Positions 1 to 64,000 of a stretch of 64,000 nt of DNA are shown piece after piece. Source of the stretch: Streptomyces sp. DG2A-72 (GTDB lineage Bacteria; Actinomycetota; Actinomycetes; Streptomycetales; Streptomycetaceae); NCBI RefSeq assembly GCF_030499575.1, contig NZ_JASTLC010000001.1:310001-374000 (forward strand), given 5' to 3'. A program made the translations under genes and the position numbers. The notes beneath the pieces were generated by a model, which ran no database searches, was not told the origin of the DNA, and saw only the letters and a list, made by a program, of their open reading frames with translations. The first letter of the stretch is position 1. Each line of letters begins with the position of its first letter.

Positions 1-131
1 ACCACTGCGGGACGCACACGAACAATCTGGCGTGCTACATCAGCTATCTGCGGCGCAAGCTCGCCGACGTCGGCGCGCCCGACCTGATCCACACGGTGCG
101 TGCCGTGGGTTACGGAGTGCGGCGGCCATGA
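1..131 (+). CDS. OmpR/PhoB-family response regulator, C-terminal end (partial)
   Basis: Only the last 42 codons are inside the window (reading frame begins at base 3; stop TGA at 129-131). The residues contain the winged-helix signature of OmpR-type response regulators: YISYLRRKL followed by IHTVRAVGYGVR, that is recognition helix plus C-terminal hairpin. Its stop overlaps the ATG of the histidine kinase gene (ATGA at 128-131), the usual translational coupling of a two-component operon. The receiver domain lies outside the window, so the stimulus class cannot be told. Confidence 0.85.
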   Translation, partial: HCGTHTNNLACYISYLRRKLADVGAPDLIHTVRAVGYGVRRP

Positions 132-1570
132 GCCTGCGTCTGCGTTTCACCCTCGCCTTCACCGCCGTCGGAGCCCTGGTGGCGGTCCTCATCGCTGTGC
201 TGAGCTTCCGCGCCGCCTCCGACCGCGTCGTCGACGGGGCCAACCGGACGGTCCGAATGGTCGCACTGGCCGTGGCCGAGGATCGGAACACGGCGCATGC
301 CCGCCCAGACGCGGTCACGCGGCGCTCGGACGGCAACCCCGGCACGGGCGGCGACGGGGAGCAGCCGGCGATCGTGCAGGCTGTGGCTCCCGACGGTACG
401 GTCACCCATCTCGGCGGCCCGGACATGGAGTTGACGGTGTCCGACACCGGACGCGCCCTCGCCGCCTCCGGCGCGCCCGGACAGGAGGAGACCACCATGA
501 TCGACGTGGGCGGTGCCACCTACTGCCAGCTCACCATTGCCCTGGGCGAGGGCCAAGGGGCCCTGCAGGCGGCCATCCCGCTCGACCCGACACTCGGCGT
601 GCTGGGCGGTATGGCCATGGAGATCGCGGGAGCCGCTCTCGCGGTCATGTGTGCCGCGGCGGGCGCGGGCTGGCTGCTCGCGCGGCGTATCACCCGGCCT
701 CTGGTGCGGCTGGCCGGAGCCGCCGAGGAGATCAGTGCCGACGGCCACGTCGACCGCGAGGTACCGGTGGACGGGCGCGACGAAGTCGCCCGGCTCTCAG
801 CGTCGTTCAACACAATGATCCGCCGGCTCGCCGCCTCCCGGGCTGTGCGGGAGAGGCTGGTGCAGGACGCCGCCCACGAAGTCCGCACCCCGCTGACCAG
901 CCTGACCACCAACGCGGGCGTGCTGCGCTACGCCACCGAGCTCTCCCCGGACGACCATGACCGGCTCCTCGACGACGTCGAGGACGAGACGCGCGAGCTC
1001 GGTCACCTGGTCGGCGAGCTGGTCGAGCTGGCCCTCTCCCGGAGCCGCGACGACGCCGAACAGCCCGTGGAACTGACCGAGGTGGCCGGCCGGGCCGCAC
1101 GGCGGCTGCACCGGCGCACCGGCCGGATCGTCCTGCTCGACTCCGACGACTGCTTGGTCCGCGGCCGCCGCCAGGCACTGGAACGGGCCGTGAGCAACCT
1201 GCTGGAGAACGCTGCCAAGTTCGATGGTGACGGCGAGGATCCCATCGAGGTGCACATCCGTCGCGGCACGATCACCGTTTCCGACCGGGGACCGGGCATC
1301 GCCGTGGAGGACGCGGAGCGGGTGTTCGACCGGTTCTACCGGGCCGACACCGCCCACGGCGTGCCCGGGTCCGGGCTCGGCCTGGCCATCGTCCGCGAGG
1401 TGGCGGAGATGCACGACGGCACCGTGTTCGCGCGATCACGATCCGGCGGCGGGGCGGCCGTGGGGTTCACCGTGGACCCCTCCCGGCTCCTGCCGTCCCC
1501 GGAACCGGATCTCGCGGGGTCACAGGACGAGCAGTTGCCCGAGCGTCGCGCCGGGCGGCATCCGGACTGA
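128..1570 (+). CDS. Two-component sensor histidine kinase
   Basis: 480-residue membrane sensor kinase that would phosphorylate the response regulator encoded just upstream. I chose the ATG at 128 because it overlaps the regulator's stop and is followed at once by a transmembrane segment (residues about 7-27). An extracytoplasmic sensor loop follows (about 28-155), a second membrane segment (about 158-184), a HAMP linker (about 184-236), the H-box with the phospho-acceptor His near residue 250 (DAAHEVRTPLTSL), the N-box NLLENAAKF, the G1 box DRGPGI and the G2 box GSGLGLAIVREV. All catalytic boxes are intact. An upstream in-frame ATG at 32 lies inside the regulator gene and is not a likely start. 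The ligand is unknown; the class resembles MprB/TcrY-like kinases of actinobacteria. Confidence 0.92.
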   Translation: MSLRLRFTLAFTAVGALVAVLIAVLSFRAASDRVVDGANRTVRMVALAVAEDRNTAHARPDAVTRRSDGNPGTGGDGEQPAIVQAVAPDGTVTHLGGPDMELTVSDTGRALAASGAPGQEETTMIDVGGATYCQLTIALGEGQGALQAAIPLDPTLGVLGGMAMEIAGAALAVMCAAAGAGWLLARRITRPLVRLAGAAEEISADGHVDREVPVDGRDEVARLSASFNTMIRRLAASRAVRERLVQDAAHEVRTPLTSLTTNAGVLRYATELSPDDHDRLLDDVEDETRELGHLVGELVELALSRSRDDAEQPVELTEVAGRAARRLHRRTGRIVLLDSDDCLVRGRRQALERAVSNLLENAAKFDGDGEDPIEVHIRRGTITVSDRGPGIAVEDAERVFDRFYRADTAHGVPGSGLGLAIVREVAEMHDGTVFARSRSGGGAAVGFTVDPSRLLPSPEPDLAGSQDEQLPERRAGRHPD

Positions 1571-1861
1571 GAGCCGCGGCATGAACAAGCACCGACCCGT
1601 CCCCATGCCGCCGCAGGACCGCGCGAGCCGCTCCGGCGCACGGTCACGTCCGCGGACAGGCGGTTGGCCAGGCCGAGCCGCCCGTCGGCCCCCGGGCCCA
1701 CCATGGAGAAACTGCTGATGAATTCCTCCGATTCCGCCCTGCGCCCGGTCCGCTCCATCCGCCGGACCAGGGGGACGACCGCCCGCTCGGCCATCGCGTC
1801 GTGGTCCGGGGCGACGATGGACAGGGGCGGCGGGTGGCCGCCCGGGAGTACGAAATGGACA
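1571..1861. other. No supported gene
   Basis: Open frames exist on both strands, but none has a convincing start, ribosome-binding site or recognisable motif. The stretch follows the kinase stop and precedes gene debris on the minus strand. I see no clear terminator hairpin. Confidence 0.4.
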
Positions 1862-2332
1862 TCAGCGGCGGCAGCAGGTATAGGGCTGCGGCCGCGGGCC
1901 TGCGGGAGAGTTCCCGTTATTGTCAGTCGACGCGGGACACCAAGAATTGGTCCTCACGTGGGCATGCCGTTCGAGATGGACGCGGTGGCTGGTGGCGCTC
2001 CGGGAGAGGGCGAAGCCCAGGATGAAGACCTTCTGCCGGCCGAGGCCGTAGGAGATCATACGGATGTTCCACAGGCTCTGATCGAGCTGGTTGCGGACGG
2101 ACTCCGCGTCACTGCGGTGGGGGTAGATGAGCTGGTGGGCGAGCGTGGCTTCGGGGTTCTGCTGAAGGTACTCGGCCCGATGGAAGCCGCGCTCGATGTC
2201 GCTTGGTCGCCGCTTGCCAGTTGAGGCGTCCCAGACGCCGCGGTCGTCGGGGGTGGTGGTGATGCCGACCTGGACACGGTGAGCGTGGTCGCCGTGACGG
2301 CATGGAACGCGCAGCAGGTGGTACCAGCGGCT
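1862..2332 (-). pseudogene. Unrecognised coding remnant (about 156 codons)
   Basis: On the minus strand a frame stays open from a stop at 2333-2335 to the stop at 1862. Much of it reads like real protein: it contains GITTTPDDRGVWDAS, HRAEYLQQNPEATLAHQLIY and DQSLWNIRMISYGLGRQKVF. There is no credible start codon with a Shine-Dalgarno sequence, and the tail (after about 1960) looks random, so I read it as the middle of a decayed gene. I do not recognise the family. It lies directly downstream, same strand, of two other decayed fragments (2378-2627, 2644-2826), so the three may be remains of one operon or island. Confidence 0.4.
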
Positions 2333-2377
2333 CTAGTTGCGGCCTTCGCGGTGTTCGAGTCGGGTGACCGGCGCGGA

Positions 2378-2627
2378 GGCAAGGACTGAGGAAGGCTATG
2401 AGGTCGTCGCGCTGTTCTTCTGTCAGAACGGTGCGGTAAAGGCTCATGCGCTGCCGGGGCCGGTCGAGGTCGTAGGCGCGCAGACCCGACCACTCGACAT
2501 GCAGTGGCAACTCGATGCGACCGTGCACGGGACCGGCCAGATCCTTGAGCGAGCTCGGCAAACGGCGCGCGTACCGGGCACGCAGCACGTCAGCCGCGGG
2601 AGGTGAGGAACTGGCCTGCGGATCCAC
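2378..2627 (-). pseudogene. Truncated hypothetical protein (frame lost after about 80 residues)
   Basis: A GTG at 2625-2627 opens a frame beginning MDPQASSSPPAADVLRARY and continuing through AGPVHGRIELPLHVEWSG and LDRPRQRMSLYRTVL to EQRDDLIAFL, after which the reading becomes unlike protein. I recall similar small Streptomyces proteins encoded next to AbiEii-type nucleotidyltransferase toxins, but no toxin gene follows here, so the assignment is only an impression. The start lies 17 bp after the stop of the preceding fragment (2644), as in an operon. Confidence 0.4.
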
Positions 2628-2643
2628 GTGCGGATTGTTCCAC

Positions 2644-2826
2644 TCACGGCGACAGGCCAGACTCCTCGGAGCTGTCCGCAGCGCCACGTAGGTCTGCAAG
2701 CATCCGCCTGATGTCCTCGGCCAGCGTCGCGGGTGTGGAGACCCGGCCGGCTCGAACGGAGAGAGCACCCGGAGTGTCAGCCGGATCAGCCTCCACCAGG
2801 TAACCCACTTCCGACAGGATGAATGA
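2644..2826 (-). pseudogene. 5'-truncated fragment of a small hypothetical protein
   Basis: The frame ending at 2644 encodes about 60 credible residues (FILSEVGYLVEADPADTPG, then TPATLAEDIRRMLADL). Its 5' part runs into the frame of the next gene, which occupies the same bases, so the natural start has been lost. Family unknown. Its position, immediately upstream of another small fragment on the same strand, suggests a former two-gene unit. Confidence 0.35.
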
Positions 2827-2830
2827 GTGG

Positions 2831-3364
2831 TCATTCGACGAGAGTGATGACGCCGTCAGGAATCCAGCCCTCGAGATACCCACGTAGAAATGTACCGAGT
2901 TCACGTGGATGTACATCAAAATCTTCGTCCTCGACGTCCGACAACGGATGCCAGGCATAGTCGGCATCCGTAACGGAGCGGGCGCTGGCGCGAAGACTGA
3001 TCGACCTCACTCTGTTGTGACGGACGACGAAGATATGTATCGATTCGTCCAGACTGCCTCGCTCCGGTGGTGGGTTGAATCTTCCGACTACCGGAGTGCG
3101 TGCAAGGAACCAGTGAGAGAAGAGCGGGTCCAGGACGTGAATGACGGAGAACTGTGACGGGCGGATGCGGATTACCTTCGAAGTGACCGGCCGCCAAGAA
3201 GACTCGCCGTGAACTCTGCATAGCAGCACACGTTCTTGGCGGTCGATCACGGCCAGCACATTGCAAGGAGAATTCTTTCGGAATGCACTCCTCATGCCTT
3301 GAGCGTCCGTCAGAACCGATACCCACGCCTCCGCTGAGTAGAAGAGGAATGAAGCTGACAACAA
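2831..3364 (-). CDS. Hypothetical protein, possibly Nudix-like
   Basis: A 177-codon frame from a TTG at 3364 to the TGA at 2831. The base composition is visibly less GC-rich than the surroundings, which suggests recent transfer. The protein begins MLSASFLFYSAEAWVSVL and contains RQERVLLCRVHG, IHIFVVRHNRVRSISL, YAWHPLSDVEDEDF and LRGYLEGWIPDGVITLVE. The alternation of a short beta-rich core and the phrase WHPLSDVED recalls the ends of Nudix hydrolase folds, but I do not see the Nudix box (GX5EX7REUXEEXGU), so no catalytic function can be claimed. No good ribosome-binding site is visible before the TTG. Confidence 0.45.
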   Translation of the reverse strand: MLSASFLFYSAEAWVSVLTDAQGMRSAFRKNSPCNVLAVIDRQERVLLCRVHGESSWRPVTSKVIRIRPSQFSVIHVLDPLFSHWFLARTPVVGRFNPPPERGSLDESIHIFVVRHNRVRSISLRASARSVTDADYAWHPLSDVEDEDFDVHPRELGTFLRGYLEGWIPDGVITLVE

Positions 3365-4128
3365 TCCGGTGATTCACTGACGTGAGATCCAGCTGTCCCT
3401 GTGTCCAGCTCCTGACGATGTAACAGCCACCGACACGATCTGAGGACAGGCCCTGACCTGCAGCGATCAGCTAAGCGTTCCCGAAGTGGCGAGTGTGCGT
3501 TCCGGAGCGATCTCCTGGCCACCTGCTGACCTGCGGCGACGGAGTTTTCTACAAGCCCCGTCGGCTCACGGGGCTGACCGCTGCTTCGAGCGGCACTCAG
3601 ACCCTCATGGCCGATGCCGCGCAGCGTACCCCGTTACGACTACTCACAGTGAAATCGCAACTGGCCGTACGTGGGGAATTCCAACTGGCCGCCGTCAGTC
3701 CTCCGCCACACAGACGACGATCTCTTCGGACTCATCGGTCAGCGACACTTCGTGCAGCCCTCTCGACCGGACTCGACATCCCGGCCGATTGCAGGGCTGG
3801 GCCCCGACATATTTCGGGCAAACGAATCAGCATCACCACCTCACGCACCGCCACATCCCGGTGGCTGCTGCTCTCTCCCCGCCCGAATTCCCGAAACCTC
3901 TTGAGCCTTCGGAGGGACACCCCGCTGACCTGCGCAAACACCGGCCGGGCGGGCTCGCCTATCCCCCGACGGGCGGCCACTGGAGGGGCGCGAAATGGTG
4001 ACCCCGCGACGCGGGCCCTGCAACGTGGCGTGAGCGAGAAGGACATCCGTTGGGATGGACGCCCTTTCCGCTGCCGCAGCCTGACCAAGCCGGTGAACCT
4101 AATCGGTCAAAGCACCAGCCCGCCCGGT
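3365..4128. other. No supported gene
   Basis: About 760 bp of lower-GC sequence between a hypothetical gene and the RIO kinase. Several open frames cross it, but they show no motif, no ribosome-binding site and no codon pattern typical of the neighbours. It may hold eroded sequence. I see no strong hairpin or palindrome. Confidence 0.4.
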
Positions 4129-5067
4129 TCAGAAGGCGTGCGCCATCAGCTCCGCGAACAGCGCGTGCTCGTCGACCTCGAGGCCCCGCGAGCGGAACCA
4201 GCGGCAGATGTTGGCGCAGTCGCGCTGAAGGAAGGTCATCCCGTTGAGGTTGCCGACCAGGTCGACGATCTGTGGCAGGTCGATGATGACCAGCCGCTCG
4301 CCCGCCGCCAGGATGTTGTACGCCGAGAGGTCGCCGTGCACGACGCCGTTCTGCACCATCGTCGCGAGCGCATCGCTGAGTTGCTCGAAGTACGCCGCCA
4401 GCAGCTCGGGTGAGGGCCGAGCCTGGGCGAGCCGGGGCGCGGTCTCGACGGCGCCGTCCTCGTCGACGACGGTGATCCACTCCATCAGGATCTCGGTGCC
4501 GTCGATCTGGACCGGATAGGGAACCGGCAGCCCGAGGTCCCAGAGCCGCACCAGCGCACCCCACTCGGACACTGCCCACTCGCCGGCCGCGACCTGCCGG
4601 CCGAAGGTGCTCTTCCGCTTGAGGGCCCGTTCGTCACGTGAGCGCTTCATCGAGCGGCCCTCGGTGTAGGACGCTGAGCGGTGGAAGGTCCGGTGCTCGG
4701 GAGAGCGGTACCGCTTGGCCGCCATGACGACGCCGGCGGCGGGGTCGAGCGGGTCGGCGCGCTCGACGAGGTGGACGTCGGCTTCCTTGCCGGTCTTGAG
4801 GACGCCGAGATCGGTGTCGATCGCACCCTGCGAGGTCACCACCCAGTCCGGGAGCGGCTCGGGGCCTCGGCAGAGGGGTTCGACGCTGAGCCAGGTCGAC
4901 CAGCGCTGGCCGTCCTCGAGGTCGTCGTAGGAACGGAAGTCGAAGACGAACCGGTCGTCGACGTCGCCCAGGTCGTCCGGCGGCGGGACGCGGCGGTAGG
5001 GGTCGGTGCTGAAGTCGTCAGGAAATGCCGGGTGCTGAGGGTGCTGCGAGAGATCGTCGTGAGACAT
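4129..5067 (-). CDS. RIO-type serine protein kinase
   Basis: 312-residue cytoplasmic protein of the RIO kinase family. Visible motifs are the RIO-type ATP-loop STGKEADV equivalent (KTGKEADV, residues 91-98), the RIO flexible-loop region rich in basic residues (about 136-156), the catalytic loop VHGDLSAYN (243-251; catalytic Asp246, metal-binding Asn251) and the metal-binding IDLPQ (262-266; Asp263). Length and motif order fit RIO1-like bacterial proteins. The ATG at 5067 is followed by an acidic, Pro-rich N-terminus. Bacterial RIO kinases are poorly characterised and the substrate is unknown. The gene is monocistronic in this layout and faces the membrane-protein gene to its right. Confidence 0.9.
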   Translation of the reverse strand: MSHDDLSQHPQHPAFPDDFSTDPYRRVPPPDDLGDVDDRFVFDFRSYDDLEDGQRWSTWLSVEPLCRGPEPLPDWVVTSQGAIDTDLGVLKTGKEADVHLVERADPLDPAAGVVMAAKRYRSPEHRTFHRSASYTEGRSMKRSRDERALKRKSTFGRQVAAGEWAVSEWGALVRLWDLGLPVPYPVQIDGTEILMEWITVVDEDGAVETAPRLAQARPSPELLAAYFEQLSDALATMVQNGVVHGDLSAYNILAAGERLVIIDLPQIVDLVGNLNGMTFLQRDCANICRWFRSRGLEVDEHALFAELMAHAF

Positions 5068-5266
5068 CGCTGGAGGTGCTCCATGAGGCGAGAGAGAGGC
5101 GGTCTGCGGGCAGGCCGAGGACAGTCGTAATCACGGTCGTGCCTCCTCTCGTGGAGCACCGGGCAGCTCCCGGTGACTCGCCCATGGTGAGGGGCAGACA
5201 CCGGGAGCGGCAACCGAATAAAGCCGGCCCGCGTCGAGCGGCCCCAGCGGTGCCGTAGGTTCCGGC

Positions 5267-5437
5267 GTGATCCTCTGTACCGGGCTCGTCCCGGCCCTGC
5301 TCGGGCTGACGTTGGCCGGGTCATTGCCGGCCGGACCCGCAGTGGCCGAGCGGGATGGGAGACCCGTACTTCACACAGAACGGCAACGGCGGCATCGACG
5401 TGCTGCACTACGACGCAGCCCCGGGGCAGTTTGGTGC
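5267..5437 (+). pseudogene. N-terminal remnant of a secreted M1-family aminopeptidase
   Basis: A GTG at 5267 opens a signal-peptide-like stretch (LVPALLGLTLAGSLPAGPAVA). After a frameshift near 5350 the neighbouring frame continues GDPYFTQNGNGGIDVLHYD, which is the hallmark first motif of Streptomyces M1 aminopeptidases (GDPYFPxxGNGGYDVxHYD). Nothing of the catalytic HEXXH domain follows; the similarity stops at about 5437. It is therefore the first 60 or so codons of a lost peptidase gene, now joined to an unrelated membrane-protein gene. Confidence 0.6.
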
Positions 5438-6302
5438 GGGCTGGATCCAGAAGGAAGCGCGGCGCGTCTCCAGAGGCACGGCCGTCGATTGGCGTCACGC
5501 GGTGAACAGTGGGAAACGGGGTACTAGGCTCCGCCTAGCACGGCAACGGTCTCGCCCGGAGCGGGTCCACGCTCGCGAAGCTGAGCCTCAGCCCCAGGCA
5601 CCTCACTCGCGACTTCGCTCACTCGACTGGAACCGCATAGCGACGGTCACAGGCGTCTTGGTCGGCATCGCGACACTTGGCTTCACCGGATGGGCAACCC
5701 TCGTGCAAGCCAGGGTCGCTGAAGACCAGCTCGCCCAATCGAGGGAAGCCGCAGAAGAGCAAGCTCGTGGTCAGGCCACTCGCACGGCGGCTTGGTTGGA
5801 TCAGGGACCTGACGGGGCACCACGGATCCACGTTGCGAACCGATCTCCCGACCCGGTTTTCGAGGTGCTGGTGGTCTTCAGCGTGCAAGGCAACACGGCT
5901 GAGGACGTCGTCGATGAGCAAGGGGACGCAGTCCGCGACGTCACCGACGGGGAACCCGGCCGGCTTGTCTTGGGTAGCGGAGGAGTTCTCTTTGGGTCCA
6001 TCGGACCCTGCTCCGAGTTGGTCGTCGATATGGACGTCCCCGACTACACAGGGCACTGGAGCGGCGTACTCAAGAAGCACAGGTTGTCGCGTGAGGAGCT
6101 GCGGTATCGGAACCCACTGACGTCCTTCACGGACTCGAGCGGCGTTTCCTGGTTGCGCAGCGAGAGCGACCTGATGAAGGTGCAGGACGGGAACAACGAA
6201 ACAGACCGGGCCTACTTCGGCATGCAAGACGCGGAGTTCATGGCCACCCAGATCCCTCCCGTGGCGACGCAGGTGCCGTCCTGCGGTACTCCCGGCCCCT
6301 AG
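5355..6302 (+). CDS. Membrane-anchored hypothetical protein (possible fused N-terminus)
   Basis: The frame gives up to 315 residues from the ATG at 5355. The first 25 residues belong to an M1 aminopeptidase remnant, so the natural start is probably later, for example the GTG at 5502. The genuine protein has a Trp-containing membrane segment (DWNRIATVTGVLVGIATLGF and the following residues), a coiled, Ala/Glu/Gln-rich stalk (about QLAQSREAAEEQARGQ), then a beta-rich domain with HVANRSPDPVFEVLVVFSV. This architecture is common among Streptomyces hypothetical proteins. Its stop TAG at 6300-6302 overlaps the stop of the convergent phosphotransferase pseudogene. No function known. Confidence 0.6.
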   Translation: MGDPYFTQNGNGGIDVLHYDAAPGQFGAGWIQKEARRVSRGTAVDWRHAVNSGKRGTRLRLARQRSRPERVHAREAEPQPQAPHSRLRSLDWNRIATVTGVLVGIATLGFTGWATLVQARVAEDQLAQSREAAEEQARGQATRTAAWLDQGPDGAPRIHVANRSPDPVFEVLVVFSVQGNTAEDVVDEQGDAVRDVTDGEPGRLVLGSGGVLFGSIGPCSELVVDMDVPDYTGHWSGVLKKHRLSREELRYRNPLTSFTDSSGVSWLRSESDLMKVQDGNNETDRAYFGMQDAEFMATQIPPVATQVPSCGTPGP

Positions 6303-7192
6303 AAGGGTGCCCAATCCCGCCGGGATCCACCTGACCGCAGCGTCTCGACACGCTTCTCCACTTCTTCGGCTGCGCGCGGGGTCGTGCCGGCGTTCTGCGC
6401 GAGCCAGGTGACCATCAGCAGTTCGCGGACGCTCCGGAGCACGGTGTACCCAGACCATCGCCGGACGTCGAAGCCGTAGCCCTCCGCGAAGTCGACGTAC
6501 TCGGCTTCCGTGTGACAGCCGAAGCTGTCGTAGTAAATGGCCGTCTGCATGAGATCCCACTCGCGGAGCCAGTCGCGAAGCCGTCCAGCTCGATGACCTC
6601 CGGGTGCCCCTCGGCGTCGTGCAGGACATTGCCGACGTTGAAATCATCGTGTAGATGCCCCGGCGGAAGGACGAACTCCAGATGCTCGTACTGAGCCGCC
6701 AACTCCGCAGCTGGACCGACTGGATACGCCTGAGTCTCGGCACGGATCACAGCAGCGCTGCTCGACCTTGTCGAAGGTACGGAGGGCGGGCAGGGAGAAG
6801 TGCGGCGGCTCCAGTCCGTGAAGCCGCCGGAGGAGTTCGCCCACCTCACGTGCACTGGCGTACTTCTCGCCGTCGGCCAGCCCCTCCCAGAAGGTCACGG
6901 GGTGGTCCTCGACGACGACAGGTTGCTCGGCCTCCGTGACGAGTCGTGCTGCTGGGCAGCCCTCAGCCACGAGCCGTTGCGCGACAGCGACCTCTCGACG
7001 CACGGACGGCAGACGGTCCGCGTGGCGGCCGACGCGAGAGACCACCCGCCCGCCGTCGATGCGGAACACCGCATGGTCACCGAGTCGCAGCATTTCGACT
7101 CCGTCGGGGTCCAGCCCGACCAACCCGCAAGCTCTGCGCAGGATGCTCTCTGCCGCGGTGGAGCCGAAGGCGGTTCGTTCGCTGGTCGTCAT
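6299..7192 (-). pseudogene. Aminoglycoside/choline phosphotransferase-type protein, frameshifted
   Basis: Three minus-strand frames must be joined to make one protein of about 290 residues. The first (start 7192) gives the N-lobe with LRLGDHAVFRIDGGRVVSRV and the glycine-rich region. The second (around 6740-6580) gives the catalytic loop LHDDFNVGNVL and the metal motif VIELDGF. The third (from about 6570 to the stop at 6299) gives the C-terminal helices (EAEYVDFAEGYGFDVRRWSG). Frames change near 6745 and near 6580. The usual catalytic HGDxxxxN is present as HDDFNVGN, so the Gly is also replaced. Likely a dead phosphotransferase; the original substrate cannot be inferred. Confidence 0.75.
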
Positions 7193-7597
7193 GCCGTCTC
7201 ACCCTCCTGTGTGACATAGCCACTCCGGTGCAACAGGCAGAGCGAAGATGGCCCGCCCTCGCGTCGCTCCCTGGTCTTGATCCTCGACTCCGCAGGTCAG
7301 CCCATACCGAGCGTCGCAGCGGGTCACAATGCTGCACGGCTCCCCCTAGCAAACCGCCGGTGCGCCCACGAGCGCGACTGGGGCCTGTCTGGAGGTGTGA
7401 TCACATGGCGGGGGAAAAGGTTGGAGGGATGGTGATCGTTCTGATAGCTTCCAGTCGACCGTGACACCACCCGAGGAGGTGAGACCCATGAACGCTGTAT
7501 CCATGTGGGTGCTCCCCCTTGCCGTCACGGCCGGCGATTGACGTAGGTGTCGCCGGGAGCGCCTCGACAACAAGGCACTCCCGAAAGGCAACAACCT

Positions 7598-8365
7598 ATG
7601 CACTCCCTGCAGTTCACCGCCGAGTCGTCGTCGAACGGCATGCTCGAACGCGACTTCACCGTGGGCGGCATCCCCGGGGTCCTCTGGTCGCCGGCCTCCA
7701 ATGCGGCCGATCGCGCGCCCCTGATCCTGATGGCCCACGGCGGCGGCAACCACAAGAAGCACCCGGCGATGTCCGGCCGCGCCCAGCGGCTCGTGACCGG
7801 CTGTGGCTTCCACGTCGCCGTCATCGACGCGCCCGGTCACGGCGACCGGCCGCGCACGACGCACGACGAGGCGGAAATCGCCGAGCTGTTCCGGGCGAGG
7901 GCGGCGGGCGAGCCGGAAGGCCCGATCGTCGTGCGCTACAACGCGCACCTGGCGGAGCTCGCCGTGCCCGAGTACCAGGCGACCCTGGATGCCCTCCAGG
8001 AACTCCCGGAGATCGGCACCCACGGGCCGGTCGGCTTCTGGGGCATCAACATGGGCACCGCGATCGGCATACCGTTCGTGGCGATCGAACCCAGGATCAC
8101 CGCCGCGGTCTTCGGTCAGCACTGGCCCGATGTCCTGGCCGAGAAGGCGAAGCAGATCGCCATCCCGATCGAGTTCGACCTGCAGTGGGACGACGAGCAC
8201 ATCTCACGCGAGGAAGGTCTCGCGCTGTTCGACGCCTTCGCCTCAAAGGAGAAGTCGTTGCACGTGAACTCGGGCAAGCACAAGGAGCTGCCCCGGTTCG
8301 AGGCCGACAGCGCGGTCCGGTTCTTCGCCCGGCACTTCGGCAGAGCCGTCACCTCGCTGGCCTGA
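7598..8365 (+). CDS. Alpha/beta hydrolase with Ser-to-Asn change at the nucleophile elbow
   Basis: 255-residue alpha/beta hydrolase of the dienelactone-hydrolase-like type. I chose the ATG at 7598 because GAAAGG lies 9 bp upstream; an earlier in-frame start at 7547 has none. It shows the oxyanion HGGGN (48-51 region), the strand AVIDAPGHGD, and a C-terminal His (SGKHKELPRF). The nucleophile elbow, normally GxSxG, reads GINMG at 149-153: codon AAC (8048-8050) instead of AGC, a single transition. If this is correct the hydrolase is catalytically dead or has another role. It is enclosed between the inverted ends of an IS-like unit and converges on a transposase remnant, so it appears to be a passenger gene. 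Confidence 0.8.
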   Translation: MHSLQFTAESSSNGMLERDFTVGGIPGVLWSPASNAADRAPLILMAHGGGNHKKHPAMSGRAQRLVTGCGFHVAVIDAPGHGDRPRTTHDEAEIAELFRARAAGEPEGPIVVRYNAHLAELAVPEYQATLDALQELPEIGTHGPVGFWGINMGTAIGIPFVAIEPRITAAVFGQHWPDVLAEKAKQIAIPIEFDLQWDDEHISREEGLALFDAFASKEKSLHVNSGKHKELPRFEADSAVRFFARHFGRAVTSLA

Positions 8366-8439
8366 CGTGCGCGGTTGCGGCGTCCGGCTTGCCAGCCGGG
8401 CGCCGCGACCGCGGCCCCGGGTTGAGGCTGCGTATCCAG

Positions 8440-9401
8440 ATGATGGATCCGCGTAGTTGGAGCCCCGCGATGTAGCTCGCGGGCGTCTTGTCGTAACGCG
8501 TGGCCAGGCCCCGCCATGCCCGGATCTTGTTGATGCAGCGTTCCACCGTGTTGCGCTCCTTGTACTGCTCAGCGTCATGGGCCGCCGGTCGACCGCCGTC
8601 CCTGCCGCGCTTCTTGCGGTTCGCGGCCTGATCAGCCTTCTCCGGGATGACCGCCTTGATCCCGCGTCTGCGCAGGTAGGCGCGGTTCGCCCGCGAGGAG
8701 TACGCCTTATCGGCAGCTACCGCGTCCGGGCGGGTGCGCGGGCGGCCCACCGGCCCGCGTACCTTGACCTTCTCCAACACCGCGACGAACCGCGGGCTGT
8801 CGGCGGCCTGCCCGGGCGTGAGCACGAACGCACCAGCGGGCGGCACCGCGGTCTGCCGCGAGGTGGACCTTGCTGGTCAGCCCACCGCGCGAGCGACCCA
8901 GCACCGCCGCCTTGAGCCGAGCCCGGCGGCGCCGACGCAGCCGCCGGCGCTCGGCCCGCGCGGACTCCCCGGCCGGCGAGTCGACGGGGTGATTTGCCCG
9001 GTTTCCGTGGCCCCTTTTCCTGCGCCGCGGCCTCTTCCAGCGCCGCCAGGACCTCCGATTTCCACCATCATCCCGGCCGCGTCGTGATGGGCCCGGGCCA
9101 CCGTGGAGTCCACGCTGACCAAAGACATGTCCGCCTGGCCGCGACGCGCAGCGTCGGCGATCATCCCCTCCATCATCGCGGCGAACATGCCGACGTCGCG
9201 CCACTGGGTAAAGCGGTCATAGACCGTCTGCCAGGCCCCGAATTCCTCGGGCATCTCTCGCCATTGGCCGCCAGTGCGAAACCGCCAGATGACGCCCTCG
9301 AACTGTGCGCGCAGGTGCTGCGGGAAAGGGCCGTACCGTCCGATCGGCAGGAACGGCTCTATCAGGCCCCACTCATCATCGCTCAGTTCACGTCGCGTCA
9401 C
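8440..9401 (-). pseudogene. IS5-family transposase, frameshifted
   Basis: The N-terminal part (from ATG 9401: ELSDDEWGLIEPFLP, WRFRTGGQWREMPEEFG, first catalytic Asp in SVDSTVARAHHD) is in one frame. The middle (LGRSRGGLTSKVHLAAD) is in a second and the C-terminal part (FVLTPGQAADSPRFVAVL, second Asp in VAADKAYSS, Glu in NTVERCINKIRAWRGLATRYD) in a third. Frame changes fall near 8990 and near 8830. All three DDE residues can be read, but only across frames, so the element is not autonomous unless two frameshifts are bypassed. IS5-type elements sometimes use one programmed frameshift; two argue for decay. Confidence 0.85.
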
Positions 9402-9479
9402 CGGAGGTTTTCTACCAGCTCGGCGTGACCCTCGGGTCCGAAACAGACCGCATTGATCACGACTCCAGACAGGCCCCTA

Positions 9480-9657
9480 GGACGCCTGGTCGCCCCGCCC
9501 GTGCCAGCCCGGGCACCGCGCATACTCGGCATCGACGAGTTCGCGTTCCGCAAGGGACGGACCTACGGCACCGTCCTCGTCGTTGTGGAGACCTCCCGGC
9601 CCGTCGACCTCCTGCCGGACCGGGAGACCAGCTCCGTTGCCACTGTGCTCCGTATCT
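9480..9657 (+). pseudogene. ISL3-family transposase fragment
   Basis: The frame reads APRILGIDEFAFRKGRTYGT and then VETSRPVDLLPDR, which is the segment around the first catalytic Asp (VDEFAFRKG) of ISL3 transposases. It begins directly after the right inverted end of the neighbouring IS-like unit and stops after about 55 codons where group II intron sequence begins. Neither the zinc-ribbon N-terminus nor the remaining catalytic residues are present. Confidence 0.7.
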
Positions 9658-9672
9658 CGCCAACGGGCCGGG

Positions 9673-10261
9673 CGGGTTGAACACCACCAGGGTGCGATGC
9701 CTGGGACGAGGCCGCCGTGGCGAACCCAACCTCCGGTTGGTCCGCTACGCGGATGACTTCCTCGTACTCGTGGCCGGGACTCGTGATCACTGCGAAGTGC
9801 TGCGCGAGGAGGTGGCAGCGGTCCTCGCACCGATGGGCATGCGCCTGTCGATGGAGAAGACGACGATCACCCACATCGATGAGGGCCTCGACTTTCTCGG
9901 CCGGCGCATCCAGCCTCACCGCAAGGTCAAGATCGCGTGCCGGATGGACGTCAACCAGCCGCTGCCGAACCTGCTGCGTCAGCTCAATCTGATGCTGCGG
10001 GGATGGTGCGCCTACTTCCGGCCCGGCGTGTCCAGCGCCACGTTCCAGTACCTGCACAACATTGTGTGGCACCAGGTCTGGAAGTGGATCAGGCGCAAGC
10101 GCCGCCGGACACACTGGAAGGAACTCAGCCGTCGCTACCACGTCAGGCGAGGATGGCCGGCCGCCGAGGAGATCACACTGTTCGGCCCGGAGAAGGTACG
10201 CACCACGCGCTACCGCTGCCGGGGAGCGGTGATCCCCTCGCCCTGGCCAGCCACAGGATGA
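9673..10261 (+). pseudogene. Group II intron reverse transcriptase/maturase, 5'-truncated
   Basis: The frame carries the RT active-site motif LVRYADDFLVLVAGT, the following domain (LRLVRY, MGMRLSMEKTTITHIDEGLDF LGRR in RT-7 style) and the maturase domain X region with MLRGWCAYFRPG and HNIVWHQVWKWIRRKRRRT, ending at the TGA at 10259-10261. RT domains 0-4 are missing; an ISL3 fragment occupies their place. It therefore cannot be a functional intron-encoded protein. The remaining 3' intron RNA sequence follows it. Confidence 0.85.
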
Positions 10262-10288
10262 GGAACTCAAGGAAGTCCGGGGGGACTT

Positions 10289-10337
10289 GTGGAGAGCCCG
10301 GCGCTCGAAGACGGGCACGCCGGGTTGGGGAGGCGGT
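10289..10337 (+). ncRNA. Group II intron RNA remnant (3' of the RT gene)
   Basis: Just after the maturase stop the sequence GGAGAGCCCGGCGCTCGAAG, then ACGGGCACGCCGGGTT and GGGGAGGCGG, matches the pattern of the conserved segment that follows group II intron ORFs (GAGCCGxATGCGxxGAAAGxxGCACGTxCGGTTC, then GGGGAGG). I do not see an intact domain V/VI or a 3' splice site, so the ribozyme is incomplete. Confidence 0.45.
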
Positions 10338-10389
10338 CCGGGAACCAACCGGCAACGATGCTGGCAGGGCGCCCCGGCCCGGCCTCGCC

Positions 10390-10533
10390 GCGCCGCGCCG
10401 CGCCGCGGGCAAACGCCACACCCATGCGGTGATCGCCCTTGCCCGCCGCAGAGTCGACGTCCTGTGGGCCCTGATCCGGGACGGCCGCTTCTACGAAGTC
10501 GCTCCGCCCAAGCCCACCGGCTGGTTCGGGTGA
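10390..10533 (+). pseudogene. IS110/IS116-family transposase, C-terminal fragment
   Basis: The last 45 codons before the TGA at 10531 read GKRHTHAVIALARRRVDVLW followed by ALIRDGRFYE, the typical C-terminal end of IS110-type transposases (HxxAxxALARRRxDVLxAMLRDGxxY). The DEDD and transposase-20 catalytic parts are absent. It is the third transposon fragment in line after the ISL3 and group II pieces, and its stop overlaps the 3' end of the convergent esterase gene. Confidence 0.65.
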
Positions 10534-11375
10534 TCATCAGGCCGCCACAACCAGCGCAGAGCATCTGGGAGCAGGACACCACCGTGGTTGGGGCTGTGGC
10601 CGCCATCACCCAGGACGAGACGGAAGTCGTAGCCGGCTTCTGCGAGTGCTGCCGCGACACGCAAGTTGTCGGCGAGCCAGTTCGCCTCGGGCTCGTTCCA
10701 GCGCAGGTCACGATGGCCCGCCTGCAGGAAGATCCGCAGCGGCTTGCGGGGAACGCGGGGAATGACTTCGGGGTACGGGTTGCCGTCCGGCATCTGCGCG
10801 AAGCTGGACAGGTACCCGATGACGCGGCGGAACTTGTCCGGGCGCAGCCACGCCGCGGTGAAGGCGCAGTTGCCGCCGCTGCTGCCACCGCAGATGCCCC
10901 ACTGATCGGGGTCCTCGGCGATCGAGTAGTGCTTGTTGACCTCGGGGACGATCTCGTTCAGGAGGAAACTGACGTACCGGTCGTCGAATGCGTCGTACTC
11001 GGTGTTGCGGTTCTTCGGATCCTCGGCGTCGGGGAAGACACCCGGGTCGACGAACACGCCGATGGTGACCGGGATGTCACCCCGGTGCATGAGGTTGTCC
11101 AGGACGATCGCCCCGCGGACCTCACCTGCGGGGTCCAGGTACCACCATCCGTCCTGGAACACCATGAGCGACGCTGGGTTGGCGGGGTTGTAGCTCGCTG
11201 GCACGTGGACCCAGAACTTCCGGGACGTGCCGGGGTACATCGCGCTGTCGTTCCAGTCGAACTCGATCGTTTCCCCAGCGGGCACGTCCGGCTGTAGAGC
11301 CGAGTCGGGGCCGTGAGCGTAGCGAACGTCCGACTGGTCAACCGGAATTGGCTGGTAGGGCACCTCGATCGTCAC
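10491..11375 (-). CDS. Esterase of the PF00756 (enterochelin esterase/antigen 85-like) family
   Basis: About 294 residues from the GTG at 11375 (MTIEVPYQPIPVDQ); a TTG at 11411 would add 12 residues but has no better ribosome-binding site. Features of the family are present: FDWNDSAMYPGTSRKFWVHV near the N-terminus, LMVFQDGWWY (oxyanion region), GVFVDPG, the nucleophile elbow ICGGSSGGNCAF and the C-terminal His in GDGGHSPNHGG. No signal peptide, so cytoplasmic. The tail after WLWRP overlaps an IS110 fragment and may have been altered by that insertion. The substrate is unknown; relatives hydrolyse siderophore or short-chain esters. Confidence 0.85.
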   Translation of the reverse strand: MTIEVPYQPIPVDQSDVRYAHGPDSALQPDVPAGETIEFDWNDSAMYPGTSRKFWVHVPASYNPANPASLMVFQDGWWYLDPAGEVRGAIVLDNLMHRGDIPVTIGVFVDPGVFPDAEDPKNRNTEYDAFDDRYVSFLLNEIVPEVNKHYSIAEDPDQWGICGGSSGGNCAFTAAWLRPDKFRRVIGYLSSFAQMPDGNPYPEVIPRVPRKPLRIFLQAGHRDLRWNEPEANWLADNLRVAAALAEAGYDFRLVLGDGGHSPNHGGVLLPDALRWLWRPDDHPNQPVGLGGATS

Positions 11376-11836
11376 GCGAGCCAACCTAGGAGAGATCGCG
11401 AACCGTCTCAAAGGGATTTAGGGCCTGCCCCAAACGGCTTGACTTCTCCGTTGGAAAGCCACTGCGCGCTCAGCGTCGGGGGGCGCGCCTCGGCGATCAA
11501 CGGCGCACCTCACCTTCCACACCTTCCACTTCCTTTCGCCCGTACGGTGCGGCTCATGTGCAGGGGGAATCGTCTTCAGCAACCCGTCGTCCGGGTACGG
11601 GAAGCAATCGGCTCTTCCGCAGTGAGTTGGTGATGCCGTGCGCCGTTGCCGTTCGTGGTCGGACGCTGGATCGTCGTGTCGCGGGAGGAGACCGCATGCA
11701 GGACGGTGAGCCCACGGGACAAGAACTCCGCACGCGTGATGCTCATCCGGGGCTGGTCTCAACCCGGCTGGCGCTGAGGGCATAAGGCCACCTGGGGCGC
11801 TGCTCCAAGAGGCGGCCTGAGTCAGAAATCCCCCCT
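11376..11836. other. No supported gene
   Basis: Between the esterase and the MFS gene. Short open frames exist on both strands, but none has a motif or start context. The sequence around 11660-11790 reads like an eroded coding remnant, but I cannot identify it. Confidence 0.4.
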
Positions 11837-13057
11837 TCAGGGAGGGGAGGATTCAAGGGAGTACTCGGTCTGCCGCGTGGGCGACCTCGCGTGATGTGCG
11901 GCTACGGCCATGACGAGGACGGACGCCAGGACGATGCCGGCGCCGACGTAGAGCGGTGCGGTGTAGCCGAGGCCCGCGGTGATGGCCAGGCCTCCGAGCC
12001 AGGCGCCGAGGGCGTTGCCGAGGTTGGACGCGGACACGTTGGCGCTGGCGGCGAGTGCCGCCCCGTGGGCGTAGTCGGTGACGCGGGTGATCATGCCGGG
12101 GACGCCGGCGAATCCGAACAGCCCCATCAGAAAGACCAGGATCACCGAAGCGGTGGCGCTGCCCGCCAGCAGGCCGAACGCGGCCAGGGTGATGGTCAGT
12201 CCGAGCAGGGAGAGGACCAGGGCACGATCACGGTGGCGGTCGGCCGCTCGTCCGCCGATCAGGTTTCCGACGACCAGGCCGACGCCGTACACCATCAGCA
12301 GCCAGGCGACATCCGCGGAGGAGAATCCGCCGACCTCGGTGAAGGTGTAGGCGATGTAACTGAACGCGCCGAACATCCCGCCGTAGCTGAGCGCGGTGGC
12401 TGTCAGGGTCAGCCAGACCTGCCAGGACCGGAACGCGCGGAACTGGGCCCGCAAGCCGATGGGCGGCATCGGGTCGGAGCTGCCCGCCGCAGTCGGAGGT
12501 CGTGTTTCTCCCGCCGCGGCGGGGACGAGGGCGCCGATGCCCGCCAGCGCGAGCACGCCGATTCCGGTGACCGCCCAGAAGGCCGCTCGCCAGCCCCAGC
12601 GCTCACCGACCAGCGCGCCGAACGGCACGCCGAGCACGTTCGCGACGGTCAGCCCGGCGAACATGACCGCCACCGCACGGGACTTCTTCTCCGGCGCGAC
12701 CAGGCTGCGAGCGACCAGCGAGCCGATACCGAAGAACGAACCGTGGCAGAGCGCGGCGACGATCCGGCCGAGCAGCATCACCGGGTAGTTCGGCGCAACC
12801 GCCGACAACAGGTTGCCGACGACGAACAACCCCACCAGGCCGACCAGGATCCCCTTGCGGGGCAGCCGCGCCGTCGCCGCGGTCAGCGCGATCGCGCCGA
12901 CCGCGACACTCAGCGCATACCCGGAGATCAGCCGGCCCGCCGCCGCTTCGGACACCCCGAAACTCGACGCCACCTGCGGCAGCAGCCCGGCGATCAGGAA
13001 TTCGGTCAGACCGATGCCGAAGCCGCCGAGTGCCAGCGCGATGAGTCCACTCGGCAT
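11837..13057 (-). CDS. MFS drug-efflux transporter (DHA1 family)
   Basis: 406-residue major-facilitator transporter with twelve hydrophobic segments. It begins LIALALGGFGIGLTEFLIAG (TM1) and has the loop 2-3 region ISGYALSVAVGAIALTAATA with RLPRKGIL. The motif C-like stretch (VANVLGVPFGALVGERWGWR) in TM5 is characteristic of drug/H+ antiporters of the Cml/AraJ/PbuE type. The middle loop (around residues 185-205) is cytoplasmic and Pro-rich. Expected to expel small hydrophobic compounds; the substrate cannot be told. Monocistronic on the minus strand. Confidence 0.88.
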   Translation of the reverse strand: MPSGLIALALGGFGIGLTEFLIAGLLPQVASSFGVSEAAAGRLISGYALSVAVGAIALTAATARLPRKGILVGLVGLFVVGNLLSAVAPNYPVMLLGRIVAALCHGSFFGIGSLVARSLVAPEKKSRAVAVMFAGLTVANVLGVPFGALVGERWGWRAAFWAVTGIGVLALAGIGALVPAAAGETRPPTAAGSSDPMPPIGLRAQFRAFRSWQVWLTLTATALSYGGMFGAFSYIAYTFTEVGGFSSADVAWLLMVYGVGLVVGNLIGGRAADRHRDRALVLSLLGLTITLAAFGLLAGSATASVILVFLMGLFGFAGVPGMITRVTDYAHGAALAASANVSASNLGNALGAWLGGLAITAGLGYTAPLYVGAGIVLASVLVMAVAAHHARSPTRQTEYSLESSPP

Positions 13058-13192
13058 CCGTCGCTCTCCGATCGCGAGCCCAACGAGTCATGGGGCAGCG
13101 GGAGTTCCAGCCGTGGCCGGCCCGCTGTGCCATCAGAGGAACGGAGTTCGGCAGGCGATGTCCATGGACTCGTCGACTGAGCGCGTGCACTT

Positions 13193-14137
13193 TCACTTGG
13201 TTTCGATGCGGCCCAGTGGATTGCCGCTCTTCGTCAATGCCGTGCGGGCTGCCGACCAGCTGGGATCCTGCGGGTCGAGGGCGCTGCGAAGGTAGGCCCA
13301 GGTGAGCCGTTGGATCAGGGCGACTCGTTCGGGGTTCTCGTCCGTTGTTTCCCTGGCTTCGTAGCCGGGGATTCCGCCCAGCGAGTGTTCCGCCCCGAAC
13401 ACGGTGAGCAGGCTCTTGCTGCCGGGACTCAAGAAGTAGGGGTTGGCGCACCAGTCCGGCCCCCGAACGGTGAGCGGCGAGTTGTCCTGATCCCCCGCGA
13501 TCACGAGGGTCGGCGTGGTCATGTCCGCGAAGCTCGGGTTCATGAACGGGTAGCGCTCGGCAGCGAACGGTGACAGGTCGGCGCCGCCCTGTCCGGCCGT
13601 GGCGAGCAGCACGCCCGCTTTGATGCGCGAGTCCGAAAGGTCCTCTCCCTTCTTGTTCTGCTCATCAAGGACTCGCAGGCCCAGCAGATTGCCCGCGGTC
13701 TGGCCGCCGAAGGAATGTCCGGCTGCGGCGATACGGCTTCGATCCAGGCGGCCACTGAGGCCCGGCACGGCAGCTTCCAGGAGATCAAGGTGGTCGAGGA
13801 TGCGCTTCATGTCCTCGACTCGGTAACGCCAGATCCGTGGTGTGCGGGGATCGTTCAGGGGAAGGGCCAGGGTCCTGGAGTCGAGATGGGTGGGTTGAAT
13901 GACGGCGAATCCGTGAGCGGCCCAGAAGTCGGCCAGCGGTCCGTAGCCGTCCAGCGATGAGCCGAAGCCGTGCGAGAAGACAATGATGGGCAGTTCTTGT
14001 CCGGCGGTCGGGGCGGACACGCGCACGTGGAGGTCGTGACCACGGCCCGGCGCCGGCAGCGATATCGGCTTCACGGAGACGATGGGAGTGGGCACGCTTG
14101 TGGCTGGGTCCATGGTTGCCCTGGCTGATTCGGCCAT
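13193..14137 (-). CDS. Alpha/beta hydrolase (chlorophyllase/PAF-acetylhydrolase-like)
   Basis: 314-residue alpha/beta hydrolase. The ATG at 14137 is preceded by AAGGAAG at a good distance. It has the oxyanion strand IIVFSHGFGSSLDGYGPLAD, the nucleophile elbow AAAGHSFGGQTAGN, an acidic residue in LVIAGDQDNSPL and His in FGAEHSLGG, so the triad is complete. The signature resembles chlorophyllase-like and dienelactone hydrolase families. It is divergent from a TetR gene with a double palindrome between them, so it is probably the repressor's target. Confidence 0.88.
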   Translation of the reverse strand: MAESARATMDPATSVPTPIVSVKPISLPAPGRGHDLHVRVSAPTAGQELPIIVFSHGFGSSLDGYGPLADFWAAHGFAVIQPTHLDSRTLALPLNDPRTPRIWRYRVEDMKRILDHLDLLEAAVPGLSGRLDRSRIAAAGHSFGGQTAGNLLGLRVLDEQNKKGEDLSDSRIKAGVLLATAGQGGADLSPFAAERYPFMNPSFADMTTPTLVIAGDQDNSPLTVRGPDWCANPYFLSPGSKSLLTVFGAEHSLGGIPGYEARETTDENPERVALIQRLTWAYLRSALDPQDPSWSAARTALTKSGNPLGRIETK

Positions 14138-14194
14138 GGAGCGGTCTTCCTTTCAGCTGTTGCGCGGTTGACGCCCTGGTCTGACATCATGAAG

Positions 14195-14240
14195 AAACGG
14201 TACAGCGTCCCGTTTGAAAATACGGGACACTGTACCGTTT
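14195..14240. promoter_or_regulatory. Double palindromic operator between hydrolase and TetR genes
   Basis: AAACGGTACAGCGTCCCG (14195-14212) is repeated in inverted form at 14223-14240 (CGGGACACTGTACCGTTT), 17 of 18 positions matching across a 10-bp spacer. Each arm is itself a 17-bp imperfect dyad of the form ACGGKACANYGTMCCGT. This is the arrangement expected for two TetR dimers binding side by side and controlling both divergent genes. Confidence 0.85.
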
Positions 14241-14270
14241 AGTAAGGACGGCAGCGAAGGGAAGGGTGCG

Positions 14271-14861
14271 GTGAACGAAGACGATCGGGACGCGGGACGT
14301 GTAGCGCGGCCCAAGCGGGCAGACGCACGGCGCAACAAGGAGACCCTGCTCGACGCGGCCGCCGCGGTCTTCGTCACGGCGGGCGTGGAAGCGCCGATCC
14401 GCGACATCGCGGCCAAGGCCGGTGTCGGGACGGCCACGATCTACCGCCACTTCCCGACACGAGCGGATCTCATCATCGCCGTCTACCGCCACCAGGTCGA
14501 CGCCCTCGCCGAGGCCGGGCCGGCCCTGCTGGCGAGCAGCGCAACTCCCCATGCCGCGCTCGGGCAATGGATCAACCTCTTCGTCGATTTCCTGGTCACC
14601 AAACACGGGCTCGCGGCCGTACTGCAGTCCGACGACCCCTGCTTCGACCCCCTGCACTCCTACTTCCTCGACCGCCTCGTGCCCGTCTGCACTCAGCTCC
14701 TCGAGGCCGCCGCCGACGCCGACGAGATCCGCCCCGGCCAGGACGCGTACGAGCTCATGCGCGGAGTCGGAGGGCTGTGCGCGGGCGCGGGCAACAATCC
14801 CCGCTACGACGCACGCCGACTGGTCGGACTCCTCATCGCCGGGCTGCGCCGACCGCGGTGA
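14271..14861 (+). CDS. TetR-family transcriptional repressor
   Basis: 196 residues from the GTG at 14271, which has GAAGGG upstream. The in-frame ATG at 14214 is inside the operator and unlikely. The N-terminal helix-turn-helix is typical: LLDAAAAVFVTAGVEAPIRD, IAAKAGVGTATIYRHFPTRA, with the usual TetR end of recognition helix YRHF. The C-terminal ligand-binding domain is about 140 residues (with the TetR_C_33-like AVLQSDDPCFDPLHSYF). The divergent hydrolase and the double palindrome just upstream make autoregulation plus control of the hydrolase the likely role. The inducer is unknown. Confidence 0.9.
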   Translation: MNEDDRDAGRVARPKRADARRNKETLLDAAAAVFVTAGVEAPIRDIAAKAGVGTATIYRHFPTRADLIIAVYRHQVDALAEAGPALLASSATPHAALGQWINLFVDFLVTKHGLAAVLQSDDPCFDPLHSYFLDRLVPVCTQLLEAAADADEIRPGQDAYELMRGVGGLCAGAGNNPRYDARRLVGLLIAGLRRPR

Positions 14862-14904
14862 CAGCGGCCGTGCGTCGCGCTGAGGGCCGTGACATCGTGG
14901 GGCC

Positions 14905-15477
14905 ATGACCATCGAGGTGCGCCCGGCTTCGGTCTTCGAGGATGTCCGTACGCTGCTCGGTCCCAAGTCACCGGGCGCCAACGTCTGCTGGTGCCTGAGC
15001 TACCGGATCCCGTCCAAGCTCAACAACGAGCTGCGCGGACCGGCTCGCGGTGAGTACGTCGCCGACCTGTGCCGCGGGAAGCCCGCTCCGGGAGTGATCG
15101 CCTACGACGGTGACGAGCCCGTCGGCTGGGCCGCCGTCGCGCCCCGATCGGACACGTCCTTCGCACGCAGCCGCAAGATCCCGCACGTCGACGACCTGCC
15201 CGTCTGGTCGCTGTGGTGCATCCGCGTGCGCCCCGGTCACCGGAAGAAGGGCGTCTCGCACGCCCTCATCGCGGGCGCGGTGGAGTTCGCCCGCGCTCAC
15301 GGCGCACCGGCGATCGAGGCGTACCCCCTCGACAACGGCGACGCGAGGGTCGACATGACGATGGCGTACGCCGGAATCCGGAAGAACTTCGAACGCGCCG
15401 GGTTCACCCACGCCGCCGACACCACCTCGGTACTGGCCGGTCATCCCCGGGTGCTGATGCGACTCGACCTGCGCTGA
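14905..15477 (+). CDS. GNAT-family N-acetyltransferase
   Basis: 190 residues starting at the ATG at 14905. The acetyl-CoA binding core is visible: WCIRVRPGHRKKGVSHALI corresponds to motif A (V-x-P-x-x-R-x-x-G-x-x/A), followed by AVEFARAHGAPAIEAYPLD. The N-terminal part contains CWCLSYR, typical of a Streptomyces GNAT subgroup. The acceptor substrate is not predictable. It lies 43 bp after the TetR gene on the same strand and could be cotranscribed with it. Confidence 0.85.
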   Translation: MTIEVRPASVFEDVRTLLGPKSPGANVCWCLSYRIPSKLNNELRGPARGEYVADLCRGKPAPGVIAYDGDEPVGWAAVAPRSDTSFARSRKIPHVDDLPVWSLWCIRVRPGHRKKGVSHALIAGAVEFARAHGAPAIEAYPLDNGDARVDMTMAYAGIRKNFERAGFTHAADTTSVLAGHPRVLMRLDLR

Positions 15478-15504
15478 CCGGTCCGCAGGGCAAGCGAGGA
15501 GCCC

Positions 15505-16764
15505 TCACTCCCCCATGATCTTCAGCGAGGCCCACAAGGCGAGGGTGGAGGCCAGCAGGGCCAGGGGGACGGTGAGCAGGCCGAGGAGGGTGAACTCCTT
15601 GAGCCTGACGTCGTGATCATGGTGGTGGGCGATACGCCGCCACAGCAGCGTGGCCAGGGATCCGGCGTAGGTGAGGTTCGGGCCGATGTTGACGCCCAGC
15701 AGGACGGCCAGGATCGCGCCGGGCCCGGACGGTGCGGCCAGGGGCACAAGGGCGAGGACGGCGGGCAGGTTGCTGATCAGGTTCGCCAGGAGTGCGGCGA
15801 GCGCGGCGATGCCCAGCAGGGCGGGCAGCGTGGTGCCGTCGGGCAGGACATTCCCGAGGGCCTGGCCGAGGCCGTTGTCGACGACGGCCCGTACGACCAC
15901 ACCGAGGGCAAGGACGAAGGCGAGGAACGGCACGTCGGCGGAGCGAACGATCGCGGCCGGAGTCGTGTGCCGGCGAGCCAGGGCGCGTACGGCCATCACG
16001 GCCGCGCCGGCCGCCGCGGCCCAGGCCGGGTCGATGCCGAGTGCGGAAGCCACGATGAAGCCGGCGAGGGTGGCGGCGACCGTCACCAGCGCGAACAGTG
16101 GCAGCTCCGTAGGCTCATCCGCCCCCGTCGGATCGCTCGGTGCGTTGAGTTCGGCGGCGAAGAAGCGACGGAAGACGGCGTACTCGACGGCGATGGCCGC
16201 CAGCCATGGCAAGGTCATCAGCAACGCGAAACGCGTGAAGGTCAGCCCCGTCGCCGTGAATGCGAGCAGGTTCGTCAGGTTCGACACCGGCAACAGCAGG
16301 GAGGCCGTGTTCGACAGATGCGCGCCGGCATAGACGTGAGGGCGCGGCCGGGCCCCCATCCGTGCGGCGGTGGCGAACACGACCGGGGTCAGCAGGACCA
16401 CGGTGGCGTCCAGGCTGAGCACGGCAGTGATCAGCGAGGCGAGAGCGAAGACCGCGCCCAGCAGCCTGTGCGGTCGGCGGCGGGACCAGCGGGCCATCCA
16501 TGTCCCGCAGGCGCGGAAGAGGCCCTCGTCGTCACAGAGCCTGGCGAGCACCAGTACGGCGGCGAGAAAGCCGATCACCGGCCCGAGCCGGGCCGCCTCC
16601 TCCCGCACTTCCGCGATCGGGATCCCGCCGGCCGCGACCACGATGCCGGCTGCGGGTACCGCGAAGGCCGCCTCCGGCCAGCGAAAGGGGCGGACAACGG
16701 CGCACACCAGCACCACGACCAGCGCGGCGACGGACAGGGACTCGAGCAGCACAGCATCGATCAT
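15505..16764 (-). CDS. ArsB/SLC13-type anion transporter
   Basis: 419 residues from the ATG at 16764; a GTG at 16821 would add 19 residues. Ten to twelve membrane segments. Characteristic elements are the repeated SNxxS/T-like motifs: HLSNTASLLLPVSNLTNLLAF and, at the C-terminal half, ANLISNLPAVLALVPL with LLGVNIGPNLTYAGSLATLLW, which are the two hairpin regions of the ion-transporter superfamily that includes ArsB and SLC13. Could export arsenite or carry dicarboxylates; no arsR or arsC gene is nearby, so the substrate is open. Convergent with the GNAT gene. Confidence 0.85.
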   Translation of the reverse strand: MIDAVLLESLSVAALVVVLVCAVVRPFRWPEAAFAVPAAGIVVAAGGIPIAEVREEAARLGPVIGFLAAVLVLARLCDDEGLFRACGTWMARWSRRRPHRLLGAVFALASLITAVLSLDATVVLLTPVVFATAARMGARPRPHVYAGAHLSNTASLLLPVSNLTNLLAFTATGLTFTRFALLMTLPWLAAIAVEYAVFRRFFAAELNAPSDPTGADEPTELPLFALVTVAATLAGFIVASALGIDPAWAAAAGAAVMAVRALARRHTTPAAIVRSADVPFLAFVLALGVVVRAVVDNGLGQALGNVLPDGTTLPALLGIAALAALLANLISNLPAVLALVPLAAPSGPGAILAVLLGVNIGPNLTYAGSLATLLWRRIAHHHDHDVRLKEFTLLGLLTVPLALLASTLALWASLKIMGE

Positions 16765-16832
16765 CCACAGGGCGCGTAAGGACTGGGTCACCGCCCCAGG
16801 TACCTCTGAGTGCCACACCACAGCCCGCTCCC

Positions 16833-16859
16833 TGTCACAGGCCGCCCGCTTCTTCGGTC
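16833..16859 (+). promoter_or_regulatory. ECF41-type promoter for the first AhpD-like gene
   Basis: TGTCACA (16833-16839), 16 bp, GGTC (16856-16859), continuing GGTCAATGGTGTGTATCCGC. The ATG of the AhpD-like gene lies 37 bp downstream. The downstream paralogue at 31224 has the same promoter and an almost identical initiation region. Confidence 0.85.
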
Positions 16860-16895
16860 AATGGTGTGTATCCGCCACTCGGCAAGGAGATCAGC

Positions 16896-17369
16896 ATGGA
16901 ATCGCGTCTCAACTACTTCGGCCACCCCCTCGCGGGCAAGGTGCTCAAGCACATCAACTCGGCCGGCAAGGTGGTTTCGGACTCCACACTGCCCCTCGCG
17001 ACGCAGGAGCTGGTGAAGATCCGCGCCAGTCAGATCAACGGCTGTGGTTTCTGCACCGACATGCACACCAAGGACGCCATAGCGGCGGGAGAGACCGCGC
17101 AGCGCCTCCACCTGGTCGCGGCCTGGCGTGAGGCCAAGGTCTTCACCGACGCCGAGCGCGCCGCGCTGGAACTGGCGGAGCAGGGCACCCGCATCGCCGA
17201 CGCCGCCGGCGGTGTCACCGACGAGGCCTGGAGCAACGCGGCGAAGTACTTCGACGAGGATCAGCTCGTCGCCCTGCTGTCCCTCATCGCCGTCATCAAC
17301 GCGTACAACCGCATCAACGTCATCAACCAGCAGCCCGCAGGTGACTACCAGCCCGGCCAGTTCGGCTGA
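16896..17369 (+). CDS. Carboxymuconolactone decarboxylase / AhpD-like alkylhydroperoxidase (copy 1)
   Basis: 157 residues from the ATG at 16896, with AAGGAGA just upstream. The AhpD signature is present: INGCGFCTDMHTKDA, giving the peroxidatic CxxC (Cys50, Cys53) and His57. The overall sequence (MESRLNYFGHPLAGKVLKHI at the start, NQQPAGDYQPGQFG at the end) is that of the CMD/AhpD family that reduces peroxides or acts on small electrophiles. A very similar copy is at 31224-31697. Both stand behind an ECF41-type promoter, and carboxymuconolactone-decarboxylase genes are the classic partners of ECF41 sigma factors. Confidence 0.93.
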   Translation: MESRLNYFGHPLAGKVLKHINSAGKVVSDSTLPLATQELVKIRASQINGCGFCTDMHTKDAIAAGETAQRLHLVAAWREAKVFTDAERAALELAEQGTRIADAAGGVTDEAWSNAAKYFDEDQLVALLSLIAVINAYNRINVINQQPAGDYQPGQFG

Positions 17370-17412
17370 CCGGCACCTGGCATCCATCGGTTCCCCGTTC
17401 GCCTGCCGACGG

Positions 17413-17439
17413 TGTCACACACTGTGTGGCCGCCTGGTC
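17413..17439 (+). promoter_or_regulatory. ECF41-type promoter for the patatin/glycosyltransferase operon
   Basis: TGTCACA (17413-17419), 16 bp, GGTC (17436-17439). The first gene of the operon starts 49 bp downstream at 17488. Confidence 0.82.
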
Positions 17440-17487
17440 CTGGTTGGGAAAGCAATCCGTTCGGTGCCGTGGTGAGAAAGGTGCATC

Positions 17488-18447
17488 ATGAGGGCTACCT
17501 GGCGCCAAGGATCAGGCGCATCGGCACGCTTCGTCTCCGGCGGAGGCGGCTCGTCGGCGGGCTTGCACGCCCTTCCCCGTCCCGTGGCCGTGGTCGTGGG
17601 CGCCGGTGGTGTGCTCGGGGCGGCGCATGTCGGTGTGGGATACGCGCTGGAGCAGCGCGGATTCGTACCGGACATGATCATCGGAACCTCGGTCGGTGCC
17701 CTCAACGGTGCCATCGCGGCCGCCCATCCCGACCGGGCCGCGCCGTGGCTGGACCACGTGTGGACCCAGTTGCGTCGCCGTGAGGTGTATCCGCTCGGCT
17801 ATCTGTCATCACGGGCCAGCGTCTTCACCGATCGCGGCCTGCGTCGACTGATCGCTCGGGCCGAACTGCTGGCACGGATCGAGCAGTTGACGGTCCCGTT
17901 CACCGCGGTGGCCATGGACCTGGTCACCGGCGCTCCGGCGCTGCTCGACCACGGAGACCTCAAGTCCGCACTGCTGGCCAGTGCAGCCATTCCCGGGATG
18001 CTGCCCCCGGTGGATCGTGACGGCCGGACACTCGTCGACGGCGGGGTGATCGCCTATGTCCCGGTGCTGGCAGCCCACAAGGCCGGGGCAGCCAGCGTCG
18101 TGGTGGTGGCGACCGGGCCGGAGAGCTCGCCGTTGCCCACCACCCATCCGCGCCGACGCGCCAGTGCGATCGCCGCCAGGGCCGGGCTGCTGCTCTTGCA
18201 CCATCAGATCGAGCGTGACCTGCACGAGGTGTCCCAGCGCATTCCCACTGTCGTACTGCCGACCGGCATCGAGTCCTGGCCCGCCCCGTGGGATTTCGGC
18301 CACTCCCAGCGCCTGATCAGCACCGCGTCCCTCACCGCGGGGCGCTTTCTCGACGGACTGCGCATCGACGGTCCGGGCCTGTACCGCGTCGACGACCCTT
18401 CGGTGCCGTCCGCCGGTCCGGGCGAAGCATCCACTTCTTCCACCTAG
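17488..18447 (+). CDS. Patatin-like phospholipase
   Basis: 319 residues from the ATG at 17488 (GAGAAAGG upstream). The patatin motifs are intact: oxyanion loop VGAGGVLGAAHVG (about 37-49), nucleophile Ser in IIGTSVGALNG (about 65-75), and the catalytic Asp in LVDGGVIAYVPV (about 183-194). The N-terminal 30 residues are Gly/Ser-rich and lack a signal peptide, so the enzyme is probably cytoplasmic and acts on membrane lipids. First gene of an operon with a glycosyltransferase and two membrane/lipase-like proteins; it is preceded by an ECF41-type promoter. A role in lipid remodelling under stress is an inference from this context. Confidence 0.9.
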   Translation: MRATWRQGSGASARFVSGGGGSSAGLHALPRPVAVVVGAGGVLGAAHVGVGYALEQRGFVPDMIIGTSVGALNGAIAAAHPDRAAPWLDHVWTQLRRREVYPLGYLSSRASVFTDRGLRRLIARAELLARIEQLTVPFTAVAMDLVTGAPALLDHGDLKSALLASAAIPGMLPPVDRDGRTLVDGGVIAYVPVLAAHKAGAASVVVVATGPESSPLPTTHPRRRASAIAARAGLLLLHHQIERDLHEVSQRIPTVVLPTGIESWPAPWDFGHSQRLISTASLTAGRFLDGLRIDGPGLYRVDDPSVPSAGPGEASTSST

Positions 18448-18458
18448 GGGGTCGGCCT

Positions 18459-19685
18459 GTGAGCACCATCGCTTTCCTCAACATCGCCATGCACGGGCGC
18501 GTCAACCCGACGCTGCCCATCGTGGCCGAGCTTGTCCGGCGCGGCCACTCCGTCACGTACCACACCTCACCCGCGTTCCGTGAAGAGATCGAGGCCGCCG
18601 GAGCCACGGTGTGCCTCTATCCCGGGGGCGACCAGCCGCTCCCCGATCCACCGACGCCGCTCACGCTGCTGGAGGGGCTTGCGGGCACCGCCGTCCGCTT
18701 GCTGCCCGCTGTCCTCTCCGATCTGCGCAGGGTCCGGCCCGACTTGATCGTCCACGACAGCGCCTGTCCGTGGGGCGCGGTCGCCGCCCGCGAACTCGGG
18801 GTGCCGGCGGCGTCGTCGTTCACCACGTTCGCCTTCAATCGGCAGGTGCCCAGCCCCACCGGCGGCTCGTGGGACATGCTGGCCGCGGCTGTGGCTCGGC
18901 CCCGCAGCCTCCAGGGGTACGTACGGTCCCGCTGGGCGCTGCACCGCCGCCACGACGCTCACGGGTTGCCGCTGCTCGACCTGGGGAACATCCGTCAGCC
19001 GCTCAATCTGGTCTACACCTCGCGGGCGTTCCAGCCTGCCGTCGAGGACTTCGACGAGTCCTACCGGTTCGTCGGCCCGAGCATTGGCGCCCGCCCGGCC
19101 GATCCCTCGTTCCCTGCCGAACGGCTCCAGGACCCGGTGCTGTACGCCTCGCTGGGCACCGTGTTCAATGCCGACCCGCAACTGCTGCGCACCTTCGCGA
19201 CCGCGCTGGCACCGCTCGGCGGCACTGTGATCGTCTCCACCGGGCAGACCGATCCCGACGCGCTGGGACCGTTGCCGGCCAACGTGCTCGCCCACCGCTT
19301 CGTGCCGCAGCCGGAGGTGCTGGCCCGCGCGGCGCTGTTCATCACCCATGGCGGGATGAACAGCGTCAACGAGGCCATGTACGCCGGGGTTCCGATGCTG
19401 GTGGTGCCGCAGGGCGCCGACCAGCCGATGGTGGCCCGTCGCGTCGTCGAACTCGGCGCAGGCCTGTCGATCCGTACCCAGGACGTCGCCAAGGCCTCCG
19501 TGCGTGTCCTCGCCCGGCGTCTGCTGCACGACCCCGGGTTCGGGGCAGCCGCGAGCACTCTGCAGGTGGCCCAGCACGAGGCGGGCGGGTATACACGGGC
19601 CGCCGACGAACTCGAACGGTACCTGCGAGCGACCGGCTCGGTCCGTGAGTCGGTTCCCGTCGACCCGTCAGGCGAGGCTGAGTGA
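18459..19685 (+). CDS. GT1-family (MGT-type) glycosyltransferase
   Basis: 408 residues from the GTG at 18459, with AGGGGG upstream and only 11 bp after the patatin stop. GT-B fold: the N-terminal domain starts TIAFLNIAMHGRVNPTLPIV (acceptor side), and the C-terminal nucleotide-sugar domain has YASLGTVFNADP, HRFVPQPEVLARAALFITHG and the donor-binding GGMNSVNEAMYAGVPM with PQGADQP. This is the macrolide/UDP-glycosyltransferase class, which glycosylates small lipophilic acceptors. Its stop overlaps the next gene's ATG (19682-19685), showing translational coupling. The acceptor is unknown; a lipid is plausible given the lipases in the operon. Confidence 0.92.
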   Translation: MSTIAFLNIAMHGRVNPTLPIVAELVRRGHSVTYHTSPAFREEIEAAGATVCLYPGGDQPLPDPPTPLTLLEGLAGTAVRLLPAVLSDLRRVRPDLIVHDSACPWGAVAARELGVPAASSFTTFAFNRQVPSPTGGSWDMLAAAVARPRSLQGYVRSRWALHRRHDAHGLPLLDLGNIRQPLNLVYTSRAFQPAVEDFDESYRFVGPSIGARPADPSFPAERLQDPVLYASLGTVFNADPQLLRTFATALAPLGGTVIVSTGQTDPDALGPLPANVLAHRFVPQPEVLARAALFITHGGMNSVNEAMYAGVPMLVVPQGADQPMVARRVVELGAGLSIRTQDVAKASVRVLARRLLHDPGFGAAASTLQVAQHEAGGYTRAADELERYLRATGSVRESVPVDPSGEAE

Positions 19686-20170
19686 TGTCATCAGTCGTCG
19701 TCCTGCTGCTGTTCGCCGGGCTGTCGGAGGCCGCCGGGCGCATCCTGCCCCTGGCGTCGCGCCGGCCCGGCATGTCGCGGACCTTCGTGGCCGGGTTGCT
19801 GGTGGCCGCGGGCCTCGTCGAGGCTGCCGTGTTCACGCTGTGGCCATTGACCGCGTGGACCCTGGCCGAAGTGGTGCTGTCCTCGCCGGCGCCGGGCGGC
19901 GAGTTGCGGTGGACGCCGGGCCTGGTGGCCCCGCTGGTGCTCGCTGCCGTGCTTGCGTTCCCCTTGCTCGGGCCCCTGCTCCACCTGCTGCTCTTCGTGG
20001 GGGTCGGCGCCGGTCTGGCCGGCCCGCTCGCGGCGGCGACCGGGCTCGGCTGGTGGGGCGCCGCCGGCTGCGTGGCGGTCGCCGGGGCCGCTCTCGGGGT
20101 CGCTGTGGAAGCCGTACGGCGCCTGGTCGTGAGGATCAGTGCGACCCGGGGACCAGAGGTGATCGCATGA
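19682..20170 (+). CDS. Small integral membrane protein
   Basis: 162 residues, start overlapping the glycosyltransferase stop by ATGA. Four hydrophobic segments can be seen (about 2-13, 33-57, 77-98, 99-130), with a cytoplasmic Arg-rich end (RRLVVRISATRG). No recognisable family. Its stop overlaps the next gene's start in the same way, so all three downstream genes are coupled to the patatin/glycosyltransferase pair. Confidence 0.8.
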   Translation: MMSSVVVLLLFAGLSEAAGRILPLASRRPGMSRTFVAGLLVAAGLVEAAVFTLWPLTAWTLAEVVLSSPAPGGELRWTPGLVAPLVLAAVLAFPLLGPLLHLLLFVGVGAGLAGPLAAATGLGWWGAAGCVAVAGAALGVAVEAVRRLVVRISATRGPEVIA

Positions 20171-21105
20171 ACGACTTCGTGCTCTGGGTCTGCGCACTGG
20201 GGCCGGTGCTGCTCGCCGAAGCCCTGCTGGCCCGCTACGAGGTGCTCGCCTACAGCGCCGGCTGGCGGGCGCCGATCACTGAACTCCCGGACGGCGTGCC
20301 CTACGCGCGAGGCGCGGCCCCCGACAGTCCCCCGGCCGCTTACCTGGTCTACCTCGACGGTATCGGGAAACGCCGTGTTCGTGACACGCGTGACGGCGGC
20401 CAGCTGGTCAAGGCCGTGCTCGCCGGAGCGCCGGAACTGCGGGTGCTGGGTCAGGTGCAGCCGTACTCGCCGCTGGCCGACCCGCTCGCCGACCGGCCGG
20501 TGTGGGCGTGGCTGCGCCGTCGCATCGGGCTGCTGCTGTTCCTGCACAACGTCATGCAGATCTTCGTCGCCGCCGACCACCGGTACCGGCCCCTGTACAA
20601 CCGGGCCGTCGGCTCCCAGATCGCCACTCAGCTCCGGCTCGCCGGCTACCAGCCCGACAGCGGCATCCCCGTGGTGCTGCTCAGCTACAGCGGCGGCGCG
20701 CAGGTCGCCACCGGCGCAGTCGACGAACTGCACACCCAGCTGCGCTCCCCGCTCCTGCTGATCACACTCGGCGGCTTCCACAACGGCGCCAACGACCTCA
20801 CCCACGCCGAGCACGTGCATCGACTCACCAGCGCGAGCGACCGGATCGAGCGGGTCGGCACCTGGATCTTCCCTCAGCGTTGGCGCCTGTTCCGCCGCAG
20901 CGGATGGAACCGCGCCGCCCGCGCCGGGAAGATCACCGTGCATCGGCTCGACCCGGCCACTCACCTCGGGCCGCGCAGCTACATCAGCCCGGAGGGCCGG
21001 CTGCCCGATGGCCGCAGCTACCTCGACCACACCACCGACACCGTGATCTCGATCATCCGGGCCCGCCACGGTGCGACCACGGCGACGGACAGCCAGTCGA
21101 CGTGA
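20167..21105 (+). CDS. Membrane-anchored alpha/beta-hydrolase-like protein
   Basis: 312 residues starting at the ATG at 20167, overlapping the previous stop. A hydrophobic N-terminus (FVLWVCALGPVLLAEALLA) would anchor it in the membrane. The middle has YLVYLDGIGKRRV, a hydrophobic stretch RIGLLLFLHNVMQIFV, and the lipase elbow VVLLSYSGGAQVATGA (Ser in YSGG). A C-terminal His cannot be assigned with certainty. It is the last gene of the operon and is followed by a strong hairpin. Probably a lipase/esterase acting on the product of its neighbours; this is inference. Confidence 0.75.
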   Translation: MNDFVLWVCALGPVLLAEALLARYEVLAYSAGWRAPITELPDGVPYARGAAPDSPPAAYLVYLDGIGKRRVRDTRDGGQLVKAVLAGAPELRVLGQVQPYSPLADPLADRPVWAWLRRRIGLLLFLHNVMQIFVAADHRYRPLYNRAVGSQIATQLRLAGYQPDSGIPVVLLSYSGGAQVATGAVDELHTQLRSPLLLITLGGFHNGANDLTHAEHVHRLTSASDRIERVGTWIFPQRWRLFRRSGWNRAARAGKITVHRLDPATHLGPRSYISPEGRLPDGRSYLDHTTDTVISIIRARHGATTATDSQST

Positions 21106-21159
21106 GAGCCGCGCAGGGACAAGCGTGCGTGGAACGACGTCGCCCCATACGGGGCACCC

Positions 21160-21192
21160 GTTCCGGGCCGCCCGCTGTGAGCGGCCCGGAAC
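21160..21192. terminator. Bidirectional terminator hairpin
   Basis: Perfect 12-bp inverted repeat GTTCCGGGCCGC / GCGGCCCGGAAC with a 9-base loop, followed on the plus strand by CAAAAG. It lies between the end of the lipid operon and the end of the convergent galU gene, so it can serve both. Confidence 0.85.
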
Positions 21193-21205
21193 CAAAAGCG
21201 GCAGG

Positions 21206-22135
21206 TCAGGCGGTGGCTTCCGCTTGGACGGCGGCAGCGCTGTCGACGTCGAGTCCCGCGACCAGGCCGCGCAGTACGGGCCCGTACTCCGGGTGGGCGA
21301 GGCCGAACGCCATCTGGGCGACCAGGTAGTCGGCCGGGTTGCCGGTGTCGTACCAGCGGCCCTTGATGACCTGCCCGTACACCGCGCGGGTGGCGGCGTA
21401 GGCGTTGATGGCGTCGGTCAGGTAGACCTCGCCGGTCCTGTGCTCGTACCAGCGACGGGTCTGCTCGCGCAGTTCGTCGATGATGCCGGGGGTGACGACA
21501 TAGCCGCCGATCGCCGCGTACGACGACGGGGCGGCGGCCGGCTCGGGCTTCTCGACCAGTCCGGTGATGCGCAGTTGGCCGTCGCCGAGGTCTTCCTTGA
21601 CGATGGGCACGCCGTAGCGCTGGGATTCGGTGGGGTCCATCGGCAGGAGCGCCAGCACCGGGCAGCCGGTCTGCTCGTACGCGCGGATCAGCTGCTGGGC
21701 GCGGGGGACCTCGGCCACGAAGACGTCGTCGGGCCACAGCACCAGCACCGGCTCATCTCCGAAGGCACGGGCGGCGTTCAGCACCGGGGTGCCGTTGCCG
21801 TACGGGCCGTACTGGTCCAGGTAGGTGATGTGGCCCCGGCGGGCCAGCTCCGCGACCTCCTCCACCGCGTCCGCGTAAGCCGTCTTGCCGTCGGCGCGGA
21901 GTTGTTCGACGAGCGCGGGGTTGGGGCGGAAGTGGTCCTGGATGAGGCTCTTGCCGCCTGAGACGACGATGGTGATGTCGGTGATACCGGAGTCCACCAA
22001 CTCGCGGACGGTGTGCTCGATGACCGGCTTGTCGCCGACCGGGAGCATCTCCTTCGGTGTCGCCTTCGTCAGGGGCAGCAGACGGGAACCGAGTCCGGCG
22101 GCCGGGATCACGGCCCTGCGAATCGTCGGGGACAT
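21206..22135 (-). CDS. galU: UTP-glucose-1-phosphate uridylyltransferase
   Basis: 309 residues from the ATG at 22135 (GAGAGA upstream). It makes UDP-glucose from glucose-1-phosphate and UTP. The nucleotidyltransferase signature is clear: PAAGLGSRLLPLTKATPKEM with LPVGDKPVIEHTV, then VLWPDDVFV, GLVEKPEPAAAP and the C-terminal GRWYDTGNPADYLVAQM. UDP-glucose could feed the glycosyltransferase encoded just beyond the shared terminator. Many Streptomyces genomes carry more than one galU; this one may be an accessory copy. Confidence 0.93.
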   Translation of the reverse strand: MSPTIRRAVIPAAGLGSRLLPLTKATPKEMLPVGDKPVIEHTVRELVDSGITDITIVVSGGKSLIQDHFRPNPALVEQLRADGKTAYADAVEEVAELARRGHITYLDQYGPYGNGTPVLNAARAFGDEPVLVLWPDDVFVAEVPRAQQLIRAYEQTGCPVLALLPMDPTESQRYGVPIVKEDLGDGQLRITGLVEKPEPAAAPSSYAAIGGYVVTPGIIDELREQTRRWYEHRTGEVYLTDAINAYAATRAVYGQVIKGRWYDTGNPADYLVAQMAFGLAHPEYGPVLRGLVAGLDVDSAAAVQAEATA

Positions 22136-22568
22136 CAGGTCTCTCTCGGTCGAGCGGCACACCGCACCGGCCGGCACGGCACACGCCGACGCTACCAACG
22201 CCTCCGCCGCCCCCGCCGATCGCCCGTCCCGCCGATCGCCGCCGTGAGCTGGGGTGCTGCCCGGCATCGCAGAGCTCCTTGATGGCAGGGGTGCGCGGGC
22301 CGCGGGTCAGAACAGGGGCGCGGAGCACGCTGGTGGGCACATCGGCCAGTTCCTGTCACGGACGTCGGCACCGGAACCGGGGGCGGGTCACGCCCGTTCC
22401 ATGCCTTCCCCGCTGATGACGCGGCTCGCCTCCCTGCCCGCCGAGCACTACGCCGGCACGGCGTGCGAGAGATCGCCGACCAGCTGCACCAACCCCCAGC
22501 ACTCGAAGCGCTGGAGCGTCCAGTGGGCCATGAGGTGCTGCGGAGCGGGTGCCGACCTTGGCGTACGG
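22136..22568. other. No supported gene
   Basis: Between galU and the P-type ATPase. Frames in this stretch give no motif. The bases 22400-22560 look protein-like in one plus-strand frame (around HGVREIADQLHQPPALEAL) but have no start or known match. Confidence 0.4.
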
Positions 22569-25322
22569 TCAGAACCGCACGCCCGCCTTGCGTAGTACCG
22601 GCCGTACGGCGCGCAGGACGAATTCGGCGAGGAGCACGGTGGACGCGGTGCCCAGGCACAGGGCCCATTGGGTCACGGTCAGCGGCACGGTCCCGAAGAC
22701 CGTGTGTGCCCAGGGCAGGTGGACGACAACGACCTGTACGGCGAGGACGCCGGCCAGGCACAGCCACAGCGCGCGGTTGCGGAACTGCTGTCGGTCCAGC
22801 AGCGGGCCGTCGTCCGCGCGGGCGCTCAGGGCGTTGAACAGCTGGAACAGCACGAACGTGGTGAACGCCATGGTCAGGGCGGTGTCCGGATCGACGTACG
22901 AGCGGGCCACGGCGAAGAGCGTCACGGTACCCATGGCCATGACCGCACCGGCCCGGCCGATGGCGAAGAGCCGTCGGGCGTCCAGGATCCGCTCACGCGG
23001 ATCGCGCGGCGGGTGGCGCATCACATCGTCACGGGCGGGGTCGACGGCCAGGGCCATCGCGGGCGGACCGTCCATGATGATGTTGACCCACAGCAGTTGG
23101 GCTGCCGTGAGCGGGGAGGGCAGACCGGCGAGGGAGGCACTGAACAGGGTCAGAATCGCGCCGATGTTGGTGGCCAGCTGGAAGCGGACGAACTTGACGA
23201 TGTTGGCGTAGATGGCCCGTCCTTCGCGGACGGCCCGCACGATCGTGGAGAAGTCGTCGTCGGTGAGGACCACGTCGGCGGCTTCCTTGGCCACATCCGT
23301 GCCGGTGATGCCCATGGCCACGCCGATGTGGGCGGCCTTGAGCGCTGCGGCGTCGTTGACGCCGTCACCGGTCATGGCGACGATGTGTCCCCGGTTCGTC
23401 AGCGTCCGCACGATCAGGACCTTGTGCTCCGGGGCGACCCGGGCGAACACACCGATGTCGTCCATGCGCTCGGCGAGTTGTTCCTCCGTCATCCGGTCCA
23501 GTTCAGTGCCCGTCACGACGTCACCCTCGATGTCCAGCTCGCGGGCGATGGCCGCCGCCGTGTCGGCGTGATCACCGGTGATCATCTTGACGGCCACTCC
23601 AGCCATGCGGCACAGCGCCATCGCTTCCCGTGCCTGCGGGCGGGGCGGATCGGCGATCCCGGCGACCGACACCAGGGTCAGGCCGGGCAGCGCGGCCGGA
23701 GCGAACTTGCTCGGCGTGCCGTCCATCAGGGCGGTGGCCGCGCCCAGTACCCGTAGTCCGGTGCTGCCGAATTGCCCCGTCACGGCGAGGATCTCGTCCC
23801 TGTGCCCTTCGTCGAGGGCGCACGCACCGTCCTCGGTGAGGACATCGGTGCACATGCCCATCAGGACGTCGACCGCGCCCTTGACATGGACGCGGGTACG
23901 GCCGTCGGGTTCGGTGTGGAAGGTGGCCATGTACTTGGTGGCCGCGTCGAAAGGCAGCTCGCCCGTGCGGGGCAGCTCCGTACGCACCCAGTCGGCGTCC
24001 ACACCGGCCTTGGCCGCCAGGACGACCAGTGCGGCTTCCGTCGGGTCACCGATGAAGACGCCGTCGGTCACGTGTGCGTCGTTGCACAGGGCAAAGGGAA
24101 GCACCGCGTCACGGAGGTCGTCGGTGGGAGACGTGTCGTCCGCACCATGGACGCGGACGGCGCCTGCAGTCCCGTACCCCTCCCCCGTGACGTCGTAGAG
24201 CCTGCCCGCGGTCCACAAAGTCCGCACGGTCATCTCGTTGAGGGTGAGCGTGCCGGTCTTGTCGCTGCACACGACCGTGGCCGCACCGAGCGACTCCACC
24301 GCGGCCAGTCGTTTGACGATGGCACCGCGACGGGCCATGCGGTGCACGCCGAGTGCCAGCGTCAGGGCCAGCACGGCGGGCAGCCCTTCGGGGATCGCGG
24401 CGACGGCCAGGGCCACGGCCTGCAGCGCGACGTCCGAGAGCGATTCGCCGCGGACCAATGCGCTCAGGGCATAGGCGACGACAGCGACTCCACTCAGCAG
24501 TGCCAGCCGCCGGCCGAGGCTGTCCAGTTGGACCTGGAGCGGGCTCGGCGGCTCGGTCCCGGTGCGCAGCGCCTCGGCAATGGCGCCGAGTTCGGTGCGC
24601 ATTCCGGTGGCCGTGACGATCATTTCGGCACGGCCCCGGGTCAGTGCGGTGTTCATGAACAGCATGCTGGTGCGCTCGGCGAGTGCCACCGGGGCTGTCG
24701 AGGTGTGATCGACGGCCGTCACGCTTTTGGTAACCGGCTGGGATTCACCGGTCAGGGCGGCCTCGGCCACCTCGACCTTCTCCGCGACGATCAGCCGGCC
24801 GTCAGCCGGTATCCGGTCACCGGCCTCCAGCAGGACCACGTCTCCGGGTACAAGCAGCTGTGCCTCCACCACCTGCTCCGTGCCGTTGCGGCGAACCCTC
24901 GCCGTGGGCACCAGCATCCGGCGCAGCGCCTCCAGACTGTGCTCGGCACGCCGCTCCTGCCAATATCCGAGCACGGCGTTGACCAGCAGAACGAAGGTGA
25001 TCACCACGGCGTCCCTGATGTCACCGATGGCTCCGGCCACCACGGCGGCGATGAGCAGGATGCCGATGAGCCAGTTGCGGAACTGGTCCAGGAACTTCAG
25101 CCACTCCGGGCGCCGGGCCGGTTCGGACAGCCGATTGGCGCCGTAGACCGCCGCGCGCTCGGAGACCTGCCCTGTGCTCAGCCCCACCCCCGGGTCGACG
25201 CCGAGCCGGTCCGCCACCTGGGCGGGAGCCTGCCGATAGGCGTCCGGCTCACCGGTGGGGGCCTGCGTCGCGGTGTCTGCGCGCGCGACCTCGCTCACGG
25301 GTTGCCCGTCCAGCGTCGTCAT
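22569..25322 (-). CDS. P-type cation-transporting ATPase (P2, Ca2+/Mn2+-type)
   Basis: 917-residue membrane pump. It has an N-terminal cation-ATPase domain (DRLGVDPGVGLSTGQV), ten predicted membrane segments, the actuator TGES (191-194), PEGLP (311-315) in TM4, the phosphorylation site DKTGTLT with Asp354, the nucleotide-binding KGAVD and DPTEAA motifs, and MTGDGVNDAAALK at the hinge. TM6 reads WVNIIMDGPPAMALAVDP, with the Asn and Asp that bind Ca2+/Mn2+ in PMR1/SERCA-like pumps. It would export or sequester divalent cations using ATP. The start at 25322 has GGAAAGG upstream. Confidence 0.93.
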   Translation of the reverse strand: MTTLDGQPVSEVARADTATQAPTGEPDAYRQAPAQVADRLGVDPGVGLSTGQVSERAAVYGANRLSEPARRPEWLKFLDQFRNWLIGILLIAAVVAGAIGDIRDAVVITFVLLVNAVLGYWQERRAEHSLEALRRMLVPTARVRRNGTEQVVEAQLLVPGDVVLLEAGDRIPADGRLIVAEKVEVAEAALTGESQPVTKSVTAVDHTSTAPVALAERTSMLFMNTALTRGRAEMIVTATGMRTELGAIAEALRTGTEPPSPLQVQLDSLGRRLALLSGVAVVAYALSALVRGESLSDVALQAVALAVAAIPEGLPAVLALTLALGVHRMARRGAIVKRLAAVESLGAATVVCSDKTGTLTLNEMTVRTLWTAGRLYDVTGEGYGTAGAVRVHGADDTSPTDDLRDAVLPFALCNDAHVTDGVFIGDPTEAALVVLAAKAGVDADWVRTELPRTGELPFDAATKYMATFHTEPDGRTRVHVKGAVDVLMGMCTDVLTEDGACALDEGHRDEILAVTGQFGSTGLRVLGAATALMDGTPSKFAPAALPGLTLVSVAGIADPPRPQAREAMALCRMAGVAVKMITGDHADTAAAIARELDIEGDVVTGTELDRMTEEQLAERMDDIGVFARVAPEHKVLIVRTLTNRGHIVAMTGDGVNDAAALKAAHIGVAMGITGTDVAKEAADVVLTDDDFSTIVRAVREGRAIYANIVKFVRFQLATNIGAILTLFSASLAGLPSPLTAAQLLWVNIIMDGPPAMALAVDPARDDVMRHPPRDPRERILDARRLFAIGRAGAVMAMGTVTLFAVARSYVDPDTALTMAFTTFVLFQLFNALSARADDGPLLDRQQFRNRALWLCLAGVLAVQVVVVHLPWAHTVFGTVPLTVTQWALCLGTASTVLLAEFVLRAVRPVLRKAGVRF

Positions 25323-25333
25323 TGCTTCATTCC

Positions 25334-25465
25334 TTTCCGGAGCGGATCATCACGACGAGGCAGTTCGCGTGATGCAGGACGGGCTTGGCCGACCGAGCCC
25401 AGCAGCAGACCCTTGAAGCCGCCTCAGCGGCGGGCCCGGGACACGACCAGCTGTGCCGTCGGCAC
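25334..25465 (-). pseudogene. Universal stress protein (UspA) C-terminal remnant
   Basis: Minus-strand frames read AQLVVSRARR, an in-frame TGA, GGFKGLLLGSVGQ, then after a frameshift AVLHHANCLVVMIR. Together they match the Usp C-terminal ATP-binding motif (LVVVSRARRGGFKGLLLGSVSQAVLHHAxCPVLVV). An internal stop and a frameshift mark it as dead. It lies just upstream of the P-type ATPase gene on the same strand, an arrangement often seen for Usp genes. Confidence 0.6.
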
Positions 25466-25750
25466 GTGCCTCGACGAGGGCGGCACGGACGCGTCCACGG
25501 ACCAGCCGACCGGCCACTGGCACATCCGGGCGAATCGGCGGGGCCCCCGCATACCCGGTCGGTCCAGGTGTACACGTGCAGCGTCCGTGCGTACTGGTAC
25601 TGCCAGAGCCAGTAGGGCGAACCACACCCATGCAGAGGGCCGCAGGCGACTGGCGTGTGGAGTACTGCCGCCGGGACGCCTGAAACCAGGTCACCACCGT
25701 GCGGACAAGCCGGTCATGCCCGACCTCACCCAGGCCGCCCACGCCAGAGG
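25466..25750. other. No supported gene
   Basis: Probable eroded extension of the universal-stress-protein remnant. Three overlapping frames are open, but none is convincing. Confidence 0.35.
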
Positions 25751-25939
25751 TCATTCGTCTGACGCTGCGTCGGTGGTGACTACCGGTTCCGTGGTCGCGT
25801 GCACCTCGTCGGACCCAGGCGGTGTCTCGATGACGTCGTTGTTCTCGCCGTCCTCTTCCTGCTGCTTTTGCAGGGCGAGTTCCCGGGCCGTCCTTTCTGA
25901 GTGCAGTCTCATTTCTGCCTCTGTCCGATGTTCGAACAT
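25751..25939 (-). CDS. Small acidic hypothetical protein
   Basis: 62 residues. The ATG at 25939 is preceded by a perfect AAAGGAGG Shine-Dalgarno at the right distance, which is why I accept it and place the start there instead of further upstream. The protein begins MFEHRTEAEMRLHSERTARE, a charged amphipathic helix, and continues as a Glu/Asp-rich tail likely to be disordered. No known domain. Confidence 0.6.
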   Translation of the reverse strand: MFEHRTEAEMRLHSERTARELALQKQQEEDGENNDVIETPPGSDEVHATTEPVVTTDAASDE

Positions 25940-26183
25940 CGTTGCCTCCTTTGGGCTGTGCCCTGCCGCGATATGCGGGAGCATCGGGGTATGCCGTCCC
26001 TGGCCCCGGCGTAGAGCCATGGACGGCAGTGGATGAGTCTTGCGCGCTGGTCCGGCGGGCGGCGGTCTGTTGGTGGCAGCACACGGTGTCGCAGCTCGTC
26101 AACTGCTGCGGCTGCGAAAGCACCGTCACTCGAGTGGGTCTGCTGCGGTCGAAGTCGACCTTCCTGAAACAGGAAGCGGCAGC

Positions 26184-26627
26184 TCAGTCCACAGGCCGCG
26201 GGGCGCGCAGGTGGGCCCGCTGTGCCAGTTCCTCCTCGGAGACCAGCTCGAGCATGGGCTTGCCCGGCGCGCACATCATTGTCACGGTGAACCGGGTTGG
26301 CGCATCGGCCAGTGCGTTGCCGTCCTGGTAATGGATGACGTCACCACCCGGCTCCCAGAACGTCCCGCCGGCCTCGACCACGCGCTCGGGCTCGCCCTCG
26401 AGTTCGAAGCGGACCGCGCCCTCGATGACGTACCCGAAGGCCGGCCCCGAGTGGCGGTGCGGAGGCGTTCCCAGGTCTCCGGGCTCCCACTCGACGAAGA
26501 TGGTCATCGCCGAGGCACCCTCGGGGATGACGAGCGGCCCGGCGTCCTGCAGCATCTTCGCCGCCGTCTTCCACCCCTGCGACCGTGACTGCTCGCTCGT
26601 CCTGCTCACTGAGTCCGTGTCCGACAC
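26184..26627 (-). CDS. Cupin-domain protein (copy 1)
   Basis: 147 residues from the GTG at 26627, which has GGAGG upstream. Single conserved beta-barrel with the metal-binding cupin motifs: GTPPHRHSGPAFGYVIEGAV (motif 1: His, His, Glu) and a second-motif region around GGDVIHYQDGNALADAP. Cupins of this type bind a metal and may act as small dioxygenases or sensors. A copy of almost identical sequence, including the 5' leader, is at 38092-38535. Both copies are preceded by an ECF41-type promoter. Confidence 0.9.
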   Translation of the reverse strand: MSDTDSVSRTSEQSRSQGWKTAAKMLQDAGPLVIPEGASAMTIFVEWEPGDLGTPPHRHSGPAFGYVIEGAVRFELEGEPERVVEAGGTFWEPGGDVIHYQDGNALADAPTRFTVTMMCAPGKPMLELVSEEELAQRAHLRAPRPVD

Positions 26628-26648
26628 TGTGCTGCACCTCCATAGGTC
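26184..26648. repeat. Dispersed duplicate, copy 1 (cupin gene plus leader; copy 2 at 38092-38556)
   Basis: 465 bp starting at the cupin stop codon and ending in CATAGGTC just upstream of its ribosome-binding site; the second copy, 38092-38556, has exactly the same length and orientation. The coding parts differ at only a few positions. Similarity stops abruptly on the promoter side after the ribosome-binding site, yet each copy has its own ECF41-type promoter beyond that point. Confidence 0.9.
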
Positions 26649-26714
26649 CGCCCCGGAACGGACGAAAGATCGCCGCCGCACACTCCAGGGCTCACATAAC
26701 CGTTTCGAAGTGAT

Positions 26715-26741
26715 GACCGGGCACACGGTGCATCTGTGACA
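26715..26741 (-). promoter_or_regulatory. ECF41-type promoter for cupin copy 1
   Basis: Minus strand: TGTCACA (26741-26735), 16 bp, GGTC (26718-26715), continuing ATCAC. The cupin GTG start is 88 bp downstream. Confidence 0.85.
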
Positions 26742-26860
26742 ATGGCTTCGCTCAGCCTGCGCGGTCCGATGTTGTCGGGTGTCACCGTGCTCACCGCGTC
26801 CAGGGTGGAGGCCGAGACCTTGCCGCCTGTTCAGGCGGAGCGCTGCTTGGAGCCTTTGGA

Positions 26861-27110
26861 ATGGCCGGGCCGTCCCCTGCGGGGTATGCCCCGCAGTCCT
26901 TCATGATCGCTCTGGCTACACACGACTTGCTCGGCGAAGCGGCCGACCCAGCACCCGTGCTTCTGGTCGCCGACGCACAGTGGCTCGACTCGCCGACTCT
27001 CGACGTTTTCGCGTTCATCGCCCGGCGGCTTGGGGCGCAACCCTTGGGAATGCTGTTCGGCATCCGCGACGGGCATACGGCCTCCCTGGACGCCGTTGAT
27101 GGAGAACATT
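26861..27110 (+). pseudogene. ATPase-domain fragment of a LuxR-type (LAL) regulator
   Basis: About 80 codons on the plus strand read like the Walker B region of large ATP-binding LuxR regulators: FMIALATHDLLGEAADPAPV followed by LLVADAQWLDSPTLDVFAFI and LGMLFGIRDGH. Walker A and the long C-terminal part are missing. A LuxR-type C-terminal fragment lies next to it but in the opposite orientation, which points to an inversion or to two different genes. Confidence 0.65.
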
Positions 27111-27135
27111 CGTGCCGATGTCGGACACCGGCAGT

Positions 27136-27740
27136 TCAGTCCGAAGCGCCGGACACCTCAGCCGCGGGCCGTTCCTCGTGGAGGGCGGCAAGCGCTGCGG
27201 CGAGCTTGCCCCGGCTGGTAATGCCCAGGCGTGAATAGATCCGGTACAGGTGAGCCCCGACGGTCCGGTGCGAGATGAACAGGCGCTGGCCGACTTCCCG
27301 GTTGCTCAGCCCCTGTGACGCCATCACGGCGACCTGCATTTCCTGGGCCGACAGCTGCTCGCTGGTGTTCGCGTGCCGCCGACTGCTTGACTCCCCGGCG
27401 GCGCGCAGCTGCTCGCGGGCCATCTCGGCACAGGGCTGCGAACCGACCCGGTCGAACTCGTCGCGGGCGCTGCGGGGGCCCGGGCGTCCACGTTGCGGAG
27501 CTGCCGACGTAGCCAGCGGGGGCGCGCAGTTCGTGGATCGGCCGCGCCGCGTCCTCGGTCTCACCGCGCAGCGCTGCCACCAGGCCGGGCGTGGCTTTCA
27601 TGCCCAGCCAGACGATCCATTCTCCGGCCTCCTCGGCCAGGACGAGCCCTTCGCCGGACTCTTCGCGAGCCTGGTCGAGCTGACCGAGGTATACCTGCGG
27701 CCTGCTGCCGGCCGGAGAGCGGGCGAGCAGCCCGAGCCTG
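27136..27740 (-). pseudogene. LuxR-family (LAL) regulator C-terminal fragment, frameshifted
   Basis: The last frame (to the stop at 27136) has a complete LuxR DNA-binding domain: LSAQEMQVAVMASQGLSNRE, VGQRLFISHRTVGAHLYRIY, SRLGITSRGKLAAAL. Upstream, in another frame, helical-repeat sequence typical of LAL proteins is present (DQAREESGEGLVLAEEAGEW, then IVWLGMKATPGLVAALRGET). Frame change near 27520. No ATPase domain on this strand; the matching ATPase piece is on the plus strand at 26861-27110. Non-functional as it stands. Confidence 0.65.
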
Positions 27741-28077
27741 CCTTGCGATCGTCACGCCGTAGCCGTCGGCGACAGGGACCGGGCTGCGCGGGTGAGACCG
27801 CCCATGACCATCGCGGGCGAAAGCGGCGCCGACTGCTCTCTGCGTCAATACGGCCATGCGCCGGGCAGAGGAAGCGTGGCGGCAAGCACTGGCCACCCGG
27901 ACTCTTGCCGACATCCGCGCGGAGATGGGCAGCAGCCCGGATCTGCGGAAGGTCGACCGGTCCGCGTTCGAGTGAGTGTGCTCAACGGTCGTGGGCCCGC
28001 GCACCGTCTGTCTCACCGTCGGCGGCGTCCCGTACAACGGCCGGGCCCGCGGCCAGACGCATTCACGGCCTCACGCA
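27741..28077. other. Unassigned; one short plus-strand coding remnant
   Basis: Around 27850-27972 the plus strand reads AMRRAEEAWRQALATRTLAD and RAEMGSSPDLRKVDRSAFE before a TGA. It looks like the natural end of a protein, but there is no start and I do not recognise it. The rest carries no supported feature. Confidence 0.3.
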
Positions 28078-28809
28078 TCAGCCGCCTGCGTACGCGCCCC
28101 AGTGCGCCTCAAGGGCCGCGGCGACCTCGGCCGGCCTCTGAAGCGGCGGCCAGTGGTTGCAGTCGAGTTCGGCGACCTTGGTCGCGCGCACGGCTGCAGC
28201 GAGCTTCACGCCGAACTCGATCTGGCAGGCCGGATCGAGCACCCCCCAGAACACCAGGCACGGCGCGGACACCTGCGCCAGCCCCGGTTCCCACTCCGCG
28301 CCCATGGTCACTGCAGAACGGTAGAGCTTGAGGATGCTGTCCTTCATCGGCCCATCCACCCGACCGACCATCTCCCTGGCCAGCTCAGCGGGAACGTCGA
28401 AGCCCGCCACCAGGTCGGCGAAGGACTCCGGCTCCAACTCATCCATGAAACGGTCGCCCGCGGCCTGGTCCTGCCAGATCTTCGCGAGCGGATGCCACAC
28501 GTACTCAGAACTGATCGGCCCGTTGCCGCCGGCCCACGTACGAACCAGGTCCGGCCGTACGGAAGCAACCCGAGCGGTGAAGATACAGCCCCAGTCGTGG
28601 CCGACCAGGTCCACCGACTCACCGATCCGCTCCAGCCGGTCGATGAGCCAACTGACGTATTCCTCCTTGGTGGAGCCGAAGCCGTCCGGGCGCGGTGCCC
28701 CGAACCCGGGCAGGTCCCAGGCCTCCACGTCGGTCCGGGTGAGATACCGGCGTACGCCGTCCCACACGTGGTGGGTGTCGGGGACACCGTGGATCAGGAT
28801 TGCAGGCAT
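28078..28809 (-). CDS. Alpha/beta hydrolase, epoxide hydrolase/haloalkane dehalogenase type
   Basis: 243 residues from the ATG at 28809, with GAAGGG upstream. Contains AILIHGVPDTHHVWDGV (HGxP oxyanion motif of epoxide hydrolases), the nucleophile elbow VDLVGHDWGCIF (Asp in GHDWG), the catalytic acid region FWGVLDPACQ and His in DCNHWPPLQRP. Asp as nucleophile indicates hydrolysis of epoxides or C-halogen bonds. It is shorter than the family average by about 40 residues at the N-terminus but retains all catalytic elements. Divergent from the SDR gene. Confidence 0.88.
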   Translation of the reverse strand: MPAILIHGVPDTHHVWDGVRRYLTRTDVEAWDLPGFGAPRPDGFGSTKEEYVSWLIDRLERIGESVDLVGHDWGCIFTARVASVRPDLVRTWAGGNGPISSEYVWHPLAKIWQDQAAGDRFMDELEPESFADLVAGFDVPAELAREMVGRVDGPMKDSILKLYRSAVTMGAEWEPGLAQVSAPCLVFWGVLDPACQIEFGVKLAAAVRATKVAELDCNHWPPLQRPAEVAAALEAHWGAYAGG

Positions 28810-28942
28810 GGAAGGGACCCTTCATCGATGATTGAATCTCCGACAGTCGGCCTCCGGGGTGACTCCTGTGAGCGGAACGGCCGAGTCACGCAACCATGTG
28901 CCGGGGCGGTCACATTGACCATACCGTGAGGGAACAGCACCG

Positions 28943-28968
28943 TGTCACACAGTGTTGATGCTCATGTC
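28943..28968 (+). promoter_or_regulatory. Possible ECF41-type promoter for the SDR gene (imperfect)
   Basis: TGTCACA (28943-28949) is followed by TGTC after 15 bp (28965-28968) instead of the 16 seen elsewhere. The SDR start codon is 129 bp downstream. Weaker than the other copies. Confidence 0.4.
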
Positions 28969-29096
28969 CACTCCGGACCCCTACAACAGCACCGGGTTCA
29001 GCCATGCCCTCCCGATCCATGGTTGAGCGCCACATGGATCGGCAGGCTCCGGTCACGGACTCTGGTGCAAGGGGACCACACGACTGGGAGCTTGAG

Positions 29097-30026
29097 ATGA
29101 CTGCAGTAACCGTGCCCGACCTGCGAGGAAAGCTCGCCGTCGTGACCGGAGCCAGCGACGGCGTCGGCCTGGGACTGGCCGAACGGCTCGCTCGTGCCGG
29201 CGCCGAACTCGTCCTGCCGGTGCGCAACGTGGCCAAAGGTGCCGCCGCTGTGGAACGCATCCGTGCGAGCGCGCCCGAGGCGCAGATCTCCACACGCGTC
29301 CTCGACCTGGCTTCGCTGGCGTCGGTCGAAACCCTCGCTGACACGCTGAACACGGAAGGCAGACCGATCAACCTCCTGATCAACAATGCCGGCGTGATGG
29401 CCCCGCCGGTCCGGCACACGACAGAGGACGGGTACGAGCTGCAGTTCGGAACCAACCACCTCGGCCATGTGGCACTCACCGGGCGTCTGATGCCCTTGCT
29501 GCGCGCCGGTCGGGCTCGTGTGACCACCATGACCAGCACCGCCGCACGCGGCAGCATCAACTGGGACGACCTGCAGAGCGAGAAGCGATACTCGCCGGTG
29601 CGGGCCTACGGCCAGTCCAAGCTGGCCAATCTGCTGTTCGCCCTCGAGCTGAACCGGCTGAGCACGGCAGGCGAATGGGGCATCGTCAGCAACGCCGCTC
29701 ACCCCGGCACGACACTGACCAATCTCTACGCCTCCGGGCCCAACCTCGGCCGCGCCCGCCCCGCACCCCATGAGGCGATCATGAAGCGGTTCGCACGCTG
29801 GGGGATCTTCGTGCAATCCGTCGACGCCGGTCTGCTTCCCCCGCTGTACGCGGCCACGAGCCCTGACCCACGAGGCGGGCACTTGTACGGCCCTGACGGT
29901 CTCGGCCAGTTCACCGGCGGCCCCAAACAGCTGGCGATCTACAAGTCGGCCCGGAGCGAGGCCGACGCGGCCCGGCTCTGGCAGATCTCCGAGCGCCTCA
30001 CAGGCATCACGTTCGCGGCCGTCTGA
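29097..30026 (+). CDS. Short-chain dehydrogenase/reductase
   Basis: 309 residues from the ATG at 29097 (GGGAG upstream). NAD(P)-binding TGASDGVG (17-24), NNAG (96-99), catalytic Ser/Thr around 145-148, and YGQSK with Tyr171 and Lys175. The length and the C-terminal part ([20 protein letters not shown]) fit the retinol-dehydrogenase/WW-domain oxidoreductase-like SDR subgroup (oxidoreductase or protochlorophyllide reductase-like). Substrate unknown. It is followed 54 bp later by an XRE regulator that could control it. Confidence 0.92.
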
Positions 30027-30079
30027 GTCAGCTGCCCGTTCACGGATCCGTTTCGACCGAAACCGAAGAGGACAGCGCA

Positions 30080-30937
30080 ATGGCGGACAGAGCCGAACTG
30101 GCGGCCTTTCTCAGAGCACGGCGTGAGGCCCTCCAACCAGAGGACGTCGGACTCCCGCGCGGGCGCCGCCGGCGTACCGGAGGGCTGCGCCGGGAGGAGG
30201 TGGCGGCTCTGTGCGACATGTCGGCCGACTACTACACCCGCCTTGAACAACCGCATGGGCCGAATCCCTCGGAGCAGATGCTCGGCGCGATCGCACGCGG
30301 TCTGCATCTGTCTCTCGAGGAGCGCGATCACCTGTTTCAGATCGCTGGTTACGCCGTCCCCCGACGGGTCCGGCGCGGCGACCACATCAACCCGGGGATG
30401 ATGCGCATCCTCGACCGGCTGGAGGACACTCCCGCGAAAGTGGTCAACCACCTGGGCGAGACGCTGAAACAGACCCGGCCGGCCGTCGCGCTGCTGGGCG
30501 ACGAGACAGCTTTCACCGGACTGGCTCGCAGTCTCCACTATCGCTGGTTCACCGATCCCGTCTCCCGGCTGACCCATCCCAGCAGCGACCACGCCGGACA
30601 CAGCCGCCTTCTGGTGGCGGATCTCCACGGCGCCTACGCGCGCGACGGCTGTGACTCACGCACCGCCGAGCTGGTCGACACACTGCGGACAGCCAGCCCC
30701 GAATTCGGAGCGCTCTGGTCCGAGCACCCGGTGATCGGACCCTACTGCGCCCCGAAGCGCTTCCAGCACCCTCAGTTGGGACTGCTGGAACTCCATTGCC
30801 AGACACTGGTCGACCCCGACCAGGCGCAGCGACTCCAGGTCTTTACCGCGGTGCCCGGTACGGAGAGCCACGCGCGCCTGCAGCTCCTCTCCGTGCTCGG
30901 CAGCGATACGGTCCAGCGACAGGTTGAGTCCCTTTAA
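30080..30937 (+). CDS. XRE-family regulator with MmyB-like ligand-binding domain
   Basis: 285 residues. N-terminal helix-turn-helix (LRARREALQPEDVGLP, GGLRREEVAALCDMSADYYT with RLEQ) followed by a MmyB-type domain with MRILDRLEDTPAKVVN and the C-terminal ELLELHCQTLVDPDQ region. Such regulators are frequently encoded next to an SDR gene that they control, as here. AGAGGACAGC precedes the ATG. Confidence 0.9.
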   Translation: MADRAELAAFLRARREALQPEDVGLPRGRRRRTGGLRREEVAALCDMSADYYTRLEQPHGPNPSEQMLGAIARGLHLSLEERDHLFQIAGYAVPRRVRRGDHINPGMMRILDRLEDTPAKVVNHLGETLKQTRPAVALLGDETAFTGLARSLHYRWFTDPVSRLTHPSSDHAGHSRLLVADLHGAYARDGCDSRTAELVDTLRTASPEFGALWSEHPVIGPYCAPKRFQHPQLGLLELHCQTLVDPDQAQRLQVFTAVPGTESHARLQLLSVLGSDTVQRQVESL

Positions 30938-31160
30938 CGGCTTTCTACGCCGAGGATCGCCATCACAACGTACGGCAGTGTGGCTGCAAGAGCGGTGAAG
31001 GCGGCATCGCGCCCGGCAACCGGACGGTTGCCGACGAAACTGAGGCTTTCCGGTCACGCAGCATGGCGTTCTGTGACTGCTGCTGGGCTGGATGCGGCGC
31101 GGGCGGCCGGTGTGTCGTCGGTCGCCCGCGTGGCGGAGACACACATCACACGCGCCCTCG

Positions 31161-31187
31161 TGTCACATTTTGCCGGGCCGACCGGTC
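31161..31187 (+). promoter_or_regulatory. ECF41-type promoter for the second AhpD-like gene
   Basis: TGTCACA (31161-31167), 16 bp, GGTC (31184-31187), continuing AATAGTGCGTATCCGC. The -10 and initiation region is nearly the same as at 16856. The start codon is 37 bp downstream, the same distance as in copy 1. Confidence 0.88.
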
Positions 31188-31223
31188 AATAGTGCGTATC
31201 CGCAACCCGGCTAGGAGATCGCC

Positions 31224-31697
31224 ATGGATCCTCGTCTCAACTACTTCGGCAATTCCCTCGCGGCCAAGGTGCTGAAGCACATCAACTCCGCGAGCAAAGT
31301 GGTGTCGGACTCGGGGCTGCCGGCCGCCACTCAGGAGCTGGTGAAGATCCGTGCCAGCCAGATCAACGGCTGCGGCTTCTGCACCGACATGCACACCAAG
31401 GACGCCACCGCGGCCGGTGAGACATCGGTGCGCCTCAACCTGATCGCCGCATGGCGGGAAGCCACGGTCTTCACCGAGGCGGAGCGCGCCGCGCTGGAAC
31501 TCACCGAGCAGGGCACCCGGATCGCCGACGCGGCCGGTGGGGTCACCGACGAGTCCTGGGCGAACGCCGCCAAGCACTACGACGAGGACCAGCTCGTTGC
31601 GCTGATCTCCCTCATCGCCGTCATCAACTCCTACAACCGCATCAACATCATCACCCAGCAGCCCGCCGGCAGCTACCAGCCCGGCCAGTTCGGCTGA
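31224..31697 (+). CDS. Carboxymuconolactone decarboxylase / AhpD-like alkylhydroperoxidase (copy 2)
   Basis: 157 residues, close paralogue of the protein encoded at 16896 (same length, most residues identical). CxxC and His of the AhpD site are present in INGCGFCTDMHTKDA. The ATG at 31224 is preceded by TAGGAGAT. The promoter, leader and spacing are conserved with copy 1, so the whole transcription unit was duplicated. Ends before a strong hairpin, so monocistronic. Confidence 0.93.
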   Translation: MDPRLNYFGNSLAAKVLKHINSASKVVSDSGLPAATQELVKIRASQINGCGFCTDMHTKDATAAGETSVRLNLIAAWREATVFTEAERAALELTEQGTRIADAAGGVTDESWANAAKHYDEDQLVALISLIAVINSYNRINIITQQPAGSYQPGQFG

Positions 31698-31728
31698 GCA
31701 AGACATCCGGCCCGGCCGGACACATACT

Positions 31729-31770
31729 GTCCGTCTCCACGCCGCCCCGGCCTCAGGCGTGGAGACGGAC
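31729..31770 (+). terminator. Rho-independent-type hairpin after AhpD copy 2
   Basis: Perfect 15-bp inverted repeat GTCCGTCTCCACGCC / GGCGTGGAGACGGAC with a 12-base loop, 32 bp after the stop codon. There is no U-run, as is common in Streptomyces. Confidence 0.8.
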
Positions 31771-31861
31771 TGCGGGCTCCAGCCAGTTCCACTGAGCCAT
31801 GCAGCCGGCTGCGCCTCTCTCTTCGGGACGCGGTACTACGCCTCCTTTCTTCGCGATGCGG

Positions 31862-32021
31862 TCTCGAACTCGCCCCCGAAAACGAAGGCGAGTGCACTCC
31901 CGCGGGCCGGCTCGGCGATCCCGAGGACGTCGCGCGCTGGATCCTGCGCATCGCCGACCCGCAGGGAACGCACGTCGCCGGGCAGGTGCTCACGGTCGAC
32001 GGAGGGCGCGAACTCGTCTGA
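31862..32021 (+). pseudogene. SDR C-terminal remnant
   Basis: The last 53 codons of a short-chain dehydrogenase before the TGA at 32019: AGRLGDPEDVARWILRIADP followed by THVAGQVLTVDGGRELV, the classic SDR C-terminal motif (GRxGxPEDVA...GQxLxVDGG). No N-terminal NAD-binding part precedes it. Confidence 0.75.
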
Positions 32022-32281
32022 TCTGCCTGCGGTTGCGGCCCTCGCGCTACCGGCCCCGGACAGTGGGCGAAAGGGACACGGCGTTTCCGGAGACCGCCAT
32101 GCTCTCTCTGCGCCGTCGACCAGACAGTAGGGCGCAACCACAACAACGTCACACGCAGGGCCGTGCGCAGGGCCACGCCCGCCCAGAGTTCGTGCACAAG
32201 GGTCCTTCATTGCATGGGCGATCTCCTTGACGGTCGGGCGGCGATGGGTCCGGGGCCGCCCGCGCCGCCCCGCACCCCGCC
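32022..32281. other. No supported gene
   Basis: Gap between the SDR remnant and the hydrolase promoter; several frames are open, but none has a start context or motif. Confidence 0.35.
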
Positions 32282-32308
32282 TGTCACGCCGGAGACTGCT
32301 GCTCGGTC
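32282..32308 (+). promoter_or_regulatory. ECF41-type promoter for the hydrolase/MFS pair
   Basis: TGTCACG (32282-32288), 16 bp, GGTC (32305-32308). A second TGTCACA starts at 32314 but lacks a matching -10. The hydrolase start is 169 bp downstream. Confidence 0.75.
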
Positions 32309-32477
32309 TTACTTGTCACACCGTGTTCAGTCACCCGACAAGGCCACCGGCCCGCGACACCGTCTGCAGACCGCCTGCGTGCTCTCCCTGGACACAGCAG
32401 CCCGTCCGTTCTCGCGTCACGCCTTGCCGGCCCGCAACCAGCCCGTACACGCACCGGATCACGGAGGAGCTTCCAGG

Positions 32478-33521
32478 ATGGACCGCCACGCGCTCTCCAC
32501 CACAGCACCAACCACACCACCCGCCGCTTCCCGCCGGGCATACGCCTCCGGCTCCACGACGCCACAGGCAGCGGACCCCCCAGCAGTCACGCCACTCCAA
32601 CGGCTCGCCCCTCTGCGGCACGTGCGAACCGATGCCCTGGACGTGGCCTACTACGAAACAGGGCCGCAGAACGGCGACACCGTGCTGCTCCTGCACGGGT
32701 TTCCCTACGACATCCACAGTTACGCGGACGTGGCTCCGCTGCTGGCTGAACAGAGCTTTCGGGTCATCGTCCCCTATCTGCGGGGGCACGGTCCCACAAC
32801 GTTCCTCTCCGAAGTGACACCCCGCGCGGGCCAACAGGCCGCTTTGGGCGCCGATGTCATCGCCCTCATGGACGCCCTGGGCTTGGAGAAGGCCTATGTG
32901 GCCGGATACGACTGGGGAGGCCGGGCCGCCTGCGTCGCCGCGGCGGTGTGGCCCCGGCGCTGCCTCGGCCTCGTATCCGTCAACAGCTACCTCATCCAGG
33001 ACCTCAGTACGGCGATGACGCCCATCGCTCCCGAACTGGAGGCCGGGTTCTGGTACTTCTACTACTTCCTCACCGAGCGCGGGCAGGCCGGTCTTGCCGC
33101 CAACGCCAAGGACGTCGCCCGCGTCATCTGGACCCGCAACTCCCCCAAGTGGCATTTCAGCGACGAACTCCTGGACCGAGCCGCCGAAGCCTTCAGGAAC
33201 CCTGATTACGTCGACATCGTCATCCACTCCTACCGCCACCGGCTCGGTTTCGCTCCCGGTTTCACCGAGTACGAGAAACTCGAGTCCCTCCTCGCCCGGC
33301 AGCCCGAGATCACCGTGCCTGCCGTCACGCTGGACGGTCTGGCCGACGGGAACTTCCCGGCGACGGACGGTACGTCCTCCGCCCACCACTTCATCGGCCC
33401 CAGGCTGCACCGCCAAGTGAAGGACGCAGGCCACAACCTGCCGCAGGAACGCCCCCACGCGTTCGCAGCCGCAGTCCGTGATGTGAGGCTCCTGCGCCAG
33501 GAATACGCAGCTCGCTACTGA
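32478..33521 (+). CDS. Alpha/beta hydrolase (epoxide hydrolase-like)
   Basis: 347 residues from the ATG at 32478 (GGAGG upstream); I discard the in-frame region further upstream because it crosses the promoter. A Pro/Thr-rich N-terminal 45 residues precede the fold. The catalytic set is VLLLHGFPYDIHSYADV (HGFP oxyanion motif), VAGYDWGGRAACV (Asp nucleophile in GYDWG), DGLADGNFPA (acid) and VKDAGHNLPQERP (His). Epoxide-hydrolase-type chemistry on a small electrophile is likely. Followed 28 bp later by an MFS pump, so the pair may detoxify and export one compound class. Confidence 0.9.
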   Translation: MDRHALSTTAPTTPPAASRRAYASGSTTPQAADPPAVTPLQRLAPLRHVRTDALDVAYYETGPQNGDTVLLLHGFPYDIHSYADVAPLLAEQSFRVIVPYLRGHGPTTFLSEVTPRAGQQAALGADVIALMDALGLEKAYVAGYDWGGRAACVAAAVWPRRCLGLVSVNSYLIQDLSTAMTPIAPELEAGFWYFYYFLTERGQAGLAANAKDVARVIWTRNSPKWHFSDELLDRAAEAFRNPDYVDIVIHSYRHRLGFAPGFTEYEKLESLLARQPEITVPAVTLDGLADGNFPATDGTSSAHHFIGPRLHRQVKDAGHNLPQERPHAFAAAVRDVRLLRQEYAARY

Positions 33522-33549
33522 ATCCGATTGCTGACGCCGGGACTTCGAC

Positions 33550-35070
33550 ATGGACATCTCTTCGCACGAGCAACCCACCGCGCGCATCGCAACCGCCCGC
33601 GGCAGATGGATCCTGCTGGCCACCGTCCTGGGCTCGAGCTTGGTGCTCCTGGGTTCGACGACCACCATCGCGCTGCCGCACATAGGTGAGGACTTCTCGG
33701 CCGACCTGGCAGCCCTGCAGTGGATTGTGAACGCCTACATGCTGACCCTCGCCGGCCTGATCCTGCTGGGCGGAGCGCTCGGTGACCGCTTCGGGCGGCG
33801 CCGGATCTTCGTCCTGGGTGTCGTGTGGTTCGCCGCTGCCTCTCTCCTGTGCGGTCTGGCCGCCGACACGGGCATGCTGATCGCCGCCCGCGCCCTGCAG
33901 GGCGTCGGCGGGGCGCTTCTCACCCCGGGCTCGCTGGCCCTCATCGAGGCGTCGTTCCATCCGGACGACCGGGCCCGCGCGGTCGGCCTGTGGTCGGGCT
34001 TCGGTGGCATCGGCGCGGCAGCCGGCCCCTTCCTCGGAGGCTGGCTGGTGGACGGGCCCGGCTGGCGCTGGACCTTCCTGCTGAACGTTCCGCTGGCTCT
34101 CGCGTGCGTCCCGATCGCCCTTCGCCACGTACCGGAGTCATTCGGCGCGCCCCCACAGACTGCCGCAGCGGACACCGCACACCGGCAGCGTGGCTTCGAC
34201 GTCTTGGGGACCGTCCTCGGGGCGCTCGCACTCGGGCTGGCGACGTACACGCTGACCGAGGCCCGCGACGGAGGTGCCATGATCGCCGTCACGGCGGCCG
34301 GCGGTGTGGCGGCCGGCATCGCGTTCGTTCTCGTCGAACGGCGTCGCCCCGATCCGATGATGCCGTTGACCATTTTCGCCTCCCGCCAGTTCACCTCGAT
34401 CAACCTGATCACCCTCTGCTTGTACGCGGCGTTGGGCGGGTTCTTCTTCCTGACCGCCCTCCAACTCCAGATAGTCGTCGGGTATTCGGCGCTCGAAGCC
34501 GGCGCCGCCATGCTGCCGACCACCGTCCTCATGCTGATCTTCTCGTCCCACTCGGGTGAACTCGCCCAGCGCCTCGGTCCGCGCGTTCCGCTGACCGCGG
34601 GTCCCCTCATGTGCGCGGTGGGAATGCTGATGACGCTCCGTGTCGGCACCGGCGCGTCGTATTTCGTCGACGTTCTCCCCGCCCTGCTTGTCATAGGGAC
34701 GGGGATGGTCATCTTTGTCGCTCCGCTGACCGTGACACTCCTGTCGTCCGTGGACGACAGGAACGCCGGGCTCGCGAGCGGCATCAACAACGCGGCGGCC
34801 CGGGCCTCCGGACTCGTAGCCGTAGCGGCGCTGCCGCTGCTCGCCGGCATGGGACCGGACGCGTACCGCTCAGGCACAGCCTTCGACGCGTCGTTCAGCC
34901 GGGCGATGCCGCTGTGCGCAGCCAGCCTGGCGATCGGAGCCTTGCTGGCCTTCATGACGCTGGGAAAGACCTCTGCGGTCCGTCACCGGGCTCATTGGCG
35001 AGCCCACGGCTGGTTGACGGAACCGCCTCTGGCGCCGCGGCTCTCGCACCATCACGGGAACAATCGATGA
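33550..35070 (+). CDS. MFS drug-efflux transporter (DHA2/QacA family, 14 TM)
   Basis: 506 residues with fourteen hydrophobic segments. TM1 region LLATVLGSSLVLLGSTTTIA, the motif A region GALGDRFGRRRIFVLGVVWF, and the motif C stretch GFGGIGAAAGPFLGGWLVDG with PGWRWTFLLNVP, diagnostic of DHA2 antiporters such as QacA/EmrB. Likely expels hydrophobic or cationic compounds. Its end overlaps the ATG of the PIG-L deacetylase pseudogene (ATGA at 35067-35070). Confidence 0.9.
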   Translation: MDISSHEQPTARIATARGRWILLATVLGSSLVLLGSTTTIALPHIGEDFSADLAALQWIVNAYMLTLAGLILLGGALGDRFGRRRIFVLGVVWFAAASLLCGLAADTGMLIAARALQGVGGALLTPGSLALIEASFHPDDRARAVGLWSGFGGIGAAAGPFLGGWLVDGPGWRWTFLLNVPLALACVPIALRHVPESFGAPPQTAAADTAHRQRGFDVLGTVLGALALGLATYTLTEARDGGAMIAVTAAGGVAAGIAFVLVERRRPDPMMPLTIFASRQFTSINLITLCLYAALGGFFFLTALQLQIVVGYSALEAGAAMLPTTVLMLIFSSHSGELAQRLGPRVPLTAGPLMCAVGMLMTLRVGTGASYFVDVLPALLVIGTGMVIFVAPLTVTLLSSVDDRNAGLASGINNAAARASGLVAVAALPLLAGMGPDAYRSGTAFDASFSRAMPLCAASLAIGALLAFMTLGKTSAVRHRAHWRAHGWLTEPPLAPRLSHHHGNNR

Positions 35071-35823
35071 ACGCAGGTACTGTGTCCGATTCGCCTCTCC
35101 CGCAACTGCGGCCGATGCCGACCGACTGGCGGCGTGCCCTTGCCGTGGTGGCCCATCCCGATGACCTCGAATACGGGTGCTCGGGCCGCAATCGCCTCCT
35201 GGGTCCAGGACAGCCGTGAGATCACCCACGTCCTCGCCACGCGCGAAGAAGCGGGCATCGACACGCTGACGCCGGCCGAGGCCGGACCCCTGCGGGAGAA
35301 GGAGCAGCGTGCCAGTGCCGCCGCCGTCGGTGTCGGCGCGGTGGAGTTCCTCGACCACCGGGACGGCGTGATCGAGACGACGTCCCCCTGCGCCGCGACA
35401 TCGCCGCTGCCATCCGCCGTCACCGGCCCGAGCTGGCGATCACCCTGAACCACCGTGCGGCCTGGGGCCCGGGTGCCTGGACCACCCCGGATCACGTGGC
35501 TGTGGGCCGCGCCGTCCTCGACGCCGCGGCGGACGCCGGCAACCGCTGGATCTTCCCGGAACTGACCGAACAGGGACTGCGCCCCTCGAACGGCGTGCGG
35601 TGGGTCGCCGTCGCAATTCCCCGAGCCCACCCACCCGGTGCGCGCGGACCGGGACCTTGAGCAGGCGGTGCAGTCGCTGCTGCGGCATCACGCGTACATC
35701 GAGGCATTGACCAACGAAGATCCCGAGACGTACGCGCGCCGTTTCCTCACCGCCGTCACCTGCGCGCACAGTGCGCGGTTCGGCGGGAATCAGGCCGTCG
35801 TCTTCGAACTGTTCACCCGGTGA
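35067..35823 (+). pseudogene. PIG-L family N-acetylglucosaminyl-type deacetylase, multiply frameshifted
   Basis: The metal-binding N-terminal motif VVAHPDDLEYGCSG is in the first frame (ATG 35067). The next part (ATREEAGIDTLTPAEAGPL, AVEFLDHRDGVIET) is in a second, RDIAAAIRRHRPELAITLNH and the following WTTPDHVAVGRAV in a third, and the C-terminal segment (TNEDPETYARRFL to FELFTR) in a fourth. At least three frame changes (near 35185, 35385 and 35625). The family removes acetyl groups from sugar conjugates such as the mycothiol precursor; this copy must be inactive. Confidence 0.85.
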
Positions 35824-35867
35824 CCGGGGTACACGGGTGGGTTCGGCAGTCTTCGATGGCCCCGGAG

Positions 35868-35945
35868 GACAGTGTGAGTTGGCCCCACTTGGCGATCCCA
35901 TGCCATGATCTGACAACGGGAATTGGCCCCACCTCGCCGAGAGGA
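35868..35945. repeat. IS21-type terminal region with repeated TTGGCCCCAC
   Basis: GAGTTGGCCCCACTTGG (35876-35892) and AATTGGCCCCACCTC (35921-35935) repeat in the same orientation 43 bp apart. Multiple internal copies of a terminal motif are typical for IS21-family ends, and IstA/IstB remnants lie to the right at 36612-37530. Confidence 0.5.
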
Positions 35946-35983
35946 TGGGGCCGGGGTCGGGTGGGTTGTGGGAGTTGGGCCCT

Positions 35984-36676
35984 GTGCAGAGGTTGGCACT
36001 GTTCGACCTGGACAACACCCTGATCGACCGGCAGCTTGCTTTTTCTGTGTGGGCGGCGGAGTTCGCCGACGAGCGCGAGCTCGGAGGCGGGGCAACACGT
36101 TGGCTGATCACTGCGGACAGGCATGGAGCCCGGCCTCGTGACCAGTTCTTTCACGAGGTGCGGGAACACTTCGCACTGGCAGAACCGGCCGACGAGTTGT
36201 GGGCCTCCTTCCGCGCCCGGATGCCGGACCTGGTGCGGTGTGAGCCGCAGGTGCTCGATGGCCTGTCGCAGTTGCGGGCGTCTGGCTGGCGGGTGGGCAT
36301 CGTCAGCAACGGCATGGCCGACAACCAGCTGATGAAGATCGAACGGTCCGGGCTGGGCGAGCGGGTGGACGCCTGTTGCATCTCCGGCGAGGTCGGCATC
36401 CGCAAGCCGGACGTCCGGATCTTCCAACTGGCCGCTGAACGGTGCGGTCGGGCCTTGGCCGAAGGCGGTTGGATGATCGGCGACAATCCCGAGCATGACA
36501 TCGCGGGCGGCCGTGCCGCCGGGCTGCGGACGATGTGGGTCGGCGGGCAACGCGCCTGGCCCGGAGGCGAGTTGCCCGCTGACGGGACGGTAGTGGACGC
36601 GGCGGCTGCGATCAGTCTTCTGCTGGATGAGTCTTGGCACGGGCAAGACGGTAGGAGTCGGTCCCGGCCTCGATGA
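35984..36676 (+). CDS. HAD-superfamily hydrolase (phosphatase)
   Basis: 230 residues from the GTG at 35984, with GGGAG about 10 bp upstream. Motif I RLALFDLDNTLIDRQ (nucleophile Asp), motif II in VGIVSNGMADN, motif III Lys in GIRKPDVRIF, motif IV IGDNPEHDIAGG. A complete small-molecule phosphatase of the HAD type. The last 20 residues (ESWHGQDGRSRSRPR) come from the neighbouring IS21 sequence, so the natural C-terminus was replaced. The gene lies between the IS21 end repeats and istB, which makes it look like cargo. Confidence 0.88.
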   Translation: MQRLALFDLDNTLIDRQLAFSVWAAEFADERELGGGATRWLITADRHGARPRDQFFHEVREHFALAEPADELWASFRARMPDLVRCEPQVLDGLSQLRASGWRVGIVSNGMADNQLMKIERSGLGERVDACCISGEVGIRKPDVRIFQLAAERCGRALAEGGWMIGDNPEHDIAGGRAAGLRTMWVGGQRAWPGGELPADGTVVDAAAAISLLLDESWHGQDGRSRSRPR

Positions 36677-37380
36677 TGTTGCCGCCGAAGGTGAGCCGGT
36701 CCATGATCGCCGCGCAGAGCCGGGGATCGGTGAAGGTCTTCGTCCATCCTCCGAACGATTCGTTGGAGGCGATGGCCACGGACGCCTTCTCCTCCCGCTC
36801 GGTCAAGACCTGGAACAGCAGTTCGGCGCCGCGGCGGTCGAGTTCCATGTAGCCGAGTTCGTCGATCGCGAGGAGATCGACGCGGCCGTAGCGGGCGATG
36901 GTCTTGGTCAGCTGGCGTTCGTCGGCGGCCTCGACAAGTTCGTTCACGAGCTTGGCGGCCAGCACGTAGCGAACCCGGAAGCCGGCCTCGCGGCCTCCGT
37001 GCCCAGCGCGATGAGCAGGTGGGACTTGCCGGTGCCGGAGTCCCCGATCAGGCAGAGTGGCTCGCCCTTCTTGATCCATTCGCAGGAGGCGAGGGTGTGG
37101 ATCGCGGCCGGGTCGATTTTCGGGTTGGCGTCGAAGCCGAAGTCCCGCAGGGCCTTCTGGCAGGGGAAACCGGCTGCCTTGATCCACCGCTCGGAGCGGC
37201 GGCGGGCCCGGTCGTCACACTCGGCGATCAGCAGCTCGGCGAGAAAGCCGCGATAGGTCATCTGCTCGCGGGCAGCTGCGCTGGCGACGTCGGGGAACTG
37301 GGCCCGGATGGTGGGCAGCCGCAGCATCCGGCAGGCGCTGTCGATGGCGGCGTCGGCGGCCTGCTCGGTCAGACCCCGGT
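36612..37380 (-). pseudogene. istB: IS21-family helper ATPase IstB, frameshifted
   Basis: Two frames together give a full IstB. The N-terminal part (RMLRLPTIRAQFPDVASAAA, YRGFLAELLIAECDDRARRR, Walker A in CLIGDSGTGKSHLLIALG) is in one, and the C-terminal part (FRVRYVLAAKLVNELVEAAD, Walker B in VDLLAIDELGYMELD, SNESFGGWTKTFTDPRLCAA) in another. One frameshift near 36995, between the Walker A and Walker B motifs. IstB would assist IstA in transposition. Confidence 0.9.
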
Positions 37381-37530
37381 GGCGTTGAGCACTCGCGGTG
37401 GTTCTCCCTTGGGACAGGCGGTGGCGGGCCGGTGCCGCAGCAGCGCGTCGTAGGCGGCCATCGACGGCAGCGGCCGGGTGTCGGCGGGCAGCCGGGTCGG
37501 CCTGCGGGCGGTCAGCGAGGTCACTCGTAC
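37369..37530 (-). pseudogene. istA: IS21-family transposase IstA, last codons only
   Basis: The frame ending at 37369 (MAAYDALLRHRPATACPKGE and PPRVLNATGV) overlaps the beginning of istB as IstA genes do. Only about 50 codons remain. The rest of istA has been deleted and DUF5134 sequence follows. Confidence 0.45.
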
Positions 37531-37556
37531 GTGCGTGGCACATCCACGGAATGTAA

Positions 37557-38026
37557 GGAGTTTGTTGAAGATGTCGTAGCCGGAAGACCGCGTTGGCGGT
37601 CTGCGACTGCTCCGCGACATGGCCGAGTTGCGCGGCTTGGTGCACCGCCGGAAGGCCCTCGGCCAGGGTCTCGTGCGAGGAGCCCGCCGTGGAGTGCGTC
37701 ATCCAGGCCATCGCGGCCATCCCGGCCGCGTACGGCAGCCTCCGTATGGCTGCGGCCGGCCACGGCCCTTGGCGGCGGCCGATCGCGGTCAGCGCGAACC
37801 ACAGTGCGGCAGCCGCGAAGAAGGCCGTCTGCGGCGCCTGCGGCAGCATGCGTCCCCAGCTCCACGGCATCACCGCCATGGCCAGGGCCATGTCGGTGTG
37901 CAGGAGATGGTCGATCCGGTCGCGCCGTCCGGAACTCCGTGACAGGACGCCATGCCGCAGCGTGTGGACGGCCCCAGCCGTGAACAGCGCTGTCAGCATG
38001 CGGTACACGACGTCAGGAGCAGTCAT
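37557..38026 (-). pseudogene. DUF5134 membrane protein, C-terminally truncated
   Basis: From the ATG at 38026 (GGGGAGGG upstream) the frame gives about 155 residues with membrane segments: YRMLTALFTAGAVHTLRHGV, DMALAMAVMPWSWGRMLP, TAFFAAAALWFALTAIG, RRLPYAAGMAAMAWMTHST. This is the pattern of DUF5134 (His-rich metal-binding-like integral membrane proteins). Near 37560 it runs in frame into IS21-derived sequence, and the open frame continues through into istB to 36944, so no stop marks the break. Confidence 0.7.
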
Positions 38027-38091
38027 GCCTGTCATGCCCTCCCCGGAGCGGATGGGGTCCCTTCGTAACCGGCCTGTACGGCCTGGTGGCG

Positions 38092-38535
38092 TCAGTCGGT
38101 GGGCCGCGGGGCGCGCAGGTGGGCCCGCTGTGCCAGTTCCTCCTCGGAGACCAGCTCGAGCATGGGCTTGCCCGGCGCGCACATCATTGTCACGGTGAAC
38201 CGGGTTGGCGCATCGGCCAGTGCGTTGCCGTCCTGGTAATGGATGACGTCACCACCCGGCTCCCAGAACGTCCCGCCGGCCTCGACCACGCGCTCGGGCT
38301 CGCCCTCGAGTTCGAAGCGGACCGCGCCCTCGATGACGTACCCGAAGGCCGGCCCCGAGTGGCGGTGCGGAGGCGTTCCCAGGTCTCCGGGCTCCCACTC
38401 GACGAAGATGGTCATCGCCGAGGCACCCTCGGGGATGACGAGCGGCCCGGCGTCCTGCAGCATCTTCGCCGCCGCCTTCCACCCCTGCGACCGTGACTGC
38501 TCGCTCGTCCTGCTCACTGAATGATTGTCCGACAC
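38092..38535 (-). CDS. Cupin-domain protein (copy 2)
   Basis: 147 residues from the GTG at 38535 (GGAGG upstream); nearly identical to copy 1 at 26184, differing mainly at the N-terminus (MSDNHSVSR instead of MSDTDSVSR) and at the last residues. Same cupin metal motifs (PPHRHSGPAFGYVIEGAV). Divergent from the NmrA-like gene; two ECF41-type promoters face away from each other in the intergenic region. Confidence 0.9.
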   Translation of the reverse strand: MSDNHSVSRTSEQSRSQGWKAAAKMLQDAGPLVIPEGASAMTIFVEWEPGDLGTPPHRHSGPAFGYVIEGAVRFELEGEPERVVEAGGTFWEPGGDVIHYQDGNALADAPTRFTVTMMCAPGKPMLELVSEEELAQRAHLRAPRPTD

Positions 38536-38556
38536 TGTGCTGCACCTCCATAGGTC
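38092..38556. repeat. Dispersed duplicate, copy 2 (cupin gene plus leader; copy 1 at 26184-26648)
   Basis: 465 bp, same orientation and length as copy 1. Differences I can see include GCCGCCTT for GCCGTCTT and a changed run around codons 3-5. Confidence 0.9.
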
Positions 38557-38635
38557 ACCGCGCCACCGTGCCCGCACATCGTTCGACGAACGCTGTGATC
38601 GTGTGTTCTGGCCCCATGACCGGTCTCTCAGTGAT

Positions 38636-38662
38636 GACCGAGTGCCCCGTGGATCCGTGACA
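38636..38662 (-). promoter_or_regulatory. ECF41-type promoter for cupin copy 2
   Basis: Minus strand: TGTCACG (38662-38656), 16 bp, GGTC (38639-38636), continuing ATC. The cupin GTG is 101 bp downstream. Confidence 0.8.
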
Positions 38663-38673
38663 CGGCTGAGCAG

Positions 38674-38700
38674 TGTCACAACAACGGCACGAGCCCTGTC
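38674..38700 (+). promoter_or_regulatory. ECF41-type promoter (TGTC class) for nmrA-like gene 1
   Basis: TGTCACA (38674-38680), 16 bp, TGTC (38697-38700). The gene start is 97 bp downstream. The -35 elements of this promoter and of the divergent cupin promoter are 11 bp apart, back to back. Confidence 0.75.
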
Positions 38701-38796
38701 GTAGGTGTGGTGGGTTGGTGGCTGACTTCACCATCACCGTCACCGTCAAGAAGGCACCAGTGGGGTCACCGAAACCCCCGACAGGAAGAGACCCAG

Positions 38797-39537
38797 ATGA
38801 GAGTCGTTGTTGCGGGAGCCACCGGGCGGATCGGCTCCAGGACTGTGGCCAGGCTCCGGGATCATGGTGTGGAGGTTGTGCTTGTGTCACGCGGTGGTGG
38901 CGTCGACGTCACGACCGGGGAGGGGCTCACCCGGGCCCTGCGCGGCGCCGACGTCGTGGTGGACGTCACCGACGCGCCATCCCGTGGGCAGCTGGCGAGC
39001 CTGGAGTTCTTCGGCACCGCGACCGGCAACCTGCTGGAGGCCGCCGCATCGGCGGGCGTCGAACATCACGTGGTCCTGTCCGTCGTGGGGGCCGAGCGTC
39101 TGCGGGCGGGGTACTTCCGTGCGAAGGCGCTGCAGGAGGAACAGGTGCGGCGTTCGCCGATTCCCCATTCCGTCGTGCGCGCCACGCCGTTCTTCGAGTC
39201 GGTGGAGTACATGTCGCGCCCCGCGACGTACGGAGACGTCGTGCATGTTGCGCCCGTGCTGACGCGTCCCGTGTCGGCGGACGATGTGGCCGCTGCGATC
39301 GCTCATGTCGCCGTGGGGGTACCGCTGTTCGGCACTCTCGAGGTCGCCGGCCCGGAGGAACACCGTCTCGACGACCTCACCGCGAAGCTGCTGGCCGCGC
39401 GGGGCGACATGCGTGAGGTGGTCGCCGATACACACGCCCCCTTCTTCGGTGCGGAGGTCGGGGAGCGGACGCTGCTTCCCGCGCCGGACGCCCACTTGGG
39501 GCACGAAACGTTCGCCCAGTGGCTCGCCCGGCGGTGA
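38797..39537 (+). CDS. NmrA-like NAD(P)-binding protein (epimerase/dehydratase fold), copy 1
   Basis: 246 residues from the ATG at 38797 (AGGAAGAG upstream). Rossmann motif VVVAGATGRIGSRTVARL at the N-terminus, then VVDVTDAPSRG, HHVVLSVVGAERLRAGYFRA with a Tyr/Lys arrangement of the atypical SDR/NmrA class, and a C-terminal domain ending FAQWLARR. Such proteins bind NAD(P)(H) and act as redox sensors or reductases. Paralogue at 45719. Preceded by an ECF41-type promoter; epimerases are one of the three classic ECF41 partner families. Confidence 0.9.
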   Translation: MRVVVAGATGRIGSRTVARLRDHGVEVVLVSRGGGVDVTTGEGLTRALRGADVVVDVTDAPSRGQLASLEFFGTATGNLLEAAASAGVEHHVVLSVVGAERLRAGYFRAKALQEEQVRRSPIPHSVVRATPFFESVEYMSRPATYGDVVHVAPVLTRPVSADDVAAAIAHVAVGVPLFGTLEVAGPEEHRLDDLTAKLLAARGDMREVVADTHAPFFGAEVGERTLLPAPDAHLGHETFAQWLARR

Positions 39538-39649
39538 CCCCTCCATGTGATGCGCGCCTTACGGCGCACACACTGCCGGCGGGCACCGGAAGCACGTCCG
39601 CGTCCGCAGCCGGCCCCTCCCCTCCCCACGCCCTGACAGGAAGGCTGCC

Positions 39650-41043
39650 ATGAGTGATCCGGACCGGCCCGCAGAGCTCTCCGCGACGAGTGAGCTCGAC
39701 CAGCTACCCGACCGTGACGCCGAGGAGACCGCGGAATGGCAGGCATCACTCGATGCCGTCATGAGGAATGCCGGGCCAGAACGGGCGGTGTACCTGCTGC
39801 GACGTGTGCACGAGTACGCGGCCAGGTCCGGGATGACCTTGCCCGGGCTTCTGTCCTCGGACTACATCAACACGATCCCTGCGGCCTCGCAGCCGACCTT
39901 TCCCGGTGACATCGCCATGGAGTCCCGGATCACCGCGCTGAACCGGTGGAACGCGGCGGCGATGGTGACGCGCGGCTCGCGCCTGGGCCTTGGCGGTCAT
40001 ATCTCCACCTACGCGTCGGCGGCGTGGCTCTACGAGATCGGGTTCAACCACTTCTTCAAGGGCAAGGAGGGGGATGGCTCAGGCGACCAGCTGTACCTGC
40101 AGGGGCATGCCTCGCCGGGTATCTACGCCCGCGTGTTCCTCGATGGGCGCCTGAACGAGGAACAGTTGGACGCCTTCCGGCGTGAGGCCGGCGGCCACGG
40201 ACTGCCGTCCTACCCCCACCCCCGGCGTCTGCCGTGGCTGTGGGAGTTCCCGACCGTGTCCATGGGCCTCGGCCCGCTCACGGCCATCTACCAGGCCCGG
40301 TTCAACCGCTATCTGCACGCCCGGGGCATCAAGGACACCTCCGCATCGCGGGTCTGGGCCTTCCTCGGGGACGGGGAGATGGACGAGCCCGAGTCGATGG
40401 CCGCCCTGGCGCTCGCCGCCCGTGAGGGTCTGGACAACCTCACCTTCGTCGTCAACTGCAACCTGCAGCGCCTGGACGGCCCGGTACGGTCGAACTCCAA
40501 GATCGTTCAGGAGCTCGAGACTCGGTTCCGCGGCGCCGGCTGGAACGTGGTCAAGTCCCTGTGGGGCAAGGCCTGGGACCCGGTGCTGCAGCAGGACACC
40601 ACCGGCGAGCTCGTGAAGCGCCTCGGCGAGGTGCCCGACGCGCAGATGCAGACGTACGCGGCACGGGACGCCGCCTACATACGCAAGCACTTCTTCACCG
40701 GCGACGCTCTCTCCGGCATCGCCGCCGGACTGAGCGACGCCCAACTGGTGGAGATGTTCGAGAACTCGCGCGGCGGGCACGAACCGCTCAAGGTCTACGC
40801 CGCCTACCGGGCCGCCCTCGAACACCGCGGGAAACCCACCGTCGTCCTCGCCCAGACGGTGAAGGGGCACACGCTGGGACCGGACTTCGAGTCACGCAAC
40901 GCCAACCACCAGATGAAGAAGCTCACGATGGCGCAGTTCCGTCAGATGCGCGACGTTCTGGAGCTTCCCATCCCGGACAGCGCGCTGAGCGGCGACCTGG
41001 TGCCGTACTGGCACCCCGGTGAGGATTCGCCGGAGGTGCAGTA
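39650..41043 (+). pseudogene. aceE: Pyruvate dehydrogenase E1 component (AceE), C-terminally truncated
   Basis: The ATG at 39650 opens about 464 codons of the homodimeric E1 type: LLSSDYINTIPAASQPTFPG, GGHISTYASAAWLYEIGFNH, QGHASPGIYARVFLDGRLNE, the ThDP motif FLGDGEMDEPESMAALALAA and NCNLQRLDGPVRSNSKIVQ. The sequence stops at WHPGEDSPEVQYLR, about half the usual 890-920 residues, and in the next bases passes into the C-terminal part of an ECF41 sigma gene. The pyrimidine-binding and C-terminal transketolase domains are missing, so it cannot be active. It may be cotranscribed with the NmrA-like gene. Confidence 0.9.
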
Positions 41044-41318
41044 CCTACGTGACCGGCGACGTCGTCAGTTACTCCGACGGCGGCGGAGTGCGCGGCGCGT
41101 CGAAGATTCCGGTCATCGGACATCCGCACGTCTCCAAGTACCTCGTGGCCTTCGCTCCCCGGTTCTGGCCCCAGATGGACATTCGGTGGGTCGAGGCCAA
41201 TGGACGACCGGCTGTTCTTGTCTCTGATGAATCCGGCCAAGCTGTTGCCCTACGTGACGTCCTTGAGCGACTGAACGCCCAGCGCGTCAGTCGGGGAACC
41301 TGCGCGGCCCTGGAGTGA
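41040..41318 (+). pseudogene. ECF41-type sigma factor, C-terminal (SnoaL-like) fragment
   Basis: In a frame different from aceE the sequence reads YVTGDVVSYSDGGGVRGASK, IPVIGHPHVSKYLVAFAPRF, DIRWVEANGRPAVLVSDESG. This is the C-terminal regulatory extension of SigJ/ECF41 sigma factors, including the DGGG(K) signature (here DGGGV). No sigma region 2 or 4 is present. It ends 11 bp before an ECF41-type promoter. Compare the whole-length homologue at 55784, which has VTGRARVAKMATYQKL at the same position. Confidence 0.75.
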
Positions 41319-41329
41319 GGTGCCGGCTG

Positions 41330-41356
41330 TGTCACGAGAGAGGTGACTTGCCGGTC
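41330..41356 (+). promoter_or_regulatory. ECF41-type promoter for the Ohr-like gene
   Basis: TGTCACG (41330-41336), 16 bp, GGTC (41353-41356), continuing AACTAGC. A small leader ORF starts 50 bp and the Ohr gene 226 bp downstream. Confidence 0.8.
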
Positions 41357-41405
41357 AACTAGCTATCCGGAACCCAAGGTCTCTCCAAGATGAAGGACAC
41401 ACCAC

Positions 41406-41585
41406 ATGACGAATGTCATGAGCGGCACGGTGGCCCCCGCCTGCGGATGGGGGTATTCCCCGACCCGCCAGGCAAAGACGCCTGCAGAGGCCGGCCCCTC
41501 ACCTTCCACCGCGTTGCCCGCTCCGTGCGTGCCTGCCGGGTGCTGCCGGGGCGGATACCGCGGCGACGCCGGAGTCATGCTGTGA
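41406..41585 (+). CDS. Possible leader ORF (59 codons) coupled to ohr
   Basis: ATG at 41406 with AAGGA upstream, reading MTNVMSGTVAPACGWGYSPT and then a Cys/Pro/Gly-rich sequence to the TGA at 41583-41585, which overlaps the GTG start of the Ohr gene. No known family. The overlap and the Cys content (four Cys) make it a candidate coupled or sensing leader peptide, but it could equally be chance. Confidence 0.35.
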   Translation: MTNVMSGTVAPACGWGYSPTRQAKTPAEAGPSPSTALPAPCVPAGCCRGGYRGDAGVML

Positions 41586-42079
41586 ACGACCAGATCAAGT
41601 TGCCCAATCTGTCCACCGACAAGGACTTCGACGGGGATTCCTTCTCCCCCATCTACTCCACGACTGTGACCGTCAGCGGCGGTATGGCCGGCCACGGGCG
41701 AGCCTCGGGGATTGCACGGTCGGACGACGGGGCCCTGGACCTCAGCCTGCGCATGCCCGCCGAACTCGGAGGGGACGGCCAGGGAACCAACCCCGAGCAG
41801 TTGTTCGCCGCCAGTTTCGCGGCCTGCTTCCACGGGGCCCTGAGCCTGGTGGCGCGGCAGGAGGCACTCGATCCTGCCGCGATCTCCGTAGAAGCCACCG
41901 TGGCGTTCGGGCGGGATCCGGGAGACGGCGGCTATCTGCTCCGTGTCGACCTGGTGGTCAAGTGGCCAGGTGTCACTCCGGAGATCGCCGCTCCCCTCCT
42001 GGAGAAGGCCGACGCATTGTGCCCCTACGCGAAGATGGCCTCGCAGGGAACGCCGACCACCATCACGTTGGCTCCCTAG
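41582..42079 (+). CDS. Ohr/OsmC-family organic hydroperoxide resistance protein
   Basis: 165 residues from the GTG at 41582. The OsmC fold with both Ohr cysteines: TNPEQLFAASFAACFHGALS and ALCPYAKMASQG. Arg and Glu of the Ohr active site are plausible (SGIARSDD, QLFAAS). Ohr proteins reduce organic hydroperoxides with lipoyl or thiol donors. It has an extended N-terminus (NDQIKLPNLSTDKDFDGD). Located behind an ECF41-type promoter and between other redox genes, consistent with a peroxide/electrophile stress role. Confidence 0.88.
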   Translation: MNDQIKLPNLSTDKDFDGDSFSPIYSTTVTVSGGMAGHGRASGIARSDDGALDLSLRMPAELGGDGQGTNPEQLFAASFAACFHGALSLVARQEALDPAAISVEATVAFGRDPGDGGYLLRVDLVVKWPGVTPEIAAPLLEKADALCPYAKMASQGTPTTITLAP

Positions 42080-42144
42080 GGGCAGCTGCCGTGTGCCGCC
42101 ACTCGGTGGCACACGGCGCTTCCCGGGCCGTTCACACACGCACG

Positions 42145-42516
42145 GTGTCGATTCGTGAGGGCGAGCGTCTTGCCCGCTCCATCGCGGTCGGGCCGCACAC
42201 CATCACAGCAGACGAGCCCGAGCCCATCAGCTTGGATACGGGGCCCACACCGGGAGAGCTGCTCCTGGCCGCGCTCGGATCGTGCACACGCGCACAAATA
42301 GTCAAGAACATCAGGCCGGCCGGCGACCTGGAGCCGGCCCAGATAGAGCGCCTGCTGGAGGTGGCAGGCCGCTGCCCGGTGCATCGCCTTCTCACCGGAG
42401 ACGCATCGGTGGTCACCGTACCCACCCCACGCTTCTCACGGCGAGGGGAACCACAGGTCGGCGTCGGCAGCCTCTTCCTTGCCGATGGTGAACACGGCGA
42501 TGTCCCGCTTGTGTGA
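42145..42516 (+). pseudogene. OsmC-family protein with internal deletion
   Basis: The frame carries GPHTITADEPEPISLDTGPT, PGELLLAALGSCT, which is the N-terminal half of an OsmC protein, and continues directly to IERLLEVAGRCPVHRLLTGD, which is the C-terminal half. The central strands and helix between the two cysteines (about 40 residues) are missing, in frame. Both Cys remain, but the fold would be disrupted. Its 3' end overlaps the convergent ferredoxin gene by about 80 bp, so the original C-terminus is altered too. Confidence 0.7.
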
Positions 42517-42825
42517 ACTCTGCGGGGACAACTCAGCGACGAGACGGTGGTCGCCATGGGTGACCGCACGTACCTCCTGCCGCGGGGAAGGCTGCTCGAA
42601 GTACTCCGCGTTGATGGACCGGTAGTGCACCCAGTACTGCGGGAGGTCGTCCTCGTAGAAGATGGCCTCCACCGGGCAGATCGGCTCGCACGCGTGGCAG
42701 TCGACGCACTCGGAGGGGTTGATGTAGAGCATCCGCTCGCCCTCATAGATGCAGTCCACCGGGCATTCCAACACGCAGGCCCTGTCCTTGACGTCGACAC
42801 AGGGCTGCGCAATGACGTACGTCAT
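42436..42825 (-). CDS. fdxA: 7Fe ferredoxin (FdxA type) with extended C-terminus
   Basis: 129 residues from the ATG at 42825 (AAGGAGGAG upstream). Fe-S motifs: PCVDVKDRACVLECPVDCIY for the first cluster and CVDCHACEPICPVEAIFYED for the second, typical of the mycobacterial/Streptomyces 7Fe ferredoxin. The usual protein ends near residue 105; here about 20 further residues (HKRDIAVFTIGKEEAADADL) come from overlap with the OsmC remnant. It transfers electrons to oxidoreductases and P450s. A disrupted ferredoxin reductase gene lies divergently. Confidence 0.9.
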   Translation of the reverse strand: MTYVIAQPCVDVKDRACVLECPVDCIYEGERMLYINPSECVDCHACEPICPVEAIFYEDDLPQYWVHYRSINAEYFEQPSPRQEVRAVTHGDHRLVAELSPQSSHKRDIAVFTIGKEEAADADLWFPSP

Positions 42826-42897
42826 CTTCTCCTCCTTCGCCACCGGCGGAGACGTTCACAGGGGCTGACCGGTGCAGCCCATCCGGCTATCCGGTAT

Positions 42898-42924
42898 GAC
42901 CAAGGAACCTGTGACGGTGTGACA
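42898..42924 (-). promoter_or_regulatory. ECF41-type promoter for the ferredoxin gene
   Basis: Minus strand: TGTCACA (42924-42918), 16 bp, GGTC (42901-42898), continuing ATACCGG. The ATG is 73 bp downstream. Confidence 0.85.
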
Positions 42925-43617
42925 ACCGGGCCGAACGGTCTGCCCGCGGGCAAGACGGCGGAGGCAGGCGACGGACGCCGTGTGCCCTACGCCAAGCTCC
43001 TGGCCACCGGCTCGTCCCCGCGTCGGCTGTCCGTTCCCGGCGCGGATCTCGGCAAGGTTCTGTACCCGCGACGCGTGAGAGACAGTGAACGGCTCAAGGA
43101 CCCCTTCACCGAGGGAGCCAGGAATCGTCGTGATCGGCGGCGGATGGATCGGCCTCGAGACCGCCGAGGCCGCCCGGATGGCCGGAGCGGAAGTGACGGT
43201 GCTCGAGCACTCGGAGCTGCCGCTGACGAACGTCCTCGGGCGTAAGGATGTGCGCCCCCGTACGCAGGTCGAGCGCATCGCCGGAAGCCGCGGCCGCGTG
43301 GACGGCGTAGTGCTCGCCGATGGCAGCCACCTGGCCGCGGACGCCGTGGTCGTGGGCATCACGCCTACTGTCCAACTCGCGCAGGAAGCGGGCTTGGAGG
43401 TGCGCAGCGGCATTGTCACCGACGAGCATCTGCAGACCTCGGTGGCCGGCATCTACGCCGCGGGCGATGTCGCCAACGCCTGCCATCCGCGGCAAACCGC
43501 GTTCTTGCGGCGATGAACGTGAATGTGTGGGACGTCATCGACTCGATCCGTTCCTTGATCGAATCCGGGTCCGATGTCGACGACGCCCTCCTCGCCGATC
43601 CCGGGGCCCCTGGACAG
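42925..43617 (+). pseudogene. FAD-dependent ferredoxin reductase, multiply disrupted
   Basis: Pieces in several frames: GRRVPYAKLLATGSSPRRLS (FAD region), then IVVIGGGWIGLETAEAARMA (NAD(P)-binding motif), an internal gap after VLEHSELPL, then GVVLADGSHLAADAVVVGIT and VAGIYAAGDVANACHPRQT (second FAD motif), and finally MNVNVWDVIDSIRSLIESGS, the typical C-terminal signature of this family. The N-terminus is missing, and frameshifts or deletions occur near 43120, 43225 and 43505. It was the natural partner of the divergent ferredoxin. Confidence 0.8.
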
Positions 43618-43754
43618 CCTCCTCCCCTGACGCTCCGCCCGCACAGGTGGCGGGCGACGACATGGCACCACGGGCTGTCCTCGCCTCTCGCGCCCGCGCT
43701 GGGGCTCGCGTCAGTACTCGGCGGGTGTCCGGGACGGGGAGTTCGCGTCGCGCG

Positions 43755-43781
43755 TGTCACAACGCCCTTGGTCATCCGGTC
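43755..43781 (+). promoter_or_regulatory. ECF41-type promoter for the flavoprotein gene
   Basis: TGTCACA (43755-43761), 16 bp, GGTC (43778-43781), continuing GTAGTG. The GTG start is 35 bp downstream, a good distance for initiation. Confidence 0.85.
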
Positions 43782-43815
43782 GTAGTGGGTGACGACCACA
43801 ACGATCGGAGCAATC

Positions 43816-45546
43816 GTGGCTGCCACAGAACAACGTCTCTCCACCATGGTGCTGGTGATCGGTACCGGCGGAGCCGGTCTGCGGGCGGCGATCGAGCTGG
43901 CCGAGGCCGGCATCGATGTCCTCGCCGTCGGCAAGCGCCCCAAGGAGGACGCCCACACATCCCTCGCCGCCGGTGGAATCAACGCGGCCCTGGCCACAAT
44001 GGACCCGGAGGACAGCTGGCAGCAGCACGCCGCTGACACCCTCAAGGAGAGCTACCTGCTCGGTGATCCCCGCACCGCCGAGATCGTCACCCAGGGCGCC
44101 GCCCTGGGCATCGACGACCTGGAGCGCTACGGCATGGCCTTCGCCCGGGAGGAGGACGGCCGTATCTCCCAGCGCTTCTTCGGCGCGCACAAGTTCCGGC
44201 GTACCGCCTTCGCCGGCGACTACACCGGTCTGGAGATCCAGCGCACGCTCATCAGGCGCGCGAGCCAGCTGGACATTCCCATGCTCGACGGCGTGTACAT
44301 CACCCGGCTCCTGGTGCACGACGGAGCGGTGTTCGGGGCCTACGGCTTCGACCTCGCGAACGGGAAGCGCTACCTCATCCACGCCGACGCCGTCATCCTC
44401 GCGGCGGGCGGCCACACCCGCATCTGGCGGCGCACGTCGTCGCGGCGCGACGAGAACACCGGTGACTCGTTCCGGCTGGCCGTGGACGCCGGGGCCCGTC
44501 TGCGCGACCCCGAGCTGGTCCAGTTCCACCCCTCCGGGATCATCGAGCCGGAGAACGCGGCCGGCACCCTCGTCAGCGAGGCCGCACGCGGTGAGGGCGG
44601 CATCCTGCGCAACGCGCTCGGCGAGCGGTTCATGGCCCGCTACGACCCCGAGCGCATGGAACTCTCCACCCGCGACCGGGTGGCCCTCGCCTCCTATACG
44701 GAGATCAAGGAGGGCCGTGGCACATCCAAGGGCGGCGTGTGGCTCGATGTCTCCCACCTCCCCCGGCAGACGATCATGAACCGGCTCCCCCGGGTGTATC
44801 AGACACTTCTTGACCTGCAGATGCTGGACATCACCCGTGAACCGATCGAGGTCGCGCCCACGGCGCACTACTCGATGGGCGGGGTCTGGGTCCGGCCGGA
44901 GGACCACAGCACCGACGTGCGCGGTCTGTATGCCATCGGTGAGGCGGCGAGCGGCCTGCACGGCGCCAACCGGCTCGGCGGCAACAGCCTCGTCGAGCTG
45001 CTGGTCTACGGCCGGATCACCGGGCAGGCCGCCGCCTCCTACTCGGACTCGCTGACCGCGCAGCCGCGCTCGGCGTCGGCGGTGGCCGAGGCTCGCGCCG
45101 AGGTCGACGAGCTGCTCGTGGCGGACGGGCCGGAGAACGTCCGCGCGCTGCAACGCGCCATCCGCAACACCATGACCGAGTACGCGGGCGTCGTGCGTGA
45201 CGAGGAGGGGCTGCGGGCCGGGCTGGGAGAACTCGATGTGATCGAGAAGCGGATGGAGAACGTCGGCGTGCATCCCGACATCGCCGGCTACCAGGATCTC
45301 GCGCACGCCTTCGACCTCAAGTCCGCGGCCCTGGCGGCCCGGGCCACGCTCGAAGCGGCACTCGAGCGCCGTGAGACCCGAGGCTGCCACAACCGCAGCG
45401 ACTACCCGGACCTGGACCCGGCGCTCCAGGTCAACCTCGTGTGGTCGCCGACGACCGGGATCACCCGCGAGAGCATTCCTCCCATCCCTGAGGAGATCTC
45501 CTTCCTGATGGAAGAAGTCTCAACCGACGGCAAGCTCGCCGAGTGA
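43816..45546 (+). CDS. FAD-binding SdhA/FrdA/NadB-family flavoprotein
   Basis: 576 residues from the GTG at 43816 (GGAG upstream); an earlier GTG at 43789 lacks one. Dinucleotide-binding VIGTGGAGLRAAIELAEAG, substrate loop HTSLAAGGINAAL (HSxxAxGG), catalytic region AASYTEIKEGRGTSKGGVWL and the FAD-binding C-terminal of the first domain GLYAIGEAASGLHGANRLGG with NSL. This is the succinate dehydrogenase/fumarate reductase/L-aspartate oxidase fold. No iron-sulfur or membrane subunit lies beside it, so it may act alone as an oxidase or reductase, perhaps with the ferredoxin. It follows an ECF41-type promoter. Confidence 0.9.
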   Translation: MAATEQRLSTMVLVIGTGGAGLRAAIELAEAGIDVLAVGKRPKEDAHTSLAAGGINAALATMDPEDSWQQHAADTLKESYLLGDPRTAEIVTQGAALGIDDLERYGMAFAREEDGRISQRFFGAHKFRRTAFAGDYTGLEIQRTLIRRASQLDIPMLDGVYITRLLVHDGAVFGAYGFDLANGKRYLIHADAVILAAGGHTRIWRRTSSRRDENTGDSFRLAVDAGARLRDPELVQFHPSGIIEPENAAGTLVSEAARGEGGILRNALGERFMARYDPERMELSTRDRVALASYTEIKEGRGTSKGGVWLDVSHLPRQTIMNRLPRVYQTLLDLQMLDITREPIEVAPTAHYSMGGVWVRPEDHSTDVRGLYAIGEAASGLHGANRLGGNSLVELLVYGRITGQAAASYSDSLTAQPRSASAVAEARAEVDELLVADGPENVRALQRAIRNTMTEYAGVVRDEEGLRAGLGELDVIEKRMENVGVHPDIAGYQDLAHAFDLKSAALAARATLEAALERRETRGCHNRSDYPDLDPALQVNLVWSPTTGITRESIPPIPEEISFLMEEVSTDGKLAE

Positions 45547-45597
45547 CCTGCCGGTTCCTGTCCCAGAAAAAGAAATAGCGAAATCCACCCGGTGCCC

Positions 45598-45624
45598 TGT
45601 CACAAATACAGTCACCATCCTGTC
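45598..45624 (+). promoter_or_regulatory. ECF41-type promoter (TGTC class) for nmrA-like gene 2
   Basis: TGTCACA (45598-45604), 16 bp, TGTC (45621-45624). The gene start is 95 bp downstream, almost the same distance as for nmrA copy 1, which also has TGTC as -10. Confidence 0.75.
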
Positions 45625-45718
45625 TTTCCTAGTACAGACAACAGTGACCGGTGCAGGCGAGCGACTCACCTCAGAAATGCCCGCTGCACATTAAGAAACC
45701 TCCGAGAGGATCCCCATC

Positions 45719-46465
45719 ATGAAGGTCGTAGTCATCGGCGGTACCGGCCTTATCGGCTCGCAGCTGGTCGAAAAGCTCAACGAGCACGGCCACGAAGCAG
45801 TGCCGGCCGCCCCCAACACCGGCGTCAACACGCTGACGGGTGAGGGCCTGGCCGAGGTTCTGCAGGGCGCTTCGGTCGTGGTCGACGTGTCGAACTCCCC
45901 CTCGTTCGAGGACGAGCCCGTCATGGAGTTCTTCCGCACTTCCACGACCAACCTCCTGAAGGCGGAGGCCGAGGCCGGCGTGACGCACCACGTGGCGCTG
46001 TCCGTGGTCGGCACCGAGCGCCTCCAGGAGAGCGGGTACTTCCGCGCCAAGCAGGTCCAGGAAGAGCTGATCAAGGCGTCCGGCATCCCCTATTCCATCG
46101 TCCACGCCACCCAGTTCTTCGAGTTCATGAAGGGGATCGCGGCCATGTCGACCGAGGGCGACACCGTGCGTCTGGCCCCCGTCAAGATCCAGCCCATCTA
46201 CTCCGGCGACGTGGCCGCCGCCGTGGGCCGCACGGCCGTCGGCACGCCCCTCAACGGCCTGGTGGAGGTTGCCGGCCCCGACACGTTCCAGCTGGACGAG
46301 CTCATCCGCAAGGCGCTCGCCGCCAAGCAGGACCCCCGCACGGTCGTGACGGACCCGCACGCCCCGTACTCCGGTGCCGAGGTGAAGGAGACCACCCTCC
46401 TTCCCGGCCCGGACGCGCGCATCGCTGAGACCCGTTTCGCCGACTGGCTCGCGCAGCAGAAGTGA
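45719..46465 (+). CDS. NmrA-like NAD(P)-binding protein (epimerase/dehydratase fold), copy 2
   Basis: 248 residues from the ATG at 45719 (GAGAGGA upstream). VVVIGGTGLIGSQLVEKLNE (Rossmann), VVDVSNSPSFED, THHVALSVVGTERLQESGYF, and YSIVHATQFFEFMKG, colinear with the protein at 38797. It differs at many positions, so the duplication is old. Followed by a strong hairpin, so probably monocistronic. Confidence 0.92.
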   Translation: MKVVVIGGTGLIGSQLVEKLNEHGHEAVPAAPNTGVNTLTGEGLAEVLQGASVVVDVSNSPSFEDEPVMEFFRTSTTNLLKAEAEAGVTHHVALSVVGTERLQESGYFRAKQVQEELIKASGIPYSIVHATQFFEFMKGIAAMSTEGDTVRLAPVKIQPIYSGDVAAAVGRTAVGTPLNGLVEVAGPDTFQLDELIRKALAAKQDPRTVVTDPHAPYSGAEVKETTLLPGPDARIAETRFADWLAQQK

Positions 46466-46470
46466 GTGGT

Positions 46471-46502
46471 CGGGGTGGCCCCTGGCCTCAGGGGCCACCC
46501 CG
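46471..46502 (+). terminator. Terminator hairpin after nmrA-like gene 2
   Basis: Perfect 13-bp inverted repeat CGGGGTGGCCCCT / AGGGGCCACCCCG with a 6-base loop, starting 5 bp after the stop codon. Confidence 0.85.
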
Positions 46503-46620
46503 CACCCCCGGCGGCCGGTCGTTCCCTTCGCCGCACGAACATGCCGCGGTGCGCCCTATTACGAGCCGTGCCGGAATTCCACCCCATCCGTAATCCACAC
46601 CACGAAGGAAAGAGTTCGCC

Positions 46621-47220
46621 ATGCTCACAAACCGCAACCAGAGCACTGTTCCCAGCACCGACCCGTATGAAGCACTCACCGGTTCGTACACCATTGACCC
46701 GGTCCACAGCATGATCGGTTTCTCCGTCCGGCACGCCATGATCTCCAATGTGCGTGGGAAGTTCGACTCCTTCGAAGGCCTTCTCAAGCTCGACGGGTCC
46801 CAGCCCTCCCGGTCCGAGGCCTATGTGAGCGTCCAGACCGAAAGCCTGGACACGGGCATTCGGGAGCGGGACACGCACCTTACGGGCCCTGACTTCTTCA
46901 ACTCTTCGATGTTCCCCCTGATGACGTTCCGCTCCACCGGAATCGTCGATGCGGGTAGTGACGAGTTCCGGCTGAGCGGAAACCTCAAGATCAAGGATGT
47001 CGAACTGCCCATCACCATCGATCTCGAATTCGGCGGAGCCAGCCGCGACGCCTACGGGCACCACCGGGTCGGTTTCGAGGGCACAGCCACCCTGCAGCGC
47101 TCCGACTGGGGACTCACCTGGAACACGGCGCTGGAAACGGGGGGCGTCCTGGTCAGCGACAAGGTGAAGCTGATCCTCGACATCTCGGCGGTACAGACGG
47201 ACCAGACGGCTACTGCCTGA
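46621..47220 (+). CDS. YceI-family protein
   Basis: 199 residues from the ATG at 46621 (GAAGGAAAG upstream). YceI/lipocalin-like barrel: GSYTIDPVHSMIGFSVRHAM near the start, GKFDSFEGLLKLDG, TDSLDTG-like ESLDTGIRERDTHLTG, and EFGGASRDAYGHHRVGFEGT. YceI proteins bind isoprenoids or quinones, often in stress or respiration contexts. No signal peptide. Its own promoter is not obvious; the upstream gene ends in a terminator. Confidence 0.9.
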   Translation: MLTNRNQSTVPSTDPYEALTGSYTIDPVHSMIGFSVRHAMISNVRGKFDSFEGLLKLDGSQPSRSEAYVSVQTESLDTGIRERDTHLTGPDFFNSSMFPLMTFRSTGIVDAGSDEFRLSGNLKIKDVELPITIDLEFGGASRDAYGHHRVGFEGTATLQRSDWGLTWNTALETGGVLVSDKVKLILDISAVQTDQTATA

Positions 47221-47244
47221 AATCGGGACGGATACCGGCCCATC

Positions 47245-47265
47245 GGGCATCGGGCATCGGGCATC
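47245..47265. repeat. Short tandem repeat GGGCATC x3
   Basis: Three perfect copies of GGGCATC in the gap between the YceI gene and the next small gene, with flanking CATC and GATC partial units. Such a run is prone to slippage. Confidence 0.8.
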
Positions 47266-47327
47266 GATCACCTGTGTCCGCCACGCCGGCCCGATTTCTT
47301 CAGGTCTCTACCGAAGTAGGACACGTG

Positions 47328-47630
47328 ATGATCCCAGCATCTGAGAACCGTCGCGCGGTCACCGCCACCGTTGTGTCGCTGACCGCCGAGGCCACCGAGC
47401 TCGAGACCCGTGCCACCGAACTGCGCCGAGCGCTCGCAGAGCTCGATGACCACATGCGGGCCGTGTCCAACGCACTGCAGCAGATACCCCGTTCCGCGGG
47501 CCTCTCCGATGCCGACCACGGTGAAGAACACCGAGACGAGGCCTCGACAGAGCAACTCGGTCCGGGCCGGGGGAAGACGGCGGTGGATGCCGCTGCGGAC
47601 CCACTCGCCAGATCCTCGGCTTCGCGGTGA
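47328..47630 (+). CDS. Small coiled-coil protein
   Basis: 100 residues from the ATG at 47328. A long amphipathic helix (TVVSLTAEATELETRATELR, RALAELDDHMRAVSNALQQI) followed by a hydrophilic, probably disordered tail. It resembles the N-terminal part of the protein at 58718 (similar heptad pattern), which carries an extra DNA-binding-like domain. Function unknown. AGGAC lies upstream. Confidence 0.6.
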   Translation: MIPASENRRAVTATVVSLTAEATELETRATELRRALAELDDHMRAVSNALQQIPRSAGLSDADHGEEHRDEASTEQLGPGRGKTAVDAAADPLARSSASR

Positions 47631-47715
47631 GCGATGCCGCCCCCGCCTCGCCGGCGCCCGCCGGGGAGGCGTTCGGGCCGGTGGCCGACCGAGCCCAACG
47701 CAGTTGCCACCGTGC

Positions 47716-48190
47716 TCATTTACAGTCGGGCTCGACCTCCAGCGGCCCGGGCGCCGAGCCGCTGGCCTGGTGCGGCACGCCGCCCTCGATCAGCGCGCCG
47801 ACGTAGACACCCTTGTCGGCGAGAACGGTGTTGAGGTTGGGGTGAATACCGGGCTGGCACGCGATGAACAGGATCGCGCCGTCACCGCGCTCGCCATGCC
47901 CGGGAGCACGGCCCGCACCAGGGTGACGCCCGACAGCCAGAAGCGGTCGAGGACCAGCTGGAGGTTTTCCGGGTCCACATCCAGCACGGGCTCGATGCCG
48001 TCGCCCATATTGCCGCCGACCGGACTGAACTCCACGGCGTCGATGCGGCCGTACTTCTCGGTGATGGCCGCGACGGCGTGCGATACGGAAGCCTTTACGC
48101 TCGAAGTGGCGTGCGAGTGACAGCCCTATGGCAGGTCCGGCGCCGAAGGTGGCAAGAGTCCGACTTGGGTCCTCAGGCAGATAGTGAGTG
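47716..48190 (-). pseudogene. Short-chain dehydrogenase, frameshifted and internally deleted
   Basis: Pieces on the minus strand: ATFGAGPAIGLSLARHFERK (NAD-binding Gly motif) in one frame, GRIDAVEFSPVGGNMGDGIE-like sequence with DVDPENLQLVLDRFWLSGVT in a second, GAILFIACQPGIHPNLNTVL and ADKGVYVGALIEGGVPHQAS in a third. The catalytic Tyr-Lys segment is not found. A dead oxidoreductase. Confidence 0.65.
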
Positions 48191-48404
48191 AAGCGCGCAT
48201 CCCAGAGATCCTCGTCCGGTCCCAGGTACGGGAGGTCGCCTCGCCCAGCGGCTCCGTGGCCCGGCGGTGGCGCCAGACACAGACGGTCTGCTCCCTGATC
48301 CAGAGAAGCTTCGCCACCTCGGCGCCGGTTGGGCTCCTTGTCGTTGATCCACTGGTGTCCCAGCTGCATGCAGAGCCGACTCGAGCCGGACCACTGTCAA
48401 AGCG
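48191..48404. other. No supported gene
   Basis: Short open frames only; the sequence leads into the promoter of the isochorismatase-like gene. Confidence 0.35.
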
Positions 48405-48431
48405 TGTCACACCATCCTGCTCCGTCCGGTC
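48405..48431 (+). promoter_or_regulatory. ECF41-type promoter for the isochorismatase-like gene
   Basis: TGTCACA (48405-48411), 16 bp, GGTC (48428-48431), continuing AACCTTG. The start codon lies 69 bp downstream. Confidence 0.85.
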
Positions 48432-48499
48432 AACCTTGCACGAACAAGTGACGCGCTGAGTGTGCGTCATCCGCCAACATCAAGAATCGAGACATTCGC

Positions 48500-49184
48500 A
48501 TGGATCTGAATCGCGAGCTTCCCGACGCCGAGATCGTGGCCACGCCCACCCCGAGCCCGAACCTGCTGACCCCGTACAACTCGGTGTTCGTGTTCGTCGA
48601 CCACCAGCCGCAGATGTTCTTCGGTGTCGGCAGCGGCGACCGGACGGCGATCGTCAACGCCACCGTCGGACTGGCCAAGACCGCCAAGGCATTCAACGTC
48701 CCGGTCATCCTGAGCACCGTTGCGGCAGAAACCTTCTCCGGTCCCCTTCTTCCTCAGCTCGCCGAGGTCTTCCCCAAGCAGCCGGTCATCGACCGCACCA
48801 CGATGAATCCCTGGGAGGACAGCGCCTTCATCGAGGCGATCAAGGCCACCGGCCGCAAGAAGATCGTACTGTCCGGCCTGTGGACCGAGGTGTGCGTCGC
48901 ATTGCCCGCTCTCTCCGCGCTTGCCCAGGGCTACGAGGTGTACGTCGATCGCCGACGCCTGCGGGGGTCTGACCCCCGAGGCCCACGCGCACGCCATCCA
49001 GCGCATGGCCACGGCCGGCGCCCACACCGTCGACTGGCTCCCGGTCCTGCTGGAGCTGCAGCGTGACTGGGCCCGCGGCGAGACCTACGACGCCGTCCTG
49101 GACATCGCCAAGGCACACGACGGCGGCTACGGCCTCGGTGTCGTCTACGCAAAGAAGTTCATCGGCGACAACGCCGCCGGCTGA
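48500..49184 (+). pseudogene. Isochorismatase-family hydrolase (YcaC-like) with single-base frameshift
   Basis: From the ATG at 48500 the protein reads NSVFVFVDHQPQMFFGVGSG (catalytic Asp region), VPVILSTVAAE, DSAFIEAIKATGRKKIVLSG (catalytic Lys) and LWTEVCVALPALSALAQGYE (catalytic Cys in TEVCV). At 48941-48950 one extra G (GTCGATCGCC instead of GTCATCGCC) shifts the frame; the next frame continues ADACGGLTPEAHAHAIQRMA to the TGA at 49182. Restored, it would be about 227 residues, the normal length. All catalytic residues lie before the shift. A recent mutation or a sequencing error. Confidence 0.88.
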
Positions 49185-49189
49185 TCCAC

Positions 49190-49664
49190 CCGAACTCGAC
49201 AGGCGGGGGTCGGACACCCTCCGGCCACCCGCCTGCCGGCCTTCCGGGCGGAAGCGCCGACGAGGCCGATGAGCCCACACCAGTCGGCCCACCGCGGCCT
49301 CATGTCCCGGGCAGCGGACACAGCGCACCGTTGGAACCGCGAAGCTGACCGGCGAGGACGACATCAAGGGCGTCCTACGCCCGGGCTACTACGGCGACCT
49401 GGCCGTCCTCTCTCAGACTTCCTCTCCGTGCCGGAGCAGGACATCCCACGCATCGAGTCGCTGCTGACGCCCGCAAAATGGAGCCCAGCCGCCCACTTCG
49501 GCGGCTACCAGGCCACCGTCAAGCCCAGCATCTCCGGCGCCCGCCAGGCCGAACTCCTCGGTCAGGCCGTCGCCGAATCCGAGCAGCACCGCCAGTGGCG
49601 CGCCCAGCGCGGATACGCCCCCGAAGAACCCACCGAGATCTTCGGCACCTGCTTCGTCCTCTGA
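49190..49664 (+). pseudogene. Amidohydrolase C-terminal remnant
   Basis: One frame reads LTGEDDIKGVLRPGYYGDLA with VLS, the next reads FLSVPEQDIPRIESLLTPAK; together these match the C-terminal signature of YtcJ-like amidohydrolases (GxIxPGxxADLAVLSxDxxxVPxxxIxxIES). The metal site is absent. The last codons (AELLGQAVAESEQHRQWRAQ) may belong to another gene. Confidence 0.6.
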
Positions 49665-49701
49665 TCCAGGGAATCCGCGCACGGCAGATCAGGAGCACCT
49701 C

Positions 49702-50241
49702 ATGATCGACCCCACCGCGCCCTCCTCGGTCTTCCGGCACAGTGCCCAGGAGTTCCTACTGACCTTCGTCCTGCTGTTCGGCGTGCTCGCGGCGCGGGGC
49801 ATGTGGGGCAGTGGGGCAGTGTCACGCGCGCTCCTCCGGTGGCCTACGCCGCCCTGCAGCCGCCCCGACTGGTCGGCCACGGGGGCTCTTCCTGGCGGAG
49901 ACGGCGTCGATGGGCTTCCCCGTGCTCCTCGTGGGGCTGTTCTGTCGGTGCACTGGCTGACACGCTTCATCCCCTGTCTGGTGGGCTTCCTCATCTGCCT
50001 GTCCATCGCCCTGCTGGGCACGAGCACCGGCGGCAGCCTCAACCCGGCCCACCACTTCGGCCCAGCTCTGGGCGCCGGACAGTCCGGCTTCCTGTGGGTC
50101 TGTCTTCTGGCCCTCATGCTCGGGGCCGTCCTGGCACCGGTCGTACGGGATCTGCTTCTCGGACACCGCCGGGTGCTCACCCACCGGCTGCACGGCGCCC
50201 ACGCCGACCGGTCGCCGGTGCACGACCACCCGACCCCGTAA
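49702..50241 (+). pseudogene. Aquaporin/MIP-family channel remnant
   Basis: Start ATG 49702: EFLLTFVLLFGVLAARGMWG (TM1), then the reading becomes non-hydrophobic, then FIPCLVGFLICLSIALLGTS, TGGSLNPAHHFGPAL with the second NPA motif of aquaporins, and WVCLLALMLGAVLAPVVRDL (last TM). The first NPA half is missing or out of frame (a neighbouring frame reads FLAETASMGFPVLLVGLF). Not functional. Confidence 0.7.
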
Positions 50242-51060
50242 CCGCGGGGCCCATCGTGGTAGCGCGGGCCCTTCGCACCGTTTCCAGCGCTCTGCCGGTG
50301 CCAGGCGGGTCGTTGTCGCAGATCACCACGACCGCCGGGGCATTGGGGAAGGCTGCCACCAGTTGGCGCAGCAGGGTGAGGAAGTCGGCGGCACGGTGTC
50401 GGCCGAGCCGGTGGCGGAAAGTGCCGGTGGTGGTCTCCGGCGCTCCCAGCACGGTGATCTGGCGGTTCTTGCCCGGAGTGGGGATTTGCGGCCGCCGGCC
50501 GGGCGGCGTCGAGCTGGAGCGGACGTGTGGCAGCAGGTGCAGATGCGTCTCGTCGTCGGCCCACACCACCGCTCCGGTCGGCAGCAGCCGCACCCGTCCG
50601 GAGATCGCGGCCACCACCGCGGGCCGGGCCGAATCACCGCGGGCCATCAGCTTGGGCCGCCGCCAGACGGCCACCTGTCGTACCCGGCGGTACAGCGTGC
50701 ACCGGCTCAGGTGCGACCAGCCCAGGTACCGATACAGCCTGGGTACGGTCCACGGCTCGGGCTGTTTGAGCAGCGCGGTGCTCCGCGCGCGCAGTCGGTT
50801 GCCGCCCATCCTCGGCCGCCCACAGCGGGGGTGATCGGCAAGGCCGGCCACTCCGCAGGTGTGGAAGCGGCCGATCCAGTGCCGCACGGTGACCGGGACA
50901 CGCTCCAGCAGCATGGCGATCTGCGCGGGCGGCAGACCGTGCAGGGACAGCAGCACCATCACCGCGCGCACAACCCTCGCCCCGGCCGCGCAGCAGGCCG
51001 CGTAGTCGCCGACACTCGGAGGCCGACGCGTGGGCGAAAATGGTGGGCGGGCGCATACTG
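50241..51060 (-). pseudogene. IS630-family transposase, C-terminally truncated
   Basis: Helix-turn-helix N-terminal domain (MVLLSLHGLPPAQIAMLLER, VTVRHWIGRFHTCGVAGLAD) and the first catalytic motif VVWADDETHLHLLPHVR, then TTTGTFRHRLGRHRAADFLT and the second catalytic Asp in AVVVICDND. The remainder with the final Glu is lost; the frame runs on to 50177 in unrelated sequence. No terminal repeats seen. Confidence 0.8.
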
Positions 51061-51269
51061 ACCACAACCTCGCCGGGCGGGACAGACGTTGTTGACAGCC
51101 TCGATCCAACCCCCGGCGAAGACCGTGTCAACGCCTCGCGCTGCCAGCGGCGCCATCTCCCGTTAGAACTCCTGGATACGCGCTCAGCCGTTCCGGCGCC
51201 TGTGCAGCGCCGCACGCAGCTGCGGATCCTGCCCGTAAGCTTCGCCGCCGGTCGTCCATGAGGCGGTGA
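51061..51269. other. No supported gene
   Basis: Debris between two transposase remnants; nothing identifiable. Confidence 0.35.
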
Positions 51270-51480
51270 TCATCTCTGGCCGGCCTGGGCTACGAGAACG
51301 CCGGTGACGACCTCCGCCACCCGGTCAAGAAGTCCAAGGGCGGCGAACTCGCAGGGCAGGAAAGGACGTTCAACACGGTGATTGCGGCGTCCACGGTTTC
51401 GCCGAACGTGCCAACGCCCTGCTGAAAGTGACCTTCAAGGCCCTGCGCAGGGTCAGCCTGCCTACTCTCCGGCGCATGCC
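51270..51480 (+). pseudogene. IS5-like (DDE_4) transposase C-terminal fragment
   Basis: LAGLGYENAGDDLRHPVKKS followed after a frameshift near 51390 by GVHGFAERANALLKVTFKAL and RRVSLPTLRR. This matches the end of IS5-type transposases (DxGYxGxGxxxRxPxK...GERAxALLKxxxKALRRVS). The catalytic Glu (AER) is present but the rest is missing. Confidence 0.6.
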
Positions 51481-51497
51481 TGCAGGCGGCCAAGCGC

Positions 51498-51531
51498 GAG
51501 GGCGGGGTGGCCACACAGCCACCCCGCCCTC
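51498..51531 (-). terminator. Terminator hairpin after the secreted hydrolase gene
   Basis: Perfect 14-bp inverted repeat GAGGGCGGGGTGGC / GCCACCCCGCCCTC with a 6-base loop, 14 bp beyond the stop codon of the minus-strand hydrolase gene. Confidence 0.85.
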
Positions 51532-51545
51532 AGAGAGCCGACGGA

Positions 51546-52388
51546 TCAGTGGACCGACCGCGCGGCCTCCTGAATGATCCGGGTGACGTCATCGGGGCGG
51601 GACACGCTCACGGCGTGCGATGCACGGACTTCCACCGTGTGGGCCTTGGCGCGCTCGGCCATGAACGTCTGAGCCTTCGGGGGGATGTTGAGGTCCTCGG
51701 TGGCCACCAGGACCCAGGACGGGATGGTCTTCCAGGCGGGCTCCGAGGCGCCTTCCTCCAGAGCGACGCTGGTCACGGGCCGCTGGGTGACCGCCATGAT
51801 GTCGGTGGTGTTCTCGGAGACGTCCGCGGCGAACTGGTCGTGGAACTTGGCCTGGTCGATGTAGAGATCCGCGCCCTGGGAGCCGTCGGGCAGGGTGATC
51901 GGGACGGGGCGCAGGGCTTCGCCCAGCGTGCTGCCGGGGAACTTGCCCGACAGCTCAACAGCGCTCTCCCCCTTCTCGGGGAGGAAAGCGGCGATGTAGA
52001 CCAGTGCCCTGACGTTCTCGGCACCATGGGCGGCATTGCTGATGACCGATCCACCGTAGGAGTGGCCGGCCAGTACGACGTGCCCGTCGATGCCGGCCAG
52101 GAGGTCCTTGAGGTAGGCGGCGTCGCTGGTCAGCCCGCGCAGCGGATTGGCTGCGGCCACCACCGGGTAGCCCTTCTGCTTCAGTTTCTTCACGACACCG
52201 TTCCAGCTGGTGGAGTCGGCGAATGCACCATGGACGAGGATCACGGTCGGCTTGCGGCTGTGCGAGGAGGAACCCTTGCCGGCGCTCGCCGGGGCGATCG
52301 AGGTGGCGAGGAGAGCGGCGGCGACGGTTGCCGTGGCCATGAGGGAAAGCGGGGTGCGGGCACGTCGGTAGAGAGAACGATGGTTCAT
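51546..52388 (-). CDS. Secreted alpha/beta hydrolase (EstC/pyrethroid-hydrolase-like)
   Basis: 280 residues from the ATG at 52388 (GAAAGG upstream). Signal peptide: NHRSLYRRARTPLSLMATAT and a hydrophobic core ending APASA-GKG, a good signal-peptidase site. Mature enzyme: VILVHGAFADSTSWNGVVKK, nucleophile VVLAGHSYGGSVISNA, acid in VATEDLNIPP, His in VRASHAVSVSRP. The set is typical of the esterase class that accepts hydrophobic esters. Exported, unlike the other hydrolases here. Confidence 0.9.
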   Translation of the reverse strand: MNHRSLYRRARTPLSLMATATVAAALLATSIAPASAGKGSSSHSRKPTVILVHGAFADSTSWNGVVKKLKQKGYPVVAAANPLRGLTSDAAYLKDLLAGIDGHVVLAGHSYGGSVISNAAHGAENVRALVYIAAFLPEKGESAVELSGKFPGSTLGEALRPVPITLPDGSQGADLYIDQAKFHDQFAADVSENTTDIMAVTQRPVTSVALEEGASEPAWKTIPSWVLVATEDLNIPPKAQTFMAERAKAHTVEVRASHAVSVSRPDDVTRIIQEAARSVH

Positions 52389-52552
52389 GACGAGGCCTTT
52401 CGAAGAAGGTTCGGGTCCAGCCGTGTCCGGATGGAACGCATACCGAGTCAGGTGAAGACGGGCCGTGGGCGCAGAGCGGGACACAGCGTGGCCGCAGGCT
52501 GAGATGCGCAACGCTGCCCGGTGAGGTCAGTCCGGCTGCCGCCGGCTGTGTG

Positions 52553-53503
52553 TCAGTTGGTGCCGAGTGCGGTGCGCAGAGTGTGAATGGCCTGCTGCAT
52601 CGCGGCAGTGGCGGCCTGCGTGGAGCGGACGGCGTTCAGCATCAGGAAGTCGTGCAGGACGCCGTTGTAGCGAATGCTGGTGGTGGGAACGCCGGCCTGT
52701 GTCAGCTTGCGGGCGTACGCCTCACCCTCGTCCCGGAGCACGTCGTTCTCGTCGACGATGACGAGCGCGGGCGGCAGCCCTTCCAGGTCCCCGAGGCCGG
52801 CCCGCAGCGGCGAAGCGGTGATCTCGGCCCGCTGTGCGGGGTCGGTGGTGTAGCAGTCCCAGAACCAGGCCATGCCCTTCGCGGTCAGGTGGGGGCCGTC
52901 CGCGAACTCCCGGTAGCTGTCGGTGTCCTGGGCGGCATCCGTGACCGGGTAGTACAGCGACTGGTGCACGAAGGACACATCGCCACGCTGCTTGGCCATG
53001 ATGGTCAGCGCCGCGGTCATGTTGCCGCCGACGGAGTCACCGGCCACAGCCATGCGAGAGGCGTCCAGGCCTTCCTGGGCACCGTTCGCCGTGAGCCACC
53101 GCGCCGTCGCGTACGCCTGCTCGATGGCAACCGGGTACTTGGCCTCAGGGGAATGGTCGTACTCGACGAACACCACGGCAGCGTCCGCGCCGACGGCCAG
53201 CTCTCGCACCAGGCGATCATGAGTACCGGCGTTGCCGAGGACCCAGCCTCCGCCGTGCACATAGAGGACGACCGGCAGGGGGCCCTGAGCATCGACGGGC
53301 TTGACGATGCGGACCCGGACATCGCCGACCTCGGCGGGCACCGTGATCCACTTGTCCTGCACGTCGGGCTTCTCGATGGGCGCCGCCTGCAGCTCGTCGA
53401 GAACCTTCCGAGCACCCTCGGGACCAAGCTCGTACAAGAAAGGCGGGTTGGCCGTCGCCTCCGCGATCTTCTGCCCGGCAGGCTCAAGAACGGGGCTATT
53501 CAC
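52553..53503 (-). CDS. Alpha/beta hydrolase of the hormone-sensitive-lipase (fold-3) family
   Basis: 316 residues from the GTG at 53503 (AGGAG upstream). Oxyanion motif VVLYVHGGGWVLGNAG, nucleophile Ser in RMAVAGDSVGGNMTAAL, acid in LVIVDENDVLRDEG and His in VLHDFLMLNA. Cytoplasmic arylesterase/lipase type. Upstream, on the same strand, is a lone TGTCACA (53555-53549) without a convincing -10, so membership of the ECF41-type set is uncertain. Confidence 0.92.
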   Translation of the reverse strand: MNSPVLEPAGQKIAEATANPPFLYELGPEGARKVLDELQAAPIEKPDVQDKWITVPAEVGDVRVRIVKPVDAQGPLPVVLYVHGGGWVLGNAGTHDRLVRELAVGADAAVVFVEYDHSPEAKYPVAIEQAYATARWLTANGAQEGLDASRMAVAGDSVGGNMTAALTIMAKQRGDVSFVHQSLYYPVTDAAQDTDSYREFADGPHLTAKGMAWFWDCYTTDPAQRAEITASPLRAGLGDLEGLPPALVIVDENDVLRDEGEAYARKLTQAGVPTTSIRYNGVLHDFLMLNAVRSTQAATAAMQQAIHTLRTALGTN

Positions 53504-53622
53504 GATTGCTCTCCTATGCTGGCAGGGGCTGTGTTGTGCTTTCACCCTTGTGACAGGCCATCAGCCGAATATGCGACATAAGCTGATGAAGAGTTTTTTG
53601 TTCACCCGCCGATGTGCCACCG

Positions 53623-53889
53623 TCAGTGCAGGCTGCTGATCTCCTTGTACTCCTGCTCGGTGGGTTTGGGGATCTGGGTTCCTTCCCCGTGGAAGCCGCG
53701 GCTGAGCCTGGCTCTCAGCCGCTGTGCTCTGGTGGGCCCGCCCTCCAGGCTCTGCTCGCTTCCCGCCGGGACGGCGGTGAGAGGCGTGGACTGCTCGTGC
53801 GCGGTGAGGATGTGCAGTCGTTCCTGGCTGGCCACGACGTAGACGACGACCGGCACAACGAAGAGGCCGATGCGGACGCAATTGTTCAC
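53623..53889 (-). CDS. Small membrane-anchored protein
   Basis: 88 residues from the GTG at 53889 (GGAG upstream). One N-terminal membrane segment (CVRIGLFVVPVVVYVVASQ) and a polar, basic C-terminal domain (QRLRARLSRGFHGEGTQIPK with PTEQEYKEISSLH). I do not recognise the family. Divergent from the sigma gene at 54296, with back-to-back ECF41-type promoters between them, so it is probably expressed together with that sigma factor. ECF41 systems usually lack an anti-sigma factor, which makes a small membrane protein in this position interesting. Confidence 0.6.
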   Translation of the reverse strand: MNNCVRIGLFVVPVVVYVVASQERLHILTAHEQSTPLTAVPAGSEQSLEGGPTRAQRLRARLSRGFHGEGTQIPKPTEQEYKEISSLH

Positions 53890-54049
53890 GGCTGTACTCC
53901 AAGGACAGGGTTCATGAGCTGCTGTCCTCCTTATGGCCAGCCGGCCCATGAAGAAAAGACTGTTCGGATTCCCTTTCCGGTACAGGCCATTCATTTCACC
54001 GGCAATCAGTCTCGTGCCGTATGGGACGCATCACGGTCCTCGCAAGTGA

Positions 54050-54076
54050 GACCGAGTGGCCGGCGTATGTGTGACA
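54050..54076 (-). promoter_or_regulatory. ECF41-type promoter for the small membrane protein
   Basis: Minus strand: TGTCACA (54076-54070), 16 bp, GGTC (54053-54050), continuing TCACTTG. The GTG start is 161 bp downstream. Confidence 0.82.
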
Positions 54077-54112
54077 CAGAGCCGGTGGTTGCTGCCGGTC
54101 CCGGTCGGCTGG

Positions 54113-54139
54113 TGTCACAAGATCTACGCCTGTCCGGTC
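54113..54139 (+). promoter_or_regulatory. ECF41-type promoter for sigma gene 1
   Basis: TGTCACA (54113-54119), 16 bp, GGTC (54136-54139). The sigma start codon lies 157 bp downstream. Indicates autoregulation. Confidence 0.85.
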
Positions 54140-54295
54140 TCCATAGTCGAGCGGACGGAGAGAGAACGCCGTACGCGAAGACTTCACCGCGGCCGGTTGC
54201 ATCGCCATCCTCGAGCACCAGGACGTGGAGACAAGCGTCCTGATGACGAGGCGCCGGGTCGTGTTGTGGGTGCTGTGTGAGAGGGAGGACGCCAT

Positions 54296-55219
54296 ATGGA
54301 CCATGCCGATGACGCGGTGCCGATCGCGGAGCTACTCGATGAGCGGCGGCATCTGCTGGATGTCGCCTACTGGATGCTGGGCAGCAGCAGTGCGGCAGAG
54401 AGCGTCATTGACGAGACCTACCGGCGGTGGTACGAGCTGTCCGATCCGGCGCGGAAGGAGATCACGGCGCCGCGTTCCTGGCTGGCGAAAGTCGCCGGCA
54501 GTATCTGCCTGGCCCGCCTCGCGCTGCCCGAGCGGGACAAGGACCGTGCGGGCCAGGGGCTGAACGGTCAGGCCGGGTCGGAGCGGGACGGTCTGCTGCA
54601 GGAGGAGATCAGCTCGGTACTGCTGGAGGCACTGGATTCGCTGTCTCCGGCCGAGCGGGCGGCGTTCGTCCTCAACGACGTCTTCGGGATGGCGCCGGGT
54701 GCGGTCGCCGACATCGTCCGGCAGACCGAGCCGGAATGCGCCGAGCTGGCCGACCGTGCCCGCCGCAGTCTCAGGGACCGGCGTGCGCGGCCCACGCCGC
54801 CCCAGCAGCACGACGGGGTGGCCCACGCGGTATGCCAGGCCTGCGCGATGGAGGACGAGACACTCCTGGCGTCCCTGCTCGCACCCGACGTCACGGCCTT
54901 CTTCGACGGCGGCGGCAAGGTCAGGGCCCTGGTCAAACCGGTGCACGGCAACACCCAGGTCGCCCACAGCCTGCTGACCCTGCTGACCCGGCAGCCGCGC
55001 ACCGCCCTGCACACCCACTCCGTCAACGGACGGACGGGCCTGGTGGTGCGCTACGACCACCAGGTCGCCGCCGTCATCAGCCTCGACATCGCCGGCCCCC
55101 ACGTCGTACAGGTCTGGATCATCCTCAACCCCGACAAACTCCGCACCTGGAACCAACCCGGCGATCCTCTCGACCCGCCGACGACACCCAACAACTCGGG
55201 CAGAGTGCCCGGGGAATGA
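54296..55219 (+). CDS. ECF41-type sigma factor 1 (sigma-70 region 2/4 plus SnoaL-like C-terminal domain)
   Basis: 307 residues from the ATG at 54296 (GAGGGAGGA upstream). Region 2 spans about 13-75 (LLDVAYWMLGSSSAAESVID, TYRRWYELSD), region 4 about 105-160 (LEALDSLSPAERAAFVLNDV, GMAPGAVADIVRQTEPECAE). A SnoaL/NTF2-like extension follows with the ECF41 signatures FFDGGGKVRALVKPVHG (DGGGK at 204-208) and ILNPDKL (278-282). The WLPEP motif that ECF41 proteins carry between regions 2 and 4 is absent; the linker is short. The C-terminal domain is known in this group to control sigma activity without an anti-sigma factor. Its 3' end is repeated in inverted orientation at 56991-57107. Confidence 0.88.
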   Translation: MDHADDAVPIAELLDERRHLLDVAYWMLGSSSAAESVIDETYRRWYELSDPARKEITAPRSWLAKVAGSICLARLALPERDKDRAGQGLNGQAGSERDGLLQEEISSVLLEALDSLSPAERAAFVLNDVFGMAPGAVADIVRQTEPECAELADRARRSLRDRRARPTPPQQHDGVAHAVCQACAMEDETLLASLLAPDVTAFFDGGGKVRALVKPVHGNTQVAHSLLTLLTRQPRTALHTHSVNGRTGLVVRYDHQVAAVISLDIAGPHVVQVWIILNPDKLRTWNQPGDPLDPPTTPNNSGRVPGE

Positions 55220-55554
55220 CACCCATCGGCGGTCCGTATCTCATGGACATGAGGCCCACGACGACGCGTGTACCGCGGTCGGTGACACCCTGTGGGATCG
55301 GGTCAAGTGGTGTGCCCCCGTGGCCGGTTACAGCGGGTCCGGGGAGCAGCAGGCAGTGCGCGCCATGCCGGCCGGCTCTTCGCCACGATCAAGAAGGACG
55401 CCCTCGAAAACCGACAGACCCCGACTACATCCTCTTTCTGCGATGAGCCCGGAGACCTTCCCTGTCGTTACCCCCATGAAAAGGGCGAAGAGCATGGGAT
55501 GACACCCGGCGAGGACTGCGTTCCGAACGCTGCCGGCAATTGGCACGGCAAACC
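55220..55554. other. No supported gene
   Basis: Between the two sigma genes. The fragment GRLFATIKKDALEN around 55370-55410 vaguely recalls an IS3 transposase end (FATIKKEL), but it is too short to call. Otherwise no feature until the promoter at 55555. Confidence 0.35.
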
Positions 55555-55581
55555 TGTCACAGAGCGGGGACCCATCCGGTC
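55555..55581 (+). promoter_or_regulatory. ECF41-type promoter for sigma gene 2
   Basis: TGTCACA (55555-55561), 16 bp, GGTC (55578-55581), continuing AATGAAG. The sigma start codon is 203 bp downstream. Confidence 0.85.
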
Positions 55582-55783
55582 AATGAAGCGGACGCGATTG
55601 GAGCAGCCGTGACGTTCAGTGACCTCAGCCCTTGCGGCAGCCCGGCATCACACCGTGGAGCACAAGCCCGGCCGGAACGCTCTTGCTCAAGAGCCGAGCG
55701 GCAGAGCCGGCCTTCGCGCTGCCGCCACATGATCGCACTTCGTCAACAGCAGCAGCACTCGGACGAACGGAGACAGCAGGATC

Positions 55784-56701
55784 ATGCATCCCGAAACGCC
55801 CCCCACGGAGAGCACCTTGGACGAGGCCGTTGCTGTTTTCGTGGAGCTCCGTCCACGCCTCTTCGGCATCGCATACCGCATGCTGGGAAGCGCGGTCGAG
55901 GCGGAAGACGTGGTTCAGGAAGTCTGGTTGCGCTGGCAGAAGACCGACCGCTCGGTAGTGATCAGCCCCGTGGCATTTCTGTCCAGCACCACTACCCGGC
56001 TGGCCATCAACGTGGCGCAGTCCGCGCGTGTGCGCCGCGAGACCTACATCGGCCCTTGGTTGCCCGAGCCCGTTGACACGAGCAACGATCCCGAGGTGGG
56101 TGCCCAGCGGGCGGAAGCCCTGGAATTTGCTTTGCTTCTCGTACTGGAGAAGCTGAATCCCATGGAGCGGGCCGCATATGTGTTGAGGGAGGCGTTCGAC
56201 TACGGCTACCCCGAAATTGCGGAAATTCTTCAGCTCAGCATCGTCAACGTACGCAAGGTCGTGAGCCGGGCTCGCAAACATCTCGCGGCCGACCAGCGGG
56301 AGACCGTGGACACGGTGGAGCACCGACGGCTCCTCGATGCCTTCGTCTCGGCAGCGCAGAGGGGAGATGTCGCCTCGCTGGAGGCTCTTCTCACCCCCGA
56401 TACCGTCAGTCTGTCCGACGGCAACGGTATGCGGGGCTGCTCTCGTATACCCGTGACTGGCCGTGCACGTGTGGCCAAGATGGCGACCTATCAGAAGCTC
56501 TGGCGGGATGCGGAGCCCAGGTTGGTCGACGCCAACGGCTGTGCGAGCGTGATGCTCTACCAAGATGGCCAACCCATCGCCTTCATGACGATGACCGCCT
56601 CGAAGGAAGGTATCCACAAGTTGATGTGGGTCTTCAACCCGAGCAAGATCGCCGCGTTCATCGACTCAGGCTCTCGCCACACCACGGCACCCGGCGCCTG
56701 A
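55784..56701 (+). CDS. ECF41-type sigma factor 2 (SigJ-like)
   Basis: 305 residues from the ATG at 55784 (CAGGAT upstream). Region 2: RPRLFGIAYRMLGSAVEAED, VVQEVWLRWQ (about 22-55). The linker has the ECF41 motif GPWLPEPVDT (WLPEP at 92-96). Region 4: LLVLEKLNPMERAAYVLREA, YGYPEIAEILQLSIVNVRKV (about 117-165). SnoaL-like domain from about 180 on, but the usual DGGGK is DGNGM (212-216) and NPDKL is NPSKI (285-289). So it keeps the linker motif but has degenerate C-terminal motifs, the reverse of sigma 1. In ECF41 proteins changes in the C-terminal motifs alter activity. Confidence 0.92.
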   Translation: MHPETPPTESTLDEAVAVFVELRPRLFGIAYRMLGSAVEAEDVVQEVWLRWQKTDRSVVISPVAFLSSTTTRLAINVAQSARVRRETYIGPWLPEPVDTSNDPEVGAQRAEALEFALLLVLEKLNPMERAAYVLREAFDYGYPEIAEILQLSIVNVRKVVSRARKHLAADQRETVDTVEHRRLLDAFVSAAQRGDVASLEALLTPDTVSLSDGNGMRGCSRIPVTGRARVAKMATYQKLWRDAEPRLVDANGCASVMLYQDGQPIAFMTMTASKEGIHKLMWVFNPSKIAAFIDSGSRHTTAPGA

Positions 56702-56930
56702 GGAACGCACCGCAACCGCGACGCAGATGAGCATGACCCTCGTAAGGAAGATCCAGCAAAAGCCTCACCTTGGGTGCTGCGCCGGGAACCGTGTCGCACG
56801 CCGTCTTCGAGCCCCACCCACCGGTGGGCGCCTGCCGGCCGCAGGCCCGCCGGGTCCCACCGCTTCGACCTTCTGCCGACTCGCATGCGACCGTTCGGCC
56901 GCCGGCAGGAAGACCACCGCAATGTCACGG

Positions 56931-56966
56931 CCCGAGCCGCAGCGTCCGCGGACGCTGCGGCTCGGG
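56931..56966. terminator. Large perfect hairpin downstream of sigma gene 2
   Basis: CCCGAGCCGCAGCGTCC (56931-56947) and its exact complement GGACGCTGCGGCTCGGG (56950-56966), separated by 2 bp. Stable in both directions; it probably ends transcripts from the left and also from the sigma remnant on the right. Confidence 0.75.
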
Positions 56967-56975
56967 CGGGATGGA

Positions 56976-57119
56976 TCAGGGATGTGTGAGGCCGGGTTGG
57001 TTCCAGGTGCGGAGTTTGTCGGGGTTGAGGGTGATCCAGACCTGTACGACGTGAGGGCCGGCGATGTCGAGGCTGATGACGGCGACCTGGTGGTCGTAGC
57101 GCACCACTCGGCCGGGCCG
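56976..57119 (-). pseudogene. 3' end of an ECF41-type sigma gene, inverted copy of sigma gene 1
   Basis: Minus-strand frame VVRYDHQVAVISLDIAGPHV, VQVWITLNPDKLRTWNQPG, ending in TGA at 56976-56978. At the nucleotide level 56991-57107 is almost the reverse complement of 55043-55162 within sigma gene 1 (one codon missing, few substitutions). The rest of the gene is absent. The two copies flank sigma gene 2 as an inverted repeat. Confidence 0.85.
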
Positions 57120-57789
57120 TGAAGCGGGTACGGGTCAAGTCCTTCGGGGACATGCTCTGCGGCGGTGAGTGGCCGTGGCCAGGTTCCGGAGCCGGCCCGC
57201 ACAACTGCCTTGCGGCACACGGCTGGACGATGTGACGCAGCCACACAGGCCGACAGGTGGCAGTACGCGAAGAGGACAGGCTCGGGGCAAGCCTTGGCTC
57301 ACCGGCCGAAGCCTGACGTCCAGCTGCCCGGCGTGGTGCCGCCTCTCGAAGCGCTCTGCCGGGCAGAGGCGCCCGACAACACAGGAACTCCCGCACGGTG
57401 ACCTCATTTTCTGTCGACGCGTCAGCTAGACCGGACAGGCGCAGACGTTGCGACATCCCTCTGCGGGCAGGCACCCGCACCGGGCTGCGTGAGACCGCTG
57501 ACCAGCCGTGGGTGCCGCCCGCAGCAGAGGAAAAGACAGGAAGCACCGGACAAGAGGGCGTCTGACCATGTGTTATGCCACTCGCGCGGGCGGGTCGTCC
57601 GTCCGCGCGGCTCAGCATGTCCGGTTTGCCCGGCACATTCGTGACCGGGCCAAACCGAGCCGCGCTCGTTGTTGACCGGCATGGATGACTGTCTCACACT
57701 TTGCTGTGTTGACCTGACGAACGGTGCAACCATGTGTGCGGTCGTGGCCCAATATTGCAACGGTGTTTGTTCTGAGTGCTGGGCAGCTT
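57120..57789. other. No supported gene
   Basis: About 670 bp without a convincing coding frame. A TGTCTCACACTTTG-like sequence at 57690 resembles the ECF41-type -35 only loosely and has no proper -10. Confidence 0.4.
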
Positions 57790-58218
57790 TCAGGGGCTGT
57801 GTCCGCGTCGCTTGTAGTGGCTGATGCGTGTTTGATGTTGTCGTCTTCGGCGCCGGGTTGACCAGTGCAGGATGTGGTGGCCGGGGTGGGGTGACGGTCG
57901 GTGAGAGGGGTGATCAGGCGTCTGATCTCGGTGAGGCTGAGGTGGATGAGCTGGGAGGATCCGTTTCTGCTTTCCCGGCATCGAGTTCCCGGGCGCGCAG
58001 GACGCTCAGGCATGCGTGGGCGGCCATGGCCAGGGTCATGTGGCGGTGCCGGCCGGGATAGCGGCGCACTTGGTAGTCGTCCAGGCCGCACTCCTGCTTC
58101 GCACTGTGGAAGCACTCCTCGATGGCCCCTCGGCTGCCGGCGATGCGGATCAACTCGTCGAGGGTGGTCTCGGCGGGGCAGTAGGCGATGTAGTACGAGA
58201 TCTCCTCGGCCGGCTGAC
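57790..58218 (-). pseudogene. IS701-family transposase, C-terminal fragment
   Basis: Minus strand: YYIAYCPAETTLDELIRIAG, SRGAIEECFHSAKQECGLDD, YQVRRYPGRHRHMTLAMAAH, ACLSVLRARELDAGKAE, and after a frameshift near 57960 LIHLSLTEIRRLITPLTDRH. This is the end of IS701-type (NF033540) transposases with the catalytic Glu in EECFHSAK. The 5' part is replaced by RHS sequence. Confidence 0.8.
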
Positions 58219-58600
58219 CGATTCTCTGGTGGCCCGCATCAACTACTCGTCCGGCAACCTGATGCTCACCGCGACCGACTTCCAGGTCGCCGGCGTCGGC
58301 CAGCAGCTCCAGCTCAACCGCACGTACAACAACGTGACCACCGCCGTGGACGCCACAGGGGTCGGCAGCCCCCGGGCAACGTCACCGCGTATGGCTGGGA
58401 TGCCCGATCCAACCCGACCAGCGCGAAACTGCCGACCGGCGCCACCTCGACGCTGACCGCGTACCGGACCATCGCGGGCGCGGATGTGCCGGGCAAGCTG
58501 ACCACTGCGGACGGAGCCTCGGTCAGCTACACCCACGACGATGCCGGTAACACCACGAAGGAAACGGTCGCCGGCGCCGAGGGAGGCACCCGCATCGTGT
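58217..58600 (+). pseudogene. RHS-repeat protein fragments
   Basis: LTDSLVARINYSSGNLMLTA, TDFQVAGVGQQLQLNRTYNN in one frame, then (after about 58360, in another) NVTAYGWDARSNPTSAKLPT, LTTADGASVSYTHDDAGNTT. The second part contains YD repeats; the first is the conserved N-terminal strand of Streptomyces RHS cores. An internal deletion joins them. A remnant of a large polymorphic-toxin-like protein. Confidence 0.75.
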
Positions 58601-58717
58601 CTTGGGAACCAGTGTGGCCCATCTGGTACACCAACATTCCGGATGGGACACTGCATATGATGTCAAGGAACACCGGTTCCCGCGTCCAGATCGGGCGGCA
58701 CCGGATGAGAGGAACAC

Positions 58718-59299
58718 ATGGTCTCTGTAACCCACACGGCGCGCAACATTGAGATCACCGCCGAGAGCCTTCAAGCCGACCTGGCTCGCCTGCAGGTCCA
58801 GAAGCAGGCGCTGGAAAGGGAACTGGCTGCGGTCGTGGCACATCTCGGCTCGGTACAGCGGGCCCTCAGTGCCCTTGAGACGCTGATGCTCAACCCAGCC
58901 GATGCGGCCTCGCCGGGCACTGCCGCGGCCCCGGACCAGGCCCAGGCTGCGACGCCCGTCGAGCCGCGAACAGACATTGCCTCTTCCGAGCCTGCGAGCG
59001 GCACAACGAAGTCCGCCCGGACTCGGAAGTCGGCGAGCGGCAAGGGTGCAGAGCGCGCCGCTGCCGCCGGCACCGAAACGGACGGACCGAAGAAATACGG
59101 CAAGCTCACCGAGCAGATCATGGCGTACTTTGCCGAAGTCGGCGACGTCGACGTGCGGGCCCGTGACGTTGCCGCGGCTCTCGGTCGTGACACCGACAGC
59201 GGAAGCATCAACGCAGTCCGCAGCACACTCGATCGTCTCGTCGGTACGTCCCGTGTCCAGCGCATCGGCCGAGGCCTCTACCGCGCCAAGCGTTCCTAG
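58718..59299 (+). CDS. Coiled-coil protein with C-terminal winged-helix-like domain
   Basis: 193 residues from the ATG at 58718 (GAGGAAC upstream). Three parts are visible: a coiled coil (ESLQADLARLQVQKQALERE, LAAVVAHLGSVQRALSALET; about 16-62), a low-complexity Ala/Ser/Lys-rich linker (about 65-125), and a compact domain KKYGKLTEQIMAYFAEVGDV, VRARDVAAALGRDTDSGSIN, AVRSTLDRLVGTSRVQRIGR, GLYRAKRS, which reads like a small winged helix. Probably a nucleoid-associated or regulatory DNA-binding protein. The N-terminal part resembles the small protein at 47328. Confidence 0.8.
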   Translation: MVSVTHTARNIEITAESLQADLARLQVQKQALERELAAVVAHLGSVQRALSALETLMLNPADAASPGTAAAPDQAQAATPVEPRTDIASSEPASGTTKSARTRKSASGKGAERAAAAGTETDGPKKYGKLTEQIMAYFAEVGDVDVRARDVAAALGRDTDSGSINAVRSTLDRLVGTSRVQRIGRGLYRAKRS

Positions 59300-59790
59300 A
59301 CGTACCCCGGCCGGCGAGGGGCATATGCGGTCGCCGTCCGCCAACCGGCCTGTGTGAGCCGCCGCCCGGCGGGGCAATGTCCCGGGCGCCACTCGTCGGG
59401 GGATCGCGTGGCGCCCAAGCACTCCGCCTGCGGCTCTTGTCGCAGGCATCGCATTCCGAGCACCATTCACGAGGTTGGTGTCGCACGGCGTCCGGAACGC
59501 TGTGATCAGCATACCAAAGCTTTGCCGTCCCGCGACTACGGGAACACTGTGACGAAGACAGTGTTCAGTGGCGGCGACAGAGGCTGGGCGCCTACGCATT
59601 CACCTATATGCCGGACGAATTACCGCGCATCTCGGGCGTAGCTGGCAGACGGAGTCACGCGCGGGTGAGGTGTCGCCCGAATTCCCCAACAGTGGTATGA
59701 CGAGATCCACAACATTATAAGTGATCGCTGTTGTCGGCGCAGCATCTAGAAGGATGAACACCTCGCCCGAACGCACGTCTCTTCAGTCCC
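59300..59790. other. No supported gene
   Basis: No frame with motif or start context. Locally AT-richer (59480-59740). Confidence 0.4.
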
Positions 59791-59994
59791 CTATTTGGCC
59801 ATCGTGCGCTTGGGCCGAACCAGGCGAACATCCGTCGGGAGCACGGACAACGTCGCCCAAGCACTGGCAGCCGACTTGTCCGACGTGGGCACGAGGTTGC
59901 TCTCGGGTCGCGCCGACCACAGGATCGAAGGCTCTTGAAACGTGCCCAGAACCACCGCAACGCACAGTCCCATGGCCAGGATGATCAGAACCAT
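59791..59994 (-). CDS. Possible small membrane protein (67 codons)
   Basis: ATG at 59994 with GAGGAA upstream; begins MVLIILAMGLCVAVVLGTFQ, a single membrane segment, followed by a polar tail to the stop at 59791. Overlaps other open frames and has no known relatives that I recognise. Confidence 0.3.
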   Translation of the reverse strand: MVLIILAMGLCVAVVLGTFQEPSILWSARPESNLVPTSDKSAASAWATLSVLPTDVRLVRPKRTMAK

Positions 59995-60054
59995 CGCGGT
60001 CAGCGTTCCTCGGAGCCATCGCCCTGGCCTGGGTGGTGCCGTTCTTCGTGCTCA

Positions 60055-60345
60055 TCACGCTGCCCCTTCGCCTGTGCTCAGTCCGACGTCGATGACGCCG
60101 AAGATCCGGTCGTAGGTGTCCAGCGACCGTTCCTCGACCTCCGTGACGTCCACCGGCGCTGGTTTCGTGCCGGCGGTCGCCTTGCGGGCGGCAGCTGCCG
60201 CGTGATCGGGGTCGGTGATGGTCTGGTGGCGGGCCCAGCTGCGGGCATGGCGGACGACCTCGACGCCGTCGCAGGTGTCCAGGACGATTCAGCCGTCGCC
60301 GACACTGCAGGCCCAGGTGCTGATGAAGCCGTCGCTCAGCATGAG
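60055..60345 (-). pseudogene. Transposase C-terminal remnant, possibly IstA (IS21)
   Basis: Minus-strand frame with one internal TGA: LMLSDGFISTWACSVGDG, stop, IVLDTCDGVEVVRHARSWAR, HQTITDPDHAAAAARKATAG, VEERSLDTYDRIFGVIDVGL. The phrase VVRHxRSWxRxQTITDPxHA recalls the end of IS21 IstA proteins. Family assignment is from memory only. Confidence 0.35.
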
Positions 60346-60602
60346 TCTCGATCTTGCGGTGGAGCCGGTCGAGCGTGTTCCACCGTTTGATCGACGGCAC
60401 GTCCTCGCTCACCCGAGTCTCCGTGGACCTGTACGTTTCCGCTCCCGTAGCCACGGCATTCCCGCCGACCAGAAGACCCGGTCAGCTCCCTGCCGGGCTG
60501 GGAGCCGATGGCGCCGATAGAACCCGGTCGTCCGGTTGGCGGCTCCGAGCGCCGGTCCATGCCCCATCGCTGCCCGTCAGCGGCTGGCGCCTTCCGTCAT
60601 GC
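60346..60602. other. No supported gene
   Basis: Short gap before the stop codon of the NDH-2 gene; nothing recognisable. Confidence 0.35.
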
Positions 60603-61958
60603 TCATGCCGCCGTGTGGTCGCTCGCCCGACTCTCGCCGGCGCGCTGCGGATCACCGCTTGTGACAAACGCGTCCCGGGGGTGCTGCACAGAGGCCAGGG
60701 AGACGAGATCCCTCCCGAACAGGGCCGCGGTGAGCCAGACGGCAAGGACGCGGACTTTCCGTTCCCAGGTGGGCACGGCCAGCACGTGATAGCCCCGGTG
60801 CATCAGCCAGGCGGGAAGCCCCTTGATGACAAGCCTCTTGTACTGGAAGATGCCCCGCCCCAGTCCCAGCGTCGCCACCACTCCCAGGCTGCTGTGACGG
60901 TAGCTTCGGATGCTCCCGTCGTGCAGGCTGGCTGCGATGTTCTTTGCAAGGTGCTTGCCTTGCCGCACGGCGTGCTGAGCGTTCGGCACCGTGTGCGCCC
61001 CCGGCACGGACGAGGCCAGATCGGGAACAGCCGCATCGTCGCCGGCCGCCCACACATCCGGCACAGGCTCGCTGTCGGTGCCCACGCGAAGATCGGGGCG
61101 GACCACGACCAGACCACGCTCGTCGACGGGCAGATCCGTGTGATTGTGCACCACGGGGTTCGAGGCGTTGCCTGCGGTCCAGACGATCAGCGACGAATCG
61201 AACTCCTCTCCACTGGAGAGCACGACGTGCCCGTCTTCGACGGAGACGAGCTGCGTGTTCAGGTGGACATGAGCACCTCGGCGTTCCAGTGAGCGCACAA
61301 CCCAGGCACCGGGCTCGTCTCCCACCTCGGGCAGGATTCGGCCTCGGACCTCAATCAGGTGGAAGGACAAGTCGTCGATGCTCAGTTCCGGATAGAACTT
61401 GAGCATCGCAGTCGCCAGCGACAGCAGTTCACCGAAGCCCTCGACGCCGGAGAAGCCACCGCCCACGAAGGTGACGGTGAGTAGCTTCTGGCGCTCGGGA
61501 CCAGGCGGTAGTGACGCTGCCTGATCGAACGCGGTCATCAGCCGGTCGCGGATGGCTACCGCCTCCTCCACGTGCTTCAGGCCAATTGCCTGCTGCACGA
61601 GCCCGGGTATGGGGAAGGTACGGGTCACGGCGCCGGCAGTGACCACCAGGATGTCGTAACGGAGTTCGTAGTCGGCTCCGCTGACGGGCCGGACGGTGAC
61701 CGTCCGGTCCGCGTTACGGATCTCGGTCACGTTCCCCGCGATCAGCCGGGTGCTGTGCAGGTGCCGTCGCAACGACACGGCAGCGTGACGTGCCTCGATC
61801 GATCCAGCCGTTACCTCCGGCAGGAAGGGTTGGTAGGTCATGTACGGACGTGGGTCGACAACCGTGACCCTTGCCTCGCCCGTGCGCAGCTTCTTTTCAA
61901 GGCCCCATGCCGTGTAGAAGCCCGCGTATCCGCCGCCGACGATCAGAATCTCACGCAT
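60603..61958 (-). CDS. ndh: Type II NADH:quinone oxidoreductase (NDH-2)
   Basis: 451 residues from the ATG at 61958. First dinucleotide motif ILIVGGGYAGFYTAWGLEKK (FAD), ILVVTAGAVTRTFPIPGL, second motif VTFVGGGFSGVEGFGELLSL (NADH), and the FAD/quinone region VPDVWAAGDDAAVPDL, with AQHAVRQGKHLAKNIAA. The C-terminal part has an amphipathic/hydrophobic region (GLPAWLMHRGYHVLAVPTWE) for peripheral membrane attachment. Passes electrons from NADH to quinone without proton pumping. Its promoter is of the ECF41 type (TGTC class) with the start 33 bp downstream of the -10. Confidence 0.93.
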   Translation of the reverse strand: MREILIVGGGYAGFYTAWGLEKKLRTGEARVTVVDPRPYMTYQPFLPEVTAGSIEARHAAVSLRRHLHSTRLIAGNVTEIRNADRTVTVRPVSGADYELRYDILVVTAGAVTRTFPIPGLVQQAIGLKHVEEAVAIRDRLMTAFDQAASLPPGPERQKLLTVTFVGGGFSGVEGFGELLSLATAMLKFYPELSIDDLSFHLIEVRGRILPEVGDEPGAWVVRSLERRGAHVHLNTQLVSVEDGHVVLSSGEEFDSSLIVWTAGNASNPVVHNHTDLPVDERGLVVVRPDLRVGTDSEPVPDVWAAGDDAAVPDLASSVPGAHTVPNAQHAVRQGKHLAKNIAASLHDGSIRSYRHSSLGVVATLGLGRGIFQYKRLVIKGLPAWLMHRGYHVLAVPTWERKVRVLAVWLTAALFGRDLVSLASVQHPRDAFVTSGDPQRAGESRASDHTAA

Positions 61959-61990
61959 GATTCCCTCTGTTGGTTGTCCGACACCAGATA

Positions 61991-62017
61991 GACAAGGCCG
62001 GGCCGGACGGTGTGACA
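61991..62017 (-). promoter_or_regulatory. ECF41-type promoter (TGTC class) for NDH-2
   Basis: Minus strand: TGTCACA (62017-62011), 16 bp, TGTC (61994-61991), continuing TATCTGG. Short leader of about 33 bp to the ATG. Confidence 0.8.
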
Positions 62018-62050
62018 GGGTCGTGGCACCGGAGGCCCGCACCGGCTAGC

Positions 62051-62212
62051 TCCACATCGCTCGTCTCGCCGGCGACGACCTCACGAACCCCGAGATCGGC
62101 GCCCAGTTGTTCATCAGCCCTCACACGGTCGAATGGCACCTCCGCAAGGTGTTCTCGAAGCTCGGCATCTCCTCCCGCAAGGAGATCCGCACGACGCGTC
62201 TCGCAGACCAGG
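62051..62212 (+). pseudogene. LuxR-type helix-turn-helix remnant
   Basis: [51 protein letters not shown] is a complete LuxR DNA-binding segment, but it follows a stop (TAG 62048-62050) and has no upstream domain or start. Confidence 0.8.
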
Positions 62213-62308
62213 CGCCGACCCAGCACTCCAACTCCGTCGGGATCTGCCATAGCCGAATTGGTTTCAATCGCAACCGTAACGAATGAATGGCGACGGTACT
62301 GTGGCCCC

Positions 62309-62794
62309 ATGAACGCCGACGTTCCTCCCAAACCCACCGCCCCACGCGCGACCGACCGGCCCGGGGACGAATCGCCTTTCGCTCTCGGTCTGCTGCTGCG
62401 CCGGGCGCACTGGCATGCGGCGACGGTGATGACGGAGGCGCTCCGGCCCCTCGGAATCGAGCTGCGGCATTTCGCCGTACTGCTCGTACTGGTCGACCGC
62501 GGGCCCACGGTGCAGCGGGACTTGGTAACGGCGACGGGGTCGGACAAGGCGGGAATCATGCGGGTCGTGGACGACCTGGAGCGCAAGGGGCTGGCCGTAC
62601 GCAAGGCCGTTCCTGGGGACCGCCGGGTTCGCGCAGTGGACATCACACCGCAGGGCATCGAACTTTTCGACGCGGCTCATGTGGCGGCGGCGCCGCTGGC
62701 CGAGCGTCTGGTTGCCGGACTTGGGCCCGGCGAACCGGAGCGACTGACGGAATTGCTGACCCGGTTCGCCCACCCCGAGGGCGATGAAGCGTAG
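62309..62794 (+). CDS. MarR-family transcriptional regulator
   Basis: 161 residues from the ATG at 62309. Winged helix: LGIELRHFAVLLVLVDRGPT, VQRDLVTATGSDKAGIMRVV, DDLERKGLAVRKAVPGDRRV with RAVDITPQG (wing). The core is typical MarR with ligand pocket between the helices. It converges on an azoreductase gene, and the azoreductase/nitroreductase divergent region to the right (63551-63699) is a candidate target. A dyad GGTTTCAATCGCAACC lies just upstream, possibly an autoregulatory site. Confidence 0.9.
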   Translation: MNADVPPKPTAPRATDRPGDESPFALGLLLRRAHWHAATVMTEALRPLGIELRHFAVLLVLVDRGPTVQRDLVTATGSDKAGIMRVVDDLERKGLAVRKAVPGDRRVRAVDITPQGIELFDAAHVAAAPLAERLVAGLGPGEPERLTELLTRFAHPEGDEA

Positions 62795-62850
62795 GAGCGA
62801 CCGCGCACCGGTCGCCTGCGGCGTAGTCCAGGCCGTCGGCAGCGAGAACG

Positions 62851-62882
62851 CCGTGTGACTCCTGAGTCACGGAGTCACACGG
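62851..62882. terminator. Bidirectional terminator between marR and azoR
   Basis: Perfect 12-bp inverted repeat CCGTGTGACTCC / GGAGTCACACGG with an 8-base loop (TGAGTCAC), located between the two convergent stop codons. Confidence 0.85.
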
Positions 62883-62899
62883 TGTGACCAGTCCAGGGA

Positions 62900-63550
62900 T
62901 CATGCGGCGAAGCGCTCCGCGAACTCCTTGGCCTTGTTTGCCGCGTCCTCGAAGGCACGCTCGCGGGAGGCCTCGTAGAGGGGGACCAGCTCGGACATGG
63001 CCGGGTTGCGGGGCGCCATGGTGAGTTCCGGGACGATGAAGTGGAGGTCCATGCGGAGGGTGCCCTTGAGTACGGCCTCCAGGTAGTTCTGGACGAACTC
63101 GAAGCCCTCGCGCGGGGTGCCCGGTGCGTAGGAGCCGCCGCGGCTCGCGACCACGATGACCGGAGTGCCCTGGGCGGAGGGGGCCTCACCCGCGGTACGG
63201 CCGAGCAGCAGCACACTGTCCAGCCACGCCTTGAGGGTCGACGGGATCGAAAAGTTGTACATGGGGGCGCCGATCAGGACGGCGTCCGCCTGCTCCAGTT
63301 CCTCGATGAGCTCCACGCGCGCAGCGAACGCGGCGGCCTGCTCCGGGGTGCGCTCGGACGGGGCGGCGTAACCGGCGGACCAGGCGTCGGCGGTGATGTG
63401 CGGTACGGGGTCGGCAGCGAGGTCGCGGTAGATCACCGTGCCCTCCGGGTGCTGCTCCTCCCAGGCCGTGCGGAAGGCGGCCGTGACCGAACGGGACGAG
63501 GACGCCTCGCGAGGGAACACGGACGAGTCGATGTGCAGCAGCGTGGCCAT
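62900..63550 (-). CDS. azoR: FMN-dependent NADH-azoreductase/quinone reductase
   Basis: 216 residues from the ATG at 63550 (GGAGAAC upstream). Flavodoxin-like fold: TLLHIDSSVFPREASSSRSV (FMN phosphate loop), LIGAPMYNFSIPSTLKAWLD (the MYNF motif of AzoR), VVASRGGSYAPGTPREGFEF (the RGG loop). Reduces quinones and azo or nitro compounds with NAD(P)H. Divergent from a nitroreductase gene; MarR/azoR/nitroreductase neighbourhoods usually form a quinone or electrophile response. Confidence 0.93.
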   Translation of the reverse strand: MATLLHIDSSVFPREASSSRSVTAAFRTAWEEQHPEGTVIYRDLAADPVPHITADAWSAGYAAPSERTPEQAAAFAARVELIEELEQADAVLIGAPMYNFSIPSTLKAWLDSVLLLGRTAGEAPSAQGTPVIVVASRGGSYAPGTPREGFEFVQNYLEAVLKGTLRMDLHFIVPELTMAPRNPAMSELVPLYEASRERAFEDAANKAKEFAERFAA

Positions 63551-63699
63551 GGACGTTCTCCAAAGGGCTGCGCCCGGGGCGGGGCGCCGAGGGCGGTGGA
63601 TTGATGTTCAACGTTGGTTATACGCGCGACCGTATTGAATGATACCATCGCGAATACAACGGAGGGGGGAACGTTGAGTACATGGGGAGGTAGGCGATC
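63551..63699. promoter_or_regulatory. Divergent azoR / nitroreductase control region
   Basis: Contains AT-rich dyad-like elements: GTATTGAATGATAC (63632-63645) followed by AATAC (63655-63659), and GTTATAC (63616-63622). The symmetric GTATT...AATAC pair spans 26-28 bp, a size suited to a MarR or HxlR dimer. Both divergent genes start near its edges. Confidence 0.45.
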
Positions 63700-64000
63700 T
63701 TGGACGTCTATGAGGCGGTCACGAGTCGCCGCGCGGTACGTGGATTCACCGACCGGCCCGCACCGAGGGAGGTATTGGAGCGCGTGGATGCGGGCGACTC
63801 CTGGGACGAGCCGGAGTACCAGCAGTACCCGCCCGCGCTGAAGTCCCCGTACTCCGACCGCCGTTCCGCCTTCGGTGAGCAGCGCTACGGTGCACTCGGA
63901 ATTCCGCGCGAAGACCTGGAGGCGCGCCAGAGGGCCGCCGCCGAGAACTGGAACCGCTTCGGCGCACCCGCCGCCCTGTTCTGCTACATCGACCGCGACA
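63700..64000 (+). CDS. Nitroreductase-family protein, partial (possible internal deletion)
   Basis: TTG start at 63700 with GGGAGG about 9 bp upstream; the gene continues past the window edge. It begins LDVYEAVTSRRAVRGFTDRP, the FMN-phosphate motif of nitroreductases (SRRSxRxFxD), then RPAPREVLERVDAGDSWDEP, where roughly 30 residues (normally with a APSGxNxQPW motif) are missing in frame, then YQQYPPALKSPYSDRRSAFG and GIPREDLEARQRAAAENWNR with APAALFCYIDRD. Without the APSGSN-QPW segment FMN binding is doubtful. It may be a pseudogene despite the open frame. Confidence 0.75.
   Translation, partial: MDVYEAVTSRRAVRGFTDRPAPREVLERVDAGDSWDEPEYQQYPPALKSPYSDRRSAFGEQRYGALGIPREDLEARQRAAAENWNRFGAPAALFCYIDRD

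Follow-up and report, generated by a model that had tools for sequence, protein, structure and literature searches.

A recurrent Streptomyces island of ECF41-type promoters, very probably a decentralised regulon

ECF41 is a widespread group of sigma factors which, in the published account, generally serve a single neighbouring target and work without a second protein; there, an in-silico search revealed no conserved regulon members beyond the COE and ECF41 genes (PMC3426412). The locus described here raises the question of what sixteen copies of an ECF41-like promoter element are doing in about 45 kb of a Streptomyces genome, and which protein reads them. The window, that is, the whole stretch of DNA analysed, comprises 64,000 nucleotides. 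A preliminary description had proposed that an ECF41-type system controls a large local multi-promoter island; this is supported by the rarity of the motif, its orientation, the observation that promoters move with their genes and the co-occurrence with particular sigma families, and such an island goes against the published one-target view of ECF41.

A pattern search of the window returned the motif TGTCAC(A/G)-N16-(G/T)GTC at exactly the sixteen positions, and on the strands, at which it had been claimed. Dinucleotide-shuffled windows contained a mean of 0.29 matches and 2 at most; a 16-bp spacer gave 16 matches, spacers of 11 and 15 bp one each, and all other lengths between 10 and 23 bp none. 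In the whole genome (10,575,821 bases) the strict motif occurs 28 times, against 2 matches for a reversed-pattern control; 16 of the 28 lie inside the 45-kb island and 12 outside it, so that the motif is not as frequent elsewhere, and a comparison that could have told against the proposal leaves it standing. Scored with a matrix built from the same sixteen sites, and hence biased in their favour, the window sites reach 21.4-27.6 and the outside matches 4.0-20.2, with the exception of one which, at 26.8, falls in the range of the genuine sites. Chance or base composition as the source of the motif is rejected by the shuffles, the genome count, the spacer scan and the control on 75 further loci described below.

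The experimentally mapped ECF41 promoter consists of a TGTCACA -35, a spacer of 16 +/- 1 bp and a CGTC -10 (PMC3426412); the -35 and the spacer found here are identical to it, the seventh base of the -35 being A in 13 of the 16 window sites and G in 3, whereas the -10 is GGTC or TGTC in all of them. With the canonical CGTC, the motif has 10 matches in the genome and none in the window. Among the 75 loci, 83% of the -10 elements are GGTC and 17% TGTC, the search pattern having admitted just these two; these loci also give a smaller maximum for an 11-bp spacer (55 matches), best read from the column frequencies as due to the many spacers that end in TGTCC directly ahead of GGTC, and therefore given no count of its own.

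On the plus strand, the sites at 16833-16859 and 31161-31187 each lie 37 bp before an AhpD/CMD gene (16896-17369 and 31224-31697); the site at 17413-17439 precedes a patatin-like gene (from about 17488 or 17584 to 18447) and then a glycosyltransferase gene (18459-19685); that at 32282-32308 an alpha/beta hydrolase gene (about 32586-33521) and an MFS transporter gene (33550-35070); that at 38674-38700 an NmrA-like gene (about 38869-39537) and a truncated aceE-like gene (39650-41227); that at 41330-41356 an Ohr-family gene (about 41582-42079); that at 43755-43781 a FrdA/aspartate-oxidase-like flavoprotein gene (43816-45546); that at 45598-45624 a second NmrA-like gene (45719-46465), with a YceI gene (46621-47220) next; and that at 48405-48431 an isochorismatase-like gene (48500-49066). 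Two further plus-strand sites, at 54113-54139 and 55555-55581, precede the plus-strand genes of two sigma-like proteins, respectively family C (54296-55219), a degenerate ECF41-derived protein whose NTF2/SnoaL-like domain carries DGGGK and NPDKL, and family A (55784-56701), an ECF41-like sigma factor of 305 aa and the probable driver. On the minus strand, the sites at 26715-26741 and 38636-38662 precede cupin gene copies 1 (26184 to about 26627) and 2 (38092 to about 38535), that at 42898-42924 an FdxA-type ferredoxin gene (42436-42825), and that at 61991-62017 lies 33 bp before an NDH-2-like gene (60603-61958). The remaining site, at 54050-54076 on the same strand, faces a gene remnant rather than an intact gene: the supposed small membrane protein (about 53623-53895) proved to be what is left of a cytochrome b, matching C-terminal residues 364-489 at 48% when compared with the full protein of 491 residues found in other islands. 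The site at 32282 falls outside the distances of 33-230 bp originally given, sitting about 280-314 bp from the hydrolase gene.

Two weaker minus-strand sites were also recorded: TGTCGCA at 57429-57455 (score 21.3), ahead of what remains of a family C gene (56979-57119), and a site scoring 15.7 at 53552-53578, with an alpha/beta hydrolase gene (52553-53503) beginning some 50 bp downstream. Plus-strand remnants of a ferredoxin reductase gene, a full-length frame in other islands, occupy 42970-43611; a third sigma family, B, has no intact gene in the window and is represented by a plus-strand remnant at 41049-41261 (residues 201-270 of 298, 80%), which adjoins the truncated aceE.

The island recurs within Streptomyces: with reshuffled gene order, it is present in about 20 of 150 genomes of the genus. 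In 26 stretches from 22 genomes, window included, 330 sites scoring at least 17 were found, 321 of them outside called genes, which make up 74% of the sequence. A same-strand gene starts within 350 bp downstream of 296 of the 330 sites, and a start lies on the other side of 136; among the 34 without a called gene within 350 bp, at least one, the isochorismatase site of the window, is a miss of the gene caller. Despite the different gene orders, the same families bear the sites: a direct site precedes 13 of 14 NDH-2, 14 of 15 Ohr, 20 of 21 cupin, 22 of 25 FrdA-like and 44 of 52 NmrA genes. Few are found before YceI (3/12), one hydrolase family (8/23), aceE (2/16, 10 more being operon-linked) and sigma B (0/23). 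Over all families, 263 of 423 genes have a direct site and 38 more are operon-linked, against 27 of 585 other genes, a contrast inflated by the definition of the families from genes downstream of sites; one-off families labelled x are counted among the 585, and the 4 genes labelled SIG have sites by construction. A split-half test, which sets genes whose homologues in the training half are mostly site-bearing against the rest, corrects for this bias: summed over 20 splits, 1940 of 2643 (73%) and 172 of 2343 (7%), respectively, carry a site, and 11 of 16 against 1 of 12 for the window genes alone. When every member of eight families was included, with no preselection for sites, TGTCACA and GGTC emerged as conserved blocks in the upstream sequences.

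Site content follows sigma content, with exceptions. Around C genes, 75 named loci, which include Streptacidiphilus and Embleya, hold 411 sites in 1.45 Mb, with at least one in 74 of the 75, against 3 for the reversed control. The median number of strict sites per genome is 12 in the 24 genomes with C among the matches listed (all with an A/B-type match, and including four partial C matches, in G045, G063, G067 and G132), 2 in the 13 with an A/B-type match only, and 1 in the 113 with neither; A/B-type denotes a match to the window family A protein at E<=1e-60, within which a third related clade also falls. G105 has a cluster of sites, its one sigma match being B-like, partial and diverged (52%), and G045 possesses both C and A with just 2 sites in the stretch examined, so that regulon size is not exactly predicted by sigma content. 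In G019 and G149 the arrangement is small, AhpD-sigma-NmrA, with 3 sites in each genome; no family C protein was found in these two genomes or in G105, though sites are present. Among 246 genomes of the class, 22 of which belong to the same genus, a single one of the 224 others has at least six strict matches, a threshold below which two-site clusters fall; its 8 matches (G232) are all on different contigs, and the large island is therefore absent there.

The sites could in principle be operators of a repressor or activator, since a dimer might bind short conserved blocks at a fixed spacing. Neither block is an inverted copy of the other, however, the orientation toward the gene is biased (296 vs 136 of 330), the distances are short and constant (33-35 bp in 12 of 13 NDH-2 genes, 37-40 bp in 12 of 14 AhpD genes), and the -35 and spacer match the mapped ECF41 promoter (PMC3426412), which makes operators very improbable. 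That copies of a mobile repeat have been strewn over the island is hardly credible: duplications do occur in it, and transposase-like genes were seen by eye, but in 410 sites the sequence preceding the -35 is almost unconserved and the spacer shows little conservation until its final third, and the homology between the two AhpD copies begins at the -10. As to the nature of the island, PADLOC matched none of six window proteins other than the sigmas, and a defence island was discarded; a Pfam scan of 40 proteins, covering part of the island genes, gave no PKS/NRPS-like match indicative of a biosynthetic cluster.

The stretch is thus very probably a real decentralised regulon, most likely transcribed by one or more ECF41-like A sigma factors. 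Some 15 transcription units with intact genes would each be under their own ECF41-type promoter, with a TGTCACA -35, a 16-bp spacer, a C(G/T)GTC -10 and A/T-rich sequence just downstream. The likeliest driver is the family A gene at 55784-56701, together with a second A gene, its 80% paralogue, situated immediately beyond the right edge of the window; in islands elsewhere family B, itself lacking a promoter of this kind, would probably be a co-driver, upstream in the circuit, so that A (or B) presumably recognises the sites. The output would consist of redox and detoxification enzymes and electron-transfer proteins, with feedback on the regulon's own A and C genes, and its physiological role would be to respond to electrophiles such as hydroperoxides or quinones.

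The preliminary description counted two sigma genes, which are not equivalent. The family A product matches Pfam sigma-70 r2 (45.2 bits) and r4_2 (48.1 bits), both above the cut-offs, and shares with all 120 of its 120 closest homologues the motif WLPEP, a linker motif described for ECF41 (PMC3426412). Its C-terminal extension is present and partly aligns with SigJ, without NPDKL, which occurs in 0 of the 120 homologues, where NPSKI or SPSKI mostly stands; the window protein has no Pfam SnoaL match. Its NCBIfam scores fall slightly short of the curated cut-offs (320.6 against 323.25 bits for SigX4, 256.9 against 271 for SigJ), and family A may be some other SnoaL-bearing ECF group. Truncated A copies in G118, G020 and G111 (239-243 aa) lack most of the C-terminal domain, as does a further group, D (244-245 aa). 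The window family C product, conversely, has no Pfam sigma-70 r2 match and reaches 20.9 of 25.7 bits for r4_2; WLPEP (or WIPEP) occurs in 0 of its 120 closest homologues and NPDKL, in the SnoaL/NTF2-like C-terminal domain typical of ECF41, in 115. Both homologue lists, the closest 120 each, were drawn by similarity to the two window proteins and thus sample just those families.

Judged by its sequence, family C is no ordinary sigma. Its structural model comprises sigma-2, a disordered linker, sigma-4 and an NTF2-like domain (mean pLDDT 76.5), and a structure search gave NTF2-like fold matches for residues 165-289, as well as matches to sigmas in anti-sigma complexes and to the sigma-like domain of PhyR. 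SnoaL-type regulators beyond SigJ and SigG1 are missing from the matches listed, which carries no weight either way. Among sigma-like proteins of at least 230 aa (199 matches reduced to 103 distinct rows, shorter ones such as the 219-aa A-like frame of G141 and the partial C of G063 being left out), linker identity is 0.25 in C against 0.87 in A and B, and that of the C-terminal domain 0.67 against 0.71-0.73, C being represented by 25 of 31 rows and A by 17 proteins longer than 290 aa, with truncated copies placed in the rest group. Median dN/dS in sigma-2 is 0.42 for C, 0.11 for A and 0.22 for B, and in the C-terminal domain 0.26, 0.28 and 0.29, from pairs at 72-97% identity, of which just 13, non-independent, are C pairs. 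In the tree, the seven sister ECF41 proteins closest to C carry both motifs (3 WLPEP and 4 WIPEP; 6 NPDKL and 1 NPEKL). The A and C genes are at most 600 bp apart, tandem or convergent, in 14 of the 16 stretches from which both were extracted.

In ordinary ECF41 proteins the NPDKL half closes on the WLPEP linker in cis. Since C keeps NPDKL without WLPEP and A does the reverse, the halves of this lock appear on two proteins, and C might be an ECF41-derived regulator whose NTF2/SnoaL-like domain supplies the NPDKL half in trans, keeping A, and perhaps B as well, in an inactive or a competent state pending the binding of a small ligand; we would give this extension of the regulon reading, which does not contradict it, a little under an even chance. 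Besides the reciprocal motif loss it is favoured by the sister proteins with both motifs, by the inverted constraint (linker and sigma-2 relaxed, C-terminal domain kept), by the neighbouring genes, by the shortened A copies and group D, by the fold matches of C, and by the contact between NPDKL and the linker reported for ECF41 (PMC7730460). Against it, B keeps DGGG in 16 of 23 proteins and an NPxKL-like end, and may therefore still be locked in cis, no C was found in G105, G019 and G149 although they have sites, and C could be a plain sigma of altered specificity. That C and A are two working sigmas jointly reading the same promoters, as implicitly assumed at the outset, is unlikely: both match the NCBIfam SigJ/SigX4 profiles (C well below the cut-offs), the fold of C is sigma-like and some of its homologues retain Pfam sigma-70 region matches, but the window protein falls short in regions 2 and 4, WLPEP is missing from every one of the 120 homologues, sigma-4 is shorter or replaced in several C proteins and constraint on sigma-2 is relaxed. 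Starting from the trans-regulator reading, a broader scenario is put forward tentatively, with rather less than even confidence: a one-component ECF41 would have split, A keeping the linker half and the regions that bind polymerase and DNA, and C the ligand-domain half without sigma function; a dead sigma would thereby control a live one in trans, and the split would have accompanied growth from one-to-three targets to a reshuffling regulon of 10-30 promoters.

Several known systems share parts of this arrangement. SigJ of M. tuberculosis combines sigma and regulatory domain in one protein and, to our knowledge, has no such promoter island; it is the best sequence match among solved structures (PDB 5xe7; E 1.6e-39 for A, 1.9e-20 for C). 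The PhyR-NepR-EcfG system uses a degenerate sigma-like domain for regulation, as C would. PhyR bears a receiver domain and acts on NepR, whereas C bears an NTF2-like domain. RpoE10 of Azospirillum brasilense is said to control motility and lateral flagella, that is, more than one neighbouring target, like the island; we know of no repeated-promoter island there. RpoE10 is an ECF41 factor, and SigG1-RsfG of Streptomyces tsukubaensis, of the different group ECF56, pairs a SnoaL_2-bearing sigma with an adjacent separate regulator, as proposed here; RsfG is described as a sigma antagonist (PMC8999054 and PMC7730460, respectively). The ECF41 factors of Bacillus licheniformis and Rhodobacter sphaeroides agree in -35, spacer, C-terminal extension and the WLPEP of family A, and in the kinds of target (carboxymuconolactone decarboxylase, oxidoreductase, epimerase-like); they are described with one COE target gene or operon, against 16 sites here, and the separate degenerate sigma-like protein is a feature of this island (PMC3426412).

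The island would thus represent an ECF41 system expanded, within one lineage, to 10-30 promoters in one neighbourhood, and its versions of different size in one genus form a natural series for the acquisition of a regulon by a sigma factor. The open issue of the ECF41 signal becomes testable, since the target set (hydroperoxide reductases, AhpD, NAD(P)H-linked reductases, cytochrome b and ferredoxin) narrows the possible signals; and family C may be an example of a sigma factor that has come to regulate its own paralogue.

All sixteen copies of TGTCAC(A/G)-N16-(G/T)GTC, an element resembling ECF41-type promoters, are present where the preliminary description had placed them in the window, dinucleotide shuffles averaging 0.29; the spacer, claimed to be of exactly 16 bp, is confirmed as such, enrichment being restricted to that length. 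The local character of the array also holds when the frequency of the motif elsewhere in the genome of Streptomyces sp. DG2A-72 (G000) is considered, 16 of the 28 whole-genome matches falling in the window (backward-pattern control, 2). Scored with a matrix which was derived from the 16 window sites, and which favours those sites by construction, 11 of the 12 outside matches reach 4.0-20.2; the exception, at C1:6027470-6027496, scores 26.8 and is the sole strong site found beyond the island. It lies 38 bp upstream of an ATG, and the gene behind it, whose product by eye is a metallo-beta-lactamase-fold hydrolase, is possibly an unlinked member of the regulon. The CGTC version of the pattern, searched throughout the genome, gives 10 dispersed matches and none in the window; one of them is directly upstream of another sigma-like gene (C1:4549803-4550603).

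The strict form of the site, TGTCACA-N16-GGTC, occurs only a few times in most of 150 genomes of the genus and 6-25 times in 22 of them, and the positions listed are clustered: 17/17 matches lie inside 53 kb in G140, 17/20 inside 65 kb in G118, 19/21 inside 87 kb in G111 and 15/16 inside 49 kb in G061; in two genomes sampled later 20/20 fall in two clusters (G349) and 10/10 on two contigs (G366). Family C, a degenerate ECF41-derived protein (window 54296-55219), is not among the matches listed for three of the 22 genomes: the strict matches of G075 are four in a tandem repeat plus three scattered, those of G149 are three near a gene of the related sigma family B, three copies of one repeat and five scattered, and G105 holds a true cluster of seven. 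Because the 22 genomes include G075 and G149, with their repeats and scatter, the multi-site island is carried by about 20 of the 150. When one genome per species was scanned for family C, 75 loci were kept of 152 relatives found, from Streptomyces, Streptacidiphilus and Embleya, the organisms overlapping partly with the other genome sets; their 1.45 Mb contain 411 strict sites (backward pattern, 3), with at least one in 74 of the 75 loci and three or more in 63. Column frequencies in these loci extend the -10 element to C(G/T)GTC, with A/T next and, some 7 bases further, a preference for G that fits an inferred start site.

The association of sites with genes was analysed in 26 stretches from 22 genomes, window included, with genes called by codon usage and sites scored at 17 or more. 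Of 330 sites, 321 are outside called genes; a gene start lies at most 350 bp downstream for 296, and on the other side for 136. The downstream genes group into recurrent families, namely NmrA-like proteins (50 genes in 21 stretches), sigma-like proteins (33 in 22), FrdA-like flavoproteins (22 in 18), cupins (20 in 17), AhpD (14 in 13), Ohr (14 in 14), NDH-2 (13 in 13), cytochrome b (11 in 11) and FdxA ferredoxin (9 in 9), together with ferredoxin reductase, methyltransferase, alpha/beta hydrolases, OsmC, DUF5134, patatin and others. Gene order varies between islands, yet the promoter-to-start distance is preserved within families (33-35 bp in 12/13 for NDH-2, 37-40 bp in 12/14 for AhpD). Counting all family members, the site is directly upstream in 263/423, with 38 more operon-linked, compared to 27/585 for other genes of the same stretches; coverage is poor for YceI (3/12), one hydrolase family (8/23) and aceE (2/16 direct, 10 operon-linked). 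Since these families were themselves defined by sites, the count was repeated with split halves: summed over 20 random splits, 1940/2643 test genes have a site when their training homologues mostly have one, against 172/2343 when these never do, and 11/16 against 1/12 in the window alone. In addition, upstream alignments of eight families, comprising all members with or without a site and not using the motif as reference, display TGTCACA and GGTC as conserved blocks amid variable sequence.

An A- or B-type sigma match is present in all 24 genomes with a family C match, and the median number of strict sites is 12 in these 24, 2 in the 13 with an A/B-type match only and 1 in the 113 with neither. 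Family A, the ECF41-like sigma at window 55784-56701, has its own site in 12/23 cases and family C in 17/27, while family B has none directly in 23 (two are operon-linked), which suggests that B would act upstream and that A and C would belong to a feedback loop. The published arrangement of ECF41, with a single carboxymuconolactone decarboxylase, oxidoreductase or epimerase target, is of the same kind as the small loci of G019 and G149, which hold AhpD, family B, NmrA and three sites each. Neither such an island nor a degenerate ECF41 partner is described in the titles and abstract openings searched in the open-access literature; the title of the cited Azospirillum paper suggests that ECF41 sigmas do not always have just one target. 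Other sigma-like genes were also observed: five islands (G070, G118, G020, G111, G141) encode a further group, of 244-245 aa, which shares about 50% identity with A, stops shortly beyond region 4 and is devoid of the WLPEP linker motif, and four more ECF41-like genes lie within 10 kb at C3:141304-150757 of G000, one with a WMPEP linker and three without a W.PE motif.

Another sigma of family A, sharing 80% identity with that of the window, is encoded 0.95 kb to the right of the window (G000 C1:374946-375848); some 700 bp upstream of it lies a weaker site, TCTCACA. Family B is represented in the window only by a fragment adjoining a truncated aceE, and ferredoxin reductase, OsmC, cytochrome b and a second C copy are likewise remnants; the window island would therefore be, if this reading is right, a partly decayed version run by the two copies of A. 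Its two cupin genes (26194-26648 and 38102-38556) are 98.9% identical over 455 bp and differ in their promoter spacers, a pattern that gene conversion, or a recent duplication confined to the gene, would leave. Genes at 8349-10261, 36612-36965 and 50177-50962, in and beside the island, are by eye transposase- and reverse-transcriptase-like, judged from the starts of their proteins.

As to function, the peroxide and hydroperoxide reductases, AhpD, NAD(P)H-dependent reductases, ferredoxin, ferredoxin reductase, cytochrome b and NDH-2, to which one island adds a flavohaemoglobin-like protein, suggest that the regulon may respond to oxidants, quinones or electrophiles and redirect the flow of electrons.
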